From Pantoea vagans (GTDB lineage Bacteria; Pseudomonadota; Gammaproteobacteria; Enterobacterales; Enterobacteriaceae), in contig NZ_CP038853.1 in NCBI RefSeq assembly GCF_004792415.1, forward strand, positions 1,302,001 to 1,366,000: 64,000 nucleotides of DNA, in the 5' to 3' direction. Shown in pieces: positions 1-64,000 of the stretch (the stretch's first letter is position 1; every line of letters starts with the position of its first letter). The position numbers and the translations under genes are program-made. The notes below the pieces were generated by a model. That model saw nothing but the letters and a program-made list of their open reading frames with translations, had not been told where the DNA came from and made no database searches.

Positions 1-131
1 TAGCGTCCCGCTTGCGAATCATAAATAAAATAACGCAATAACGCTGTCTGGCTATGAGATACACCCCTTTTTGCTCGCTTTGTTCACCAGGAAAAACACC
101 ATGATGATAAGAACCTCTGCTGGTATGGATA

Positions 132-1487
132 ATGAACAAAGCGCGATTAACTTTTTTGTTGTGCGCCCTGAGTGGCGTGGCAGTGCCCGCGGCCTTTGCC
201 GCACCGTTACCGAAAGCCGAATTTAACTGGCGCGCCGCGCCAACCGAAGAACAGATTGCCAGCTTAACGCTGCGCGACGCCATTCTCCGGGCCTTTGCCC
301 GCAATCCGAAAATCTCGGAAGCGGCGGCACAGATCCACGTCGGTGAGGGAGATCTGGATGCCGCCCGCAGCGCCTGGTATCCGCAGATCTCACTGCAGGG
401 TGCCGCGGGACGCTCTCACCAGACCGACTCCGCTGGCAGTCTGAACAATAATGGCTCCGGCGGTATCACGCTCAGTCAGCTGCTTTACGACTTTGGCCGC
501 ACCGGCAGCGCCATCGATGAACAGCATGCCCTGTCAGAGGCCTATCGTTTCGGCCTGTTCGATTCGATGACGACCGTGGCGGAAGATACGCTGCAGGCCT
601 ACCTCGAAGTCAAACGCTACCAGGCGCTGTCTGAAACGGCGCACACTAATATCGCCTCGCTGCAGCGGGTACGGGATATTGCGAAACTGCGCGCCGATGC
701 CGGGCTCAATTCCCAGTCAGATGTTTTGCAGGCGGAAACCCGCATCGCCGCGATGCAGGCCACGCTGGAGCAATATCGCGCCCAGCTGCGTTCCGCCACC
801 GCGCAGCTGACCGTGCTGACCGGTGTCGTGCCCGCCACGTTGCCCGAACTGCCCCAGGCGTTGCTGAAACAGCAGATCACCCTCGACAAAATTGCCTATG
901 AAAGCAGCGCCGCAGTACGCAGCGCGCAGTCTAAACAGGAAGCCGCCCGTGAGCGGGTGCGCCAGGCCCAGTCCGGTCACTGGCCGACCATCAAAGTGCA
1001 GGCGGGCCGGACCCGCTATGAAAACGATCGTTCGTCTTACTGGGATGATGAAGTACAGCTGCAGGTGGAAGCGCCGCTTTATCAGGGCGGCATGGTGAAT
1101 GCCAAAACTGAGTCAGCGGAGGGCGACCGTGAAGCGGCACAGGCTGCGGTGCAGCAGGCCAAACTTGCCATCAATCAGAACGCCTCGACTGCCTATGCCG
1201 ACATGATCGGGGCACAGCAGCGGCAGGCCGCCGGAGAAGTGCAGCTGGCCAGCGCCGACCATACCCGTAATGTCTACGCCGATGAATATCGTCTGAGTAA
1301 GCGCAGCCTGAACGACCTGCTGAGCGTGGAACAGGATGTGTTTCAGGCCGACAGCTCACGTATCACCGCGCTTTACGATGGCTGGGACGCCACCGTGCGC
1401 TATGCCGCCGCGGTAGACAATCTGCTCGATATCATGGGTATCGATCGCCAGCAAAGCAGCGGCGATCTCCTTCCTTCGCTGCAATAG
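132..1487 (+). CDS. TolC-family outer membrane channel of a type I secretion system
   Basis: This 451-residue protein should be the outer membrane duct of a tripartite type I exporter. It opens with a Sec signal peptide (about residues 1-23, ending AFA before APLPK). The long Ala/Gln/Glu-rich helical body, with two OEP-type repeats, is typical of TolC/LapE-like channels and the length fits that family. The next gene begins 16 nt after its stop, and the ABC exporter and adaptor follow in the same operon, so it is a dedicated channel rather than housekeeping TolC. The ATG at 132 puts the signal peptide at the N terminus; the ribosome site upstream is weak, and an ATG at 101 lies in a different frame. 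The secreted cargo is not in the window and may lie upstream. Confidence 0.9.
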   Translation: MNKARLTFLLCALSGVAVPAAFAAPLPKAEFNWRAAPTEEQIASLTLRDAILRAFARNPKISEAAAQIHVGEGDLDAARSAWYPQISLQGAAGRSHQTDSAGSLNNNGSGGITLSQLLYDFGRTGSAIDEQHALSEAYRFGLFDSMTTVAEDTLQAYLEVKRYQALSETAHTNIASLQRVRDIAKLRADAGLNSQSDVLQAETRIAAMQATLEQYRAQLRSATAQLTVLTGVVPATLPELPQALLKQQITLDKIAYESSAAVRSAQSKQEAARERVRQAQSGHWPTIKVQAGRTRYENDRSSYWDDEVQLQVEAPLYQGGMVNAKTESAEGDREAAQAAVQQAKLAINQNASTAYADMIGAQQRQAAGEVQLASADHTRNVYADEYRLSKRSLNDLLSVEQDVFQADSSRITALYDGWDATVRYAAAVDNLLDIMGIDRQQSSGDLLPSLQ

Positions 1488-1503
1488 CGATAAGGCATTA
1501 ATA

Positions 1504-3639
1504 ATGAGTACATCAACCCTGAATACCGATAACTGGATTGCCGCCATGCTGCGTGTCGCCGCGCGATTCGGTAAACCTGCCGATGGCAAAACCCTGCGTC
1601 AGCAGATGCGCTGGTTTGAACATCTGCCGGTGTCGCAGCAGCTGGAGCGGCTTTCCGGGCTGCTGGGACTGCATCTGACCATGGTACCGCAGAACAAACT
1701 GCGCTGGCGTCAGGAGATCACCCCGGTGGTGCTGGTGCTGGAAAATGCCAGCGTGGCGGTGCTGGAGAATATCGATTCTGACGGCAGCGCACGCTACTGG
1801 CTCAGTGAAGGCGGCGATGTGGTGCGTGAAAGCGCCTTATCAGAACTGCTGACGCGCGCGCAGGGCGATGTCGGCGTGATTGGCGTGGCGGCGCGTGGCC
1901 GTGATGCGCGTATCGACGAATTCATTCAGCCCTATGAGCCGCACTGGTTCTGGAAAAACTTTCGTGGCATGGGTCGCCGTATTACCGAGATCTCGCTGGC
2001 CTCGGTGATCAGCAATGTGCTGGCGCTGGCCGGTATTCTCTTTTCGATGCAGGTCTACGATAGGGTGATTCCGGCGCAGTCGCAGTCCACGCTGTGGGTA
2101 CTGTTTGTCGGGGTGCTGATCGCCGCAGCCATTGAGTATGTGATCCGGCTGATGCGAACTCAGGTGTCAGACTTAATGGGCAAACGCATCGACCTCAAAG
2201 TCTCCGCCATGCTGTTTGCCCGGGCGATGAGCATCCGTAACGAGGCGCGGCCAAAATCGACCGGCTCCTTTATTTCGCAGTTGCGTGAGATCGACCAGGT
2301 GCGTGAGTTGCTGACGTCAACCACGGTGGGTGCAGCAGCCGATCTGCCGTTTGTCATCCTGTTCCTGTTTATCATGTCGTTTGTGGGCGGCTGGCTGGTG
2401 CTGATCCCGCTGGCGGCGATCCCGCTGATCGTCATTCCCGGCCTGCTGGTGCAGATCCCGATGGCGCGGCTGGCTAAAGAGGGGCTGCGCGAGGGCGCGC
2501 TGCGCAATGCGGTACTGGTGGAAACCATCGAAGGGATTGAGGATATCAAGGCGCTTCAGGCAGAACCCTATTTCCAGCGTCAGTGGGAACAGACTCATGA
2601 AGTCAGCGCTTCAATCAGCAATCAGCAGCGGTTATGGGGCGCACGCCTTACCGGCTGGGCGTCGACCGTGCAGCAGCTCACCTATGCGGGGATGCTGGTG
2701 TTTGGTGTCTATCTGGTGCTCGATTCGCAAATCACCACCGGTACGCTGGTCGCCTGTAGCCTGCTCTCGTCCCGCACCATCGCCCCGCTGATGCAGCTGA
2801 CCATGGTTTTCTCACGCTGGCAGCACGCCAAAATGGCGATGAAAGGGCTGGATGAGCTGCTGAAAAAGCCGCTCGATCAGCCTGAAGCCACGACACTGGC
2901 GCACTGTCCGACGCTTACCGGCCAGTACGATCTGCGCAATGTCCATTACAGCTATGACGAAGAGAATGAAAAGAACGTGCTCAACGTGCAGCAACTGCAG
3001 ATCAAGCCCGGCGAGAAGATTGCCATTCTGGGCAAAGTCGGAGCAGGGAAGTCAACGCTACTGAAGATCCTGGCCGGTCAGGCGCAGGCCACTCAGGGCA
3101 AGGTGATTGTCGATGGCGTCGATATTGAGCGTATCGATCCTGTCGATTTACGCCGTCAGCTCGGCTGGCTGTCGCATGACTCCCGTCTCTTTTTTGGCAC
3201 GTTGCGGCAGAACCTGATGCTGGGTAATCCCCACGCCAGCGAACAGGAGATGCTGCAGGCGCTGCGCATCAGCGGCGCGCTGTCGCTGGTCCAGCAGGAT
3301 GCCGCCAGTCTGGATCGCATTATCAATGAAGGCGGACGCGGGCTGTCAGGCGGGCAGCGTCAGATGGTGATGCTGAGCCGGATGATCCTGCGGCAGCCGC
3401 AGGTGGTGCTGCTGGATGAACCGACCGCGGCCATGGATGAACAGCTCGAGGAGCATGTGATCCGTCAGCTACAGGGCTGGATCAGTGGCCGGACGCTGGT
3501 GCTGGTGACGCACCGCCCGGCGCTGCTGAAGATGGTTGATCGTATTGTGGTGATGGATAACGGCCGGATTGTGGCCGATGGTCCGCGTGACGAGATCCTG
3601 CGCCGTGCGACGACGCCAGGGAAAGGAGATGCTGCATGA
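1504..3639 (+). CDS. Type I secretion ABC transporter, LapB-like, with inactive C39-like domain
   Basis: This 711-residue inner membrane permease/ATPase powers export through the channel encoded just upstream. Residues 1 to about 140 form a peptidase C39-like domain with no evident Cys-His catalytic pair, as in RTX toxin and large-adhesin exporters where it docks cargo instead of cutting it. A six-helix ABC membrane domain follows (about 165-430). The ATPase domain has Walker A GKVGAGKST (about 510-518), signature LSGGQ (614-618), Walker B LLDEP (about 636-640) and the H-loop THRP near 670. The next gene starts 4 nt before this stop codon, showing translational coupling. Family assignment is firm; the substrate is unknown. 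Confidence 0.92.
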   Translation: MSTSTLNTDNWIAAMLRVAARFGKPADGKTLRQQMRWFEHLPVSQQLERLSGLLGLHLTMVPQNKLRWRQEITPVVLVLENASVAVLENIDSDGSARYWLSEGGDVVRESALSELLTRAQGDVGVIGVAARGRDARIDEFIQPYEPHWFWKNFRGMGRRITEISLASVISNVLALAGILFSMQVYDRVIPAQSQSTLWVLFVGVLIAAAIEYVIRLMRTQVSDLMGKRIDLKVSAMLFARAMSIRNEARPKSTGSFISQLREIDQVRELLTSTTVGAAADLPFVILFLFIMSFVGGWLVLIPLAAIPLIVIPGLLVQIPMARLAKEGLREGALRNAVLVETIEGIEDIKALQAEPYFQRQWEQTHEVSASISNQQRLWGARLTGWASTVQQLTYAGMLVFGVYLVLDSQITTGTLVACSLLSSRTIAPLMQLTMVFSRWQHAKMAMKGLDELLKKPLDQPEATTLAHCPTLTGQYDLRNVHYSYDEENEKNVLNVQQLQIKPGEKIAILGKVGAGKSTLLKILAGQAQATQGKVIVDGVDIERIDPVDLRRQLGWLSHDSRLFFGTLRQNLMLGNPHASEQEMLQALRISGALSLVQQDAASLDRIINEGGRGLSGGQRQMVMLSRMILRQPQVVLLDEPTAAMDEQLEEHVIRQLQGWISGRTLVLVTHRPALLKMVDRIVVMDNGRIVADGPRDEILRRATTPGKGDAA

Positions 3640-4805
3640 GTCTGGTTATTGTTGATAAAGATCTTGCCCGTCATGAGCGCCGGACATCGGCAATTATCTG
3701 GCTCTGCACCGCCGCGCTGGCGATTTTTCTCATCTGGGCGCACTTCGCCATTCTGGATGAGGTGACTGTCGGCACCGGCAAAGTAACACCCTCCAGCCGC
3801 GCGCAGGTGATTGACAGCCTGGACGGCGGCATCGTCAAACAGCTGAATGTGCATGAGGGCGATATTGTTGAGAAAGGGCAGGTGCTGGCGACGCTTGATC
3901 CGACGCGCTTCCAGTCCAACTTCGGCGAAGCGCAGGCCAAAGTGCGCACGCTGCGTGCCTCATCCGAAAGGCTTGAGGCGGAGTTGTCGGGCACGCCGCT
4001 GACGTTCAGCGCCGAAACCCTGAAGGAGCCGAATCTGGTCACGCGCGAACGGCAACTCTACGAATCGCGTCGTCGTAATCTCACCGAAACCATCAGTAAC
4101 CTGCAGCAGTCGCTGAAACTGGTACAGGATGAATTGCGGCTGACGGAACCGCTGGTGGCTAAGGGCGCGGCAGGGCAGGTCGAGGTGATTCGTCTGCGCC
4201 GTCAGGTCAGCGATCTGCGCGGTAAAATTGATGAGGCGCGTAACGACTATCTGGTGCGTGCCCATGAAGAGCAGGTGAAAAACAATGCCGAACTGGATGC
4301 ACAACTGCAGGTTGCTGCGGGCAAAGAGGATCAGCTGACGCGTGCTACGCTCTACTCGCCGGTACGCGGCATCGTCAAAGATATTCAGGTCACCACGGTT
4401 GGTGGCGTACTGGAGCCAGGCGGTAAGCTGATGGAAATCGTGCCGCTGGAGGATCAGCTGCTGATTGAGACGCGCATCAATCCACGTGATATCGCCTATA
4501 TCCGCCCCGGTCTGGCCGCCACCGTAAAAGTGACCGCCTATGACTCTTCTATTTATGGCGACCTGCCCGGCGAAGTTGAAACGGTGTCGCCCGATACCCT
4601 GCAGGATGAGGTAAAACGCGATCAATATTACTATCGTGTTTACGTTCGTACCCAGAAAGCGGAGCTGACCAACCGTGCCGGACGAAAATTCCCGATTGTG
4701 CCGGGTATGGTGGCCAACGTGGAGATTAAAACCGGTCAGAAATCGGTCATGGATTATCTGATTAAACCGCTGAATAAAGTCAAAGAATCGCTGCGCGAGC
4801 GCTGA
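3636..4805 (+). CDS. HlyD-family periplasmic adaptor of type I secretion
   Basis: This 389-residue membrane fusion protein should bridge the ABC exporter and the TolC-like channel. It has a short cytoplasmic N terminus, one membrane helix (about residues 18-40), a biotinyl-lipoyl-like hairpin domain (around GGIVKQLNVHEGD), a long coiled-coil region (about 90-230), and a C-terminal beta-barrel segment with the HlyD signature around SPVRGIVKDIQ. It overlaps the ABC gene by 4 nt and is the last gene of the operon. No clear intrinsic terminator was seen directly after it. Its length matches LapC/HlyD-type adaptors. Confidence 0.92.
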   Translation: MSLVIVDKDLARHERRTSAIIWLCTAALAIFLIWAHFAILDEVTVGTGKVTPSSRAQVIDSLDGGIVKQLNVHEGDIVEKGQVLATLDPTRFQSNFGEAQAKVRTLRASSERLEAELSGTPLTFSAETLKEPNLVTRERQLYESRRRNLTETISNLQQSLKLVQDELRLTEPLVAKGAAGQVEVIRLRRQVSDLRGKIDEARNDYLVRAHEEQVKNNAELDAQLQVAAGKEDQLTRATLYSPVRGIVKDIQVTTVGGVLEPGGKLMEIVPLEDQLLIETRINPRDIAYIRPGLAATVKVTAYDSSIYGDLPGEVETVSPDTLQDEVKRDQYYYRVYVRTQKAELTNRAGRKFPIVPGMVANVEIKTGQKSVMDYLIKPLNKVKESLRER

Positions 4806-4986
4806 AAATCAGCACCCTCCCCACTATCCGCCTGCTTAATTACGGTGATAAATTAACATGGCGGATATTTCATCATTCCGTGTGCAAAGCGTGCGCAATT
4901 TAACACTCTGTGCGGAAATGAGGCGGAGTTAATTTAACCCGCTTAAGAAAGTTTACGCGGATATAACGGAACGGCAAATTTCAGGC
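4806..4986. other. Intergenic stretch after the secretion operon
   Basis: This AT-rich stretch between the adaptor gene and the 3' end of micF holds no ORF with a convincing ribosome site and no strong hairpin. I see nothing assignable in it. Confidence 0.5.
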
Positions 4987-5080
4987 AAAAAAATGCCGGA
5001 CGATTTGTCCGGCGGGAAATAATAAGTTGTACATCTCATTCGGGGAGAATGAAGGTAATAATGGAATAAATGATGATAGC
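4987..5080 (-). ncRNA. micF: MicF antisense small RNA
   Basis: Read on the minus strand, the RNA begins GCUAUCAUCAUUUAUUCC, very close to the recalled 5' end of E. coli MicF, the seed that pairs with ompF mRNA. It ends in a GC-rich hairpin (GCCGGAC, loop AAAUC, GUCCGGC; 4995-5013) followed by a run of seven U (4987-4993), giving about 94 nt against 93 in E. coli. Its position, divergent from and upstream of a porin gene, is the micF-ompC arrangement. A plausible -10 (TAGAAT, minus strand) lies just upstream. MicF acts with Hfq to repress OmpF-type porin translation. The middle of the RNA differs from E. coli, as expected for a genus-level distance. Confidence 0.9.
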
Positions 5081-5234
5081 GGGGTCTATTCTATTACCAG
5101 ATCCCGCAAAAGTTTTATCATTCAGTGCTTCAGAAGTGTCTGATGCAACCTGTTGATAACAAAGAATACAAATTGAGATTGACGATTCGTGCGCTGATTT
5201 TTATCGATCCGTGCTGATTATTAGTTCCCCGATA

Positions 5235-5300
5235 TTTACATTAAGAAATAACTGTTTCGATCTGTGAAACACTTTTGGGAATTTAGTAGCATTTTCCTGG
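5235..5300 (+). promoter_or_regulatory. ompC promoter region with OmpR-like boxes
   Basis: The stretch starting TTTACATTAAGAAATAAC and continuing through CTGTGAAACACTTTTGGG resembles the tandem OmpR sites of E. coli ompC (TTTACATTTTGAAACATC type). The AGTAGCATTTTCCTGGTGG segment aligns with the ompC -10/start region. The leader keeps E. coli-like blocks, including GCAGTGGCA, AATAAAGGCA and the ribosome site AACAGAGGGTAATAA. A CTGAA...TTCAG hairpin sits mid-leader. The OmpR assignment rests on resemblance to the known promoter. Confidence 0.7.
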
Positions 5301-5403
5301 TGGATTATTGCCCGTTATAAAACAACAATGGCCTGCCGGCTGAATTTTTAATCATTCAGTTCGCAGTGGCAAATAATAAAGGCACATAACAGAGGGTAAT
5401 AAA

Positions 5404-6516
5404 ATGAAACGTCGCGTTCTCTCCCTGGTGATCCCTGCATTGCTGGTTGCAGCAGGATCAGCAAACGCAGCTGAAATCTATAACAAAGACGGCAACAAAT
5501 TAGATCTCTTCGGTAAAGTTGACGGCCTGCACTACTTCTCTGATAACGACAGTTCTGATGGCGACCAATCCTACGTTCGTTTCGGCTTCAAAGGCGAAAC
5601 CGAAATCAGCAATGAGCTGACCGGTTACGGCCAGTGGGAATATCAGGCTGCGCTGAATAACGCCGAGTCTCAGGGTACTGCTGACAGCTTCACCCGTGTC
5701 GGCTTTGCCGGCGTGAAATTTGGGGATGCGGGCTCGTTCGACTACGGTCGTAACTACGGCGTAGCCTACGACATCGGCGCATGGACCGACGTGCTGCCCG
5801 AGTTTGGTGGCGATACCTATGGCGCGGATAACTTCATGTATCAGCGCGGTAACGGTATGGCGACCTACCGCAACAATAACTTCTTTGGTCTGGTGGATGG
5901 CTGGAACTTTGCAGTCCAGTATCAGGGCAAGAATGGCAACAGCAGCGAATCACCTAATGGCCGTGACGTACTGGGCCAGAACGGCGACGGCTGGGGTCTG
6001 AACACCACCTATGATCTGGGTCAGGGCTTCGGCATTGGTGCAGCGGCTTTCCAGTCTGACCGTACCAACGATCAGAACAGCGCAACGTCAGGTATTCTTG
6101 GCCGAGGCGATAAAGCGGAAGTGTACACAGGCGGTCTGAAATATGACGCGAACAATGTCTATCTGGCAGCGATGTACTCACGTTCATTTAACGCAACCCG
6201 CTTCGGCAGCAGCGACTCTGAAGCCTATGGCTATGCGGATAAAGCGGATAACTGGGAACTGGTTGCACAGTATCAGTTTGACTTCGGCCTGCGTCCATCC
6301 CTGGCCTATGTCACCTCACGCGGCACCGATGTTCAGAACTGGGGCAAACAGAATCTGAAAAAATATATCGATGTTGGCGCGACGTACTACTTCAACAAAA
6401 ACATGTCCACCTATGTTGATTACCAGATCAACCTGCTGGACGATAACGCGTTCACCGACGCAGCCAATATCAATACCGACGACGTGGTGGCACTGGGTCT
6501 GGTTTACCAGTTCTAA
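5404..6516 (+). CDS. ompC: OmpC-type outer membrane porin
   Basis: This 370-residue trimeric 16-stranded porin allows passive diffusion of small hydrophilic solutes. The signal peptide is residues 1-22 (ending ANA before AEIYNKDG), and the mature start [16 protein letters not shown] is the classic enterobacterial porin N terminus. Alternating beta strands fill the chain, with the constriction-loop motif PEFGGD near 138, and it ends in the Phe-terminated C-terminal signal (VYQF). The assignment to OmpC rather than OmpF rests on the adjacent divergent micF, the OmpC-like leader, and apbE and alkB downstream. OmpR/EnvZ control is expected. Confidence 0.95.
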
Positions 6517-6533
6517 GCGTTCTGAGTTGTCAG

Positions 6534-6557
6534 GGAGCGCAGTTACCGCTGCGCTCC
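6534..6557. terminator. Hairpin after ompC, weak terminator
   Basis: A perfect 9-bp stem, GGAGCGCAG and CTGCGCTCC, with a 6-nt loop lies 18 nt after the ompC stop. No U-tract follows on either strand, so intrinsic termination is doubtful. It may protect the mRNA 3' end. Confidence 0.45.
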
Positions 6558-6737
6558 TGCATCGCCTTCCGGGCTGAGCGCTTCAGCCTTTTGCCACTTC
6601 GTGGGTTCTGGTGCTGTTGTTACCGACGACACAACACTGCCGAATCGTGCACCTTCAAATGCGACACCTGCCAGCGTAAAGGCTGAAAAGCTCAGCCAGT
6701 GATGCCATGCTGTTGGCCACTTCTGTGAATTTTTCAT
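6543..6737 (-). CDS. Small hypothetical protein (64 aa)
   Basis: I do not recognise this ORF. The chosen ATG follows a good ribosome site (AGAGGTGCAGA) 7-8 nt upstream; a start eight codons further out lacks this. The protein begins MKNSQKWPTAWHHWLSF, contains a weakly hydrophobic stretch (about residues 16-38: FSAFTLAGVAF...FGSVV) and ends in a charged, Pro/Glu-rich tail. It could be a short membrane-associated or exported peptide. It is convergent with ompC, and its stop codon lies in the loop of the hairpin after ompC. Coding is plausible but unproven. Confidence 0.4.
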   Translation of the reverse strand: MKNSQKWPTAWHHWLSFSAFTLAGVAFEGARFGSVVSSVTTAPEPTKWQKAEALSPEGDAGAQR

Positions 6738-6886
6738 TCTGCACCTCTCAGAGATAAACACTGTTTCAACAGTGCAGAATTCATGCCAGCTTTACCGCTC
6801 TCACAGCCACAGACGGCGCGCCCGTTTTGGTACACTTGCCGCGCGCGTCAGAGAGGCATTGCCCCAATCAGGTGCAGCCAGGCCTG

Positions 6887-6997
6887 TTAATGGCGCGGCC
6901 GGGAAGGCGTCATATGACGATGACGACGCTGTTCGACCACTTTATAACTTCCGTAAACAAACAAACCCAGGGCAATAACGAGAATCGCATAAATCAT
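6887..6997 (-). CDS. Predicted single-pass small membrane protein (36 aa)
   Basis: A strong ribosome site (AAGGAG, 6 nt before the ATG) precedes a 36-codon ORF. The protein starts MIYAILVIALGLFVYGSYK, one uninterrupted hydrophobic helix (about residues 2-18), followed by a very basic His/Arg tail (EQRRHRHM...RPRH). That is the usual architecture of enterobacterial small inner-membrane regulators with an N-out, C-in topology. I cannot tie it to a named family. It is transcribed divergently from apbE, whose start is 173 nt away, and lies downstream of nothing on its own strand, so it should have its own promoter. Confidence 0.6.
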   Translation of the reverse strand: MIYAILVIALGLFVYGSYKVVEQRRHRHMTPSRPRH

Positions 6998-7169
6998 CTG
7001 TAGCTCCTTACTTTGAATTAATGTTTATCGCCTGTCGGGAGGCGGGGTCAGGATAGATGACCGATGAATGTTCTCGTGATTCAGAAAAAGATTCAACGCT
7101 ATTTAAGCTAATTTACCCGAAGTTTATGCTTTGTAGCAGAGCTGAATAAAGTGTTACAAGTGAGGTAAG

Positions 7170-8216
7170 ATGCGTTCTCAGATTAATCTGCTGTTTATAG
7201 CGATGTTAGCACTGATGTTAGCAGCCTGTGATAAGCCAGCGGCAACAACCGCACTGGTACTGGAAGGAAAAACGATGGGAACCGTCTGGCGTGTAAGCCT
7301 GGCGGGAGTAGAGAGCGAACGTAAAGCGGAGCTGCAGCAGCGCATTCAGCAGCGGCTGGACGCGGACGATGCCGAACTCTCAACCTGGAAAGCCGATTCC
7401 GTGTTATCGCGCTTCAACCAGAGCCGGGATCTGTCACCGCAGCCGGTGAGTGAAAATATGGCGGATATTGTCACCACCTCTCTGCGAATTGGCCGCAAAA
7501 CCGGCGGGGCGATGGATATCACCGTCGGGCCACTGGTTAACCTGTGGGGTTTTGGGCCGACGAAACAGCCAGGTCATACGCCGGATGCGGCACAGATCGC
7601 TGCCGCCCGGGCGCAGACCGGGTTACAGCATCTGCGGGTGGTGCAGGGTGCAGACGGGCAGTGGCTGCAGAAAGATCTGCCTGACCTTTATGTCGATCTC
7701 TCAACGGTGGGCGAAGGCTTCGCTACCGATCATCTGGCGCGGCTGATGGAGCAGCTCGGCATCAACAACTATCTGGTGTCGGTCGGGGGCGCGGTGCTGA
7801 GTCGTGGTCTGAATGCGCAGCAGCAGCCGTGGCGGGTAGCAATTCAGAAACCGACCGATCGCGAAAATGCGGTTCAGGCGCGCGTTGATCTGCAGGGACA
7901 CGGTATCAGCACCTCCGGCAGCTATCGCAACTATTATGAACTGGACGGCAAGCGCATTTCTCACGTGATCGATCCCGTTACCGGACGGCCCATTGAGCAT
8001 AAACTGGTCTCCGCCACGGTGATCGCCACTACGGCACTGGAAGCCGACGGCTGGGATACCGGATTGATGGTACTCGGCACTGAAAAAGCCAAAGCGCTGG
8101 CGATAAAAGAGCATCTGGCGGTCTATCTGATCAGTAAGCAGGGCGATAAATTTGTCAGTTGGATGTCGCCGCAGTTTGCTGCCTTCCTGATCCCCGACAA
8201 ATCCGGAGAACCCTGA
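7170..8216 (+). CDS. apbE: FAD:protein FMN transferase lipoprotein
   Basis: ApbE attaches FMN to Thr residues of periplasm-facing flavoproteins such as Nqr/Rnf subunits, and was first known from thiamine phenotypes. The 348-residue protein has a lipoprotein signal with lipobox LAAC (lipidated Cys20), the flavin-transferase core including DITVGPLVNLWGFGP, the VDLSTVGEGFATD segment and the C-terminal SHVIDPVTGRP motif. Gene order ompC-apbE-alkB matches E. coli, except that ada, which lies between apbE and alkB there, is missing. Its stop overlaps the alkB start (TGATG), so the two are likely cotranslated. Confidence 0.95.
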   Translation: MRSQINLLFIAMLALMLAACDKPAATTALVLEGKTMGTVWRVSLAGVESERKAELQQRIQQRLDADDAELSTWKADSVLSRFNQSRDLSPQPVSENMADIVTTSLRIGRKTGGAMDITVGPLVNLWGFGPTKQPGHTPDAAQIAAARAQTGLQHLRVVQGADGQWLQKDLPDLYVDLSTVGEGFATDHLARLMEQLGINNYLVSVGGAVLSRGLNAQQQPWRVAIQKPTDRENAVQARVDLQGHGISTSGSYRNYYELDGKRISHVIDPVTGRPIEHKLVSATVIATTALEADGWDTGLMVLGTEKAKALAIKEHLAVYLISKQGDKFVSWMSPQFAAFLIPDKSGEP

Positions 8217-8857
8217 TGTTAGATCTTTTTAGTGAAGAGCAACCCTGGCAGGAGCCGCTGGCTGACGGTGCCGTGATCCTGCGGCGTCGCGCGCGCGAAG
8301 ATGCAGAAGCGCTTTATCAGCAGATCATGACGATTGCGGAACAGAACCCGTTTGCCCATCGCATTACGCCCGGCGGCCATCGCATGTCGGTGGCGATGAC
8401 CAACTGCGGCGATTTTGGCTGGTCGGTGGATTCACGTGGCTACAATTATCAGCAGCAGGACAACCTCAACGGACGTCAATGGCCACCCATGCCGCCGCTG
8501 TTTCGTACTCTGGCACAGCAGGCGGCATCAGAGGCAGGATTTCCTGAGTTTAATCCGGATGCCTGCCTGCTTAATCGTTATGAACCGGGCGCGAAGCTGA
8601 CGCTGCATCAGGATAAAGATGAGAAAGATCTGCGCCAGCCTATCGTTTCGGTGTCGCTGGGCTTGCCTGCGGTTTTCCAGTTTGGCGGCTTCGAGCGCGG
8701 CGACACGACTCAGCGTGTGCTGCTGGAACATGGCGATATTGTGGTGTGGGGCGGGCCGTCGCGCCTGCGTTATCACGGCATCCTGCCGCTGAAGCCAGGC
8801 GTTCATCCGCTGGCCGGTCCCTGGCGTTATAACCTGACGTTTCGCCGCGCCTTTTGA
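8216..8857 (+). CDS. alkB: DNA/RNA oxidative demethylase AlkB
   Basis: AlkB is an Fe(II)/2-oxoglutarate dioxygenase that removes 1-methyladenine and 3-methylcytosine lesions. The 213-residue protein has the iron ligands His131, Asp133 (LHQDKDE) and His187 (RYHGI), the same numbers as in E. coli, and the 2-oxoglutarate-binding RYNLTFR near the C terminus. I start at the ATG overlapping the apbE stop, giving MLDLFSEEQPW as in E. coli. A longer frame from 8159 lies inside apbE and is not used. Without ada next to it, the usual Ada-driven operon control cannot apply locally. Confidence 0.95.
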   Translation: MLDLFSEEQPWQEPLADGAVILRRRAREDAEALYQQIMTIAEQNPFAHRITPGGHRMSVAMTNCGDFGWSVDSRGYNYQQQDNLNGRQWPPMPPLFRTLAQQAASEAGFPEFNPDACLLNRYEPGAKLTLHQDKDEKDLRQPIVSVSLGLPAVFQFGGFERGDTTQRVLLEHGDIVVWGGPSRLRYHGILPLKPGVHPLAGPWRYNLTFRRAF

Positions 8858-8952
8858 CCCGCCACGCCGGTCATGGCGTGGTGAGAATAACTATTGCTAT
8901 CATTTGGCATCCCATTACACTGCAGGCTGTTTTTAGCTGATGGATTGCCTGC

Positions 8953-10605
8953 ATGACGTTGTTAAGCGTTGTTTTTCGCCAGTTCCGCTGGCCTTTTCTT
9001 GGGGTGATTGCGCTGACGTTGTTAAGCGCCGTGCTGGGTATCGGCATGATCGCCTTCATAAATCGCGAAATGATTGTCGCCATTAACACCTCCTTTGCGG
9101 TATTGCCGCAGTTTCTGTTGCAGCTGGTGGTGCTGATGGCGGTGACGCTGGCCTCGCAGCTGGCGCTGACGATGCTCGGCCATCAGTTTGTCTGGCGACT
9201 GCGCGGCGAGTTTATTAAGCGTATCCTCGATTCCCGGGTTGAGCGCATCGAGCAACTCGGCAGTGCGCAGCTGCTGGCGGGACTGACGAGCGATGTGCGG
9301 GCGATTACGCTGGCCTTTGTACGCCTGCCGGAGCTGTTCCAGGGCGTCATCATTACGCTTGGCTCGGCAATTTATCTCGCCTGGCTGTCGCCCAAAATGC
9401 TGCTGGTGACCAGTCTCTGGCTGGGTGTCACGCTGGTGGGCGGCTGGATGCTGGTTTCACGCGTCTATCAGCACATGGCAAAGCTGCGGGAAATCGAAGA
9501 TAACCTCTATCGCGATTACCAGACGGTGATTGAAGGGCGCAAAGAGCTGCAGCTTAACCGCTCCCGTGCGCAGCAGGTCTATGACACCGTGTATCAGGAA
9601 GATGCCCGCGCCTGGCGTCACCACATTGTACGCGCGGATACTTACCATCTCAGTGCGGTTAACTGGTCAAATATCATGACGTTAGGCGCTATCGGCATGG
9701 TCTTTTTTATGGCTAACAGCCTGGGCTGGGCTAATACCGCCGTCGCCGCCACCTTTTCCCTGACGCTGCTGTTCTTACGCACGCCGCTGCTCTCGGCGGT
9801 GGGTGCGTTACCGACGTTGCTCAGCGCCCAGGTCGCTTTCCGTAAGCTCAACGCCTTTGACCTCGCGCCTTATCAGCCCGGGTTTCACGCGCCATCCGCC
9901 GTCTCTGACTGGCAGACACTGGAGTTGCGCGACGTCTCTTTCCACTATGGTGATAATGGCTTCCAGGTGGGACCAATTAACCTGACGCTGCGCCGGGGGG
10001 AACTGGTGTTCCTGATTGGCGGCAACGGCAGCGGAAAATCGACGCTGGCGATGCTGCTGACCGGACTTTATCAGCCGCAGTCCGGCACGCTGCTGCTTGA
10101 TGGTAAAGCGATCACGGCTGACGAGCTGGATGTGTGGCGCAGCCAGTTCTCGGCAGTCTTTACCGACCTGCATCTGTTTGACCGGTTAATCGGACGGGAA
10201 GGGGTTGCGGCTAATCCGGCGCTGGTTCAGCAGTGGCTGGAGCGGCTGAAGATGCAGGACAAACTGAAGATTGAAGGCAACAAAGTGCTGAACCTGCGGC
10301 TGTCTAAAGGGCAGAGTAAGCGACTGGCACTGCTGCTGGCGGTGGCGGAAGAGCGCGATGTGCTGTTACTGGATGAGTGGGCGGCCGATCAGGATCCCCA
10401 TTTTCGCCGCATCTTTTATCGCGAGCTGCTGCCGTGGTTGCAGCAGGCGGGTAAAACGGTATTTGCCATCAGCCATGACGATCATTACTTCATTCATGCC
10501 GACCGGCTGCTGGAGATGCGCGAAGGCCAGTTAACGGAGCTGACCGGTAATGAGCGCGACCTCGCCACGCTCGACTCGGTAAAGCGCACTGACACCGGAC
10601 TTTGA
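8953..10605 (+). CDS. yojI: ABC exporter YojI (microcin J25 efflux homologue)
   Basis: This 550-residue fused half-transporter has an N-terminal six-helix membrane domain (about 10-290) and a C-terminal ATPase domain with Walker [10 protein letters not shown] (about 356-364), signature LSKGQ, Walker B LLLDEW and a SHDD switch. LSKGQ and LDEW are unusual variants typical of the SyrD/PvdE/YojI cyclic-peptide family. E. coli YojI (547 aa) exports the lasso peptide microcin J25 together with TolC. It is in its E. coli position after alkB. A terminator follows at 10731-10762. Confidence 0.92.
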
Positions 10606-10730
10606 CGGCAGCTGGCAAAACTTAGCAGAAAAGCGCACTGGCGTGCTGCGCGTCAGACAGGCTACTTTAGCAATCAGCAGAAACGTCGGTTTCTGCCATC
10701 CTGAAACGTCTTCTTTCGTCTGTGTTTACC

Positions 10731-10762
10731 CCGGCTAAATACTCTTGTTTAGCCGGTTTTTT
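10731..10762 (+). terminator. Intrinsic terminator of yojI
   Basis: A 9-bp stem CCGGCTAAA/TTTAGCCGG with an 8-nt loop is followed by six T on the plus strand, so it terminates rightward transcription. It touches the stop codon of the convergent gene. Confidence 0.85.
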
Positions 10763-11477
10763 AAAGCTGATGTGTGACCAGGGTGATGACCTGATTCTCC
10801 TGCCACATAAAGTCCGCTTCCAGTAACGTCCCTCTCACAAAATACTCGCCGACGTGCTGAGTCAGCCTCAGCGTGGCACTTTGCTGCGCGAAATCTACCG
10901 ACACCAGTGCCGCATCCAGAAAATCCATCGGCTGATGCAGTTGTGGCCATAGCGCTTTATATACGCTCTCTTTGAGCGAGAAGAGCAGGGTGGCGGCCGC
11001 ACTGAAGGAGACGGGCAGCGTCCGCAACAGCTGCTGTTCCTGCTCGTTCATCAGCAGCGTTGCCGTTTCCTGTGCCGTGGTCTCTGACATCAACTGCTCG
11101 ACATCAACGCCAACGGCGCAGGGCTGATGGGTAGCCGCCACGACGACGACACCACTACTGTGTGACAGTGACGCCTGAATGCCGGCAGGCCAGAGGGGGG
11201 ATCGGTCAGGAGCGTTAGTCAGAATGAAATCATCAATGCCCAGTTCTGCCATTACTGACCGGGCAAGTAACCGGCTGGCAAGATATTCCGCACGTCTTTT
11301 ATTGACCGCCTGCTGCAGTCGGGTGGGCAGTTGAATACCCCATTCGACAGCCAGCGCGTCATGGTATTTTTGTGGGTCAAAGTGACTCACCGCCAGCAAA
11401 GGATCGCTGTGGTTAAGATGACAGGAAAGGATAAAGCCGCCTGCAACAGGCGGCAGCGGCAGGTCGGGATAGCGCAT
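10761..11477 (-). CDS. 4'-phosphopantetheinyl transferase, EntD/Sfp superfamily
   Basis: The enzyme moves phosphopantetheine from CoA onto a Ser of carrier proteins, activating NRPS, PKS or related synthases. The 238-residue protein has the Mg/CoA motif GVDVE (Asp125, Glu127) and the second signature FSLKESVYK (166-174), both diagnostic of Sfp-type enzymes and especially EntD. The upstream RAEYLASR segment also fits. No NRPS, PKS or siderophore biosynthesis gene is next to it, so the partner must be elsewhere. E. coli has no such gene here (entD lies in the ent cluster). It is convergent with yojI. Confidence 0.9.
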   Translation of the reverse strand: MRYPDLPLPPVAGGFILSCHLNHSDPLLAVSHFDPQKYHDALAVEWGIQLPTRLQQAVNKRRAEYLASRLLARSVMAELGIDDFILTNAPDRSPLWPAGIQASLSHSSGVVVVAATHQPCAVGVDVEQLMSETTAQETATLLMNEQEQQLLRTLPVSFSAAATLLFSLKESVYKALWPQLHQPMDFLDAALVSVDFAQQSATLRLTQHVGEYFVRGTLLEADFMWQENQVITLVTHQL

Positions 11478-11549
11478 GCGAAACCATCATCAGAACCCAA
11501 AAAGGCATTTAATCAGGCGCGATGGTTCAGGGCAAGCAGCCCGCCGCAA

Positions 11550-11753
11550 TCAGTCGTTGGGAGGAATGGCAAAACTTTTAAGAGAAACAACGAAATGGTG
11601 GTGACCCCTGCTGATGCGTGCACCCCGGTCGCACCAGTGGCTCGCCAGACGAAAGAAATCGTCGCTGCCAATGTCATACGCCAGTTCCACTTTGCTAATG
11701 CCTGAATGAAGTAACGCTTCTGCATCTTTCAGGCTTTTCGCTTTGATCGCCAT
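11550..11753 (-). CDS. Small hypothetical protein (67 aa)
   Basis: I do not recognise this frame, but it reads like a real protein. It begins MAIKAKSLKDAEALLHSGIS, uses codons common in highly biased enterobacterial genes (CTG, GCG, GAA, AAA), and predicts an amphipathic N-terminal helix and a His-rich segment (RGHHHFVVSLK). The ribosome site is weak. A second minus-strand frame overlaps it (11513-11725) with poorer composition. No neighbour suggests a role. Confidence 0.4.
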   Translation of the reverse strand: MAIKAKSLKDAEALLHSGISKVELAYDIGSDDFFRLASHWCDRGARISRGHHHFVVSLKSFAIPPND

Positions 11754-11953
11754 AAAAATTATCCGTCAATTTCTGGGGAGTTCAGGGTAGTTATTTTCTG
11801 TGACATTTTTGTTTCAGTTTGATGAAAAAGCGCAGCGGGTGGCTACTTTTGTGAGGCGGATCAGGCTTTCTTGCAAGCTTTAACCTGATGATTACATGAG
11901 GAATGCTAGCCCCGTTCGGGATTAATCTGAATATTAAGCAATGGGAAGCAGCG

Positions 11954-11981
11954 ACAGAGAAAGGCCGCGTCAGACGCGGCC
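11954..11981 (-). terminator. Terminator of the 26-aa gene
   Basis: On the minus strand, GGCCGCG and CGCGGCC (5-nt loop) are followed by TTTCTCT. It sits 8 nt after the stop of the 26-codon ORF, which supports that ORF being a transcribed unit. Confidence 0.65.
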
Positions 11982-11988
11982 CTGTGGG

Positions 11989-12069
11989 TTACTTTTCGTC
12001 TGGCGGGGAAGGTTGCTTATCGCCGGACTCAGGTGCTTCGGTTGGATCGTCTTTTTCAATTACCGTCAT
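11989..12069 (-). CDS. Acidic micropeptide gene (26 aa), sigma-S-like promoter
   Basis: The 26-residue protein MTVIEKDDPTEAPESGDKQP... is strongly acidic, rich in Pro, Asp, Glu and Ser, with no hydrophobic segment, so it is probably cytoplasmic and disordered. Support for a real gene comes from its surroundings: an excellent ribosome site (AGAGGAGAG), a CTATACTTAA -10 element about 30 nt upstream, and a terminator 8 nt after its stop. It lies just beyond the tRNA-Pro terminator and is a complete small unit. I cannot assign a family or function. A longer frame that reaches back into the tRNA is not credible. Confidence 0.6.
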   Translation of the reverse strand: MTVIEKDDPTEAPESGDKQPSPPDEK

Positions 12070-12097
12070 AAACTCTCCTCTTGTTACCCACTCGTTT

Positions 12098-12107
12098 TTA
12101 AGTATAG
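12098..12107 (-). promoter_or_regulatory. Sigma-S-like extended -10
   Basis: The minus-strand sequence TCTATACTTAA matches the preferred -10 of RpoS promoters (KCTATACTTAA). No good sigma-70 -35 lies 17 nt upstream, also typical of RpoS promoters. It would start an mRNA with a leader of about 24 nt for the 26-codon ORF. Confidence 0.55.
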
Positions 12108-12155
12108 ATCGGATTGCTGGACGCGCGAGGAGAGTTAAAGTCTGACGACAGAAAC

Positions 12156-12182
12156 GAAAAAAGCAGCCTTTTGGGCTGCTTT
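12156..12182 (-). terminator. Terminator of tRNA-Pro
   Basis: On the minus strand, AAAGCAGCC and GGCTGCTTT with a 5-nt loop lead straight into a T-run. It lies 10 nt after the tRNA 3' CCA. Confidence 0.85.
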
Positions 12183-12192
12183 TCAGGGAATT

Positions 12193-12269
12193 TGGTCGGC
12201 ACGAGAGGATTTGAACCTCCGACCCCGGACACCCCATGACCGTGCGCTACCAGGCTGCGCTACGTGCCG
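12193..12269 (-). tRNA. proL: tRNA-Pro (GGG)
   Basis: This 77-nt tRNA has acceptor strand CGGCACG paired with CGTGCCG, discriminator A and an encoded CCA. The anticodon loop reads CATGGGGTG, giving anticodon GGG at positions 35-37, and the T-arm carries GGTTCAAATCC. It closely resembles E. coli proL and lies next to yejM as in E. coli. No integrase or attachment duplication is visible beside it. Confidence 0.96.
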
Positions 12270-12342
12270 AACACTGGAAGATAAGTCTACTGGTTATCGT
12301 CATGAATGCAAGATACCCGCAAACTATTTGCCTGATAATTAA

Positions 12343-14097
12343 TCAGTTAGCGATAAACCGCTTCTCCTCGGTGAGCACCTGCAACAGCAATGCCAGCTCT
12401 GGCTTGTGATCTTTCAGCGCGTTGCCCTGCGCATCATAAGCGCGATAGCTGCCGTTGTTGTTGAGCACCAGCGTCACCTGCGGCGTGGTAATGACCAGTT
12501 TATTCTCTTCGCTGCTGGCGACCCAGTCATGGCGACGACGCGCTGCAAACAGATCTTCACCCTGCGAGTAATTCACCGGATTGGTCCGCACATGCAGCAG
12601 GCGCTGCATCAGCGTCGCCATTACATCCTGATGATCCGAAAGGCGATCAACCGTCTGCGCGGGGGTGTCAGGCCAGTGAATCACTAACGGCACCTGCAAC
12701 GTCTGGCGGTTTCCGGCACTGTCAGGATTGCCATCCAGCGCCAGACCACGCTGCGCGGTGATCACCACGACGGTGTTCTTCAGCAAATCACGTGCCTGCA
12801 GGCTGCTGAGCACCGCGTGAATCTGTTCATCAACAGCCGGAGCCTGACGCAGATAGCTGCGCTGACGCGCTTTGGCACTGTCGCCGGTCACATCAGGGCC
12901 GTTCAGGGCGATCCATGAGAACCAGGGCGCCTGTGAATCTTTCTGTTTCTCCAGCCAGTTCTGCCATTGCGCCACGGTGCTGGCGTTGGGCTGACTGTTG
13001 GTGGCAGGCAATGAATAATCGGTCAGCAACGCCTGACGGTAGAGCGGCGGATTAAAGCCTTCTGAGGAGAACAAGCCAAACTGATAACCCTGGGTACTCA
13101 ATGCACCCAGCAGGGCAGACGGCGTCCGGGAGGCCAGAATGCCGTTCATGTAGCTGGAGGAGATACCGTAGAACAGGCCAAATAAGCCTTTCTCCGGCGT
13201 ATCACCCGCGCTGTAGTGCTGCGTGAAACGCACGTTCTCGCTGGCAAATTGATTGAGTTGCGGCAGCGCTTTGGCCAGCGTGGCGTTGTTCAGACCATCG
13301 ACGGTCAGCACCAGCAGGTTATTGCGTGTCCCGGCGTCACGGAACGTAATGTCGCTCAGCGGATACTCTACCGCCAGCGCTTCCGGATCTCCCTGCTGAA
13401 CCAGGCGGCGCTGATACTCCTGCGCATCCAGCAAGCCGTGACGCTCCAGGAAGCGGCGCGCGGTCATCGGATAGGAGAGCGGCAGATTGGCACGCTGCAT
13501 GGTAATCGGGCGATAGAAGTTGGCATCGGCCCAGATATACATCAGGTGGCTGGCAAAGAAGGCGCTGATAAACAGAGCAGCGACAGGTTTACCAAATGAA
13601 CGGCGATTGAGGCTGCGCAGCTTCTGCCAGCTCCAGGTCGCAAACAGCATCTCGACCAGGAAAATCAGCGGCACGCTGATAAACATCAGCTGCCAGTCAC
13701 GCGCCATCTCGCTCTGATCGGGGTTAATGACCAGCTCCCACACCACCGGATTCAGGTGCAGGTGGAAACGGCTGAAGACCGCACTGTCGACCATCACCAG
13801 CGTTAACCCGGCAGTAGCGACCACCGCAGATAACACCCGCATCAGCCGCTGCGACATCACCACAAAGGTCAGCGGGAAAATAATCAGCAGATAGGCGGCA
13901 AACACGACAAAACTGAAGTGGCCAACCCAGCTGGTATAGGCGTAGATACGCCCCGCCAGCGAAGAAGGCCAGTCGGCGACCAACAGGTAGCGACTGCCTA
14001 AAATCAGCGCGAATAAGATATTAAACAGAGCAAACCAGTGCCCCCAACTGATCATCTGGGAGACTTTTTCGCGGTAGCGCTGCCGGTTGGTTACCAT
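12343..14097 (-). CDS. yejM: LPS-assembly regulator YejM (PbgA/LapC)
   Basis: YejM is an essential inner membrane protein that senses lipopolysaccharide and restrains LapB/FtsH-mediated LpxC degradation. The 584-residue protein (E. coli 586) has five N-terminal membrane helices (about 15-190) and a periplasmic domain of the sulfatase/phosphatase-like fold, with the LVLTVDGLNNATL and YSAGDTPEKGLFG segments. It sits between proL and yejL as in E. coli, with yejL ending 23 nt in front of it, so the two are probably one operon. Confidence 0.95.
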   Translation of the reverse strand: MVTNRQRYREKVSQMISWGHWFALFNILFALILGSRYLLVADWPSSLAGRIYAYTSWVGHFSFVVFAAYLLIIFPLTFVVMSQRLMRVLSAVVATAGLTLVMVDSAVFSRFHLHLNPVVWELVINPDQSEMARDWQLMFISVPLIFLVEMLFATWSWQKLRSLNRRSFGKPVAALFISAFFASHLMYIWADANFYRPITMQRANLPLSYPMTARRFLERHGLLDAQEYQRRLVQQGDPEALAVEYPLSDITFRDAGTRNNLLVLTVDGLNNATLAKALPQLNQFASENVRFTQHYSAGDTPEKGLFGLFYGISSSYMNGILASRTPSALLGALSTQGYQFGLFSSEGFNPPLYRQALLTDYSLPATNSQPNASTVAQWQNWLEKQKDSQAPWFSWIALNGPDVTGDSAKARQRSYLRQAPAVDEQIHAVLSSLQARDLLKNTVVVITAQRGLALDGNPDSAGNRQTLQVPLVIHWPDTPAQTVDRLSDHQDVMATLMQRLLHVRTNPVNYSQGEDLFAARRRHDWVASSEENKLVITTPQVTLVLNNNGSYRAYDAQGNALKDHKPELALLLQVLTEEKRFIAN

Positions 14098-14119
14098 ATT
14101 ATGAAGTCAAATCAGCCAA

Positions 14120-14347
14120 TTAATGAGCGTTGTCGTCGCGCACAGATGCCTGAAGGGCATCGGCGAAAGAGCGTGCCAGTGAACGACGTTGCGCCGGAGC
14201 GACATCGCTGTTAATTAAGTTGGTCACCATATTTCCCAGTACCATCAGGGAGAGGTCGGTGGGGGCTTTGTCCTTGTGCAGGATTTGGGCCATTTCCGCG
14301 AGGAGTTGTTCCACGCGTTCGTCACTGTAGCGTGATGATTGTGCCAT
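14120..14347 (-). CDS. yejL: UPF0352 protein YejL
   Basis: This 75-residue helical protein of unknown biochemical role is conserved next to yejM. The core [20 protein letters not shown] is almost identical to the recalled E. coli sequence. The start giving [16 protein letters not shown] matches E. coli length (75 aa); the longer frame begins 17 codons upstream and is not supported. It is divergent from yejK. Confidence 0.93.
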
Positions 14348-14505
14348 ATCGTCGTCTAAGCTCATTTCAAAAGGCGATATATTACCGGAACAGCGCACTT
14401 TTTACCGCAATTTTATCGAAAGTACCGCGTTCGCTTTCAGCATGGAGTTGAAAGCCGATGCTGGCGGTGTTTGAATACGCGCCTGTGCTAAAAGGAGAGT
14501 CTACC

Positions 14506-15510
14506 ATGAGTCTGGATATCGACCAGATTGCCCTGCATCAGTTAATCAAACGCGATGAAAACCAGCTTGAACTGGCGCTGCGCGATTCGCTGCTGCCTGC
14601 CACCAACACGGTCAACGCGATGGTGGAGGAGTTACACCGGGTTTACAGCGCAAAAAGCAAAGCCTATGGCCTGTTCAACGCTGAGAGTGAACTGGCAGAA
14701 GCGCTGCGTAATTGTCGTAAGGGCAACGATGATTTTCTCGCTTTTAGCCGTGCCGCGACCGGTCGTCTGCGCGACGAGCTGGCAAAATACCCGTTTGCGG
14801 AAGGCGGCGTGGTGCTGTTTATTCACTATCGCTATCTGGCGGTGGAGTACCTGCTGATTGCGGTGTTGAACAGCCAGTCCAGCATGCGCGTCAATGAGCA
14901 GCTGGATATCAGCAGCACGCATTATCTCGATATCAATCATGCGGACATCGTAGCGCGTATCGACTTAACCGAATGGGAAACCAACCCGGAATCGACCCGT
15001 TACCTGACCTTCCTGCGCGGCCGCGTTGGTCGTAAGGTCGCTGACTTCTTTATGGACTTCCTCGGAGCCGAAGTGGGATTAGACACTAAGGCGCAGAACC
15101 GCGGTCTGTTGCAGGCGGTCGATGACTACTGCAACGAATCGGAACTGGACAAGCAGGAGCGGCAGAACTATCGCCAGCAGGTTTACAGCTACTGCAACGA
15201 GCAGCTGCAGGCGGGCGAAGAGATTGCGCTGGAGGATCTGTCGAGCGAACTGCCACCGCTGGGCGAAAAAACCTTCCAGGCCTTTACCCAGGAGCAGGGC
15301 TACGAGCTGGAAGAGAGCTTCCCTGCGGATCGCAGCACGCTGCGTCAGCTGACAAAGTTTGCCGGAAGCGGCGGGGGACTGACCCTGAACTTTGATGCGA
15401 TGTTGCTGGGTGAACGCATTTTCTGGGATCCGGCCACGGACACCCTGACGATTAAGGGCACACCGCCTAATCTGCGCGATCAGCTCCAGCGCCGCACCAG
15501 CAGCAAATAA
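14506..15510 (+). CDS. yejK: Nucleoid-associated protein YejK (NdpA)
   Basis: YejK is a spermidine nucleoid protein that also interacts with topoisomerase IV. The 334-residue product (E. coli 335) begins [23 protein letters not shown], directly after ribosome site AAAGGAGAG, so the longer frame from 14458 is rejected. Downstream come an intergenic hairpin element (15590-15689) and two terminators before the convergent rplY. Confidence 0.95.
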
Positions 15511-15589
15511 AAAAGCCGGGCTTAGCCAGGCTCAAACTGCTGACTATCTCAAATCGGGTTTAAACTGGCCGCAACCGAATAATTGCGCA

Positions 15590-15689
15590 GAGAACACGGG
15601 CAGAGGAGGAAAGCGTCCCGCGCCATGGACGGCGCGGGCCGAGCGGCCAGGGAGTGGCATTAGCGTCTTTCCGATCTAACCGTGTTCTC
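15590..15689 (+). repeat. Structured hairpin repeat, copy R1 (subfamily B)
   Basis: The terminal arms GAGAACACGG and CCGTGTTCTC close the element, and an inner stem GGAAAG/CTTTCC continues the closing helix. Inside are two hairpins. The first is CCCGCGCC-ATGGAC-GGCGCGGG (15617-15638). The second is GCC-AGGGAG-TGGC-like (15646-15658). Both loops carry ANGGA and the GGA cores are 21 nt apart. It lies between yejK and the convergent rplY, in the sense orientation of yejK. The outer flanks (GCGCA / TTCGC) extend the pairing. Confidence 0.85.
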
Positions 15690-15738
15690 TTCGCTGGCTC
15701 AATCTTTCAGCAAAGCCGATGCAGACGTTATCAAACCT

Positions 15739-15763
15739 AAGTCGGGTTTAGCCCGACTTTGAT
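15739..15763 (+). terminator. Hairpin after yejK
   Basis: AAGTCGGG/CCCGACTT with a 5-nt loop is followed by only a short T stretch. It is a possible terminator for yejK beyond the repeat element. Confidence 0.45.
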
Positions 15764-15800
15764 TCCCTGCCCACGGCGATGATTTGGCTGGCAGCGACAA

Positions 15801-15839
15801 AATAAAAGGGCCGGTTTCTCAACCGGCCCTTTTATTTTT
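15801..15839 (-). terminator. Bidirectional terminator, rplY/yejK
   Basis: AAAAGGGCCGGTT and AACCGGCCCTTTT form a 13-bp stem with a 4-nt loop. T-rich tracts follow on both strands, so it can end rplY and any rightward read-through. Confidence 0.9.
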
Positions 15840-15854
15840 CAACGTAATTCGCGA

Positions 15855-16139
15855 TTAAGCGCGAACGAAGTCGATGTGGAACAGTTTTGGCTTGAACGGG
15901 TGACGCTGAACAGCCTGAACTTTCACTTTAGTTTCTTTACCGTCAACTGACAGGGTCAGAACTTCGTCGTAGAAACCTGGCTTAGCTTGCAGGTTCATTA
16001 CTGAGTCGTGATCCAGATCGATGGCAACAGCCGCTTCAGAACCACCGTAGATGATGGCCGGGAAACGGTTTGCTGTACGCAGGCGGCGGCTCGCACCCTT
16101 ACCCTGCTCTTTACGTTCTACTGCATTGATAGTGAGCAT
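15855..16139 (-). CDS. rplY: 50S ribosomal protein L25
   Basis: This 94-residue single-domain L25 binds 5S rRNA in the large subunit, exactly the E. coli length and without the C-terminal CTC extension of long forms. It begins [20 protein letters not shown] and ends HIDFVRA, both hallmarks. It has its own strong terminator and convergent neighbour yejK, as in E. coli. Confidence 0.97.
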
Positions 16140-16302
16140 TAATATATCTCTTTATTTAATCCTGCTACAGGCGACCCAGTAACAGGCAGGTTATTCAATC
16201 CCGCTGATGCACATGCAAAAGCGGGCGGCAGTATAGCCGTTATGCCGGGTGGTAGCAAACGATATACCCGCCAGCCGGGTTTCGGATCGCCTGCGTAATC
16301 CA

Positions 16303-18057
16303 TTAACGCAGCTCATTGGCGCGGCGATAGCGACCCTGATAATCGAACATTTTCTCGCGGATCTGCCAGAACTGGCCTTTAGCACGCGCGACGACAAAGT
16401 CGGGATGACGCAGCAGGGGCTGCAACGCCAGCACGTCAGCGGCGGTCTGCCAGCCCAGCGGTACGCCGGGCGCGCGCTGATGCGGGCGCATAAAGAGCTG
16501 TTCAAACGCTTTACGCTGGGCGGGTGTCTGCAGGCGAAACCGTTCGCTGACGCTGGTGCCTTCCTCATCATGATAAGTTGCCTTCAGCCATTCGCCTTTG
16601 GCGTCGCGGCCCTGTTCCAGCGTCATGCCGCCACAGCGCAGCACCAGCGCATCCTTCAGTTTCAGCGCGGCTTTAAGCATATCGTCCGGGTCGACCAGAA
16701 TTTTGTCGCACTGATGACAGCGCCGGGCGGCAATATCATTCTCTGCGCCGCAGTCGGGGCAACTTTTAAAGCGGAAGCGGAAATCACACTGTTCGCGCTC
16801 ACCCTCATCATCTTCCAGCACGCCCTGACAGCGTCGGCCAAAATGCTCAATCACCATGCCATCGGCGGTCGCCTTGCCCCAGAAGGTATTGGCGAAACCG
16901 CAGGCGGGACAGAAAACCTGAACCGGCTGATTGTCGCTCTTACCTTTAGGCGCGCCGACTTCGGGCGTAAAAAGGTCATGCGGGTTACCGGCGTAATCCA
17001 GAATCAGACAGTCGGTTTTACCGGGCGAGAGCCGCAGCCCGCGTCCGACGATCTGCTGGTAGAGGCTCACCGACTCGGTCGGGCGCAGGATCGCAATCAG
17101 ATCCACGTGCGGGGCATCAAAACCGGTAGTCAGCACGGCGACGTTCACCAGGAATTTCAGCTGCTGCGCTTTAAACGCCAGAATCAGGGCATCACGCTCG
17201 CGGGCGGGGGTGTCGGCGGAGACCAGCGCGCTGTTATCGGGCAGCAGCTGCAGAATTTCCCGCGCATGCTCTACCGTTGAGGCGAAAATCATCACCCCCA
17301 GCCGATCTTCAGCGAACTCCACAATCTGCCGGATGATATGGGGCGTTACGCGCTGCTGCTGTTTCAGTTCGCGATTCAGATCGGCTTCGCTGAACAGGCC
17401 GTTAGACTGTGCCGTCAGGCGGCTGAAATCATACTGCACCACCGGCATATCCAGCCGCTCCGGCGGCACCAGGAACTGGTGCTTGATCATATAGCGCAGC
17501 GGCAGCTCATAGATGCAGTCGCGGAACAGCGATTTTTCGTCGCCACGCACCATGCCGTGATAGTGGAACTGATAAATCCAGCCTTTGCCCAGCCGGAACG
17601 GCGTGGCGGTCAGGCCGAGTAAACGGAGCTGAGGATTGTGCTGACGCAGATGGTTGAAGATCTGCTGATACTGGCTTTCTTTATCATCGCCGATGCGGTG
17701 GCACTCATCGACGATCACCAGCGAGAAGGCGCTGTCGAACAGGTCGAGGTTACGTGCCACCGACTGTACGCTGCCAAACACTACTTTGCGCTGGCTCTCT
17801 TTGCGCTGCAGTCCGGCGGCAAAAATATCGGCCTCCAGTCCGTAAGCCTGATATTTGCTGTGGTTCTGTGCCACCAGCTCTTTGACGTGCGCCAGCACCA
17901 GCACCCGGCCACGCGCCAGCCGTGCCAGCTCGGCAATCACCAGACTTTTTCCGGCACCGGTTGGCAGCACAATAACGGCGGGCTCCTGATGGCGACGGAA
18001 ATGCGCCACGGTGGCATTCACCGCATCCTGTTGATAGGGGCGTAAGGTAAAAGACAT
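16303..18057 (-). CDS. radD: Superfamily 2 DNA helicase-like protein RadD (YejH)
   Basis: RadD is an ATPase that cooperates with RecA and SSB in double-strand break and gap repair. The 584-residue protein (E. coli 586) has Walker A LPTGAGKS (31-38), a DECH box, motif III LTATPFR, motif [11 protein letters not shown] and a C-terminal zinc region with CxxC pairs (FCPACGF, SCPDCGA, RCHQCD). I start at [13 protein letters not shown], aligned with E. coli [10 protein letters not shown]; a 34-residue upstream extension is not supported. It is divergent from rsuA. Confidence 0.95.
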
Positions 18058-18212
18058 GTTGCTCACTTTTATAAAACTGGTGGTAATTATGCCATGAAAG
18101 GGCGGTAAACGCGCTGTCAGGCTGGCGCGGATCACGTTATACTTCCCGCACATTTTCAACGGTTAACCAGGCCGTTTCAGATTCCCTCCGCAGTAACAGG
18201 CAAAACGAATTC

Positions 18213-18932
18213 ATGCGACTCGACAAATTCATCTCTCAGCAACTGGAAATCAGCCGCGCTATCGCTCATCGCGAGATCCGTGGTCAGCGTGTCACCGTCA
18301 ACGGTGAAGTGGTACGCGACACCGCGTTTAAACTGCTGCCCGACCACGAAGTCGCCTACGACGGCAACGTGCTGCAGATGCTCACCGGCCCACGCTACTT
18401 TATGCTGAACAAACCGCAGGGCTACGTCTGCTCAACCGACGATCCCGATCATCCGACTATCCTCTATTTCATCGAAGAGCCAATGTCATTCAAACTGCAC
18501 GCGGCAGGGCGTCTCGATATTGACACCACCGGGCTGGTGCTGCTGACAGATGATGGCCAGTGGTCACACCGCATTACCTCGCCACGTCATCACTGCGAGA
18601 AAACCTATCGCGTCACCCTGGAATCGCCGCTCGGTGACGATACGGCCGCGCAGTTTACCGCGGGCGTGCAGCTCCACAATGAGAAGGACCTGACGAAACC
18701 GGCACAGCTGGAGGTGATTACCCCCACAGACGTGCGGCTGACCCTGAGCGAAGGCCGCTATCACCAGGTGAAACGGATGTTTGCCGCCGTCGGTAACCGG
18801 GTCATTGAGCTGCATCGCGAACGTATCGGTGACATTGCGCTGGACGACGATCTGGAACCGGGCGAATACCGGGCGCTGACAGAAGACGAGATCGCCAGTA
18901 TCGGTCTGCCAAAAGAGCTGCAGGCAAAATAA
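18213..18932 (+). CDS. rsuA: 16S rRNA pseudouridine-516 synthase
   Basis: RsuA isomerises U516 of 16S rRNA. The 239-residue protein has an N-terminal S4 RNA-binding domain (about 1-60) and the catalytic motif [10 protein letters not shown] with Asp102, the same position as in E. coli. The C-terminal [16 protein letters not shown] segment is also family-specific. bcr follows 50 nt later, the same order as E. coli. Confidence 0.96.
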
Positions 18933-18981
18933 CCGGGCGGGCCAGGCGGCCCGTACCTGATTCATTTGTGCAGGAGAGGGT

Positions 18982-20178
18982 GTGCGTAAGGAAAAGAATT
19001 CGCCAACAGGACTGGTTGTCATCCTTGGTCTGTTAGCCATGCTGATGCCATTGTCGATCGACATGTATCTGCCTGCGATGCCGCAGATTGCGCGTGAGTT
19101 CGGCGTGTCAGCCGGTAGCGTGCAGATGTCGCTTAACCTCTACATCCTTGGCTTCGCGATTGGCCAGCTTATCTATGGGCCACTGGCAGACAGCTATGGG
19201 CGTAAGCCGGTGATTGCACTCGGCACCCTGATCTTCGCCTGTGCCGCCGCGGCCTGTGCGCTGTCGCAGAGCATCGACCAGCTGATTCTGATGCGCTTCC
19301 TGCACGGGCTGTCGGCTGCCGCTGCCAGTGTGGTGATCAATGCCCTGATGCGTGACAGTTACTCGAAAGAGGACTTCTCGCGCATGATGTCCTTTGTGAT
19401 GCTGATTACCACCATTGCGCCGCTGCTGGCCCCGATTATCGGCGGCTGGTTGCTGGTGCTCTGGAGCTGGCATGCCATCTTCTGGGCACTTGCGGGCGCG
19501 GCACTGGTGACGACCGTGCTGGTCACTACCCAGATCCGCGAAACCCTGAAGCCGGAGCAGCGACAGCGGTTTCACCTGCGCACTACGCTGGGCAATTTCG
19601 TGACGCTGTTCCGCCACAAGCGGGCGTTCAGCTATATGCTGGCGAGCGGCTTCTCCTTTGCCGGACTCTTTACCTTTCTCAATGCCGGCCCCTTCGTTTA
19701 CATCGAGCTGAATCACGTCTCACCGCAAAACTTTGGCTACTACTTTGGCCTTAACGTGGTGTTTCTGTTTCTGCTGACGCTGATTAACAGCCGCGCCGTG
19801 CGCCGCTTTGGTCCGGTGGCGATGTTCCGGCTGGGCCTGCTGATTCAGTTCTGCATGGGGATCTGGCTGCTGCTTGTCAGCGCTTTCAGCCTCGGTTTCC
19901 TGCCGCTGGTGATGGGGATCGCGCTGTTTATCGGCTGCGTGTCGATGGTCTCATCGAATGCGATGGCGGTGATTCTGGATGAGTTCCCGCACATGGCGGG
20001 CACGGCCTCGTCCCTGGCGGGCACGCTGCGTTTTGGCGTCGGCGCGTTTGTGGGGGCGTTGCTGTCGCTGGTGAGTTTTAACAGCGCCTGGCCGATGGTC
20101 GGCACTATCGCACTCTGCGCAACAATCTCTCTGCTGCTCTTTTTCTACGCTTCACGTTCCCGCACTGCGCCCCGTTAA
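18982..20178 (+). CDS. bcr: Bcr/CflA-family multidrug efflux MFS transporter
   Basis: The protein is a proton-driven exporter (bicyclomycin, sulfonamide and dipeptide/cysteine efflux in E. coli). The 398 residues form 12 membrane helices, with [16 protein letters not shown] in the loop between helices 2 and 3 and the conserved [13 protein letters not shown] near the end. The start is GTG with ribosome site CAGGAGAGGG; no nearer ATG fits. Identity to E. coli Bcr is high throughout, and the rsuA-bcr-yejG order is kept. Confidence 0.94.
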
Positions 20179-20291
20179 TCGGGCGCAGTGGTTTCCCCGC
20201 CCTTGTCCGCAGTGATGCACATCTCGCCGGTTTTGTTTCTTACTTGTGAAAACTTTTAGTTAAAAAAGTAACCACAATGCGTCTAAAATGA

Positions 20292-20320
20292 TTGTTAACG
20301 GCGTGTGAACGCGGTACATA
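20292..20320 (+). promoter_or_regulatory. Candidate yejG promoter
   Basis: TTGTTA, a 17-nt spacer and TACATA form a plausible sigma-70 promoter. It implies a leader of about 145 nt before yejG, long for so small a gene. No experimental basis. Confidence 0.35.
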
Positions 20321-20470
20321 TAGGCTGAAGTGCGATGTAAGTCGCAAAAAATGCGCTTCTGCAATCCGCACGGACGGGCCAGCCATCCCTGTCCTGACTC
20401 TGCGGGGATCAACCCGTTTTCAGCCGGGCAGGTCGGTGTTGCGACATAAACTCATCGGGGAGAGTAACCT

Positions 20471-20791
20471 ATGCTGCAACTTTCAATTGTGCATCGTCTG
20501 CCACAGCGTTTTCGCTGGGCCAGCGATCACCACAGTGCCATTGAATCCGATGACACAATGCTGGATGAGCAGGAGTTCGTGGCGTTGCGTCTGATCAGCC
20601 ATGACGGCATTCCGGCGTGGGAGATCCTGCAGCAGCTGAAAGAGGTGCTGGCGGATATTCAGGTCGATTGCAAAGTGGCCGAGTGCGAAGGGCAGCCCTG
20701 CCTGTTTATTCAGCGTCGCGACGAAAGCGCCACTAACTGCTGCCTGAAGAATCAGGGCGTGGCGATTGCGGAAACCTTTATCGCAGGTTGA
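20471..20791 (+). CDS. yejG: Conserved small protein YejG
   Basis: This 106-residue protein of unknown biochemical function (E. coli 114 aa) has a ribosome site GGGGAGAG before the ATG. It begins MLQLSIVHRLPQRFRWA and has a Cys pair near the end (TNCCLKN). It lies between bcr and the convergent yejF, whose 3' end it overlaps by 14 nt. Confidence 0.85.
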   Translation: MLQLSIVHRLPQRFRWASDHHSAIESDDTMLDEQEFVALRLISHDGIPAWEILQQLKEVLADIQVDCKVAECEGQPCLFIQRRDESATNCCLKNQGVAIAETFIAG

Positions 20792-22373
20792 GTTGCGCCG
20801 ACTGCAGCAGCTCGCGGGTATACACAGCCGTCGGTGACGCAAATAACGTTTCACACTCTCCCTGTTCCACTACCTCCCCCTGACGCAGCACAATAAGCTG
20901 GTGACACAGGGCGCGAACCACATCCAGGTCGTGACTGATAAACAGATAACTGAGCTGACGCTGCTGCTGTAAGCGGCGTAACAACGTCAGAATCTGCTTC
21001 TGCACCGTGCGATCCAGCGATGAGGTGGGTTCATCCAGTATCAACAGCTCCGGCTCCAGAATCAGTGCCCGTGCGATAGCAATACGCTGTCGCTGACCGC
21101 CAGAAAATTCGGCCGGATAACGATGCCGGCTTTCCGCTTCTAGTCCTACTTCCTCCATCACCGCAATCACCCGCTGCGCACTGTTGAGTTCGGGCTGATG
21201 CACCGCCAGACCTTCAGCAATGATCTGCTGCACCGTCATACGCGGATTGAGGGAGGAATTGGGATCCTGAAACACCACCTGAATGCGCTGACGCAGCGGC
21301 AGAAGTTGCCGGCGCGACAGCTGATGCAGCGGCTGGCCGTCAAACCAGACGTCGCCACGTGAGGAAATCAGCCGCAACAGCGCCAGGCCGGTGGTGCTTT
21401 TACCCGACCCGGACTCGCCCACCAGGCCCAGACTTTCGCCCCGCCGCAGGCTGAAACTCAGCCCGGAAAGCACCTGCTTTTCGCCGGTCTGCCGCCGGAA
21501 CAGTCCGCGCCGCTGCGCAAAACTGACCTGAAGCTGTTCGACCCGAAGAATGACCGGCGCGTCTGCGGGTAGCGGCAGCGCTTTTCCTTCCGGCTCCGCA
21601 GCCAGCAACTGCTGGCTGTAAGGATGTTGCGGCTGGTTCAGCAGTATCTGGCTGCGATTCTGTTCCACGATGTGACCCTGACGCATCACGCTGACGTTAT
21701 CCGCCAGCTGACGCACGATGTTCAGGTTATGGGTGATAAACAGCATGCCCATATTCAGCTCCCGCTGCAGTTCACGCAGCAGCGCCAGAATCTGCGCCTG
21801 TACCGTCACATCCAGTGCAGTGGTCGGCTCATCGGCAATCAGCAACTGCGGCTCGGTCAGCAGCGCCATGGCGATCATCACCCGCTGGCGTTCTCCGCCG
21901 GAAAGCTGGTGGGGGAAATCGTTGAGCCGGGTAGCGGGCTGACGGATACCGACCCGATCAAGTACGCTGAGAATCTCACCGCGTGCCGCCGGGCGACGCA
22001 GCCCGCGATGCAGCGACAGCACTTCAACCAGCTGTTTCTCCACGGTGTGCAGCGGATTCAGCGATACCATCGGCTCCTGAAAAATCATCGCAATCTGGTT
22101 GCCGCGAATCGCGCGCAGACGCTGTTCGCGGGCGCGCAGCAGATCTTCACCGTTAAACAGAATCTCTCCACGGGGATAAACTACCGCCGCCTCATGCAGC
22201 AGTCGCATCACCGACAGCGCCGTAACGCTCTTCCCGGAACCCGACTCGCCCACCAGCGCCAGCGTTTCGCCCGCGTCAATGCGCAGTGAAACGTCATTCA
22301 CGACCTGGCGAAGCTGCTCGCCCTGACGAAAGGCGACCGAGAGATGATTGATGGCAAGCAGTGGCGTTGTCAT
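20778..22373 (-). CDS. yejF: Peptide ABC importer ATPase YejF
   Basis: YejF holds both ATPase domains of the YejABEF importer, which takes up peptide antibiotics such as microcin C and affects antimicrobial peptide resistance. The 531 residues contain two Dpp/Opp-type ATPase domains, each with Walker A GESGSGKS and signature LSGGERQR or FSGGQRQR. Its ATG directly follows the yejE stop (TGA ATG), with the ribosome site inside yejE. Confidence 0.95.
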
Positions 22374-23396
22374 TCAGGCTCCTTTGCCCGGATCAAAGGC
22401 GTCGCGCACCGCTTCGCCGATAAAAATCAGCAGCGAGAGCAGGATCGCCAGGGTGAAAAAGCCCGCCAGGCCCAGCCAGGGTGCCTGAAGATTATTTTTG
22501 CCCTGCAGCAGTAACTCGCCCAGCGAAGGCGAACCCAGCGGCAGACCAAAGCCCAGGAAGTCGAGGGAGGTGAGCGTGGTAATTGATCCGCACAAAATAA
22601 AGGGCAGAAAGGTCAGGGTAGCCACCATCGCGTTAGGCAGCATGTGACGCAGCATAATCCGGCCATCGCTGACGCCCAGCGCCTGTGCTGCGCGGATGTA
22701 ATCAAAGTTTCGGGTTCGCAAAAACTCGGCCCGGACCACGCTCACCAGGCTCATCCAGCCGAACGCGACGGTGACCAGCAGCAGCCACCAGAAACCGGGC
22801 TGAATGACGCTGGAGAGGAGGATCAACAGAAACAGCGCAGGCATGCCGGACCAGACCTCAATCATCCGCTGCCCGATCAGGTCAATCCTGCCGCCGAAAT
22901 AACCCTGCACCGCACCGACCACAATCCCGATGACGCTGGAGATAAGTGTCAGCAGTACGCCGAACAGCAGGGAGATGCGCGTGCCATAGAGCAGACGAGC
23001 CAGTACGTCGCCGCCGTTGGCGTCCGTGCCGAGCCAGTTCTGCGCAGAGGGCGGAGAGGGGAACGGTACCTCGGTGGCAAAATTGATGGTGCTGTCGCTG
23101 AAGCGAATCGGAGCCCATAAAGCCCAGCCGTTCTGCGCAATGCGCTGCCGCAGCCAGGGATCCTGATAATCCGCCGCTGTCGCCAGTACGCCGCCATAGT
23201 CGGTTTCGCTGTAGTCAAACAGCAGCGGCACCGTCCAGCGCTGCTGGTAATGCACCAGCAGCGGCTTGTCATTGGCGATCAGTTCAGCACACAGCGACAG
23301 CAGGAAAATGACCAGAAAGATCCACAGTGACCAGTAGCCGCGCCGGTTATGGCGAAAGCGCTGCCAGCGCTGTTGATTCAGCGGAGAGAGCGTCAT
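22374..23396 (-). CDS. yejE: Peptide ABC importer permease YejE
   Basis: This 340-residue inner membrane permease of the YejABEF system has six or so helices. A DppC-like N-terminal segment ([20 protein letters not shown]) precedes the EAA loop region around [21 protein letters not shown]. It overlaps yejB by 4 nt and abuts yejF, so the four genes form one coupled operon in the order yejA-B-E-F. Confidence 0.95.
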
Positions 23397-24487
23397 GAGC
23401 GGCTCCCGAAATCGATGCGCGGATCGACCAGCGTATAGGTCAGATCGCTAAGGATATTCATCAGCAAACCGATCAGCGTGAAAATATAGAGCGTGCCAAA
23501 CATCACCGGATAATCACGTTGCAGCGTTGCGTCATAGCCGAGCAGGCCGAGTCCGTTGAGCGAGAACATCACTTCGATCAGCACCGAACTGGTAAAGAAC
23601 ATGCTGATAAACGTGGCGGGGAAGCTGGCGATGACCAGCAGCATCGCATTACGAAACACATGGTGATAGAGAATACGGCGTTCCGGCACGCCTTTAGCGC
23701 GCGCGGTGACGACGTAGAGCTTGCGGATCTCATCCAGAAAGGCGTTTTTCGTCAGCATTGTCAGCGTGGCGAAGCCGCCAATCACCGTCGCCAGCACCGG
23801 CAGGGCGATATGCCAGAAGTAATCCAGCACTTTGCCATACCAGGGCAGGGTGTCGTGCTGCGCAGACGTAAGCCCGCGCAACGGAAACCAGTCGAGGTAG
23901 CTGCCACCGGCAAACAGTACGATCAGCATGATGCCGAACAGAAAAGCCGGAATGGAGTAGCCAATGATAATAAACGCGCTGCTCCAGACATCAAAGGCGC
24001 TGCCGTTGCGCACCGCTTTGCGGATCCCCAGCGGGATCGAGACCAGATAGATGATCAGCGTGCTCCATAATCCCAGACTGATGGAGACCGGCAGGCTCTC
24101 CTTAATCAGCCCGATCACCGAGGCGCTGCGAAACAGGCTGTCGCCAAAATCAAAACGCAGGTAGTTCCACAGCATCTCGCCGTAGCGCTGCCACAGCGGT
24201 TTATCGAAGCCGTAACGCTTTTTAATTTCCGCAATCACTTCGGGATCCAGCCCGCGCGCGCCACGGTACTGATTATCGGCGGGATTAAGATGACTGACGC
24301 TGGCGCGTGAACTGGCGCTCTCCGCGCCGCTGCCGGGCAGGCCGGTGGTCTGACCAAACTCAATATTCGCCAGCGCCTGATCGACCGGTCCGCCGGGCGC
24401 GATTTGCACGATAAAAAAGTTAAGCGTGATGATCGCCCATAAGGTCGGGATAATCAGCAGCAATCTGCGCAGAAAGTATGCGGCCAA
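23393..24487 (-). CDS. yejB: Peptide ABC importer permease YejB
   Basis: This 364-residue DppB-type permease partners YejE. It starts [17 protein letters not shown], has a long periplasmic loop after helix 1 including [20 protein letters not shown], and carries the EAA motif around [21 protein letters not shown]. The yejA stop lies 11 nt upstream, consistent with cotranscription. Confidence 0.95.
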
Positions 24488-24498
24488 CGGTCATCTCC

Positions 24499-26307
24499 TT
24501 AGCGTTTGCTGGCCGGCAGGCGTCCGGCTTTGTTTGTGTCGTACCACCAGTTTTCCAGCCCGGTGCTGTAGGCAGGCTTGCGGGCAGGGTGAGAAAACTT
24601 ATCCCAGTACGCCAGCCGCTGTTCAGCGTTGTACCACATCGGGATCATATACGCATTCCACAGCAGTACCCGATCCAGCGCCTGTGCCAGCGGCCGCAGC
24701 GCGGCAGGGTCGCCCTGATGCGCCACAATCTGTTTCACAAAGTGGTCGACGATTGGATCTTTGACCCGCGCGGTATTCCACGACGAGGTGATGTAGTCGG
24801 ACTGCCAGAGGATCTGCAGACTGGAGGTCGGGATTGGCATCGCCCCATAAACGGTGGCAATCATGTCATAGTCGCCTTCACGCAGGCGCCGCAGGTACTG
24901 CGAGCTGTCGATCTGCCGCAGGTTCAGCGTAATGCCGAGCCGCGCAAGGTTGTGCTGCAACGGTAACGCCCAGTCGTTGTTAGAACCGCTGCGCAACAGC
25001 AACTCGACGGTGAACGGCTGACCGGTTTTATCGTTAATCAGTCGGCGATTTTTAATCTGCCAGCCCGCCTGTTTCAGCAGGTCAAACGCGCTTAACAGAC
25101 TGGCGCGGTCATAGCCGCTGCCATCGATTTTGTGCGGCAGGTAAGGCTGGCTGAACAGCGCAGGTGGCAGCTGCGCGCGCCAGGGTTCAAGCAGCGCCAG
25201 CTGCTGTGCATCCGGCACGCCGCGGGCCGCATACTCTGTATTCTGGAAGTAGCTGCTGGCACGCTGCCATGCACCGTAATAGAGCGCTTTGTTCATCCAC
25301 TCGAAATCGAACATCAGTGATAACGCCTGACGCACGCGGCGATCGTGGAATAGCGGTTTTTCATTGTTGAATGCCAGCCAGCGGGTATCGATAGCGGCGT
25401 CATTGGGCGCGGTTTCTTTAACAATGCTGCCATTGTCGAAATTGCGACCGCGATACTGGGTCGCCCATTTCTTCGCCGATGTCTCTTCACGCCAGTCGTA
25501 CGCACCCGCTTTAAAGGCTTCGAACGCCACATTGTCATCCAGATAGTAGTCATAGCGCATGCGATCAAAATTAAAGCGTCCGCGATTCACCGGCAGATCG
25601 GCGGCCCAGTAATCTTTTACCCGGCTGAACTCAATAAACTGACCCAGCTTCCAGCGCGTGATGCGATAAGGTCCACTGGAAAGCGGTGGTGCGCTTAATG
25701 GCTCGTTAAACTTCTTATCGCGCCAGAACGACTCGGGGATAACCGGTAGCGTCAGTAACCCAAGCAGCAGATCTTTATCCGGTTTCTGTGCCCCGATGCG
25801 GACCGTGTGATCGTCCAGCGCCCTGACGGTCACGCCACGGTAGACGACGCGGAACTGAGGCACGCCCTCGGTCATGAACTTCTGAAAGGTGAACGCTACG
25901 TCGCGGGCGGTGACTGGTGTGCCGTCATGGAACCGGGCGCGGGGATTCAGGCGGATCTCAATCCAGGTAAAATCGCTGGCGTAGCGGGCTGATTCAGCAA
26001 TCAGTGGATAATAGCTGCCCGGTTCATCGTCTGAGCTGGTGTACAGGCCGTCATAAAGCGTGCCGGTGTTGATGCCCGGATTGCCGCGTGAGGCGTAGCG
26101 GTTAAAGTTGTCGTAAGTGCCCACTACCGCCAGGGTAATGCTGCCGCCTTTTGGCGCGCGGGGGTCAGCGTAATCGTAATGGCTGAAGCCGGGCGGATAT
26201 TTCGCTTCGCCGGCCTGTGTGAAGGCGAACGTTTGCAGGACCGATGCAGCCAGCAGCGGGGCGCTGAAGAGGCCGCACAGCAGCAGAAATCCTAAGCGAA
26301 ATAGCAT
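24499..26307 (-). CDS. yejA: Periplasmic peptide-binding protein YejA
   Basis: This 602-residue SBP_bac_5 family protein delivers peptides to YejBE. It has a Sec signal peptide (about residues 1-20, ending LLAA) and the conserved SITLAVVGTYDNFNRYASRG and FHDGTPVTARDVAFTF regions. It is the first gene of yejABEF. pdeN lies directly upstream on the same strand, 44 nt away. Confidence 0.95.
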   Translation of the reverse strand: MLFRLGFLLLCGLFSAPLLAASVLQTFAFTQAGEAKYPPGFSHYDYADPRAPKGGSITLAVVGTYDNFNRYASRGNPGINTGTLYDGLYTSSDDEPGSYYPLIAESARYASDFTWIEIRLNPRARFHDGTPVTARDVAFTFQKFMTEGVPQFRVVYRGVTVRALDDHTVRIGAQKPDKDLLLGLLTLPVIPESFWRDKKFNEPLSAPPLSSGPYRITRWKLGQFIEFSRVKDYWAADLPVNRGRFNFDRMRYDYYLDDNVAFEAFKAGAYDWREETSAKKWATQYRGRNFDNGSIVKETAPNDAAIDTRWLAFNNEKPLFHDRRVRQALSLMFDFEWMNKALYYGAWQRASSYFQNTEYAARGVPDAQQLALLEPWRAQLPPALFSQPYLPHKIDGSGYDRASLLSAFDLLKQAGWQIKNRRLINDKTGQPFTVELLLRSGSNNDWALPLQHNLARLGITLNLRQIDSSQYLRRLREGDYDMIATVYGAMPIPTSSLQILWQSDYITSSWNTARVKDPIVDHFVKQIVAHQGDPAALRPLAQALDRVLLWNAYMIPMWYNAEQRLAYWDKFSHPARKPAYSTGLENWWYDTNKAGRLPASKR

Positions 26308-26351
26308 GTTCTCTCCTGTTAAATGTCCGGCGCGATTCGGGCCAGAGAGTC

Positions 26352-27914
26352 TCAGGCGTTATGACGCCGGAAATAGTCTATCAGCGTTTCCGGTCGCAGC
26401 GGACGGCTGAAGATGTAACCCTGCAGATGGGTCACGCCACGATGGATCAGCCAGGCGGCCTGTTCGCCGGTTTCTACCCCTTCCGCCACACTTTTCAGAT
26501 TCAGTTTCTTCGCCAGCTGCAGCACGGTGTCCAGCACCGGCGAGGTCAGGGTTTCTGTGCCGATGCTCTGGACAAAACCGCGATCGATTTTCAGGTAATC
26601 AAACGCATAACGTTCCAGATAGATCAGCGCACTGTGGCCGGTGCCAAAATCATCAATGGCAATATTGATATGCTGCTGATGCAGCCAGTCAAACAGTTCC
26701 CCGACGTTTTCATCGCGCACCATGGCGCGCTCGGTAATCTCAAACACGTAATTAAAGTGAGCCGCAGGCATGGTATCAAGCCAGCGCAGCACATCCTGCC
26801 GGAAACAGCTGTCAGCCAGATGCAGCGGAGAGATGTTGAGGCTGAGGCAGGCATGACGGGGAATGGTATGACACAGCTGGTGCGCATCACGTGAAACCAA
26901 CTGAAACAGATGCCGGGTCAGAGGAATAATCAGGTTCTGTGACTCGGCATACTGAATAAACACATCCGGCGGGATCGGGCCTTCAGTCGGATGGGTCCAG
27001 CGCAGTAACGCTTCCATACCATAAGGCTGACCATCATGGGAGGTGACCAGAGGCTGATATTCAACGTGAAACTCGCCGCGCTTCATGCCCCGAATCAGCT
27101 CTTTCCCCGGACGCTGATAAACAGATAACAGCAGCCAGCAGCCGCCGGAAACCAGCAGTGACAGCAGCAGGCTGCACAGCAGGATATTCTGATAATCACT
27201 GAACGCCAGAACCGAACCGAACAATACAAACTTCAGCGGATAGCCTGTCAGCGCCTGCTGATGCAGCGGCGGCGGCAGATTTTTATTTTTCATCACGCCA
27301 GGCTGCCAGCTGGTTAAAGCACTCTTTTGCGCCATCAGCGCCATACCGGTAATTTCCGGATGCCCGGAGACCTGCAGCTGGTAGGGAGCCAGACTGATAT
27401 TCAGCGTCGCGAAGACACCTGACTGCTGACTGCCAGGATTTTTAATCCACAATCCCAGCGCCGGTTTATTTGGCTGAAGCGGCGTGCCTGACATCAGCTG
27501 TAGATCGATGTCACGTGAGACATCACTATCAGGTGCGATCACATTAAGCGGCAGGCTAAAACTGCCGGTGGCCGAGGAGCAAAAGGCATTGCCGTCGTTA
27601 ACCAGCAGGATGGCGCGGAGATTACCGGCAAACGCGGCGCGCGAGGTCAGTTCACGATTAATGGTATGACAGGCAGTGTGGGTGAACGGAAGCAGGGGAC
27701 TGAGGGTGCTGTTGAGCAGGCTGGAAAGCGTTTGCTGTAATGCTGTGCGGCTGTTCTCCAGCAGTTGCTGATGCTGTCGTTCGCGCTTCTGCCAGGTCTG
27801 GTGAAATGACAGGGCGGCAAACAGAAGAAAGAATACGCCACCGGCCATCGCACTACTCCATGCGATTCGGCGAGGATAGGTGGCATGGCGCCTTAGCGCC
27901 CCCGACAGTGGCAT
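26352..27914 (-). CDS. pdeN: Cyclic-di-GMP phosphodiesterase, CSS-motif EAL protein PdeN (Rtn)
   Basis: This enzyme hydrolyses c-di-GMP to pGpG. The 520 residues contain an N-terminal membrane helix, a periplasmic CSS domain with conserved Cys (around FCSSATGSF) for redox control, a second helix, and a C-terminal EAL domain with EALLRWTHP, NISPLHLAD, the DDFGTG motif and KSVAEGVET. All core metal and catalytic motifs appear intact. The order yejA-rtn-spr is as in E. coli. Through c-di-GMP it could affect the adhesin-type secretion system at the window's left end, but that is inference. Confidence 0.92.
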   Translation of the reverse strand: MPLSGALRRHATYPRRIAWSSAMAGGVFFLLFAALSFHQTWQKRERQHQQLLENSRTALQQTLSSLLNSTLSPLLPFTHTACHTINRELTSRAAFAGNLRAILLVNDGNAFCSSATGSFSLPLNVIAPDSDVSRDIDLQLMSGTPLQPNKPALGLWIKNPGSQQSGVFATLNISLAPYQLQVSGHPEITGMALMAQKSALTSWQPGVMKNKNLPPPLHQQALTGYPLKFVLFGSVLAFSDYQNILLCSLLLSLLVSGGCWLLLSVYQRPGKELIRGMKRGEFHVEYQPLVTSHDGQPYGMEALLRWTHPTEGPIPPDVFIQYAESQNLIIPLTRHLFQLVSRDAHQLCHTIPRHACLSLNISPLHLADSCFRQDVLRWLDTMPAAHFNYVFEITERAMVRDENVGELFDWLHQQHINIAIDDFGTGHSALIYLERYAFDYLKIDRGFVQSIGTETLTSPVLDTVLQLAKKLNLKSVAEGVETGEQAAWLIHRGVTHLQGYIFSRPLRPETLIDYFRRHNA

Positions 27915-28073
27915 GAGGAACTTCCCCTGATCAAATTATTATTATGTTATTGCACACGACTGCTTCGGTTTAAGCGACCGAGAATATAACGAGAGTGTCC
28001 GAAATGTCTCGTTATTAATCTGAAATACAATGCTTTTATCTGATAAAACGACTGCCGCTAAGAATAAGGCACG

Positions 28074-28100
28074 AAAAAAAACGCTGCGTAAGCAGCGTTT
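28074..28100 (-). terminator. Terminator of mepS
   Basis: On the minus strand ACGCTGC/GCAGCGT with a 4-nt loop runs into eight T. It lies about 37 nt after the mepS stop. Confidence 0.88.
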
Positions 28101-28136
28101 CATGTTCTCTGGCTGAGAGAAGATCGAAGGTGATAA

Positions 28137-28712
28137 TCAGGTCGGGTTACGACTTAATACACGGCGTCCTTCACGGTAACGCTTTTTCCAGTAGTCATCA
28201 TTGAGACTGGAGATCATGACGCCGCTGCTGGTGGAGGCATGAACGAAATTGTCGTTACCCAGATAAATACCCACATGACGACCAGTCGAACCGGCACGGA
28301 ACATCACCAGATCGCCAGGACGCAGTTTACTGCGGGTAATCTCTTTACCGGTGTCCTGCTGCTCAGAGGTCGAGCGCGGTAATTCTAAGCCAAACTGATC
28401 GCGGAAGGTGCGTTGTACAAAGGCGGAACAATCGATCCCGCGTTTGGTATCGCCACCGAGGCGATAGCGCACACCTTTCCAGACGGCGTATTGTTCCATG
28501 ATGCGCGACTTAACGTCGACGTTACGCACCATTTCTTCAAACTCATCCTGAGACGCCTGAAGTAAAAAACCATTGTGGTTGTTAACTTCATGATTCTCGT
28601 TATTCGCGTTTTGACTGCTATGGGTACTGCTACAAGCTGAGAGGAGTGTGGCCAGCGCCAGTGCGGGCACGATCCGCAAGATATATCTCAGTATTGGTTG
28701 AGACTTGACCAT
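28137..28712 (-). CDS. mepS: Murein DD-endopeptidase MepS (Spr)
   Basis: MepS is an outer membrane lipoprotein that cuts mDAP-D-Ala crosslinks to allow peptidoglycan growth and is degraded by NlpI-Prc. The 191-residue protein has a lipobox LSAC (Cys27) and an NlpC/P60 domain with nucleophile Cys95 (RGIDCSAF) and catalytic His ([17 protein letters not shown]). E. coli length is 188. The start fits the signal peptide. Confidence 0.95.
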
Positions 28713-29225
28713 TATTCGGGTTTTCCTTCGATTTCCTTACGACAAAATTGTCGCCAGCCAGATGACAAAACAGGGAGATTAATAAGCGAAACAGCCTAAG
28801 ACAAATCCTTAATTACTAAAATGTGTTAATGGACACATTTTAACGGTAAAAAATCCGAATTTTCTGCCGCTGTAGCCTCACTGCGACTGAGGTTAACTGA
28901 TTACAGACGCCGTGGCGAGTGCTTTTAATCAATTTCATATAGGTTTTTTTGATGTGAAATCAAACCGTAACACACTGACTACTTTAGCAACAATTGTGGT
29001 GAAATGATGATGAGAACAGGCAGTGAAAGGGGCGTCAATTCAGGGCATAGCCTCTGTTTTTGGAGTTTTCTTAATTGACAGAGGATATTGGTGGCTATTT
29101 AACCTGTCAGCAGGGTCATAACCTTTTCTTTTCGTGAATTTAATTAGCAGGCTAATAGTGGTGGGCTGTTTTTTATAAGCGCGGACGGTTAAGACCAGGG
29201 CGATTAAATCGTCCGCGCTTAACAT
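28713..29225. other. Long intergenic region between mepS and lpxT
   Basis: No credible gene is present in these 513 nt. It should contain the mepS promoter. Notable structures are a perfect 9-bp inverted repeat AAAATGTGT/ACACATTTT (28818-28841), a small CCTCA/TGAGG hairpin near 28875, and an 11-bp inverted repeat AAGCGCGGACG/CGTCCGCGCTT (29177-29220) just after lpxT. The last has no U-tract on the strand that would end lpxT. Confidence 0.5.
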
Positions 29226-29939
29226 TTACGTCACGGGCTTATATTTACCCGGTAATTTGCGATAAAACCAGTTAACCAGCACGTCACTGGCCGGCGTTAA
29301 TAGCCACCAGCTCAGCCCCACTAATATCACTGACATTGAACCGACGGCAATATCGGTAAACCAGTGTGCACCCGCCATGACGCGCGGCAGTGAAAATATC
29401 ACCACAATAGCGGCGGCAATTAAAAAACGGCTGAAACCAAAATAACGCCAGATAAAGCAGGCGAAAATAATCAGCATCATACCGTGGTCGCCAGGGAAGC
29501 TGTCTTTCGAGGCATCTTTAGCGGGGATACCGGTCAGTTCGCTGACGCGATGCACGTTCTCAAAGAACAGCGTCGGACTGGAGTGTTTCACCGGCAACAG
29601 GTGGCCCAGCTGGTTAAGCACCACGGCGGTGAGCAGCATAGTGATGCCGATTGCCAGCATCCGCCGCCGCGCCTGTGGCGTTTCACGTCGCCAGATCGAC
29701 AGATAAAGCAGGCCCATGGCCAGCAATGACACTGCATCAAAACCACGAAAATTGGTGATGGCGACGATCAGTGCGAACAGCGGATGGCTCACCATCTGAT
29801 TGTTGAAGCCATAGAATATAGTTTTATCAATGCCGAACCAGAAACCATGTTCTGGCGGCAGATACCACGAAAGAAAGAGCACTACGCCCAGTGCATTAAG
29901 CAGCAGGATAGTAATAAGGCGGGTTGCGCGCATAATCAA
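29226..29939 (-). CDS. lpxT: Kdo2-lipid A phosphotransferase LpxT (YeiU)
   Basis: LpxT moves a phosphate from undecaprenyl pyrophosphate to lipid A on the periplasmic face, making the 1-diphosphate form and recycling the carrier. The 237-residue protein (same length as E. coli) has six membrane helices and PAP2 motifs: VKHSSP (motif 1), the SFPGDHGM block (motif 2) and RVMAGAHWFTDI (motif 3). The start MIMRATRLITILLL fits a first helix. yeiR ends 38 nt upstream. Confidence 0.94.
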   Translation of the reverse strand: MIMRATRLITILLLNALGVVLFLSWYLPPEHGFWFGIDKTIFYGFNNQMVSHPLFALIVAITNFRGFDAVSLLAMGLLYLSIWRRETPQARRRMLAIGITMLLTAVVLNQLGHLLPVKHSSPTLFFENVHRVSELTGIPAKDASKDSFPGDHGMMLIIFACFIWRYFGFSRFLIAAAIVVIFSLPRVMAGAHWFTDIAVGSMSVILVGLSWWLLTPASDVLVNWFYRKLPGKYKPVT

Positions 29940-29977
29940 AACTCATTTAAAAAAAATAACCGCCGACAATACCTGTG

Positions 29978-30946
29978 TTAGCGTAAACGGCACTTCAACA
30001 ACGCCGATTGTAGCCGATTCCAGTCAGCCTGCTGAGAATGGATGATCTCAATGCGGCTATCGGGTGGCGGTGTGGCGAGGGTTTCACTCTGCAACTCTTT
30101 TGCCTGGCAGTTAATACGCATTGTGCCTTCTGGCGTGCGCATCACACCTTTAACACGATCGACCGCTGCCTGCCGCACCCACTCCAGCAGTGCGCCGCTG
30201 TCAAAAAGCGTATCAGCATCAAACAGCCAGCCGCAGGCGCTGTAACCCTGGCCGTGATTCAGCGCCCGACGCCAGCGTGCTTCGCCATCCAGACGTAACG
30301 CCGCCAGACCGCTGGTGGGATTTGCCGGATGATGATGATGCGGCAGAGGGAGAGCGCGGGGCTGATACGGCATATCCAGCAGGGAAAGGGGGACCTGACC
30401 AAATTCTGTCTGTATTAATGGACGCGGAGGCTGCATCTGCTGCTGCCATTCCGCCAGGCGCTGACGGTCCGCTTCATCCCAGCAATCGCGCTTGTTGGCG
30501 ATGACAATATCGGCAGCCGCGAGCTGATCGCGGAAATTTTCATTGGCAACGATGCGAGGATCGGCCAGCTGACGCGCATCCAGCAGCGTCAGGGTGGCAT
30601 TCAGTTGCAGCCACGCCTGATAAACCGGCGCGCTTAACATCTGCAACACCTGACGCGGATGACCCAGGCCGGTTGGCTCGATCAGCAGCCGATCGGGCTT
30701 GCTCCTGAGCAGCATATTCAGCCCGACCTGCATCGGCAGGCCATTCACGCAGCACAGGCAGCCGCCGGGGATCTCTTTCAGCGTGGCGCCGCGATCGGCC
30801 AGCAGAGCACCGTCGATCCCGATATCACCAAATTCGTTGACCAGCACTGCCCACTTTTCCCCGGCGGGCCTGGCGGCCAGCAGATGGCAGAGCAGCGTGG
30901 TTTTGCCGCTACCCAGAAAGCCGGTGATCAGGTTAACGCGTGTCAT
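29978..30946 (-). CDS. yeiR: COG0523 zinc-binding GTPase YeiR
   Basis: YeiR is a G3E P-loop GTPase of the metallochaperone group and binds zinc in E. coli. The 322 residues have Walker A GFLGSGKT (9-16), the signature metal site GGCLCC (Cys63, Cys65, Cys66), NKRD near 151-154, and an internal HHHH cluster (203-206) before the CobW C-terminal domain. A near-perfect 33-bp palindrome resembling a Zur box lies 25 nt upstream of its ATG, suggesting zinc-starvation induction. Ribosome site: CAGGAG. Confidence 0.93.
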   Translation of the reverse strand: MTRVNLITGFLGSGKTTLLCHLLAARPAGEKWAVLVNEFGDIGIDGALLADRGATLKEIPGGCLCCVNGLPMQVGLNMLLRSKPDRLLIEPTGLGHPRQVLQMLSAPVYQAWLQLNATLTLLDARQLADPRIVANENFRDQLAAADIVIANKRDCWDEADRQRLAEWQQQMQPPRPLIQTEFGQVPLSLLDMPYQPRALPLPHHHHPANPTSGLAALRLDGEARWRRALNHGQGYSACGWLFDADTLFDSGALLEWVRQAAVDRVKGVMRTPEGTMRINCQAKELQSETLATPPPDSRIEIIHSQQADWNRLQSALLKCRLR

Positions 30947-30970
30947 AAGACCAACTCCTGCCAGAGAATA

Positions 30971-31003
30971 GCGTGATAATGTAATACTATAACATTATCA
31001 CGC
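30971..31003. promoter_or_regulatory. Zur-like operator upstream of yeiR
   Basis: The palindrome is symmetric about 30987, with arms GCGTGATAATGT and ACATTATCACGC and core AATACTATA; one position pair (30983/30991) breaks symmetry. The central 23 bp fit the enterobacterial Zur consensus (GAAATGTTATA-N-TATAACATTTC) at 17 of 22 informative positions. It lies between yeiP and yeiR, directly before the latter. Confidence 0.7.
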
Positions 31004-31021
31004 CAGGCAGAAGGCTACCGG

Positions 31022-31594
31022 TCAGTCTGCACGACCCATGTAGCGGCGTTCAGCGATATGGATACGGATGCGATCACCATTGCTGAGGTATTCCGGCACC
31101 TGGATAGAGAGACCCGTGCTCATGCCGGCCGGTTTGGTGCGGGCACTGGCGGAAGCACCTTTAATGCCGGGAGAGGTATCCACGATTTCCATGTCTACGG
31201 TTTGTGGCAGTTCCAGTGCCAGCACCTGACCTTCCATCGTCAGTACGTGAATGCCAGGGATGCCGCCTTCAGGAATAAACAGCAGCTCTTCTTCAATCTG
31301 CTCCTGTTTAAAGGAGTAGGGGGTGTAATCCTCATCATCCATAAAAATGTATTCGTCACCATCTATATAAGAGAAGGTCACGCTACGGCGGCTGAGCGAA
31401 ATTGCATCAATAATCTCGTCGCCCTTGAAGCGCTCTTCGACTTTTAAACCGGTGCGGACATCGGTAAAGCGCATTTTATACAGGGTGGCGGCACCGCGTG
31501 CGCTGGGGCTCTGGACATCAATGTCCTTAACCAGCAGCAGTTTACCGTTGTGCGTGACGGCCATCCCTTTTTTGATTTCATTGGCTTTTGGCAT
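31022..31594 (-). CDS. yeiP: Elongation factor P-like protein YeiP
   Basis: This 190-residue EF-P paralogue (EfpL) helps ribosomes through difficult proline-containing stretches. It has the three OB-like domains of EF-P. The N-terminal loop that carries the modified Lys in EF-P reads [11 protein letters not shown] here, with Arg at the tip, typical of the EfpL subfamily. It is upstream of yeiR on the same strand, with the palindromic operator between them. Confidence 0.95.
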
Positions 31595-31757
31595 TGCTGT
31601 TCTCGCTATCTTGAGAGTGAAGTGCGCGCAACGTTACTCGCGCCGGTGAAAACTGGCAATATCATGGATGCGAAATTTTGTGTCAGGCCGCGGCTTTCAT
31701 GGTAATTAGCGCGGTGGACTGCTATTGTCGCCGCGACTTTCTCTGCCGGAGCACAGC

Positions 31758-32012
31758 ATGCAATGCCGTAGCCAATGCGGTGCCTGTTGCACGGCACCTT
31801 CGATCTCCTCGCCGATTCCTGGCATGCCTGACGGCAAGCCCGCCAACACGCCCTGTATTCAGCTTGATAACACACTTCGCTGCAAACTGTTTGGCTCACC
31901 ACTGCGTCCAGCCGTCTGCGCAGGTCTGCAACCCACACACAGCATGTGCGGAGATTCCCGCCACCAGGCGATGACATATCTGCTGCAACTTGAAGCGGAT
32001 ACCGCGCCCTGA
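31758..32012 (+). CDS. yeiW: YkgJ-type cysteine-cluster protein YeiW
   Basis: This 84-residue UPF0153 protein is likely to bind a metal or Fe-S centre. The conserved Cys set is C3, C7, C10, C11 ([11 protein letters not shown]) plus RCKLF, VCAGL and MCGDS. The chosen ATG follows CCGGAGCACAGC and gives the E. coli-like length; frames starting at 31678 or 31725 add unrelated residues. It lies between yeiP and fruB as in E. coli, but setB, next to it there, is absent. Confidence 0.88.
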
Positions 32013-32183
32013 GGCGCTGACGCTGCTGAAATTTCTGGTCCGGTAATCTCTGGTTTACAGCAACCGCGTCAGCCTGTTCACTTTTTATTCGCCTTAACCA
32101 CCCAGAAGTGTGCGTAACGTCAAAAATCTGTTACGCCATTTGCGCATTTTCTTGCCTCCGGAAAGTTGCTGTACCACAATCCC

Positions 32184-32195
32184 TGAAACGTTTCA
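32184..32195. promoter_or_regulatory. Cra (FruR) operator O1
   Basis: TGAAACGTTTCA is a perfect palindromic Cra site upstream of fruB. Cra represses fruBKA until fructose-1-phosphate is bound. Confidence 0.9.
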
Positions 32196-32250
32196 GCGGT
32201 GACTGCGCCACCTGTTTTCAACAGTATGGCGTAAAAAAATCCCCACCGGC

Positions 32251-32262
32251 TGAAACGATTCA
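32251..32262. promoter_or_regulatory. Cra (FruR) operator O2
   Basis: TGAAACGATTCA, one mismatch from the palindrome, lies 23 nt before the fruB ATG and 67 nt after O1. Two spaced operators also precede E. coli fruB. Confidence 0.88.
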
Positions 32263-32284
32263 ATCTCAGCAAGCGAGGAGAATT

Positions 32285-33415
32285 ATGTTCCAGCTCGAAT
32301 TGCAGGCCATCCATACCGGAGCCAGCGCCCAGAACAAAGAAGAGGCCATTCGTCAGGTTGCTGCCGCGTTAACCGCTGCAGGCAATGTGACGGAAGGCTA
32401 CGTCAACGGCATGCTGGCGCGCGAACAGCAGACCTCAACCTTCCTCGGCAACGGCATCGCCATCCCTCATGGCACCACCGATACCCGCGATCTGGTGCTG
32501 AAAACCGGTGTTCAGGTGTTCCAGTTCCCGCAGGGCATTGCCTGGGGAGAGGATCAGACCGCCTATGTCGCTATCGGGATTGCTGCTAAGTCAGATGAAC
32601 ATCTGGCGCTGCTGCGTCAGCTTACGCATGTTCTGAGCGATGACTCTATTGCCGAACAGCTTAAAACCGCCTCTGCTGAAGATCTTCGTGCGTTGCTGAT
32701 GGGCGAGAAACAAGCCGCCGAGTTCAGCTTCGACACTTCATTAATTACGCTGAACGTCGCCGCCAGCGATCTGATTACCCTGCAGGCAATGAACGCCGGT
32801 CGGCTGCAGTCCGCGGGCGTGGTGGATGCCAGCTACGTCGCAGATGTGGTTTCAACGACGCCGCTGAATCTGGGGCAGGGCATCTGGCTCAGCGACAGCA
32901 GCCTCGGCAACCTGCGCAGCGGCGTGGCTATCAGCCGTGCTGAACATGCCTTCGACCATCAGGGCGAACAGGCTGCACTGTTAATCAGCGTGTCGGCGAC
33001 CGATGAGCGTCCGCTGGAAGTGCTGGGTTACCTCAGCGCATTACTGCAGCAGGGCAAAGCCGATCGTCTTCTGAAAGCCGATGCGGCAGGCGTCTACGCG
33101 CTGCTGACCAGCGAAGTCGATGAGCAGGCTGAGGTGCTGACCGCCGAATACACCATCCGTAACGAACATGGCCTGCATGCCCGTCCGGGCACCGCACTGG
33201 TCAGCGTGATCAAGCAGTTCAACAGCGACATCACCGTGACCAACCTCGACGGCAGTGGTAAACCAGCCAATGGCCGCAGCCTGATGAAAGTGGTTGCGCT
33301 GGGCGTGAAGAAAGGTCATCGCCTGCGCTTCACTGCCAGCGGTGACGATGCACAGCAGGCGCTGAACGCGATTGAAGAAGCGATCACCAGCGGTCTGGGC
33401 GAGGGGGCATCATGA
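32285..33415 (+). CDS. fruB: Fructose PTS IIA-HPr fusion (DTP, FruB)
   Basis: FruB carries phosphate from enzyme I to FruA during fructose uptake. The 376-residue protein (E. coli 376) has an N-terminal EIIA-Fru domain with active His62 (IPHGTTD), a central linker domain, and a C-terminal HPr-like FPr domain with the phospho-His in [10 protein letters not shown]. Start [12 protein letters not shown] follows AGCGAGGAG; an upstream extension from 32108 runs across both Cra sites and is rejected. Its stop overlaps the fruK start (ATGA). Confidence 0.96.
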
Positions 33416-34350
33416 GCAGACGCGTCGCCACCATTACGCTGAATCCGGCGTATGACCTGGTGGGATATACCCCTGAAATTGAACGTGGCGAAGTCAACCT
33501 GGTGAAAACCACCGGGCTGCATGCTGCGGGCAAGGGCATCAACGTCGCCAAAGTTCTGAAAGACCTGGGTATCGATGTCACCGTGGGTGGCTTCCTGGGT
33601 AAAGAGAATCAGGATGGCTTCCAGCAGCTGTTCAGCGAGCTGGGCATTGCTAACCGTTTCCAGGTGGTGCCAGGCCGTACCCGTATCAACGTTAAACTCA
33701 CTGAACAGACCGGCGACGTTACCGATCTGAATTTCTCCGGTTTTCAGGTAACGGGTCAGGACTGGGATCGTTTTACCACCGACTCGCTGACCTGGCTGGG
33801 CCAGTTCGATATGGTCTGCGTCAGCGGCAGCCTGCCGGAAGGTGTCGATCACGATGCCTTTACCCGCTGGATGACCGAACTGCGCACCCACTGCCCATGC
33901 ATCATCTTTGACAGCAGCCGCGAAGCGCTGGTGGCAGGACTGAAAGCCGCACCGTGGCTGGTTAAACCGAACCGTCGTGAGCTGGAAATCTGGGCCGGTC
34001 GCAAACTGCCAACCCTGCAGGATGTCATTGGTGCTGCGCACGAACTGCGCGAGCAGGGCATCGCCCATGTGGTGATTTCGCTGGGCGCAGAAGGCGCGCT
34101 GTGGGTCAACGCCTCGGGTGAATGGATTGCTAAACCGCCGGTGTGTGAAGTTGTCAGCACCGTGGGTGCAGGTGATTCCATGGTTGGCGGCCTGATTTAT
34201 GGCCTGCTGATGCGCGAATCCAGCGAACACACGCTGCGTCTTGCGACTGCCGTGGCGGCAATGGCCGTCAGCCAGAGCAATGTCGGCGTTTCCGATCGTA
34301 CTCAGTTGGCCGCAATGATGGCGCGCGTCGACTTACAACCCGTTAACTGA
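33412..34350 (+). CDS. fruK: 1-phosphofructokinase
   Basis: FruK phosphorylates fructose-1-phosphate to fructose-1,6-bisphosphate. The 312-residue PfkB-family kinase has the N-terminal signature [14 protein letters not shown] and the C-terminal [16 protein letters not shown], whose Asp is the catalytic base. It overlaps fruB by 4 nt and precedes fruA by 16 nt, the standard fruBKA operon. Confidence 0.96.
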
Positions 34351-34366
34351 CAGCAGGAGAGCGATA

Positions 34367-36079
34367 ATGAAAACGCTGCTGATTAAAGACCCTGTACTGG
34401 GACTGGCTTCCGCTTATATGGCGCAACAACGTCTGGCTGCGGCCGCACCTGCTGCGGGCCTTACTCTGACTGACAACCCTGCCGACGCTGAACTGGCGAT
34501 CGTGCTGGGCAAAAACGTGCCGGACGATGCGGCGCTGAACGGTAAAGCGGTCTGGCTGGGCGATATCCAGCTGGCAGTCCGCGAGCCGGACACTTTCCTG
34601 AACCGGGCGAAAGCCGAAGCCAAAACCTGGCAGGCAACCGCTGCGGTGGCCACACCGGCTGGCGCTGCTGCTGCGGCACCGGCTCAGACTGGCGCGCCGA
34701 AACGCGTGGTTGCCGTTACCGCCTGTCCGACCGGCGTGGCGCACACCTTTATGGCTGCCGAGGCGATTCAGGCCGAAGCGACCCGCCGCGGCTGGTGGGT
34801 GAAAGTTGAAACCCGCGGTTCCGTGGGAGCCGGTAATGCGATTACCCCGGAAGAGGTGGCTGCTGCCGATCTGGTGATCGTCGCTGCTGATATCGAAGTC
34901 GATCTGGCGAAATTTGCCGGTAAGCCGATGTACCGCACCTCAACCGGTCTGGCGCTGAAGAAAACTGCGCAGGAACTGGATAAAGCGGTAGCAGAAGCGA
35001 AGCCGTATAAAGCGGCGGCTGCCGGACAGAGCAATACCAGTGAAGAAGAGAAGAAAGGCGGCGCGGGGGCTTATCGTCACCTGCTGACCGGTGTTTCTTA
35101 CATGCTGCCGATGGTGGTCGCGGGTGGTCTGAGCATCGCCCTGTCGTTCGCTTTTGGTATCACAGCTTTTAAAGAGCAGGGCACACTGGCTGCGGCACTG
35201 ATGCAAATCGGTGGGGGCAGCGCCTTTGCCCTGATGGTACCGGTGCTGGCGGGCTTTATCGCCTTCTCCATCGCTGACCGTCCGGGCCTGACGCCAGGTC
35301 TGATTGGCGGTATGATCGCCACCAGCATCAACGCAGGTTTCTTAGGCGGTATCATCGCAGGCTTTATTGCCGGTTATGCGGCGAAGCTGATCAGCGGCAA
35401 AGTTAAGCTGCCGCAGAGTATGGAAGCGCTGAAGCCGATACTGATTATTCCGCTGTTTGCCAGCCTGATTACCGGCCTGCTGATGATCTACGTGGTGGGT
35501 AAACCGGTTGCAGGCATCATGAATGGCCTGACGCACTGGCTGGCCAACATGGGTACGGCGAATGCGGTCCTGCTGGGTGCGATTCTGGGCGGCATGATGT
35601 GTACCGATATGGGTGGTCCGGTAAACAAAGTGGCTTACGCATTTGGCGTCGGCTTACTGAGCTCGCAGACGTATGCACCGATGGCAGCCATTATGGCCGC
35701 CGGTATGGTGCCACCGCTGGCGATGGGTCTGGCTACGCTGGTTGCCCGTCGTAAATTTAACAAAGGTCAGCAGGAAGGTGGTAAAGCGGCACTGGTTCTG
35801 GGTCTCTGCTTTATCTCTGAAGGGGCGATTCCGTTCGCTGCCCGTGACCCGATGCGCGTGCTGCCTTGCTGTATCGTCGGCGGCGCGGTTACCGGCGCGA
35901 TCTCCATGGCGATTGGCGCGAAACTGATGGCACCGCACGGTGGACTGTTTGTCCTGCTGATCCCTGGCGCAATCACCCCGGTTGTCGGCTATCTGATGGC
36001 GATTATCATCGGCACCGCGATTGCAGGTCTGAGCTATGCGGTTCTGAAACGTCCGGAAGAGCAGCTGGCGAAAGCCTGA
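34367..36079 (+). CDS. fruA: Fructose PTS IIB'BC permease
   Basis: FruA imports fructose as fructose-1-phosphate. The 570 residues (E. coli 563) start with a degenerate IIB' domain, an Ala/Pro linker (about 92-112), the active IIB domain with phosphorylated Cys in TACPTGVAHTF, then about ten membrane helices of IIC with GGPVNKVAYAFG. It ends the operon, with a clear terminator 37 nt downstream and a structured repeat after that. E. coli psuK and neighbours, next to fruA there, are missing. Confidence 0.96.
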   Translation: MKTLLIKDPVLGLASAYMAQQRLAAAAPAAGLTLTDNPADAELAIVLGKNVPDDAALNGKAVWLGDIQLAVREPDTFLNRAKAEAKTWQATAAVATPAGAAAAAPAQTGAPKRVVAVTACPTGVAHTFMAAEAIQAEATRRGWWVKVETRGSVGAGNAITPEEVAAADLVIVAADIEVDLAKFAGKPMYRTSTGLALKKTAQELDKAVAEAKPYKAAAAGQSNTSEEEKKGGAGAYRHLLTGVSYMLPMVVAGGLSIALSFAFGITAFKEQGTLAAALMQIGGGSAFALMVPVLAGFIAFSIADRPGLTPGLIGGMIATSINAGFLGGIIAGFIAGYAAKLISGKVKLPQSMEALKPILIIPLFASLITGLLMIYVVGKPVAGIMNGLTHWLANMGTANAVLLGAILGGMMCTDMGGPVNKVAYAFGVGLLSSQTYAPMAAIMAAGMVPPLAMGLATLVARRKFNKGQQEGGKAALVLGLCFISEGAIPFAARDPMRVLPCCIVGGAVTGAISMAIGAKLMAPHGGLFVLLIPGAITPVVGYLMAIIIGTAIAGLSYAVLKRPEEQLAKA

Positions 36080-36115
36080 TGTGCAGAAGTGCATAATCTG
36101 CTGAAGTGAAAATAA

Positions 36116-36146
36116 CAGGGAGCCGGATGGCTCCCTGTTTGCTTTT
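36116..36146 (+). terminator. Terminator of fruBKA
   Basis: CAGGGAGCC-GGAT-GGCTCCCTG is a 9-bp stem with a tetraloop followed by TTTGCTTTT. Its arms share the 8-mer AGGGAGCC with the nfo terminator 180 nt away. Confidence 0.85.
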
Positions 36147-36173
36147 ACAGACGGCTCTCGAAATTAAAGCGAT

Positions 36174-36275
36174 GGGAGCATACGCCTGGAGTAAAGCATC
36201 GCGGGCCAGGGATGGCCCGCGTTGAGCCTGCCAGGGATGGCGTTTATTGCGTCTTTACGGAAGGCGTATGCTCCC
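36174..36275 (+). repeat. Structured hairpin repeat, copy R2 (subfamily A)
   Basis: Arms GGGAGCATACGCC and GGCGTATGCTCCC close the element, continued by GTAAAG/CTTTAC. The internal hairpins are GCGGGCC-AGGGAT-GGCCCGC and GCC-AGGGAT-GGC, with GGA cores 22 nt apart. It lies between the convergent fruA and nfo, in fruA sense, between two terminators. In E. coli this junction holds several kilobases of nucleoside and pseudouridine genes. Confidence 0.87.
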
Positions 36276-36298
36276 TGAGCCAGCGTTCGATCTAAACG

Positions 36299-36326
36299 AA
36301 AAGGGAGCCAACTGGCTCCCTTTTTC
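36299..36326. terminator. Bidirectional terminator, nfo side
   Basis: AAGGGAGCC-AACT-GGCTCCCTT with A-run before and T-run after can stop transcription from both sides. It touches the nfo stop codon. Confidence 0.85.
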
Positions 36327-37171
36327 TATCCCTGCTGCTCGGCTTTCAGCCAGGCAATCTCATCTTTCCAGATATCGGGATTGATGGTCTCCAGAATCAA
36401 CGGAATGCCATCAAACCGGGGATCTTTCATCAGCCAGCTAAACGCCGTTTTGCCGATATTCCCTTCACCCAGACTGTGATGGCGGTCAACGCGACTGTCA
36501 AAGGCGCTTTTGGCATCGTTCAGGTGCATGCCGCGCAGATAGTCAAAGCCGACAATGCGCTCAAACTCAGCAAAGGTCGTTTCGCAGTCCGCTTCGGTGC
36601 GCAGGTCATAACCGCCGGCAAACGCATGGCAGGTATCAATGCAGACGCCGACGCGCGACTTATCTTCGACGTGCTCAATAATGGTGGCGAGATGCTCGAA
36701 GCGGAAACCCAGGTTACTGCCCTGACCGGCGGTATTCTCAATCACGGCGGTCACGTTCTGCGTCTGATCGAGCGCAATGTTAATCGACTCTGCAATCCGC
36801 TTCAGGCACGCTTCTTCTTCAATCTGATGCAGATGGCTGCCGGGATGGAAGTTAAGCAGCGTCAGGCCAAGCTGATCACAACGTTTCAGTTCATCAATAA
36901 AAGCCACGCGGGATTTCTCCAGCGCCTCTTCAACCGGATGACCAAGGTTAATCAGAAAACTGTCGTGCGGCAGGATTTGCTGCGGACTGAATTTGTACGT
37001 CTCGCAGGCGGCGCGAAAAGCATCAATCACCTCGGTGGAGAGCGGGGCGGCCTTCCACTGACGCTGATTTTTAGTAAAGAGGGCGAAGGCGGTGGCTTCT
37101 ATTTCATGGGCGCGGATCACGGCCTGATCCACGCCACCTGCCGCACTCACGTGTGCGCCAATATATTTCAT
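36326..37171 (-). CDS. nfo: Endonuclease IV
   Basis: Nfo is a zinc AP endonuclease of base-excision repair. The 281-residue TIM barrel (E. coli 285) has the family motifs [26 protein letters not shown] and [21 protein letters not shown], with the expected His, Asp and Glu metal ligands. The ATG giving [13 protein letters not shown] follows AGGAGAAAGGC, so the 8-residue longer frame is rejected. It is convergent with fruA. Confidence 0.96.
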
Positions 37172-37223
37172 GCCTTTCTCCTGGTGGCTATGCACGGTTG
37201 AAGCGGCATGATACCCGATGCCG

Positions 37224-38279
37224 CTAGCCCATGAAATGTTGCACCAGCAGATTGATGGTGCCGCCGCCCGCGATTAACCAGCCAAATACCAGCGCGCCCA
37301 GCAGCAGCGGTTTAACGCCGGCCTCACGCAGCGCGCCAAAACGGGTGGTTAAGCCCAGCGCGGCCATCGCCATTGCCAGCAGCAGACCCGCCACCTCATT
37401 CAGCATGGCCACCAACGCCGCAGGCAACAGTTGCAGCGAGTTAAACAGCGCAACCGCGATAAACAGCAGGGCGAACCAGGGAAAGGTCACTGCCTGACGT
37501 GCCTGACTCGCGTTGCGTTTGCCGCGGATTACCGCACTCAGGCAGAGCAGGAACGGCGCCAGCATCATTACCCGCAGCATTTTGGCAATCACGGCGCTGT
37601 TCTCAGCCTCCGGGCTGATGCTATGCCCGGCAGCCACGACCTGCGCCACTTCATGAATGGTTGAGCCAGTGAAAACCCCAAAATGCGCGGCACTCAGCCC
37701 CGGAAACAGGTGATGCGCCAGCGGCCACAGCAGCGGATAAATAAAGATCGCCAGCGTGCCAAACAGCACCACGGTCGCGATAGCCACCGCGACTTTTGAC
37801 GGCGCGGCTTTCACCACCGGCTCGGTCGCCAGCACGGCTGCGGCACCACAGATACTGCTGCCTGCGCCAATCAGCCAGACGGTATCGCGATCCAGCTTCA
37901 GCAGCCGGATGCCCAGCAGGCAGGTTATAAAGAAGGTGCTGCTCAGCGTCAGTGCATCAATCAGGATGCCGCTGAAACCGACGTCAGCGATCTGTTGTAA
38001 GGTAATGCGAAAGCCAAACAGGATGATCCCCAGTCGCAGCAGCTTCTGTTTAGCCAGCGCCACGCCGCTGTCGCAGCGCGACGCCAGCGGGGTATAAAAG
38101 CTATTGCCAACCAGGATGCCCAGCATAATCGCCAGGGTCAGTGAACCCAGCCCTGCTGCTGCAATTGCCGGTTGCTGCGCCAGCCAGCTGGCAGTCCCGG
38201 CAATGGCGGCAGTCAGCAGCAGACCAGGGAACCAGAGCGCAACGGGGTAATGCGTTTTAGGGATGCTCAGTTCGGTCAT
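37224..38279 (-). CDS. yeiH: YeiH/YadS-type putative sulfate exporter family membrane protein
   Basis: This 351-residue (E. coli 349) UPF0324 protein has about ten membrane helices and is of uncertain function. Conserved segments include [17 protein letters not shown] and [15 protein letters not shown]. Ribosome site GAGGAGTG lies close to the ATG. In E. coli it is controlled by the divergent regulator yeiE; here a small YkvA-type gene lies between the two. Confidence 0.9.
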
Positions 38280-38384
38280 GGTGTCACTCCTCGTGGTTGA
38301 GTCATGATCATGAGGGCGACTGGCTTAAAAGTGAAATTGATAATATATTTATAATTGACCAGAATAAACGATAAGGCAGCAATC

Positions 38385-38759
38385 ATGATAGTTTCGCGTC
38401 TGCGCCGCTGGGCGACGCTGATCAAAAAAGATGTGTTCGTGCTGTGGTTCGCCTTTCGCGATCCGCGCACGCCCTGGTGGAACAAGCTGGGCATGCTGGG
38501 GCTGGTTGCTTATGGGGTCAGCCCGATCGATCTCATCCCGGATGTGATCCCGTTTGTTGGTCTGCTGGATGACGCGGTGATTATTCCCACGGGCGTCATG
38601 ATTCTGTTGCGTCTGCTGCCGCGTGAGGTGCGCATCAGCAGCAGCGAACGCGCACAGTCCCAGCGTTCGCGCGGCAAAAAGATGGCAGGCTGGCTGGTAG
38701 TCATCGGGCTGATCTGGCTGGCGTTAATCATTTACCTTGTCAGGCACTCACTGAGTTAA
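38385..38759 (+). CDS. YkvA-family (DUF1232) small membrane protein
   Basis: This 124-residue protein contains the DUF1232 core, GLVAYGVSPIDLIPDVIPFVGLLDDAVI, whose SPIDLIPD(F/V)IP motif is diagnostic, plus a C-terminal membrane helix (about 103-119). Function is unknown in the family. I use the ATG at 38385; a TTG start ten codons upstream is possible but has no ribosome site. It ends 9 nt before yeiE and probably forms a two-gene operon with it. E. coli K-12 lacks a gene at this position. Confidence 0.85.
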   Translation: MIVSRLRRWATLIKKDVFVLWFAFRDPRTPWWNKLGMLGLVAYGVSPIDLIPDVIPFVGLLDDAVIIPTGVMILLRLLPREVRISSSERAQSQRSRGKKMAGWLVVIGLIWLALIIYLVRHSLS

Positions 38760-38768
38760 GAGGCAACG

Positions 38769-39635
38769 ATGCACATTACGCTGCGACAAATCGAAGTGTT
38801 CACCGAAGTGCTGAAGAGCGGCTCCACCACTCAGGCGTCGCAACTGCTGGCGCTGTCGCAGTCGGCGGTCAGCGCGGCGCTGGCCGATCTGGAGAGTCAG
38901 CTCGGGGTACAGCTGTTTGATCGGGTCGGCAAACGGCTGGTGCTGAATGAGCATGGTCGGCTGCTCTATCCGCGTGCGGTCGGGCTGCTGGAGCAGGCGG
39001 GCGAAATTGAGCAGCTGTTTAAAGAGGATAACGGCGCGATCCGTATCTTCGCCAGCAGCACCATTGGTAATTATCTGCTGCCGGGCATGATGGCGGCCTA
39101 CCGTCGCGATTTTCCCGGTCTGCCGCTGGAACTGAGCGTCGGCAACAGTCAGGATGTGATTCAGGCGGTTTCCGATTTCCGCGTGGATGTCGGCCTGATT
39201 GAAGGGCCGTGCCATATGACCGAACTGGTCAGCGAACCCTGGCTGGAAGATGAGCTGGTGGTGTTTGCCGCGCCCGATGCCGCGATTCTGCAACAGCCGG
39301 TGACGCTGAAAAGCCTGGCAGAAGCGCCGTGGATCCTGCGTGAACGCGGATCGGGCACCCGGGAAATTGTCGACTATCTGCTGCTGTCTCACCTGCCAAG
39401 TTTTCAGCTGGGTATGGAGCTGGGCAACTCCGAAGCGATCAAGCATGCGGTGCGGCACGGCATGGGCATCAGCTGTCTTTCGCGCCGGGTGATTGCCGAT
39501 TTGCTGGAGGCGGGGACGCTGACAGAACTGACGATTCCGTTGCCGCGTCTGACCCGGACGCTCTATCGCATCCATCATCGGCAGAAGCATATTTCAAAGG
39601 CACTGACGCGCTTTTTGTCCTATTGCCGTGAGTGA
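38769..39635 (+). CDS. yeiE: LysR-family regulator YeiE
   Basis: This 288-residue transcription factor has an N-terminal winged HTH (about 1-60: [20 protein letters not shown]) and a C-terminal substrate-binding domain of the CysB/CbbR group. E. coli YeiE has been linked to sulfite response and motility, to yeiH and to iron homeostasis. It stands between yeiH and lysP as in E. coli. GAGG precedes the ATG by a few nucleotides. Confidence 0.93.
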
Positions 39636-39752
39636 TTGCTAATAATTCTGGCGCGATCATGAACTTAACTTATAACAGCATGGCATCAGCTATACAGAGG
39701 CGGTCTGGCTGCTACAATCGCGCCTCATTTTTACCCAGCGTAGCGTTAACAC

Positions 39753-41219
39753 ATGCATAATGACTCAAAAACAACACAACAACCTGCATTACGACGTGCG
39801 TTAAAAGCCCGTCATCTGACGATGATCGCCATCGGCGGCTCCATCGGTACCGGCCTGTTTGTCGCTTCCGGCGCTACCATTGCTCAGGCTGGCCCCGGCG
39901 GGGCACTGCTCTCCTACATGCTGATCGGCCTGATGGTCTACTTCCTGATGACCAGTCTCGGTGAGCTGGCTGCCTTCATGCCCGTATCCGGTTCTTTCGC
40001 CACCTACGGCGCAAAATATGTCGAAGAGGGCTTTGGTTTCGCACTCGGCTGGAACTACTGGTACAACTGGGCGGTGACCATCGCGGTTGACCTGGTGGCG
40101 TCCCAGCTGGTGATGACCTACTGGTTCCCCGACACGCCAGGCTGGATCTGGAGCGCGCTGTTCCTGGGACTGATATTCCTGCTCAACTACATCTCAGTGA
40201 AAGGCTTTGGCGAGGCGGAGTACTGGTTCTCGCTGATTAAAGTGGCCACCGTCATTATCTTTATCATCGTGGGCGTGCTGATGATCACTGGCATCATGCG
40301 CGGTGCAGAGCATGCGGGCTGGCAGAACTGGCAGGTGGGCGATGCGCCATTTGCGGGCGGCTTTGCGGCGATGATTGGCGTGGCGATGATTGTGGGATTC
40401 TCCTTCCAGGGCACCGAGCTGATCGGTATCGCGGCGGGCGAATCTGAAGACCCGGCAAAAAATATCCCGCGCGCCGTGCGGCAGATTTTCTGGCGTATCC
40501 TGCTGTTCTATGTGTTCGCTATCCTGATTATCAGCCTGATTCTGCCGTACACCGATCCGCAATTACTGCACAACGACATTGACGATATCAGCGTCAGCCC
40601 GTTCACTCTGGTGTTCCGCAACGCGGGCCTGCTCTCTGCGGCAGCGGTGATGAATGCGGTGATCCTGACGGCGGTGCTGTCTGCCGGTAACTCCGGTATG
40701 TATGCCTCAACGCGCATGCTGTACAACCTGGCCTCTGAAGGTAAAGCGCCGCGCATTTTCGCCAAGCTCTCAAAGGGCGGCGTGCCGCGCAATGCCTTAT
40801 GGGCGACGACCGTCGTGGCGGGGCTGTGCTTCCTGACCTCAAAATTTGGCAATCAGGAAGTTTATCTGTGGCTGCTGAACACCTCAGGCATGACCGGTTT
40901 TATCGCCTGGCTGGGTATTGCCATCAGTCACTATCGCTTTCGTCGCGGTTATGTCGCCCAGGGCCGTGATCTGAACGATCTGCCATACCGTTCCGGCTTC
41001 TTCCCGCTGGGACCGATTTTTGCCTTCGTGCTCTGCCTGATCATCACGCTGGGTCAGAACTATCAGGCCTTCCTCAACGACAGCATCGACTGGTATGGCG
41101 TAGCGGCAACCTATATCGGTCTTCCGCTGTTCCTGATTATCTGGTTTGGTTACAGGCTGACGCGTGGGAGCCGTTTCGTGAAGTACAGCGAGATGGAGTT
41201 CCCGGTTCATAAAGAGTAG
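39753..41219 (+). CDS. lysP: Lysine-specific permease
   Basis: LysP is a proton-coupled lysine importer that also acts as a co-sensor with CadC in E. coli. The 488 residues form 12 helices of the APC superfamily, with the N-terminal signature KARHLTMIAIGGSIGTGLFV and the GTELIGIAAGESEDPAKNIP block. A TACAAT -10 lies about 43 nt upstream of the ATG. cirA, the next gene in E. coli, is replaced by a repeat element and an iron ABC pair. Confidence 0.95.
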   Translation: MHNDSKTTQQPALRRALKARHLTMIAIGGSIGTGLFVASGATIAQAGPGGALLSYMLIGLMVYFLMTSLGELAAFMPVSGSFATYGAKYVEEGFGFALGWNYWYNWAVTIAVDLVASQLVMTYWFPDTPGWIWSALFLGLIFLLNYISVKGFGEAEYWFSLIKVATVIIFIIVGVLMITGIMRGAEHAGWQNWQVGDAPFAGGFAAMIGVAMIVGFSFQGTELIGIAAGESEDPAKNIPRAVRQIFWRILLFYVFAILIISLILPYTDPQLLHNDIDDISVSPFTLVFRNAGLLSAAAVMNAVILTAVLSAGNSGMYASTRMLYNLASEGKAPRIFAKLSKGGVPRNALWATTVVAGLCFLTSKFGNQEVYLWLLNTSGMTGFIAWLGIAISHYRFRRGYVAQGRDLNDLPYRSGFFPLGPIFAFVLCLIITLGQNYQAFLNDSIDWYGVAATYIGLPLFLIIWFGYRLTRGSRFVKYSEMEFPVHKE

Positions 41220-41288
41220 TTCTGTGCGCTGACTCGTGCGCACGGTGCCTGCCGCAGTTCTGGCAGGCCGCAGGAATCGTGAAGCGAT

Positions 41289-41390
41289 GGGAGCCTGTGC
41301 CTGTAGCAAAGCATAGCGGGCCAGGGATGGTCCGCGCTGAGCCCGCCAGGGATGGCGGGTTTTGCGTCTTTGCGAAAGGCGCAGGCTCCC
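41289..41390 (+). repeat. Structured hairpin repeat, copy R3 (subfamily A)
   Basis: Arms GGGAGCCTGTGCC and GGCGCAGGCTCCC pair with one G-U, continued by GCAAAG/CTTTGC. Hairpin 1 is GCGGGCC-AGGGAT-GGTCCGC, with one G-U. Hairpin 2 is CCCGCC-AGGGAT-GGCGGG. GGA cores are 22 nt apart. It lies downstream of lysP in the same sense. Both wobble pairs would be A-C mismatches if the other strand were the functional one. Confidence 0.88.
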
Positions 41391-41456
41391 TGAGCCATTC
41401 TCCCGTCTGCAACACCGGTTTTTACCCTTTTTTCACGTCTCGCTTATCTTCACGAA

Positions 41457-41485
41457 TTGATAATTATTATCACCTGCACTATTGT
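41457..41485 (+). promoter_or_regulatory. Fur box overlapping promoter of iron ABC genes
   Basis: TGATAATTATTATCA (41458-41472) is a perfect 7-1-7 inverted repeat matching the Fur core TGATAATNATTATCA. It overlaps a promoter formed by TTGATA (41457-41462), a 17-nt spacer and TATTGT (41480-41485). Fur-Fe binding there would block RNA polymerase directly. Confidence 0.88.
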
Positions 41486-41525
41486 GGCTGCGTTTTCTGA
41501 CGTGATAGCCACACAGGGTTCAAAC

Positions 41526-42602
41526 ATGACTACCGAAACTTCGCTGCTGGCGGGGGAAGAGACGCTTCACCACACCATGCAAAATTACCATCAGGTGCTG
41601 CGCCGCCGCCTGATCTGGATTGGCGTATTACTGGTGGCCATTGTCGCCTCGCTGATCCTCGACTTCACGCTGGGTCCGGCCGGACTTTCACTTGATACGC
41701 TGTGGAATACGCTGCTCAGCCCTGACAGCGTGGATGCCGGCACCCGCGTTATCGTCTGGGACATTCGTTTACCCTATGCGCTGATGGCGCTGGTGGTAGG
41801 GCTGTCACTGGGCCTGGCAGGTGCAGAGATGCAGACCATCCTGAACAACCCGCTGGCCAGCCCGTTTACCCTCGGTGTCTCCTCGGCGGCGGCGTTTGGT
41901 GCCGCACTGGCGATCATCCTCGGTGTGGGTATCCCCGGCATTCCTGATCAGTGGTTAATCTCTGCCAACGCCTTTGTCTTTGCGCTGTTTGCCGCGCTGA
42001 TGCTGGATGCCGTGACCCGCTGGACGCAGGTTTCATCGGCGGGCGTAGTCCTGTTCGGTATCGCACTGGTCTTCACCTTTAACGCGCTGGTCTCAATGAT
42101 GCAGTTCATCGCCAGCGAAGATACCCTGCAGGGTCTGGTGTTCTGGACCATGGGCAGCCTGGCGCGTGCTTCCTGGGAGAAACTGGGCGTATTAACCGTT
42201 GCGCTGGCCATTCTGGTGCCGTTCTCGATGATGAGCAGCTGGAAGCTGACGGCGCTGCGTCTGGGTGAAGATCGTGCGGTGAGCTTTGGTATTGATGTAC
42301 GTCGTCTGCGCCTTACCACCCTGCTGCGCATCAGCATTCTCTCGGCGCTGGCGGTGGCGTTTGTTGGCCCGATCGGCTTCATCGGTCTGGTGGCACCGCA
42401 TATTGCCCGCATGATGTTTGGTGAAGATCACCGCTTCTATCTGCCCGCCAGTGCGCTGGTCGGCGCGCTGGTGCTGTCGCTGGCGTCGGTCGCCTCGAAA
42501 AACCTGCTCCCCGGTGTGATCATCCCGGTCGGCATTGTCACCTCACTGATTGGCGTGCCGTTCTTCCTGAGTATTATTCTGCGTCATCGGGGGACGGTGT
42601 GA
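41526..42602 (+). CDS. FecCD-family ferric-siderophore ABC permease
   Basis: This 358-residue inner membrane permease has about ten helices and belongs to the BtuC/FecCD family. Typical segments are DIRLPYALMALVVGLSLGLAGAEMQ, the gating loop before NNPLASPFTLGVSS, and the cytoplasmic VAFVGPIGFIGLVAPHIARM that docks the ATPase. The start MTTETSLLAGEE at 41526 lies after the Fur-regulated promoter; the longer frame would begin inside the Fur box. The ATPase follows with a 1-nt overlap. No periplasmic binding protein or TonB receptor is adjacent, so the substrate cannot be named. Confidence 0.9.
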   Translation: MTTETSLLAGEETLHHTMQNYHQVLRRRLIWIGVLLVAIVASLILDFTLGPAGLSLDTLWNTLLSPDSVDAGTRVIVWDIRLPYALMALVVGLSLGLAGAEMQTILNNPLASPFTLGVSSAAAFGAALAIILGVGIPGIPDQWLISANAFVFALFAALMLDAVTRWTQVSSAGVVLFGIALVFTFNALVSMMQFIASEDTLQGLVFWTMGSLARASWEKLGVLTVALAILVPFSMMSSWKLTALRLGEDRAVSFGIDVRRLRLTTLLRISILSALAVAFVGPIGFIGLVAPHIARMMFGEDHRFYLPASALVGALVLSLASVASKNLLPGVIIPVGIVTSLIGVPFFLSIILRHRGTV

Positions 42603-43390
42603 TGGAACAGGGTCTGACGTTACGCGGCTTCAGTGCCGGGTATCCCAAACATAAAGTCATTGAAAATCTCAACGTGGCACCACTGCCACGCGGTGAGATC
42701 ACCGTGCTGCTCGGGCCGAATGGCTGTGGTAAATCGACGCTGCTGCGCGCGCTGGCCGGGCTGAACAAAGGCCAGGGCGAGATGTGGCTCAACGGTGAAG
42801 ATCTGATGACCCAGCCGTTTGCCCGTCGCGCAAAGAACGTAGTCTATCTGCCGCAGTCGCTGCCTGCTGGCGTACATCTGCATGTGCTGGAGTCGATCAT
42901 CGTGGCGCAGCGCGCCTCGGGTGGACTGCACAGCGCCAGCAGCGAAGCGGAAATCATGCATCTGCTGGAACAGCTGGGGATTGCGCATCTCGCGATGCGT
43001 TACCTCGACCAGCTCTCCGGCGGTCAGAAGCAGCTGGTCGGGCTGGCACAGTCACTGATCCGTCGCCCTAAGCTACTGCTGCTGGATGAACCGCTGAGCG
43101 CGCTGGACCTCAATTACCAGTTCCACGTGATGGATCTGGTCCGCCGCGAAACAGCCCAGCGCAACATCGTGACGGTGGTGGTGGTGCATGACATCAACAT
43201 CGCGCTGCGTCATGCGCAACACGCACTGATGCTGAAGCAGGGCGCACTGGTAGCGGAAGGGCAGCCGGATAAGGTGATCACGCCGGCTACGCTGGCGAAG
43301 GTGTACGGTGTGAATGGCCGTATCGAACACTGCTCGCGCGGCATTCCGCAGGTGATGATCGACGGGCTGACGGGGCCGGCACTGGTCTGA
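42602..43390 (+). CDS. Ferric-siderophore ABC ATPase, FecE/FepC-like
   Basis: This 262-residue ATPase energises the preceding permease. It has Walker A GPNGCGKST (about 40-48), signature LSGGQKQL, Walker B LLLLDEP and switch VVVHDINIA. The ATG overlaps the permease TGA (TGATG), so the two are coupled. It ends the unit; the downstream yeiG is convergent, and the terminator between them acts on the yeiG strand. Confidence 0.91.
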   Translation: MEQGLTLRGFSAGYPKHKVIENLNVAPLPRGEITVLLGPNGCGKSTLLRALAGLNKGQGEMWLNGEDLMTQPFARRAKNVVYLPQSLPAGVHLHVLESIIVAQRASGGLHSASSEAEIMHLLEQLGIAHLAMRYLDQLSGGQKQLVGLAQSLIRRPKLLLLDEPLSALDLNYQFHVMDLVRRETAQRNIVTVVVVHDINIALRHAQHALMLKQGALVAEGQPDKVITPATLAKVYGVNGRIEHCSRGIPQVMIDGLTGPALV

Positions 43391-43441
43391 GAATCGGGCA
43401 GGCCTGGCCTAGAGCCAGCGTTTGCGGCAGTAGAGCTTGCA

Positions 43442-43470
43442 GAAAAATTCAGGGCCGCAATTGCGGCCCT
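43442..43470 (-). terminator. Terminator of frmA-yeiG
   Basis: AGGGCCGCAATTGCGGCCCT is a 20-bp perfect palindrome; on the minus strand it is followed by GAATTTTTCT. It lies 7 nt after the yeiG stop. Confidence 0.8.
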
Positions 43471-43476
43471 GATGAT

Positions 43477-44319
43477 TTACGCCAGCAGATGCTGTGCATG
43501 GAAGCGCAGATGATCTTCCACGAAGCTGGCGATAAAGAAGTAGCTATGGTCATAACCCGGCTGAATACGCAGCGTCAGCGGGAAACCGACTTCTCTGGCG
43601 ATCTCCTCTAACCGCTCCGGCTGCAGCTGATCGGCCAGGAACTGATCGCTGTCACCCTGATCGATCAGGACTGGCAGACGATGCGACACCTCCGCCATCA
43701 GCTGGCAGCTGTCATATTCCCGCCATGCTGCCTGGTCATCGCCCAGATAGGCCTGAAACGCTTTCTGGCCCCACGGCACCTGCATCGGGTTCACAATCGG
43801 CGCAAACGCAGACGCCGATGCAAAGCGGTTACCCAGACGCAGCGCCAGCATCAGCGCGCCGTGTCCGCCCATGGAGTGACCCATAATCGACTGACGCTCA
43901 CTGACCTTAAAGTTGTCCGCAATCAGGGCGGGCAGCTCGCTGCTCAGATAGTCGAACATACGGAAATGCGTGGCCCAGGGTTGCTGAGTGGCATTGAGAT
44001 AAAATCCCGCGCCCTGACCCAGATCGTAGCCCTCATCGTTGGCAACGCCTTCGCCGCGCGGGCTGGTATCCGGCATAATCAGCACCAGACCCAGTTCCGC
44101 CGCCACGCGCTGCGCGCCCGCTTTGGTGGTGAAGTTCTCATCGTTGCAGGTCAGCCCGGCCAGAAACCAGACCACCGGCGGCGGCGCATCACCGTGCGGC
44201 TCAGGCAGATAGATGCTGAAGGTCATCGGGCAGTTCAGCACGGCCGACTGATGACGCCAGCGCTGCTGCCAGCCGCCAAAAATACGGTGTTCTTCCAGTA
44301 GCTCCAGAGTGGATGCCAT
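43477..44319 (-). CDS. yeiG: S-formylglutathione hydrolase
   Basis: This alpha/beta hydrolase of the esterase D family releases formate and glutathione from S-formylglutathione. The 280 residues contain the nucleophile elbow GHSMGGHG with Ser149 and the [10 protein letters not shown] oxyanion region. It is 12 nt downstream of frmA, so detoxification steps two and one are coupled in an operon. In E. coli yeiG stands alone here and frmA is elsewhere with frmB. Confidence 0.94.
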
Positions 44320-44331
44320 AACGCCTCCTGA

Positions 44332-45510
<1,179 letters not shown>

Positions 45511-45530
45511 TTAAACATAGCGTGAAACGC

Positions 45531-46442
45531 TTATTCCGCCGCCTGTAATGGGTGGATCAGCTCATCGTTGAGCGGACGATCGTCAAACTGTTCAATAATC
45601 AGGTATTTCAGCGCTTCAACGTTCGGGGTAAAGGCGTCGCGTCGCCACATCAGCCAGGTGGCGGTGTCGCGATAAGCCGCAGGTAAGGTATGCGCCTGTA
45701 CCCGCGATCGGTCTGCCATCTGCTTCAGCACCGAAGCCGGGATCATCGCAACGCCTGCGCCGCCCGCCACGCAGGCCAGCATGGCGTGATAGGACTGAAT
45801 CTCCATCACGTTGTCGGGCGCGGTATGGCTGTCGCGATACCAGCTCTCCAGCTTCACCCGGTAAGAGCAGCTGTTGCGGAAGGCAAACAGGGTATCGTCC
45901 TGCACATCGCGCGCCGTGGTAATAGGCGCGTGATCCAGCCCGGTGATCAGCACCATCTCCTCGCGAAATGCGATGCAGCCATTCAGATCGTCATGGGAAA
46001 CCGGCCCATCCACCAGCGCGGCGGCCAGGGTGCCTTCGCGGACCCGGTCAATAATTTCGCCCGAGGTGCCGGTAATCAACGATAGTGCGACTTTAGGAAA
46101 GCGCTGGTGATAGGCGGCGAGCAGACCAGGCAGGCGGGTCGCTGCGGTGCTCTCCATGGAGCCCAGCGCAAAGTTGCCTGCCGGTTCGCCGGTGCGGGTC
46201 ATGCTCATCGCTTCTTCGCTTAATGCCAGAATACGCTGCGCATAATTCAGGAAATTATGGCCCATTGGTGACAGGCGAATGCGCTGCTTCTCACGAATAA
46301 AGAGATCCACACCTAATTCTTCTTCCAGCTGGCGCAGCCGCGTGGTGAGATTAGAGGGAACGCGATGCAGCTGTTCGGCTGCGCGCGCCAGGGAACCCGT
46401 TTCGGCGACGGAACAGAACATACGCAGCTGAACTAAATCCAT
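45531..46442 (-). CDS. LysR-family regulator, PtrR/YneJ-like
   Basis: This 303-residue regulator has an N-terminal HTH beginning MDLVQLRMFCSVAETGSLARA and the segment VPSNLTTRLRQLEEELGVDLFIREKQR, which closely matches recalled E. coli YneJ (PtrR). A substrate-binding domain follows, containing a GTSGEIIDRVREGTLAAALVDGP stretch. GGGAAGAG precedes the chosen ATG; the frame 7 codons longer is less likely. It is divergent from a YbfB-type MFS gene 117 nt away, the usual layout of a LysR regulator and its target, and also upstream of frmA on the same strand. Confidence 0.87.
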   Translation of the reverse strand: MDLVQLRMFCSVAETGSLARAAEQLHRVPSNLTTRLRQLEEELGVDLFIREKQRIRLSPMGHNFLNYAQRILALSEEAMSMTRTGEPAGNFALGSMESTAATRLPGLLAAYHQRFPKVALSLITGTSGEIIDRVREGTLAAALVDGPVSHDDLNGCIAFREEMVLITGLDHAPITTARDVQDDTLFAFRNSCSYRVKLESWYRDSHTAPDNVMEIQSYHAMLACVAGGAGVAMIPASVLKQMADRSRVQAHTLPAAYRDTATWLMWRRDAFTPNVEALKYLIIEQFDDRPLNDELIHPLQAAE

Positions 46443-46559
46443 ATCTTCTCTTCCCGTAAACAAGTTGGTTAATATTATTCACTTTCCGTGAGTTTAATCA
46501 TCCTGCATGCTGTTAGCAAGTCAGAAGAGATCTCAGGGCAGAACAACAGGAGTTCAGCA

Positions 46560-47687
46560 ATGGCGTTACGCGTCGCGCTCAGCGCGTTTTTAACCTTATT
46601 TGTAGCGATGGGCATTGGGCGATTCGCCTTTACGCCGCAGGTGCCGCTGATGATTCAGGCGCACCAGCTGACGCTCACGAGTGCCAGCCTGGTCGCGGCG
46701 CTCAACTATCTTGGCTATCTGTGTGGCTCGTTTGATGCCATGCGCGCGCACCGGCGTGTCGAGCTGCGTTTGCAGGCGGGCGTGTGGGGCGCAGTGATCC
46801 TGACGCTGCTCTCTGCACTGGCGACCGGACCGTGGCTGCACGGTGCGATTCGCTTTCTGATTGGCTGGGCCAGTGGCTGTGCGATGGTGCTGGTGGCGGC
46901 CTGGAGTAACGAACAGTTGCATCGGCATGGCCGGGCAGGGCTGTCGGCGGCCGTCTTTGCCGGGCCGGGCTGCGGCATTTTTGTCAGCGGTCTGCTGGGA
47001 GTGGCGCTGCACACATGGCAGGTCTCCGCCGGTCTGGCCTGGGCCGCTTACGGTGCGCTGGCACTGCTGCTGATTGCGCTGATTACGCGTAACCTGCCGC
47101 GTCGGGGCGAACTGCATCGCCCGGATCAGGCACCGGAGCCGCTGGTGCTGGATCGCAACCTGAAACGTCTGGTGCTGAGTTACAGTCTGGCGGGCTTTGG
47201 TTATATCCTGCCCGCCACCTTTTTGTCGCAGATGGCCGCTACGCGTTTTCCTGACGGTATCTTCGCGCAGTTTGTCTGGCCGGTATTTGGCGGCGCGGCG
47301 ATGATTGGCATCGTGCTGGGGATCCTGACACGGCGCTGGGGGCACAGTCACGTCCGTCTGGCGATAGTACTCTGGGCACAGGCACTGGGCGTTTTTGCTG
47401 CGGCACTGCTGCCAGGCTTTAGTGGTCTGCTGGCCGGGGCGCTGCTGGTGGGCGGCGGCTTCCTCAGCGTGGTGCAGCTCTCGCTGCTCTGCGCCCGTGA
47501 ACTGGCGCCCAACCATCTGCGATACATGGCTGGCCTGCTGACCACCGGCTACGCGGTGGGTCAGCTGGTCGGTCCGCTGCTCTCTTTTCTCTCTACTGCC
47601 CTGTTACACCGGCTGGAGCCTGCCCTGTGGGTGGCCGGGGCCAGCCTTGTCTGGGCGGGCCTGCTGGTCTGGCGAAGAAGTGAGTGA
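46560..47687 (+). CDS. YbfB/YjiJ-family MFS transporter
   Basis: This 375-residue membrane protein has about 12 helices. The N-terminal MGIGRFAFTPQVPLMIQ and ALNYLGYLCGSFDA motifs define the YbfB/YjiJ MFS family, whose substrates are mostly unknown. The ATG at 46560 follows CAGGAG; an upstream frame from 46488 lacks a ribosome site. It is divergent from the LysR gene, which may control it. E. coli has no gene here between yeiG and folE. Confidence 0.87.
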   Translation: MALRVALSAFLTLFVAMGIGRFAFTPQVPLMIQAHQLTLTSASLVAALNYLGYLCGSFDAMRAHRRVELRLQAGVWGAVILTLLSALATGPWLHGAIRFLIGWASGCAMVLVAAWSNEQLHRHGRAGLSAAVFAGPGCGIFVSGLLGVALHTWQVSAGLAWAAYGALALLLIALITRNLPRRGELHRPDQAPEPLVLDRNLKRLVLSYSLAGFGYILPATFLSQMAATRFPDGIFAQFVWPVFGGAAMIGIVLGILTRRWGHSHVRLAIVLWAQALGVFAAALLPGFSGLLAGALLVGGGFLSVVQLSLLCARELAPNHLRYMAGLLTTGYAVGQLVGPLLSFLSTALLHRLEPALWVAGASLVWAGLLVWRRSE

Positions 47688-47811
47688 AAAGCTTTCATCA
47701 CCAATCTGATTGATTGCTGGATTCCCCGCAAAGAAAGTTTCACAATACGCGCCTGATTACAGGGCCCGCAGGCAAAAGCTTGCGGGCGCAACACCAGCCG
47801 GAGAAGAGTAG

Positions 47812-48477
47812 ATGAGCACCCTAAGTCAGGAAGCTGCCCTGGTTCACGAAGCGCTGCTGGCGCGTGGACTGGAAACGCCGTTACGTGCACCGACGCGCGA
47901 CATAGATAAAGAGACGCGTAAGAGCCTGATTGCCGGGCACATGACGGAAATCATGCAGCTGCTGAATCTGGATCTTGAAGATGACAGCCTGATGGAAACG
48001 CCGCATCGCATCGCCAAAATGTATGTGGATGAGGTTTTTTCCGGTCTCGATTACGCCAACTTCCCGAAAATCACCGTCATTGAGAATAAAATGAAGGTTG
48101 ATGAGATGGTGACCGTGCGTGATATCACCCTGACCAGCACCTGTGAACACCACTTTGTGATCATCGATGGCAAAGCCACGGTCGCCTATATTCCCAAGGA
48201 AAAGGTGATTGGCCTGTCGAAAATCAACCGCATCGTGCAGTTCTTCGCCCAGCGCCCGCAGGTGCAGGAGCGTCTGACGCAGCAGGTGCTGGTTGCCCTG
48301 CAGACGCTGCTGGGCACCAATAATGTGGCGGTCTCGATTGATGCAGTGCATTACTGTGTGAAAGCGCGTGGCGTAAAAGATGCCACCAGCGCCACTACCA
48401 CGACATCTCTGGGCGGCCTGTTCAAGTCCAGTCAGAATACCCGCCAGGAATTTTTGCGCGCGGTACGCCATAGTTGA
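47812..48477 (+). CDS. folE: GTP cyclohydrolase I
   Basis: FolE makes dihydroneopterin triphosphate from GTP, the first step of folate synthesis. The 221-residue protein (E. coli 222) has the zinc ligand site STCEHHFV, the active-site [24 protein letters not shown] and the [13 protein letters not shown] motif near the C terminus. Ribosome site GGAGAAGAG. yeiB follows 50 nt later as in E. coli. A 7-bp GCCCGCA/TGCGGGC hairpin lies in the leader (about 47765-47788). Confidence 0.96.
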
Positions 48478-48527
48478 GTTAACGGCGGGCACATGATGTT
48501 GCCCGCGTCGTCAATGCAGGGTGCCGC

Positions 48528-49691
48528 ATGCAACAACGCTATCACGCGCTGGATTTCATTCGTGGATGTGCCATTCTCGGCATCCTGCTGCTCAATATTG
48601 TCGGCTTCGGCCTGCCTTCTGCTGCTTACCTGAACCCGGCCTGGCAGGGCAGCGTTAGCCTCTCCGATGTCTGGACCTGGGCACTCTCTGACGTCTTTGC
48701 TCAGCTCAAATTCCTCACCCTGTTTGCACTGCTGTTTGGCGCAGGTCTGCAAATGCAGCTGCCGCGCGGCAGTCGCTGGCTGACTGCCCGGCTTTCCATT
48801 CTGGTACTCATCGGTTTTCTGCATGGTGTCTTTCTCTGGGAGGGCGACATCCTGCTGGACTACGGCATCATCGGGCTGGTGGTCTGGCGGGTGCTGCGTG
48901 ATGTGCCTTCAACCCGCAGCCTGATGAATACCGGTATTCTGCTCTATCTGGTGGGCTGCGGCGTGCTGCTGGTGTTTGGGTCGATCTCCGATCCCGAACC
49001 GACGCGATCCTGGCTGCCGGGCGCAGCCGATCTGCAATATGAGCAGTACTGGAAGCTGAGCGGCGGCTGGGAAGCGATACAGAACCGGCTGGACCATCTC
49101 TCGTCAGGGCTGATGGCGCTGGCGGCGCAGTATGGCTGGCAGCTGGCGGGCTTAATGATGATCGGTGGCGCACTGCTGCGCAGCGGCTGGCTGACAGGGG
49201 AGTTTCCCCTCCGGCACTATCGTCAGGCGGCGGCCCTGCTGCTGACAATGGGCTTCTCCATTGCGGTGGCCGGTGTGGCAGCGCAATGGCTGTTACATTG
49301 GGAATTCCGCTGGACGGCTTTTTACCTGCAGGCTCCGCGCGATCTCGCCAGCCCGCTGATTAGCCTGGGCTATGCCGCGCTCTGCCTGGCGTACTGGCCG
49401 CTGATCTCGCGCTGGCGCATCAGCTACGCCATCCAGTGCGTGGGCCGTATGGCGCTGACTAACTATCTGCTGCAAACGCTTATCTGTACCACGCTGTTCT
49501 ATCGCTTTGGCTTCTATATGCACTTCACCCGGCTGGAACTGGTGATGATGGTGCCTGCGGTGTGGCTCATCAATATCCTGTTTTCACTCATCTGGTTACA
49601 TTTTTTCTCCCAGGGTCCGCTGGAATGGCTGTGGCGGCGGCTTACGCTGCTCTCAGCCGGCAAATCACGCATTACCGACAACGCCAGATAA
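48528..49691 (+). CDS. yeiB: DUF418 membrane protein YeiB
   Basis: This 387-residue protein (E. coli 385) has about ten helices and a C-terminal DUF418 domain; function is unknown. The N terminus RYHALDFIRGCAILGILLLNI is the family signature. It is cotranscribable with folE and precedes galS as in E. coli. Confidence 0.92.
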   Translation: MQQRYHALDFIRGCAILGILLLNIVGFGLPSAAYLNPAWQGSVSLSDVWTWALSDVFAQLKFLTLFALLFGAGLQMQLPRGSRWLTARLSILVLIGFLHGVFLWEGDILLDYGIIGLVVWRVLRDVPSTRSLMNTGILLYLVGCGVLLVFGSISDPEPTRSWLPGAADLQYEQYWKLSGGWEAIQNRLDHLSSGLMALAAQYGWQLAGLMMIGGALLRSGWLTGEFPLRHYRQAAALLLTMGFSIAVAGVAAQWLLHWEFRWTAFYLQAPRDLASPLISLGYAALCLAYWPLISRWRISYAIQCVGRMALTNYLLQTLICTTLFYRFGFYMHFTRLELVMMVPAVWLINILFSLIWLHFFSQGPLEWLWRRLTLLSAGKSRITDNAR

Positions 49692-49721
49692 TGACCGCCA
49701 TCACAAAGGTTACAGAATTGT

Positions 49722-49737
49722 ATGTAACCGTTTTCAT
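49722..49737. promoter_or_regulatory. GalS/GalR operator upstream of galS
   Basis: ATGTAACCGTTTTCAT fits the GalR/GalS consensus GTGTAANCGNTTACAC. It lies just before a CRP site in the galS promoter, consistent with autoregulation. Confidence 0.8.
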
Positions 49738-49740
49738 TGA

Positions 49741-49756
49741 TGTGACGCAATTCACG
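49741..49756. promoter_or_regulatory. CRP site of galS
   Basis: TGTGACGCAATTCACG matches TGTGA-N6-TCACA with one mismatch. Its centre lies about 41.5 nt before the predicted start downstream of a CAGAAT -10 (49778-49783), a class II geometry. Confidence 0.75.
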
Positions 49757-49838
49757 CTGTACGCCTCCTGCCCCTGACAGAATAGCGCCGGTGTTCAACC
49801 CGGCGTGATGCCCTATTTTTCCTTTCTGGAACTGCTGC

Positions 49839-50879
49839 ATGATAACTATTCGTGATGTTGCCCGTCAGGCTGGCGTGTCAGTGGCGACCGTGTCGCGCGT
49901 TCTCAATCAGAGCAACGCCGTGACCTCTGACACCCGCGACGCCGTGTTGCAGGCGGTTGAGGCGCTGGGCTATCGCCCCAACGCCAACGCCCAGGCGCTG
50001 GCGACGCAGGTCAGCGATACGATCGGGGTGGTGGTGATGGATGTCTCAGATCCCTTCTTCGGGGCGCTGGTTAAAGCAGTGGATACCGTGGCGCAGCGCG
50101 TGCACAAGCATGTGTTAATCAGCAACTCCTGGCATCAGGAAGAGAAAGAGCGTCATGCTATCGAGGTGCTGATCCGGCAGCGCTGCAGCGCCCTGGTGGT
50201 TCACGCGAAAACGCTGCCGGACGCGGAGCTAGCGGACTTTATGCAGCACGTGCCTGGCATGGTGGTGATTAACCGCATCGTCCCAGGATTCGAACACCGC
50301 AGCGTCAGTCTGGATAACGTCACCGGGGCGCTGATGGCCTCAAGAACCCTGTTGCAACAGGGGCATAGCCGCATTGGCTATCTCTGCTCCAGCCATCCCA
50401 TCGAGGATGTCGCGCAGCGCCGTGAAGGGTGGATGCAGGCGATGGCAGAGCAGGGCATCCGGCCGCAGGAGAGCTGGATTGCCAGCGCAGAGCCAGATAT
50501 GCAGGGGGGCGAAGCGGCGATGGTGGAGCTGCTGGGGCGTAACCTCAACCTGACTGCGGTGTTTGCCTATAACGACGGCATGGCAGCTGGTGCCCTCACT
50601 GCGCTGAAAGACAACGGCATCCAGGTGCCACAGCATTTTTCTGTCATTGGCTTTGATGACATTCCGATTTCACGGTACACCGATCCGCAGTTAACCACTG
50701 TGCGCTATCCCATTGTATCTATGGCAAAAATCGCCACTGAGCTGGCACTGCAGGGTGCAGCGGGACTGCTTGATGACACCGCAACTCACATCTTTATGCC
50801 AACCCTGGTGCGGCGTCATTCGGTGGCGCAGCGGCAAAATGTGGAGTCCGTCACTAATTCAGGGGATTCAGGCATGTAA
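49839..50879 (+). CDS. galS: mgl regulon repressor GalS
   Basis: GalS is the galactose isorepressor controlling mglBAC and itself. The 346-residue LacI-family protein (E. coli 346) begins [23 protein letters not shown], an HTH plus hinge, and has a periplasmic-binding-like sugar domain with FGALVKAVD and the [19 protein letters not shown] signature. An operator for it overlaps its own stop codon and belongs to the mgl promoter. Confidence 0.95.
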
Positions 50880-50889
50880 CCGTTTTCAA
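50874..50889. promoter_or_regulatory. GalS/GalR operator of mglBAC
   Basis: ATGTAACCGTTTTCAA differs by one base from the galS operator at 49722 and includes the galS stop codon. Its centre is 18 bp upstream of the mgl CRP-site centre. Confidence 0.8.
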
Positions 50890-50891
50890 TC

Positions 50892-50934
50892 TGTGATTGT
50901 ATTCACAGTTAATTAACATTGCCCTCACTATGAT
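50892..50934 (+). promoter_or_regulatory. mglBAC promoter with CRP site
   Basis: TGTGATTGTATTCACA (50892-50907) is a perfect CRP palindrome. TATGAT at 50929-50934 is a good -10. If transcription starts near 50941, the CRP site is centred at -41.5. The predicted leader is about 250 nt long and holds no other gene. Confidence 0.85.
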
Positions 50935-51188
50935 GGCAGCGTCTTACCGGACTGAAACATTATGTAACGCCAGTGTAACGGCATCAGTTGTGGTCTCAGT
51001 AGCCGGTTAAAGGGTTTAACCCCTCTTCATGGAAGCGTTGTGGCACAGGGAAGTCAGGTTTTAGACGGCGTTTAACGGCTTAACATCTTCATTATGTTAG
51101 CCAGCGCGCCGATCTGTTTTACCGATTGCGCTCCCGCACGCTTGGCGGAAGCGCTAAAAAGACCCTGCATAATAAAACCGGAGATACC

Positions 51189-52184
51189 ATGAATAAGAAG
51201 GTTTTCACGCTTACAGCACTGGTTGCCAGCATGATGTTTGGTGCAACCGCTCACGCAGCTGACACCCGTATCGGCGTGACCATTTACAAATATGATGACA
51301 ACTTCATGTCAATGGTGCGCAAAGACATCGAGAAAGAAGCGAAAGCGATCGGTGGCGTACAGCTGCTGATGAATGACTCGCAGAACGACCAGTCCAAACA
51401 GAACGATCAGGTTGACGTGCTGATGGCAAAAGGCGTGAAAGCGCTGGCGATTAACCTGGTTGACCCGGCTGCCGCTGCCGTCATCGTAGACAAAGCGCGT
51501 GCCAACGAAGTGCCGGTTGTCTTCTTCAACAAAGAACCCAACGCCAAAGTGCTTGCCGGTTATGACAAAGCTTACTATGTCGGCACCGACTCCAAAGAGT
51601 CTGGCATCATTCAGGGTCAGCTGATCGAGAAGCACTGGAAAGCGACTCCAGCCTGGGATCTGAACAAAGATGGCACCATTCAGTTCGTCCTGCTGAAAGG
51701 CGAGCCGGGCCATCCGGATGCTGAAGCCCGTACTAAATATGTCATCGACACGCTGAACAAAGATGGTCTGAAGACGCAGCAGTTAGCGATGGATACGGCG
51801 ATGTGGGACACCGCACAGGCCAAAGATAAGATGGATGCGTGGCTGTCAGGCCCGAACGCCAAGAAAATTGAAGTCGTGATTGCCAACAACGATGCGATGG
51901 CGATGGGTGCCGTTGAAGCGCTGAAAGCGCACAACATGACCTCCATTCCGGTCTTCGGTGTCGATGCCCTGCCTGAAGCGCTGGCGCTGGTGAAATCCGG
52001 TGCGCTGGCTGGTACCGTGCTGAACGATGCGGAAAACCAGGCGAAAGCGACGCTGGATATTGCCAACAACCTGGCGAACGGCAAAGCGGCAACCGACGGA
52101 ACGAACTTCAAGATGGTCGATAAGATCGTCCGCGTTCCTTACGTTCCGGTTGATAAAGAAAATCTGTCTCAGTTCTCGAAATAA
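51189..52184 (+). CDS. mglB: Galactose/glucose-binding periplasmic protein
   Basis: MglB binds beta-D-galactose and glucose for transport and Trg-dependent chemotaxis. The 331-residue protein (E. coli 332) has signal peptide residues 1-23 (ending AHA before ADTRIGVT), the calcium loop DLNKDGTIQ and sugar contacts such as [14 protein letters not shown] and FGVDALPEA. The ATG at 51189 follows GAGATACC. A terminator-like hairpin after it probably reduces transcription into mglA. Confidence 0.97.
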
Positions 52185-52195
52185 GATTGATTACG

Positions 52196-52221
52196 GGCGC
52201 GACCGCTGTCGCGCCTTTTTT
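52196..52221 (+). terminator. Attenuating hairpin between mglB and mglA
   Basis: GGCGCGAC-CGCT-GTCGCGCC is followed by six T. Inside the operon it should give partial termination and stabilise mglB mRNA, which fits the need for excess binding protein. Confidence 0.85.
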
Positions 52222-52252
52222 ATGTCACCACCGTTTTTTAGCCAGGTAAAAT

Positions 52253-53773
52253 ATGGCCAGTGATAACACGACCGCGCAGCGAGAATATTTGCTGGAAATG
52301 ACGAATGTTTCAAAATCATTTCCCGGCGTAAAAGCGTTAGATAATGTGAATTTAAAAGTGCGGCCTCACTCTGTTCATGCATTAATGGGCGAGAACGGTG
52401 CCGGGAAATCCACCTTATTAAAATGCCTGTTTGGTATTTATAAAAAAGATACCGGCAGTATCCTGTTTCAGGGTAAAGAGATCGACTATAAAAGCTCCAA
52501 AGAGGCGCTGGAAAATGGCGTGTCGATGGTGCATCAGGAATTAAACCTGGTTCTGCAGCGTACCGTGATGGACAACATGTGGCTGGGGCGTTATCCGCGC
52601 AAAGGCTTCTTTGTCGATCAGGATAAAATGTACCAGGATACCAAAGCGATTTTTGACGAGCTGGATATCGATATCGATCCGCGCGACAAAGTTGCCAATC
52701 TCTCTGTATCACAGATGCAGATGATTGAAATTGCCAAAGCGTTCTCCTACGACGCGAAAATTGTGATTATGGATGAGCCGACTTCTTCGTTAACCGAAAA
52801 AGAGGTGAATCACCTGTTCACGATTATTCGTAAGCTGAAAGATCGCGGCTGCGGTATTGTTTATATTTCGCACAAGATGGAAGAGATTTTCCAGCTGTGT
52901 GATGAGATCACGATTCTGCGTGATGGTCAGTGGATTACCTCTCAGCCGCTGGAAGGGCTGGATATGGATAAGATCATCGCCATGATGGTCGGCCGTTCAC
53001 TGAACCAGCGTTTCCCTGACCGTACCAACGTGCCAGGCGAGACGATTCTTGAGGTGCGTAATCTGACGTCACTGCGTCAGCCATCGATTCGCGACATCTC
53101 ATTTGATCTGCGTAAAGGGGAGATACTCGGCATTGCCGGGCTGGTGGGCGCTAAACGTACCGATATCGTCGAAACGCTGTTTGGCATTCGCGAGAAATCG
53201 GGCGGCACCATTAAACTGCATGGCAAACCGATTAATAATCACAGCGCCAATGAAGCGATTAACCACGGTTTTGCGCTGGTGACTGAAGAGCGTCGTTCGA
53301 CTGGTATTTATGCTTACCTGGATATTGGTTTTAACTCACTTATTTCCAATATTAAAAAATATAAAAACAGTATGGGACTGCTGGATAATAAACGCATGAA
53401 GAGTGACACCCAATGGGTTATCGATTCAATGCGCGTAAAAACGCCAGGTCATCATACACAAATTGGTTCGCTTTCGGGCGGTAACCAGCAAAAAGTGATT
53501 ATTGGCCGCTGGTTATTGACCCAGCCTGAAATCCTGATGCTTGATGAACCAACTCGCGGTATTGATGTTGGTGCGAAATTCGAAATTTACCAGCTGATTG
53601 CTGAGCTGGCGAAAAGAGAAAAGGGCATCATTATTATCTCCTCCGAAATGCCGGAGCTGTTAGGCATTACCGATCGTATTCTGGTAATGAGTAATGGTCT
53701 GGTAGCAGGCATAGTTGATACCAAAACGACCACGCAGAACGAAATATTGCGTTTAGCGTCATTACACCTTTAA
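52253..53773 (+). CDS. mglA: Galactose ABC importer ATPase MglA
   Basis: This 506-residue (E. coli 506) fused double ATPase has Walker [10 protein letters not shown] in domain 1 and the degenerate GLVGAKRTD in domain 2, which is normal for MglA. Signatures are LSVSQMQM and LSGGNQQK, with DEPT Walker B motifs in both halves. It sits between mglB and mglC with 20 nt before mglC. Confidence 0.96.
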
Positions 53774-53792
53774 TGAAGCAAGGGCTGTTAAC

Positions 53793-54803
53793 ATGAAAGC
53801 GACTACAAAAAAGAATGCGCTAACCTGGTTAAAAGAGGGCGGCATTTATGTCGTTCTGCTGGTATTGCTGGCTATTATTATTTTCCAGGACCCGACATTT
53901 TTAAGTTTGATGAACCTGAGTAATATTCTGACCCAATCTTCGGTGCGCATTATTATTGCACTGGGTGTGGCGGGTCTGATTGTGACCCAGGGTACTGACC
54001 TGTCAGCCGGACGTCAGGTTGGCTTAGCGGCGGTCGTTGCCGCAACGCTGTTGCAGGCGATGGATAACGCGAACAAGGTCTTCCCGACACTGGATACCGT
54101 GCCGATTCCACTGGTTATCCTGACCGTGTGCATCATCGGCGGTGTGATTGGTCTGGTCAACGGTGTGATTATTGCTTACCTGAAGGTAACGCCGTTTATC
54201 ACCACGCTGGGCACCATGATTATCGTTTATGGTATCAACTCACTGTATTACGACTTTGTGGGTGCCTCACCGATTGCCGGTTTTGATGCAGGGTTCTCGA
54301 AATTTACCCAGGGCTTCTTACGCTTTGGTGATTTTAAACTCTCGTTCATCACTTTCTACGCCGTGATTGCCATTATTTTCGTCTGGGTGCTGTGGAACAA
54401 AACCCGCTTCGGCAAAAACATTTTTGCTATCGGCGGTAACCCTGAAGCGGCGAAAGTGTCAGGCGTGAACGTTCCGATGAACCTGATCATGATTTATGCC
54501 CTGTCAGGTGTGTTCTACGCCTTCGGCGGGATGCTGGAAGCGGGTCGTATCGGTTCGGCGACTAACAACCTCGGCTTTATGTATGAGCTGGATGCCATTG
54601 CGGCCTGTGTGGTCGGCGGCGTCTCCTTCGCCGGTGGTGTGGGTAGCGTGGCGGGCGTCGTGACCGGTGTACTCATCTTCACCGTTATCAACTACGGTCT
54701 GACCTATATCGGCGTTAACCCTTACTGGCAGTACATCATTAAAGGCGGCATCATCATTTTCGCCGTTGCGCTGGATTCTCTGAAATATTCTCGTAAGAAG
54801 TAA
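53793..54803 (+). CDS. mglC: Galactose ABC importer permease MglC
   Basis: This 336-residue inner membrane permease (E. coli 336) of the RbsC family has about ten helices; GVNPYWQYIIKGGIIIFAVALDSLKY is the conserved C-terminal segment. It ends the operon, with a strong terminator 22 nt after the stop. E. coli yeiT, yeiA and yeiS, downstream there, are missing and replaced by repeats R4-R6. Confidence 0.96.
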   Translation: MKATTKKNALTWLKEGGIYVVLLVLLAIIIFQDPTFLSLMNLSNILTQSSVRIIIALGVAGLIVTQGTDLSAGRQVGLAAVVAATLLQAMDNANKVFPTLDTVPIPLVILTVCIIGGVIGLVNGVIIAYLKVTPFITTLGTMIIVYGINSLYYDFVGASPIAGFDAGFSKFTQGFLRFGDFKLSFITFYAVIAIIFVWVLWNKTRFGKNIFAIGGNPEAAKVSGVNVPMNLIMIYALSGVFYAFGGMLEAGRIGSATNNLGFMYELDAIAACVVGGVSFAGGVGSVAGVVTGVLIFTVINYGLTYIGVNPYWQYIIKGGIIIFAVALDSLKYSRKK

Positions 54804-54824
54804 GACTGATTCAACGCTAAGGAA

Positions 54825-54847
54825 GCGACCTTCGGGTCGCTTTTTTT
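54825..54847 (+). terminator. Terminator of mglBAC
   Basis: GCGACC-TTCG-GGTCGC with a UUCG tetraloop is followed by seven T. Confidence 0.93.
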
Positions 54848-55078
54848 ATGGGGGTAATGCTGGGGTCGTCGCTTTAAGATGGAGTATGCGAAGGGAACAC
54901 GGTCAGATTGGAAAGACGCAAAATCTGTTATCCGTTACATGCCCGGCCTATAACATCCTTAGCGTAGGGAGCTTTTAATGGGGTAAGTGCTGGAGTTGCT
55001 GCTTTGATACGGAGTATGCGAAGGGAACACGGTCAGATCGGAAAGACGCAAAAGCCGCCATCCATGGCACGCTCGGCC
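54848..55078. repeat. 130-bp direct duplication
   Basis: About 100 bp starting near 54848 recurs 130 bp later (for example 54881 GGAGTATGCGAAGGGAACAC equals 55011 GGAGTATGCGAAGGGAACAC), diverged in the first part and after the GACGCAAAA block. It duplicates one arm of a subfamily B repeat and its flank. Confidence 0.75.
54893..54945 (-). repeat. Degraded structured repeat, copy R4 (subfamily B)
   Basis: Only the 3' arm (minus strand TTTTGCGTCTTTCCAATC, then TGACCGTGTTCCC) and a decayed second hairpin remain. The remaining loop still contains ACGGA. The first hairpin and the partner arm are not recognisable. Confidence 0.65.
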
Positions 55079-55125
55079 CGCGCCGTCCCTGGCGCGGGAC
55101 GCTTTCCTCTTCTGACCATGTTCCC
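55023..55125 (-). repeat. Structured hairpin repeat, copy R5 (subfamily B)
   Basis: On the minus strand, arms GGGAACATGGTCAGA and TCTGACCGTGTTCCC make 15 continuous pairs with one G-U, then GGAAAG/CTTTCC. Hairpin 1 is CCCGCGCC-AGGGAC-GGCGCGGG and hairpin 2 is GCC-ATGGAT-GGC, with GGA cores 22 nt apart. The orientation is sense for sanA transcripts running leftward. Confidence 0.87.
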
Positions 55126-55242
55126 TGCGCTTCAGGCTTATTTAATGCTGTTAGATTCGCCCTGATTCAGACTTATAAGCTGTCTGCTTGAAGATCGCAG
55201 CGGAGTGGCCTTCTGTCAAACGGCGACAAAACTTAAAGCGAT

Positions 55243-55344
55243 GGGAGCATACGCCTGTAGCAAAGCATCGCGGGCCATGGATGGCCCGCGCTGAGCATGC
55301 CAGGGATGGCATCTTTTGCGTCTTTGCGAAAGGCGTATGCTCCC
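55243..55344 (+). repeat. Structured hairpin repeat, copy R6 (subfamily A)
   Basis: Arms GGGAGCATACGCC and GGCGTATGCTCCC pair perfectly, then GCAAAG/CTTTGC. Hairpins are GCGGGCC-ATGGAT-GGCCCGC and ATGCC-AGGGAT-GGCAT, with GGA cores 22 nt apart. It is very similar to R2 and lies between mglC and sanA in mglC sense. Confidence 0.88.
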
Positions 55345-55413
55345 TGAGCCCTGCACGTTACCACCAGCCCTCATCACAGCAGTAACAAGCTAAAAGAAAC
55401 CGTAGCGCGTCAG

Positions 55414-56151
<738 letters not shown>

Positions 56152-56268
56152 TCAGAATGTTGAGATGGGACAAGGCTACTTGAGCAGCCGCAGCGAAGCA
56201 AGTTACTGCCGGCTGGCTGTACTCTTTTTGAACACTGCCGGATCAAGGGCGATCCGGCAGCGGGAAGA

Positions 56269-57966
56269 TTAAATCGAGGTACGACGATAGTGACGATACT
56301 GCGGCAGCCAGAAGTTGTTGGCGATAGCCTGTGACAGCACATCTTCTGAGGTCACCACGGCGACACCGGCCAGCTGAGCGGCTTTACCCACTTCCATCGC
56401 AATGATTTTCGACACGCCCTGAATATCTTTAATCTCAGGCAGCACCGGGCCTTCGCCTTCGTTTACCAGCGGAGAGCAGTCGGCGAGCGCGCGGCTGGCG
56501 GTCATCAGCATCGTATCGGTAACACGGCTGGCACCTGCGGCAATCACACCCAGACCAATGCCTGGGAAGATGTAGGAGTTGTTGCACTGCGCAATCGGGT
56601 AAGTTTTACCGTTCCAGCTCACCGGCGAGAACGGGCTGCCGGTTGCGACCAGCGCAGCACCGTCAGTCCAGGCGATAATATCGGCTGGCGTCGCTTCCAC
56701 GCGTGATGTCGGGTTCGACAGTGGCATTACGATAGGGCGCTTACAGTGCTTGTGCATCTCGCGGATGATCTCTTCGGTGAACAGACCCGGCTGGCCGGAA
56801 ACACCAATCAGAATATCGGGCTGCGCATTACGCACCACATCCAGCAGCGAGATTGCATCATTGGTCACATCCCAGTGCTGCAGGCTTTCGCTCTTCTGCA
56901 CCAGCTTGCTCTGGAAATCGAGCAGGTTAGGCAGTTTGTCCGTCAGCAGACCAAAGCGATCCACCATCATCACCCGGCCACGGGCTTCCGCGTCGCTCAG
57001 CCCTTCTGATTTCATCTGCGCGATGATCTGTTCAGCGATACCACAACCCGCGGAACCGGCACCCAGGAACACCACTTTCTGCTCGCACAGGCGGCTACCG
57101 GCTGCGCGGCTGGCGGCAATCAGCGTGCCGACAGTAACGGCGGCGGTGCCCTGAATATCATCGTTAAAGCAGCAGACTTCATCGCGATAGCGGTTCAGCA
57201 GCGGCATGGCGTTCTTCTGGGCAAAATCTTCAAACTGCAACAGTACTTTCGGCCAGCGGCGCTTAACGGCCTGAATAAATTCGTTCACGAACTCGTCATA
57301 CTCTTCGCCAGTAATGCGCGGATGACGCCAGCCCATATAGAGCGGATCGTTCAGCAACTGCTGATTATTGGTGCCGACATCCAGCACCACCGGCAGGGTG
57401 TAAGCCGGGCTGATGCCTCCACAGGCGGTATAGAGTGACAGCTTACCAATCGGGATACCCATCCCACCGATGCCCTGATCGCCCAGGCCCAGGATGCGCT
57501 CGCCATCGGTCACCACAATCACCTTCACATTCTGCTTGGTGGCGTTTTGCAGCATATCTTCGATGCGGTCGCGGTTAGGGTAGGAGATGAACACGCCACG
57601 CGCACGACGGTAGATTTCAGAGAAGTGTTCGCAGGCTGCGCCGACGGTGGGCGTATAGATGATGGGCATCATCTCTTCAAGATGGTTATCCAGCAGGCGG
57701 TAGAACAGCGTTTCGTTAGTGTCCTGGATGTTACGCAGGTAGACATGCTTATCGTTATTGTTTTTGAAGTCCTGGAACTGACGCCAGGCACGCTGCGCCT
57801 GCTCTTCAATCGATTCCACCGCTTCTGGCAGCAGACCGTTGAGGTTAAATTCGTTACGTTCTTCGATGCTAAAGGCGCTGCCTTTGTTCAGCAGGGGAAA
57901 TTCCAGCAAAATCGGGCCAGCATAAGGAATGTACAGCGGGCGTTTACTTTCGTAGTCGAGTTCCAT
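56269..57966 (-). CDS. maeA: NAD-dependent malic enzyme
   Basis: MaeA converts malate to pyruvate and CO2 with NAD+. The 565-residue protein (E. coli 565) has the family signature [32 protein letters not shown], and the nucleotide fold [17 protein letters not shown]. In E. coli the gene lies elsewhere, so its place between sanA and cdd is a lineage-specific arrangement. A run of 135 nt separates it from sanA. Confidence 0.95.
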
Positions 57967-58235
57967 GCGGTAATGCTCCGGTTGCAGTGTTGTCTGGCGT
58001 CACGCCGGAAAGGTAGCGCCAGTTTTCTCACCCGTTATAGCTCAGACTGCAGGTTCGGCAGCGGCAGGGTAACCGCTGCAGAAACAGTCACGACCGTGCT
58101 GCTATCCTGCAACCTGAATTATTCAGAGTAATTTGTAATGACGTGAATTCTGGCGCCAGATCCTATGAAATTTCCCACAGAAGTACAGCGTTTGTTAATA
58201 AAAGCTCACAAAACTGTGGCCTCTCTGACAGCGGG

Positions 58236-59126
58236 TTATGCTTTGTTCAGCGTCACCTGCAGCAGCTCACCGCAACCAAATGTCTCAAGCGTCGCCTGCG
58301 TGGCGGCGAACTGGCTTAACGTGGCATTTTCTACTTCAGCTAAAACCGCTTTTTTTATCTGACGAACATCGCCGCCCTGCATGTTCAGCAGGACCAGTGC
58401 CGCCTGAAGCGGTGGGAAGCTCGGGTTAAACGCGGCATTTTCCGCATAACGACCAGCCACAATCCTGCCATCCGCGGTCAGCAGCGCAACACCGGCGTGT
58501 GACTGGCTGTAGGGCGCGTGGCTGGCATTGGCGGCGGCAACTGCAGCCTGCACCAGCTCATCGCCTTCGGCCACATAGCCGTGATCGACTTCGTCCATCA
58601 GGAAGGTGGTGATGTTGAGATCGCGCGGGCCAAACGCATCCGGCAGATAATCGGCCAGAGTGCTGGTGGCACGCTGCGGCAGGCTGATGCGAATGCTGGT
58701 GCCGCTGTTCAGCTCGTTCATAAACTGACGGCAGTGACCGCACGGCGTGTAATTAACGGTGATGGTCTCAAGCTGGCGCTCACCGCGCAGCCATGCATGG
58801 GTAATGGCGCTCTGCTCAGCGTGAACCGTCTGCTGCATCGGGGTGCCGACAAATTCCATATTAGCGCCGAAGTACCAGTTGCCGCTGACGCCACGGGCAA
58901 TCGCCCCGACGTTGAAATGCGACACCGTCGCTACCGCGCAGGACGCCGCCAGCGGCAACAGCGCCAGCGCCAGCGCATCGGCATTCATCTGCGTCTGTTG
59001 CTGCAGTGCGGCGACCTGGTCGGCGCTGAGTACCGCGTGGAAGTCAGGATCGTCCAGCAGGGGAGCGATTGCAGTTTGCAGCGTTGACGGCAGTGCCTCA
59101 AAAGCAGAGAGGAAACGGGAATGCAT
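58236..59126 (-). CDS. cdd: Cytidine deaminase
   Basis: Cdd deaminates cytidine and deoxycytidine. The 296-residue homodimer-type enzyme (E. coli 294) has the catalytic zinc site with VHAEQSA (His ligand, Glu proton shuttle) and PCGHCRQF (two Cys ligands) plus a decayed C-terminal second core domain. It follows yohK by 120 nt. The gap holds CRP- and CytR-like elements. Confidence 0.95.
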
Positions 59127-59175
59127 GTGAGCCTCATTAAATTCAGCAGGGCGATGTGCCAGTCACCGGTTTATA

Positions 59176-59216
59176 TGTGATCCACATCGCTCTGACAATG
59201 TAACCTGTGTTGCATG
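59176..59216 (-). promoter_or_regulatory. Candidate CRP/CytR control region of cdd
   Basis: On the minus strand AGCGATGTGGATCACA keeps one perfect and one weak CRP half-site (59176-59191). GTTGCATG (59209-59216, plus strand) resembles the CytR octamer GTTGCATT. E. coli cdd is controlled by both proteins. An 8-bp TTTGCGAG/CTCGCAAA hairpin lies beside it at 59228-59247. Confidence 0.4.
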
Positions 59217-59246
59217 TTTCAACTTTGCGAGATCTCTCGCAAACTT

Positions 59247-59939
59247 TCAGCCAAACCAGTGCATCAGCAGCGGAAAAATAAAGGGTGCCAGCAGGGAGGT
59301 GATGATGCCGCAGATCACCAGCGCCAGTGAGCTGAATGCCCCTTCCTGATAGTCAAGTTCCGCGGCGCGCGCGGTGCCCAGCGCATGCGACGCATTGCCA
59401 ATTGCCAGTCCGCGTGCCGCTTTCGATTTCACGCCCAGCAGATTCAGCACCGTGTGTCCGAATACCGCACCCAGTACACCCGCAATCAGCACGCAGATGG
59501 CGCTGATGGCGGGAATGCCGTGCAGCGAGCCGGAGACGGCCATCGCGATGGGCGTGGTCACGGATTTAGGCACGATGGTGGCGGCAATTTCAGGCGTGGC
59601 GCCCATCCACAGGGCAATGGCGGTGCCTGAGATCATGGCGGTCAGGCTGCCGATAAAGCAGACGCCAATAATCGATTTCCAGCGGGCACGAATCTGATGC
59701 ATCTGCTCATACAGCGGCAGCGCCAGCGCGACTACAGCCGGTTGCAGCAGCTGATTAAGAATCTGGCTGCCGGCGAAATAGCGTGAGTAAGGAAGCTGCA
59801 ACAGCAGCAGGATCGGGATAATCATCGCCATCGCGACCAGCAGCGGATTAAGCAGCGAGATTTTCAGCCGTACCGCCAGCTTGCGCGCCAGAAAAAAGGC
59901 CGCCAGCGTCAGTGGCAGTGACCACCACATGTCACTCAT
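59247..59939 (-). CDS. yohK: LrgB-family membrane protein YohK
   Basis: This 230-residue protein (E. coli 231) has about seven helices and is the LrgB partner of YohJ in a CidB/LrgB-type holin-like or metabolite export pair. The start [16 protein letters not shown] overlaps the end of yohJ by 8 nt; a frame 36 codons longer lies inside yoh[26 protein letters not shown] is a conserved block. Confidence 0.93.
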
Positions 59940-60324
59940 CGGCTGACTCTCCGGCTGGACGGCGGCTGTGAAGCTGGTGGGCGCTGACGCCGACAATAGA
60001 GAGCACCAGGAAAGTACTGACCACACAGGAGACAACAATCGGGCCAAACTGTGCGGTGAGGATATCGGTGTAGCTCATCACCCCGACGCTGATCGGCACA
60101 AACAGCAGCGCCATATAGCGAATCAGCAGATGACAGCCCGGTTTTACCCAACTGACCGGCAGGATTTGCGACGCCAGCAGGGCGAACAGAATGAGCATTC
60201 CCAGGATGCTGCCAGGCAGCTTAATGGGCAGCAGCGAAGCGATGCCGATGCCAGCGTATAAGCAGAGATAAATGATGATAAAGGCGCGAAGATATTGTCC
60301 GCAGACAGACAGCACGGTGAGCAT
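59932..60324 (-). CDS. yohJ: LrgA-family membrane protein YohJ
   Basis: This 130-residue protein (E. coli 132) has four helices and the LrgA signature [19 protein letters not shown]. It is the first gene of yohJK, with ribosome site CAGGAG. The order yohJ-yohK-cdd is as in E. coli. Confidence 0.93.
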
Positions 60325-60550
60325 GGCAGGCTCCTGTTTTCACTGAGCTTCATCATACGCATTAACCGCTTAGCGTGCTAGCGATCACATTTATGCCGCG
60401 GAGTAGCAGCAACGGGCAAAGCGTTTCAGCAGAAGGAAGCGGGGCAGTAGCGGTGAGAATGCGAAGGGGAAAATAACCCTTCGCGCCAGCGATACGGCGC
60501 GAAGGGTTCAGAACGGCACTGCGCTTAACCTGTTAAGCGTCGGCAGGCGA

Positions 60551-62584
60551 TTACTTAACCGGCATACCCGGCACAGCACCGCTGTCGACGGAGAGCACGA
60601 ACAGATCTTTGCCGCCCGGACCCGCTGACAGCACCATGCCTTCAGAGATACCAAAGCGCATTTTACGCGGCGCCAGGTTAGCCACGATAATAGTCATTTT
60701 ACCGACCAGCACGGCGGGATCAGGATAGGCGGCACGAATACCTGAGAAGATCTGACGCTTCTCGCCGCCCAGGTCGAGTTGCAGACGCAGCAGCTTGTCC
60801 GAACCTTCCACCAGTTCCGCCTGCTCAATCAGCGCGACGCGCATATCGACTTTGGCGAAATCATCAATGGTGATGGTTTCACCGATCGGCGCATCAGCCA
60901 GCGGGCCCGTGGCGGCCGGTGCACTGGCGGCAGCGGCATCCTCTTTCGAAGCCTCAATCAGTCCTTCGACTTTCGCCATTTCAATGCGGCTGTAGAGCGC
61001 TTTGAACGGCGCAACCTGATGATCCAGCAGCGGCTGCGCAATCGCATCCCAGCTCAGTTCACAGTTGAGGAAGCCTTCTGCACGGGCGCTCAGTGACGGC
61101 AGTACCGGCTTCAGCCAGGTCATCAGAATGCGGAACAGGTTAATACCCATTGAGCAGATCGCCTGCAGATCGGCATCACGGCCTTCCTGCTTCGCCACCA
61201 CCCACGGAGCCTGTTCATCGACATAACGGTTCGCCAGGTCAGCCAGCGCCATGATTTCACGGATAGCACGGCTGTATTCGCGTGCTGCCCAGGCGTCACC
61301 AATCTTCTCTGACGCATCAACGAAGGTCTGATAGAGCCCCGGATCGGCAAGTTCAGCCGCCAGTTTGCCGTCAAAGCGTTTGGTGATAAAGCCCGCGTTA
61401 CGTGACGCCAGGTTAACCACTTTGTTAACGATGTCAGCATTCACGCGCTGGACGAAATCTTCCAGATTCAGGTCGATATCGTCGATACGTGAAGAGAGTT
61501 TTGCCGCGTAGTAGTAACGCAGGCTGTCGGCATCCAGATGCTGCAGCCAGGTGCTGGCCTTAATAAAGGTGCCGCGCGACTTCGACATCTTGGCACCGTT
61601 GACGGTGACATAGCCGTGTACAAACAGGTTGTTTGGCTTGCGGAAGTTGCTGCCTTCCAGCATCGCTGGCCAGAACAGGCTGTGGAAGTAGACGATATCT
61701 TTACCGATGAAGTGATACAGCTCGGTCGTCGAGTCTTTACGCCAGAATTCGTCGAAGTCGATGTCGCCGCGCTTGTCGCACAGGTTCTTGAACGAGCCCA
61801 TGTAGCCGATAGGCGCATCCAGCCAGACGTAGAAATATTTGCCTGGCGCGTCCGGAATTTCAAAGCCGAAATAGGGCGCATCGCGGGAGATATCCCACTG
61901 CTGCAGGCCCGATTCAAACCACTCCTGCATTTTGTTCGCCACCTGATCCTGCAGCGCCCCGGAGCGGGTCCAGGCCTGCAGCATGGCGCTGAAGGACGGC
62001 AGATCAAAGAAGAAGTGCTCGGAGTCGCGCAGGACTGGCGTCGCACCGGATACCACTGATTTCGGATCGATCAGCTCGGTCGGGCTGTAGGTCGCGCTGC
62101 AGACTTCACAGTTGTCGCCATACTGGTCAGGCGACTTACATTTCGGGCAGGTGCCTTTCACAAAACGGTCCGGCAGGAACATCCCTTTTTCCGGATCGTA
62201 AAGCTGGGAAATAGTACGGTTCTTAATAAAACCGTTCTCTTTCAGACGGCCGTAAATCAGCGCAGACAGCTCACGGTTTTCGTCGCCGTGAGTCGAATGA
62301 TAGTTGTCATAGCTGACATTGAAACCGGCAAAGTCGGCTTCATGCTCGCTTTTCATCTCTGCAATCATCTGCTCCGGTGCAATGCCTAACTGCTGAGCTT
62401 TCAGCATGATCGGCGTGCCATGCGCATCATCGGCGCAGATGAAGTAAACCTGATTGCCACGCATTCGCTGATAACGCACCCAAATGTCTGCCTGGATATG
62501 CTCGAGCATGTGGCCGAGATGGATTGATCCGTTCGCGTAAGGCAATGCGCACGTTACCAGAATTTTTTTAGCGACTTGAGTCAT
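60551..62584 (-). CDS. metG: Methionyl-tRNA synthetase
   Basis: This 677-residue class I synthetase (E. coli 677) has HIGH-type [10 protein letters not shown] near residue 20, the zinc knuckle CPKC...CEVC, the KMSKS loop (KMSKSRGTF) and a C-terminal EMAP-like tRNA-binding domain (about 575-677) required for dimerisation. It is divergent from mrp with 177 nt between, as in E. coli. Confidence 0.97.
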
Positions 62585-62761
62585 AGTTTGCGTAGCTTTC
62601 TGTTGATTGAAAAAACGGGCTTAGATGGTAACTGAAGGCTTCTCCTGCGTAAACACAAGGGATTCACCCCTGCCAGTCGCCGCAGATCCACGAGCATCTG
62701 ATATCATTGACAATACATCGCTGAAACACAGCGTAAGCACAGCAGAAATAAGGAGCAGGGG

Positions 62762-63874
62762 ATGACAGTACAATCCCGGGAACCGCATACGCCAGAGGGC
62801 CTGCGCGCCATCGTGGCCGGCGTATTGAGAAGCTTTGAGCATCCGACCCTTAAGCAGAATCTCACCGCCCTGAAGGCGTTGCATCATGTGGCGCAGCTGG
62901 ATGGAACGCTGCATGTTGAACTGCTGATGCCGTTTGCCTGGGCCAGTGGGTTCGACGACCTCAAAGAACAGGTCAGCGCCGACCTGCTGCGTCAGACCGG
63001 CGCCAGTGCCATCGACTGGCGGCTCAGCCACGATATTGCCACCCTGAAGCGGGTGAAAAACCAGCCGGGTGTGAACGGCGTCAAAAACATTATTGCGGTC
63101 AGCTCCGGCAAAGGCGGCGTCGGTAAATCCAGTACCGCCGTAAACATGGCGCTGGCGCTGGCAGCAGAAGGCGCACGGGTGGGGATTCTGGACGCCGATA
63201 TCTATGGCCCGTCAGTGCCGAACATGCTCGGCACCCAGGATCAACGCCCGACCTCGCCGGATGGCACCCATATGGCGCCGATTATGGCACACGGTCTGGC
63301 CACCAACTCCATCGGCTATCTGGTGACGGACGACAATGCGATGGTGTGGCGCGGGCCGATGGCCAGCAAGGCGCTGATGCAGCTGCTGAATGAGACGATG
63401 TGGCCGGAGCTGGATTATCTGGTGCTGGATATGCCGCCCGGCACCGGCGACATTCAACTGACGCTGGCGCAGAATGTACCGGTCACCGGTGCGCTGGTGG
63501 TGACCACGCCGCAGGACATCGCCCTGATTGATGCCCGCAAAGGGCTGGTGATGTTTGAAAAGGTCAATGTGCCGGTGCTGGGCGTGGTGGAAAATATGAG
63601 CCTGCATATCTGCAGTCAGTGTGGCTTCCACGAGCCAATCTTCGGCACCGGTGGCGCGCAGAAACTGGTGGAGGATTACCAGACGCAGCTGCTGGCCCAG
63701 CTGCCGCTGCACATCGATTTGCGTGAAGATCTTGATGAAGGTGAACCGACGGTAATTCGCCGTCCCGACAGCGAGTTTACCGCGCTCTATCGCCAGCTGG
63801 CCGGACGCGTTGCGGCTCAGCTTTACTGGCAGGGCGACGTGATCCCCGGCGACATCGCCTTCCGCGCGCTTTAA
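62762..63874 (+). CDS. mrp: Fe-S cluster carrier ATPase Mrp (ApbC)
   Basis: This 370-residue protein (E. coli 369) is a P-loop Fe-S cluster carrier of the ParA/NBP35 group. It has a MIP18-like N-terminal domain, the deviant Walker A SGKGGVGKSS, and the cluster-binding CSQC motif (ENMSLHICSQCGFHE). AAGGAG precedes the ATG. Its stop overlaps the stop of the next, convergent gene. Confidence 0.96.
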   Translation: MTVQSREPHTPEGLRAIVAGVLRSFEHPTLKQNLTALKALHHVAQLDGTLHVELLMPFAWASGFDDLKEQVSADLLRQTGASAIDWRLSHDIATLKRVKNQPGVNGVKNIIAVSSGKGGVGKSSTAVNMALALAAEGARVGILDADIYGPSVPNMLGTQDQRPTSPDGTHMAPIMAHGLATNSIGYLVTDDNAMVWRGPMASKALMQLLNETMWPELDYLVLDMPPGTGDIQLTLAQNVPVTGALVVTTPQDIALIDARKGLVMFEKVNVPVLGVVENMSLHICSQCGFHEPIFGTGGAQKLVEDYQTQLLAQLPLHIDLREDLDEGEPTVIRRPDSEFTALYRQLAGRVAAQLYWQGDVIPGDIAFRAL

Positions 63875-64000
63875 GCCCGACCCGACCCGCTGGCATAGTG
63901 TGAGGCCAGCGGGTAGTGCATCAACACGTAGCCGCCGTGCTCGCCTTCGCCCTGTGAAATCATCTTCCAGCCATGTTGCAGGTAAAAGGCCTGCGCCGCT
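63871..64000 (-). CDS. GNAT-family acetyltransferase, C-terminal part
   Basis: Only the last 42 codons plus stop lie in the window; the gene continues beyond the right edge. The residues AAQAFYLQHGW, then MISQGEGEHGGYVLMHYPL, fit the final beta strands of GNAT acetyltransferases (FYxxxGF followed by EG...MxxxL). The stop TAA overlaps the mrp stop in TTAA, making the two genes tightly convergent. Confidence 0.6.
   Translation of the reverse strand, partial: AAQAFYLQHGWKMISQGEGEHGGYVLMHYPLASHYASGSGRA

Follow-up and report, generated by a model that had tools for sequence, protein, structure and literature searches.

Our question concerned a set of intergenic repeats in a window of 64,000 nt (the whole stretch of Pantoea vagans DNA analysed here): what are these elements, and why does each carry two ANGGA hairpin loops? 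A sequence-only reading had claimed five intact copies resembling CsrA/RsmA binding modules. All five were present at the positions it gave, and a truncated sixth was found:

15588..15691, plus strand: element copy c1, type B with short P3; P2 loop ATGGAC at 15625-15630, P3 loop AGGGA from 15649
36172..36277, plus strand: element copy c2, type A; P2 loop AGGGAT at 36208-36213, P3 loop AGGGAT at 36233-36238
41287..41392, plus strand: element copy c3, type A; P2 loop at 41323-41328 and P3 loop at 41348-41353, each AGGGAT
55021..55127, minus strand: element copy c4, type B; P2 loop AGGGAC at 55090-55085, P3 loop ATGGAT at 55065-55060
55241..55346, plus strand: element copy c5, type A; P2 loop ATGGAT at 55277-55282, P3 loop AGGGAT at 55302-55307
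54912..54975, minus strand: truncated sixth copy; P3 side with ACGGA and the GCGTCTTT tail retained, P2 side lost

In a profile search the truncated copy corresponded to model positions 22-85 (E 0.0025). Copy c2 lies between convergent genes with terminator-like palindromes GGGAGCC...GGCTCCC on both sides (36116-36137 and 36303-36320), and c3 follows a lysP homologue, in sense orientation. On the ANGGA strand the five copies folded with z values of -6.0 to -8.2, and none of 200 shuffles of any copy folded as well; the reverse strand gave comparable values (z -6.4 to -8.6) because the element is palindromic. The fold includes an inner stem, GNAAAG/CTTTNC, between the closing stem and hairpins P2 and P3, which was absent from the plan drawn earlier. 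A model built from four copies (R1) recovered the held-out c1 with an E value of 1.4e-15. The same model gave 91 matches in the window's genome, antisense matches to the same copies included, and we place the number of copies in this genome at about 74.

The loop content was as described, with A-G-GGA or A-T-GGA in 10 of 10 loops, except that "mostly AGGGAT" was generous, the exact hexaloop occurring in only 5 of the 10. The reported spacing of the GGA cores, 22 nt in four copies and 21 in the fifth, also stood, and is equivalent to ANGGA starts 25 and 24 nt apart. When hairpins with Watson-Crick stems of at least 5 pairs and a hexaloop were collected from both strands of the window, ANGGAN was found in 0 of 208 outside the elements vs 6 of 14 inside; once G-U pairs were admitted and stems could be as short as 4 pairs, the window held 15 ANGGAN hairpins, 9 in elements and 6 elsewhere. 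Plain chance as the source of the ANGGA loops was rejected on these counts.

Sequence comparison identifies the window elements as Pantoea members of YPAL/RU-2, a known miniature mobile family of Yersinia. YPAL and RU-2 are the Yersinia palindromic sequences that De Gregorio in 2006 and Delihas in 2007 described. The earlier CsrA/RsmA-module interpretation overlooked this membership; its CsrA-type reading itself gained strong support from the comparison of copies. The YPAL description of De Gregorio 2006 is relayed in PMC2229807, PMC2759123, PMC2267715, PMC2847712 and PMC3733652. The 5' end TTCAGACTGCTGACAAA is common to both groups, whereas the 3' end near TTTGTCAA is less well kept, as judged by eye and unscored from the majority consensus of 38 type-B copies of the window's genome (30 listed) against RU-2 as given in PMC2759123. 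Within Pantoea, the type-B consensus is weaker at the 3' end than at the 5' end, and the 5' end of type A merely resembles RU-2 (CAGACNGC). Both groups share an inner plan with two ANGGAT loops, an intergenic location and insertion at dyad symmetry with duplications, and the window copies contain internal inverted repeats, as YPAL/RU-2 does. However, the Pantoea closing stems differ (types A, B and a shorter type C), about 16 copies carry an extra hairpin insert unlike YPAL/RU-2, and the insert at one empty site (plasmid, L062) measures about 187 bp vs 168 bp in YPAL/RU-2.

Rfam RF02770 (Ysr224) is the same repeat on the reverse strand relative to ANGGA, modelled as an sRNA gene rather than a mobile element; that the family's annotated sRNA is modelled on the opposite strand was counted against the CsrA reading. 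With this model two Yersinia copies scored 133.9 and 94 bits and one Rahnella copy 71.5 (cut-off 70), and the two window copies scanned fell below the gathering cut-off of 70 with 33 and 24.8 bits. These YPAL-type repeats are listed as Ysr224 among the most frequent 'sRNAs' of bacteria in PMC9029176. Relatives of the element were found in 77 of 394 genomes of the order. Among congeners, the matches per genome ranged from 0 to more than 50, so the host can do without the element, and this range too was counted against the CsrA reading. A phage origin was set aside after one 326-base query gave no phage match.

Across diverged copies, the loops did not vary freely over kept stems, the pattern that the sequence-only reading had set against itself; only N and the sixth loop position vary freely. 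On a tree of 110 copies (110 of 113 rows, 3 being left out for length), the parsimony changes were A 0, N 45, G 1, G 1, A 1, N 29 in the P2 loop and A 1, N 39, G 0, G 1, A 1, N 18 in the P3 loop. The eight columns of fixed A, G, G, A letters thus changed 6 times in total, whereas 84 changes fell on the two free N columns, the two most variable among 107 columns, the next having 32 changes. Stem columns averaged 12.6 changes and the remaining unpaired columns 10.5. That the loops are conserved through recent homogeneous copying was rejected, since N is the most variable position while A-GGA is frozen.

The same pattern was seen within the window's own genome, where A, G, G and A were invariant wherever the letter was present, 7 P2 loops lacked one G, and N was occupied by each of the four letters in P2 loops and by three of them in P3 loops (49 of 58 rows aligned; 7 long, 1 triple and 1 single-hairpin copies omitted). 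Our models R1 and R2 include ANGGA and favour G-U over A-C, and sets collected with them are biased to both because the models contain these preferences. In a set of 98 cores the loops were not used in searching: the P2 loop read ANGGAN in 80 of 98 and was the 5-nt AGGAC in 7 more, and the parsed P3 loop contained ANGGA in 81 of 98. Neither form was seen in 11 P2 and 17 P3 parses of this loop-blind set, partly through parsing failures and partly through real losses such as ATAAAT and ATGAAT; these parses were counted against the CsrA reading. A likewise loop-blind search of one genome from another family gave ANGGA in 15 of 16 P3 loops, with all four letters at N.

These counts bear on the view that the elements are ordinary mobile repeats, merely stable 3'-end hairpins or terminators whose loops are inherited from recent copies. 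Their 3'-end location and very stable folds agree with that view, as does a review which describes YPAL as expressed together with upstream genes ('co-translated') and possibly influencing transcript stability. Inheritance from recent copies is hard to square with 84 changes at the N columns against 6 at the A-G-G-A columns, or with identical loops in families that differ over nearly all of their stems, and we consider this explanation very unlikely.

The stems carried further information. Of 31 pairs, 28 change on both sides, and the covariation was 0.756 vs 0.205 in shuffled and 0.09-0.14 in slid alignments. On the ANGGA strand, Watson-Crick pairs changed to G-U in 82 events vs 14 to A-C. 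Mutation bias was insufficient to account for this excess, given the unpaired background of 43 C>T per 871 C and 58 G>A per 1633 G. Since G-U is accepted chiefly on the ANGGA strand, the asymmetry speaks for an RNA with the sequence of that strand.

An RNA-level constraint on one strand would also be expected if the fold matters but the loops bind another RNA-binding protein or the ribosome, GGA mimicking a Shine-Dalgarno sequence. Invariant unpaired letters outside the loops, namely the GAGC linker and GCG ahead of the 3' inner strand, would fit this as well, as more than CsrA may bind. However, mimicry of a Shine-Dalgarno sequence should bring mostly A or G to the N position, where T is frequent and C occurs. 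Paired ANGGA hairpin loops about 24 nt apart are not known to be read by any protein other than CsrA/RsmA. We regard another binding partner as improbable.

According to a review (PMC7652899), CsrA ligands present an ANGGAN loop in which the protein contacts A and GGA while N varies, and two sites lying 10-63 nt from each other can be bridged, the optimal distance exceeding 18. The elements agree with both rules, having ANGGA in a hairpin loop with a free N and a spacing within 10-63 nt. The start-to-start distance of the ANGGA motifs was 22-28 nt in 100 of the 110 tree copies and 23-25 nt in 98, counted over the 100 of 110 copies that gave an ANGGA pair inside the 16-34 nt range looked at. 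The shortened 5-nt P2 loop yields CAGGACG, which fits the CsrB repeat CAGGA(U/A/C)G given in the same review. Measured against that source, the P2 stems, with about 8 mostly G-C pairs, exceed the stability of most SELEX-selected CsrA ligands, which was counted against the reading. Each of the 10 carrier genomes tested had a csrA gene, and a CsrB-like RNA was found in 7 of 7 (above the cut-off in 4 of 7).

Among known systems, Rfam RF01731 (TwoAYGGAY) likewise has two adjacent hairpins, AYGGAY loops and a closing stem; it is predicted to bind CsrA in PMC4333381, and Rfam groups it with RsmY in one clan. Unlike TwoAYGGAY, our element accepts any base at N and is a high-copy mobile repeat; membership was rejected, the two window copies scanned scoring 25.2 and 20.8 bits vs a gathering cut-off of 43. 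The sRNAs CsrB/CsrC and RsmX/Y/Z also present repeated GGA hairpin loops, and the 5-nt variant is of the CsrB type, but they are single genes with many sites each, whereas the element exists as many dispersed copies with two sites each. In the open-access literature searched, we found neither CsrA docking by YPAL loops nor any role of these loops, and the available parts of PMC9788540, PMC2864571, PMC5193452 and PMC4383904 contain nothing for or against a CsrA-YPAL link. Relative to that literature, the mobile family is already known and the proposed CsrA docking would be new. Taken from sequence evidence, a CsrA-docking RNA within a known mobile family appears well supported. Specifically, we think it probable that the two ANGGA loops of YPAL/RU-2-type elements form a docking site for one CsrA/RsmA dimer, kept by selection during spread.

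The elements occupy positions at rho-independent terminators or next to them, mostly where genes converge. In 8 of 58 copies the flank palindromes were more alike than in any of 300 unrelated flank pairs. The clean empty site on the plasmid (L062), which adjoins a terminator palindrome and has no clear duplication, demonstrates insertion polymorphism; at the plasmid loci L071 and L115, the surrounding regions have diverged and gave no readable clean empty site. Mobility of this kind, visible in the empty site and the flank duplications, would suit loops read as folded DNA by a mobilising enzyme in the IS200/IS605 or REP/RAYT manner and unrelated to CsrA. Single-strand transposition would also lead one to expect one-strand folding, and the loops would persist only in moving copies. 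However, the Y1 transposase (PF01797) was absent from the window's genome (G000) and from eight high-copy relatives (G007, G009, G015, G016, G020, G027, G031, G033). PF01797 was present in 9 of 38 genomes searched, seven of these having at most 12 element matches, the exceptions being G025 (41 element matches; two partial hits) and G273. Reverse transcriptase (PF00078) was likewise absent from several high-copy genomes, and mobilisation by Y1/RAYT or by a resident reverse transcriptase was rejected on these absences. Y1 enzymes are not known to duplicate target palindromes habitually, which was also counted against loops read as DNA, and a free N within a fixed A-GGA is the known CsrA pattern. 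This alternative is unlikely in our judgement, although a different enzyme may yet be the one that reads the loops.

The 3'-end location of the copies is real in the window's genome and results from the targeting of terminators by insertion. In tandem gene pairs of this genome, the ANGGA strand was sense in 12 cases vs antisense in 4. This bias was not replicated in three other sets, at 19 to 23 overall (Yersinia 13 to 18; other Pantoea-group contigs 2 to 2; G059 4 to 3); its absence there was counted against the CsrA reading, and sense preference as proof of a 3'-UTR function was dropped. At the lysP site, seven relatives were aligned: one had lost hairpin P2, in another the P3 loop was broken (AAAGA), a third was reduced to the 3' hairpin part and a fourth to the closing stems. 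Such degraded hairpins and loops at the orthologous site were also counted against the CsrA reading. Together, the unreplicated bias and the loss of hairpins from resident copies suggest that it is the spreading element on which selection acts.

We propose that the element, once inserted next to such a terminator or at it, would be copied into RNA in Pantoea in one orientation, whether through neighbouring transcripts with extended 3' ends or by another route. A terminator copy lying upstream may, on the other hand, stop transcripts before they reach the element, which was counted against the CsrA reading. The RNA would form a closing stem, an inner stem and two adjacent hairpins, whose ANGGA loops lie about 24 nt apart and would dock one dimer of a protein that we infer to be CsrA/RsmA. 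CsrA might then protect or tether the element RNA, and more than 100 loops per genome could draw it from other targets; the sponge or 3'-UTR stability role suggested earlier would be of this kind. A broader scenario, to which we give somewhat less than an even chance, is that an abundant class of enterobacterial mobile elements spreads as CsrA-docking RNA, each intact copy bringing a dimer site of its own and copying bursts adding tens of sites to host 3' ends and rewiring or titrating Csr, with CsrA protecting the element RNA.

The analysis suggests that mobile repeats supposed to be idle may be docking sites for CsrA. If the CsrA dimer site is indeed what has been fixed, the repeat family would add a scattered layer to the Csr network, there being about 74 element copies in this genome vs one CsrB with 20 GGA. 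If true, this would be an unusual case: a miniature transposon carrying, as conserved cargo, a site to which a global regulator of its host binds.

The five elements that the sequence-only reading had located in the window were found at the claimed positions, sharing a common plan of a closing stem and two hairpins (P2 and P3), and an inner stem, GNAAAG/CTTTNC, is also present in all five. ANGGA, where N is the free loop base, occupies 10 of the 10 loops, and the loop spacing is as claimed. A model built from four of the copies recovered the held-out fifth and also matched a truncated sixth. The elements in the window are as follows.

15588-15691, plus strand, intact copy c1
36172-36277, plus strand, intact copy c2
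41287-41392, plus strand, intact copy c3
54912-54975, minus strand, truncated sixth copy
55021-55127, minus strand, intact copy c4
55241-55346, plus strand, intact copy c5

The last three elements (54912-55346), one truncated and two intact that face opposite ways, share one convergent intergenic gap, which looks like a hot spot for insertion. A ribosomal protein L25 leader (RF03131, 45.5 bits) was matched at 16161-16186 on the minus strand, close to the gene that follows c1 downstream.

In the whole genome, the four-copy model gave 91 matches, which include antisense matches to the same copies; 58 of the places stood at E 1e-12 or better. Of these, 49 have the standard length, 7 are long because a hairpin is inserted in P2, and the last two carry three hairpins and one hairpin, respectively. 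With a second model, 14 long copies were scored over their whole length, making 16 with two from the earlier match set; it also scored 7 copies of type C, which is shorter, including four arranged in tandem. The genome total is about 74 copies. The insert of the approximately 16 long copies (loci L072 and L081-L098) is hairpin-rich and, in most of those listed, contributes a further hairpin with AGGGA or ATGGA; 3' of the lysP homologue, where c3 lies, relatives carry the element both with and without this insert. The four array elements (L079, G000:C1:1272511-1273204) all lie on the minus strand with a 198-bp period, and three of them keep both ANGGA loops, while one has ACCGA in P2.

The element family is already known as YPAL/RU-2 of Yersinia. 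Among 38 type-B copies with flanks, the majority consensus starts 5' with TTCAGACTGCTGACAAA and ends 3' near TTTGTCAA, the latter being more weakly kept. These ends match those printed for RU-2/YPAL, a 168-nt repeat, in Delihas 2007 (PMC2759123), where the printed core likewise contains two ANGGAT hairpins. For YPAL, a review describes target duplications, 3 to 26 bp long, in or next to dyad symmetry, and shared expression with the genes upstream, in its word 'co-translated' (PMC2229807). In 8 of the 58 copies, the same terminator-like palindrome stands in the left and right flanks, with a similarity above the maximum over 300 unrelated flank pairs. At one plasmid locus the site is empty in P. 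vagans C9-1, and the version of our genome is about 187 bp longer, with the element between stop codon and terminator. The Rfam family Ysr224 is the YPAL repeat in the reverse reading: scores were 133.9 and 94 bits for two Yersinia copies, 71.5 bits for one Rahnella copy, and 33 and 24.8 bits for two window copies. Ysr224 is listed among the most frequent bacterial sRNAs in PMC9029176, and a Y. ruckeri biofilm study reports, in the section concerned, transcripts from several Ysr224/YPAL copies, with the strand not stated there (PMC12112432). Rfam V_AS5, a Vibrio antisense RNA and possibly a related repeat, matched locus L121 of Yersinia proxima twice below threshold (39.2 and 23.4 bits).

With the wider model R2, matches at E 1e-5 occurred in 77 of 394 genomes of the order (20 of 114 genera, ten families); stricter filters were used and nine candidates were scored per genome, so per-genome counts are lower bounds. 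The model from the window copies, R1, matched 27 of 35 relatives within the genus, with 0 to 53 matches per relative. Several high-copy genomes lack a resident Y1 transposase, and several lack a resident reverse transcriptase. Querying with two window copies matched 48 plasmid records, all Pantoea, and no phage record. A 141-nt stretch over an f6-family element, at 81.6% identity, was matched on five conjugative plasmids (H212-H216) from Providencia, Enterobacter, Citrobacter and E. coli. In the P. vagans plasmid hits H172 and H173, the match at the locus orthologous to L115 covers annotated genes for a RelE/ParE toxin and a helix-turn-helix protein, besides the oxidoreductase gene and fumA.

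In the 49 standard copies, the A, G, G and A columns of both loops are unchanged wherever a letter is present, 7 P2 loops lacking one G, and the N letters vary (P2: G30, T14, C3, A2; P3: T26, G21, C2). Since a model containing ANGGA is biased, the genome contigs were searched with a pattern of letters outside the loops only, which gave at least 120 stretches; those among the matches listed come from Yersinia, Pantoea, Rahnella, Erwinia and Enterobacter. Among 98 distinct cores in the matches listed, P2 is ANGGAN in 80 and the 5-nt AGGAC in 7, and the parsed P3 loop contains ANGGA in 81; of the remaining 11 P2 and 17 P3 loops, some could not be parsed correctly and others are real losses. In G059, a genome of another family, the closing, inner and both hairpin stems differ from Pantoea nearly throughout. 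The pair of ANGGA loops, the GAGC linker and the GCG preceding the 3' inner strand are nonetheless shared. A loop-blind pattern gave 16 P3 loops there; one reads AAGAA, and the other 15 are ANGGA, N taking each of the four bases. The 38 copies that R2 located at 24 loci across six families, our own included, have ANGGA in 37 P2 and 36 P3 loops.

Loops varying freely over kept stems, the pattern named in advance as counting against a CsrA role, are contradicted by a tree that places 110 copies with the loop columns left out: it has 6 changes in total over the eight A-G-G-A columns, against 84 over the two N columns. The sixth loop positions changed 47 times together, and the means were 12.6 for stem and 10.5 for other unpaired columns. 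The N columns (45 and 39 changes) are the two most variable of 107, the next having 32, and are flanked by some of the least variable. Locus L155 of Rahnella inusitata has ATGAAT and AGGAAT loops, the second G of the GGA core being A in both.

Among 31 diverse copies, standard pairs fill 97.0% of the pair cells, and both partners change in 28 of the 31 pairs. The covariation value, 0.756, compares with 0.205 for shuffled controls and 0.09-0.14 when partners are slid; these figures lean towards the structure because the alignment was fitted to it. On the ANGGA strand, G-U pairs exceed A-C mismatches: our genome has 61 against 6 (one P3 pair accounts for 21 of the 61), the diverse set 42 against 6, other loci 51 against 5, and the tree 82 events against 14, with some lean towards this excess from models that rank G-U over A-C. 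At unpaired positions the C>T rate is close to the G>A rate. Since these G-U pairs would be mismatched on the other strand, constraint acts on a single-stranded molecule of the ANGGA strand, likely RNA.

Copies lie preferentially in convergent gaps, because the element inserts at terminators.

Location of copies relative to neighbouring genes (our genome: genes called by a simple codon model)
Our genome, 58 copies: convergent 42, downstream of one gene in sense 12, antisense 4, divergent 0
Yersinia contigs, 70 copies (14 more skipped): 37, 13, 18, 2
Other Pantoea-group contigs, 41 copies (3 skipped): 37, 2, 2, 0
G059, 16 copies: 8, 4, 3, 1

Convergent gaps make up 25% (Yersinia) and 23% (Pantoea-group) of intergenic regions above 50 bp in the same stretches. 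A general sense bias was not seen in Yersinia, the other Pantoea-group contigs or G059. The lysP 3' site was aligned in seven relatives; no alignment was obtained for L403, and L404 lay outside the set. Their states differ: one has the two-hairpin copy of our genome, one lacks P2, two have long copies, of which one has a broken P3 loop, one keeps nothing but the 3' hairpin part, one is reduced to the closing stems, and one has an element in opposite orientation; resident copies therefore decay. The best explanation of the loop constraint is that it acts on still-spreading lineages.

The pattern resembles known CsrA/RsmA sites. A review describes RsmE contacts to the A and the GGA in an ANGGAN hexaloop whose N varies, bridging by a CsrA dimer of sites separated by 10 to 63 nt (optimum above 18), and the CsrB repeat motif CAGGA(U/A/C)G (PMC7652899); the 5-nt loop variant fits this motif, giving CAGGACG. 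Of 110 copies, 100 have a pair inside the 16-34 nt examined, and in these the ANGGA motifs are 22-28 nt apart from start to start (23-25 in 98). csrA is present in 10 of 10 carrier genomes, and CsrB was matched in 7 of 7; in 4 of them, our own among these, the score passed the cut-off. Two adjacent AYGGAY hairpins were proposed earlier as a CsrA binder for another Rfam family, TwoAYGGAY (PMC4333381), and Rfam places TwoAYGGAY and RsmY in a common clan; the two window copies scanned fall below the TwoAYGGAY cut-off and are not members by score. A meaning for the family's loops was not found in the literature searched, which did not include the original De Gregorio 2006 description. The evidence supports a predicted CsrA-type dimer site at the RNA level, which would be kept by selection during the element's spread.
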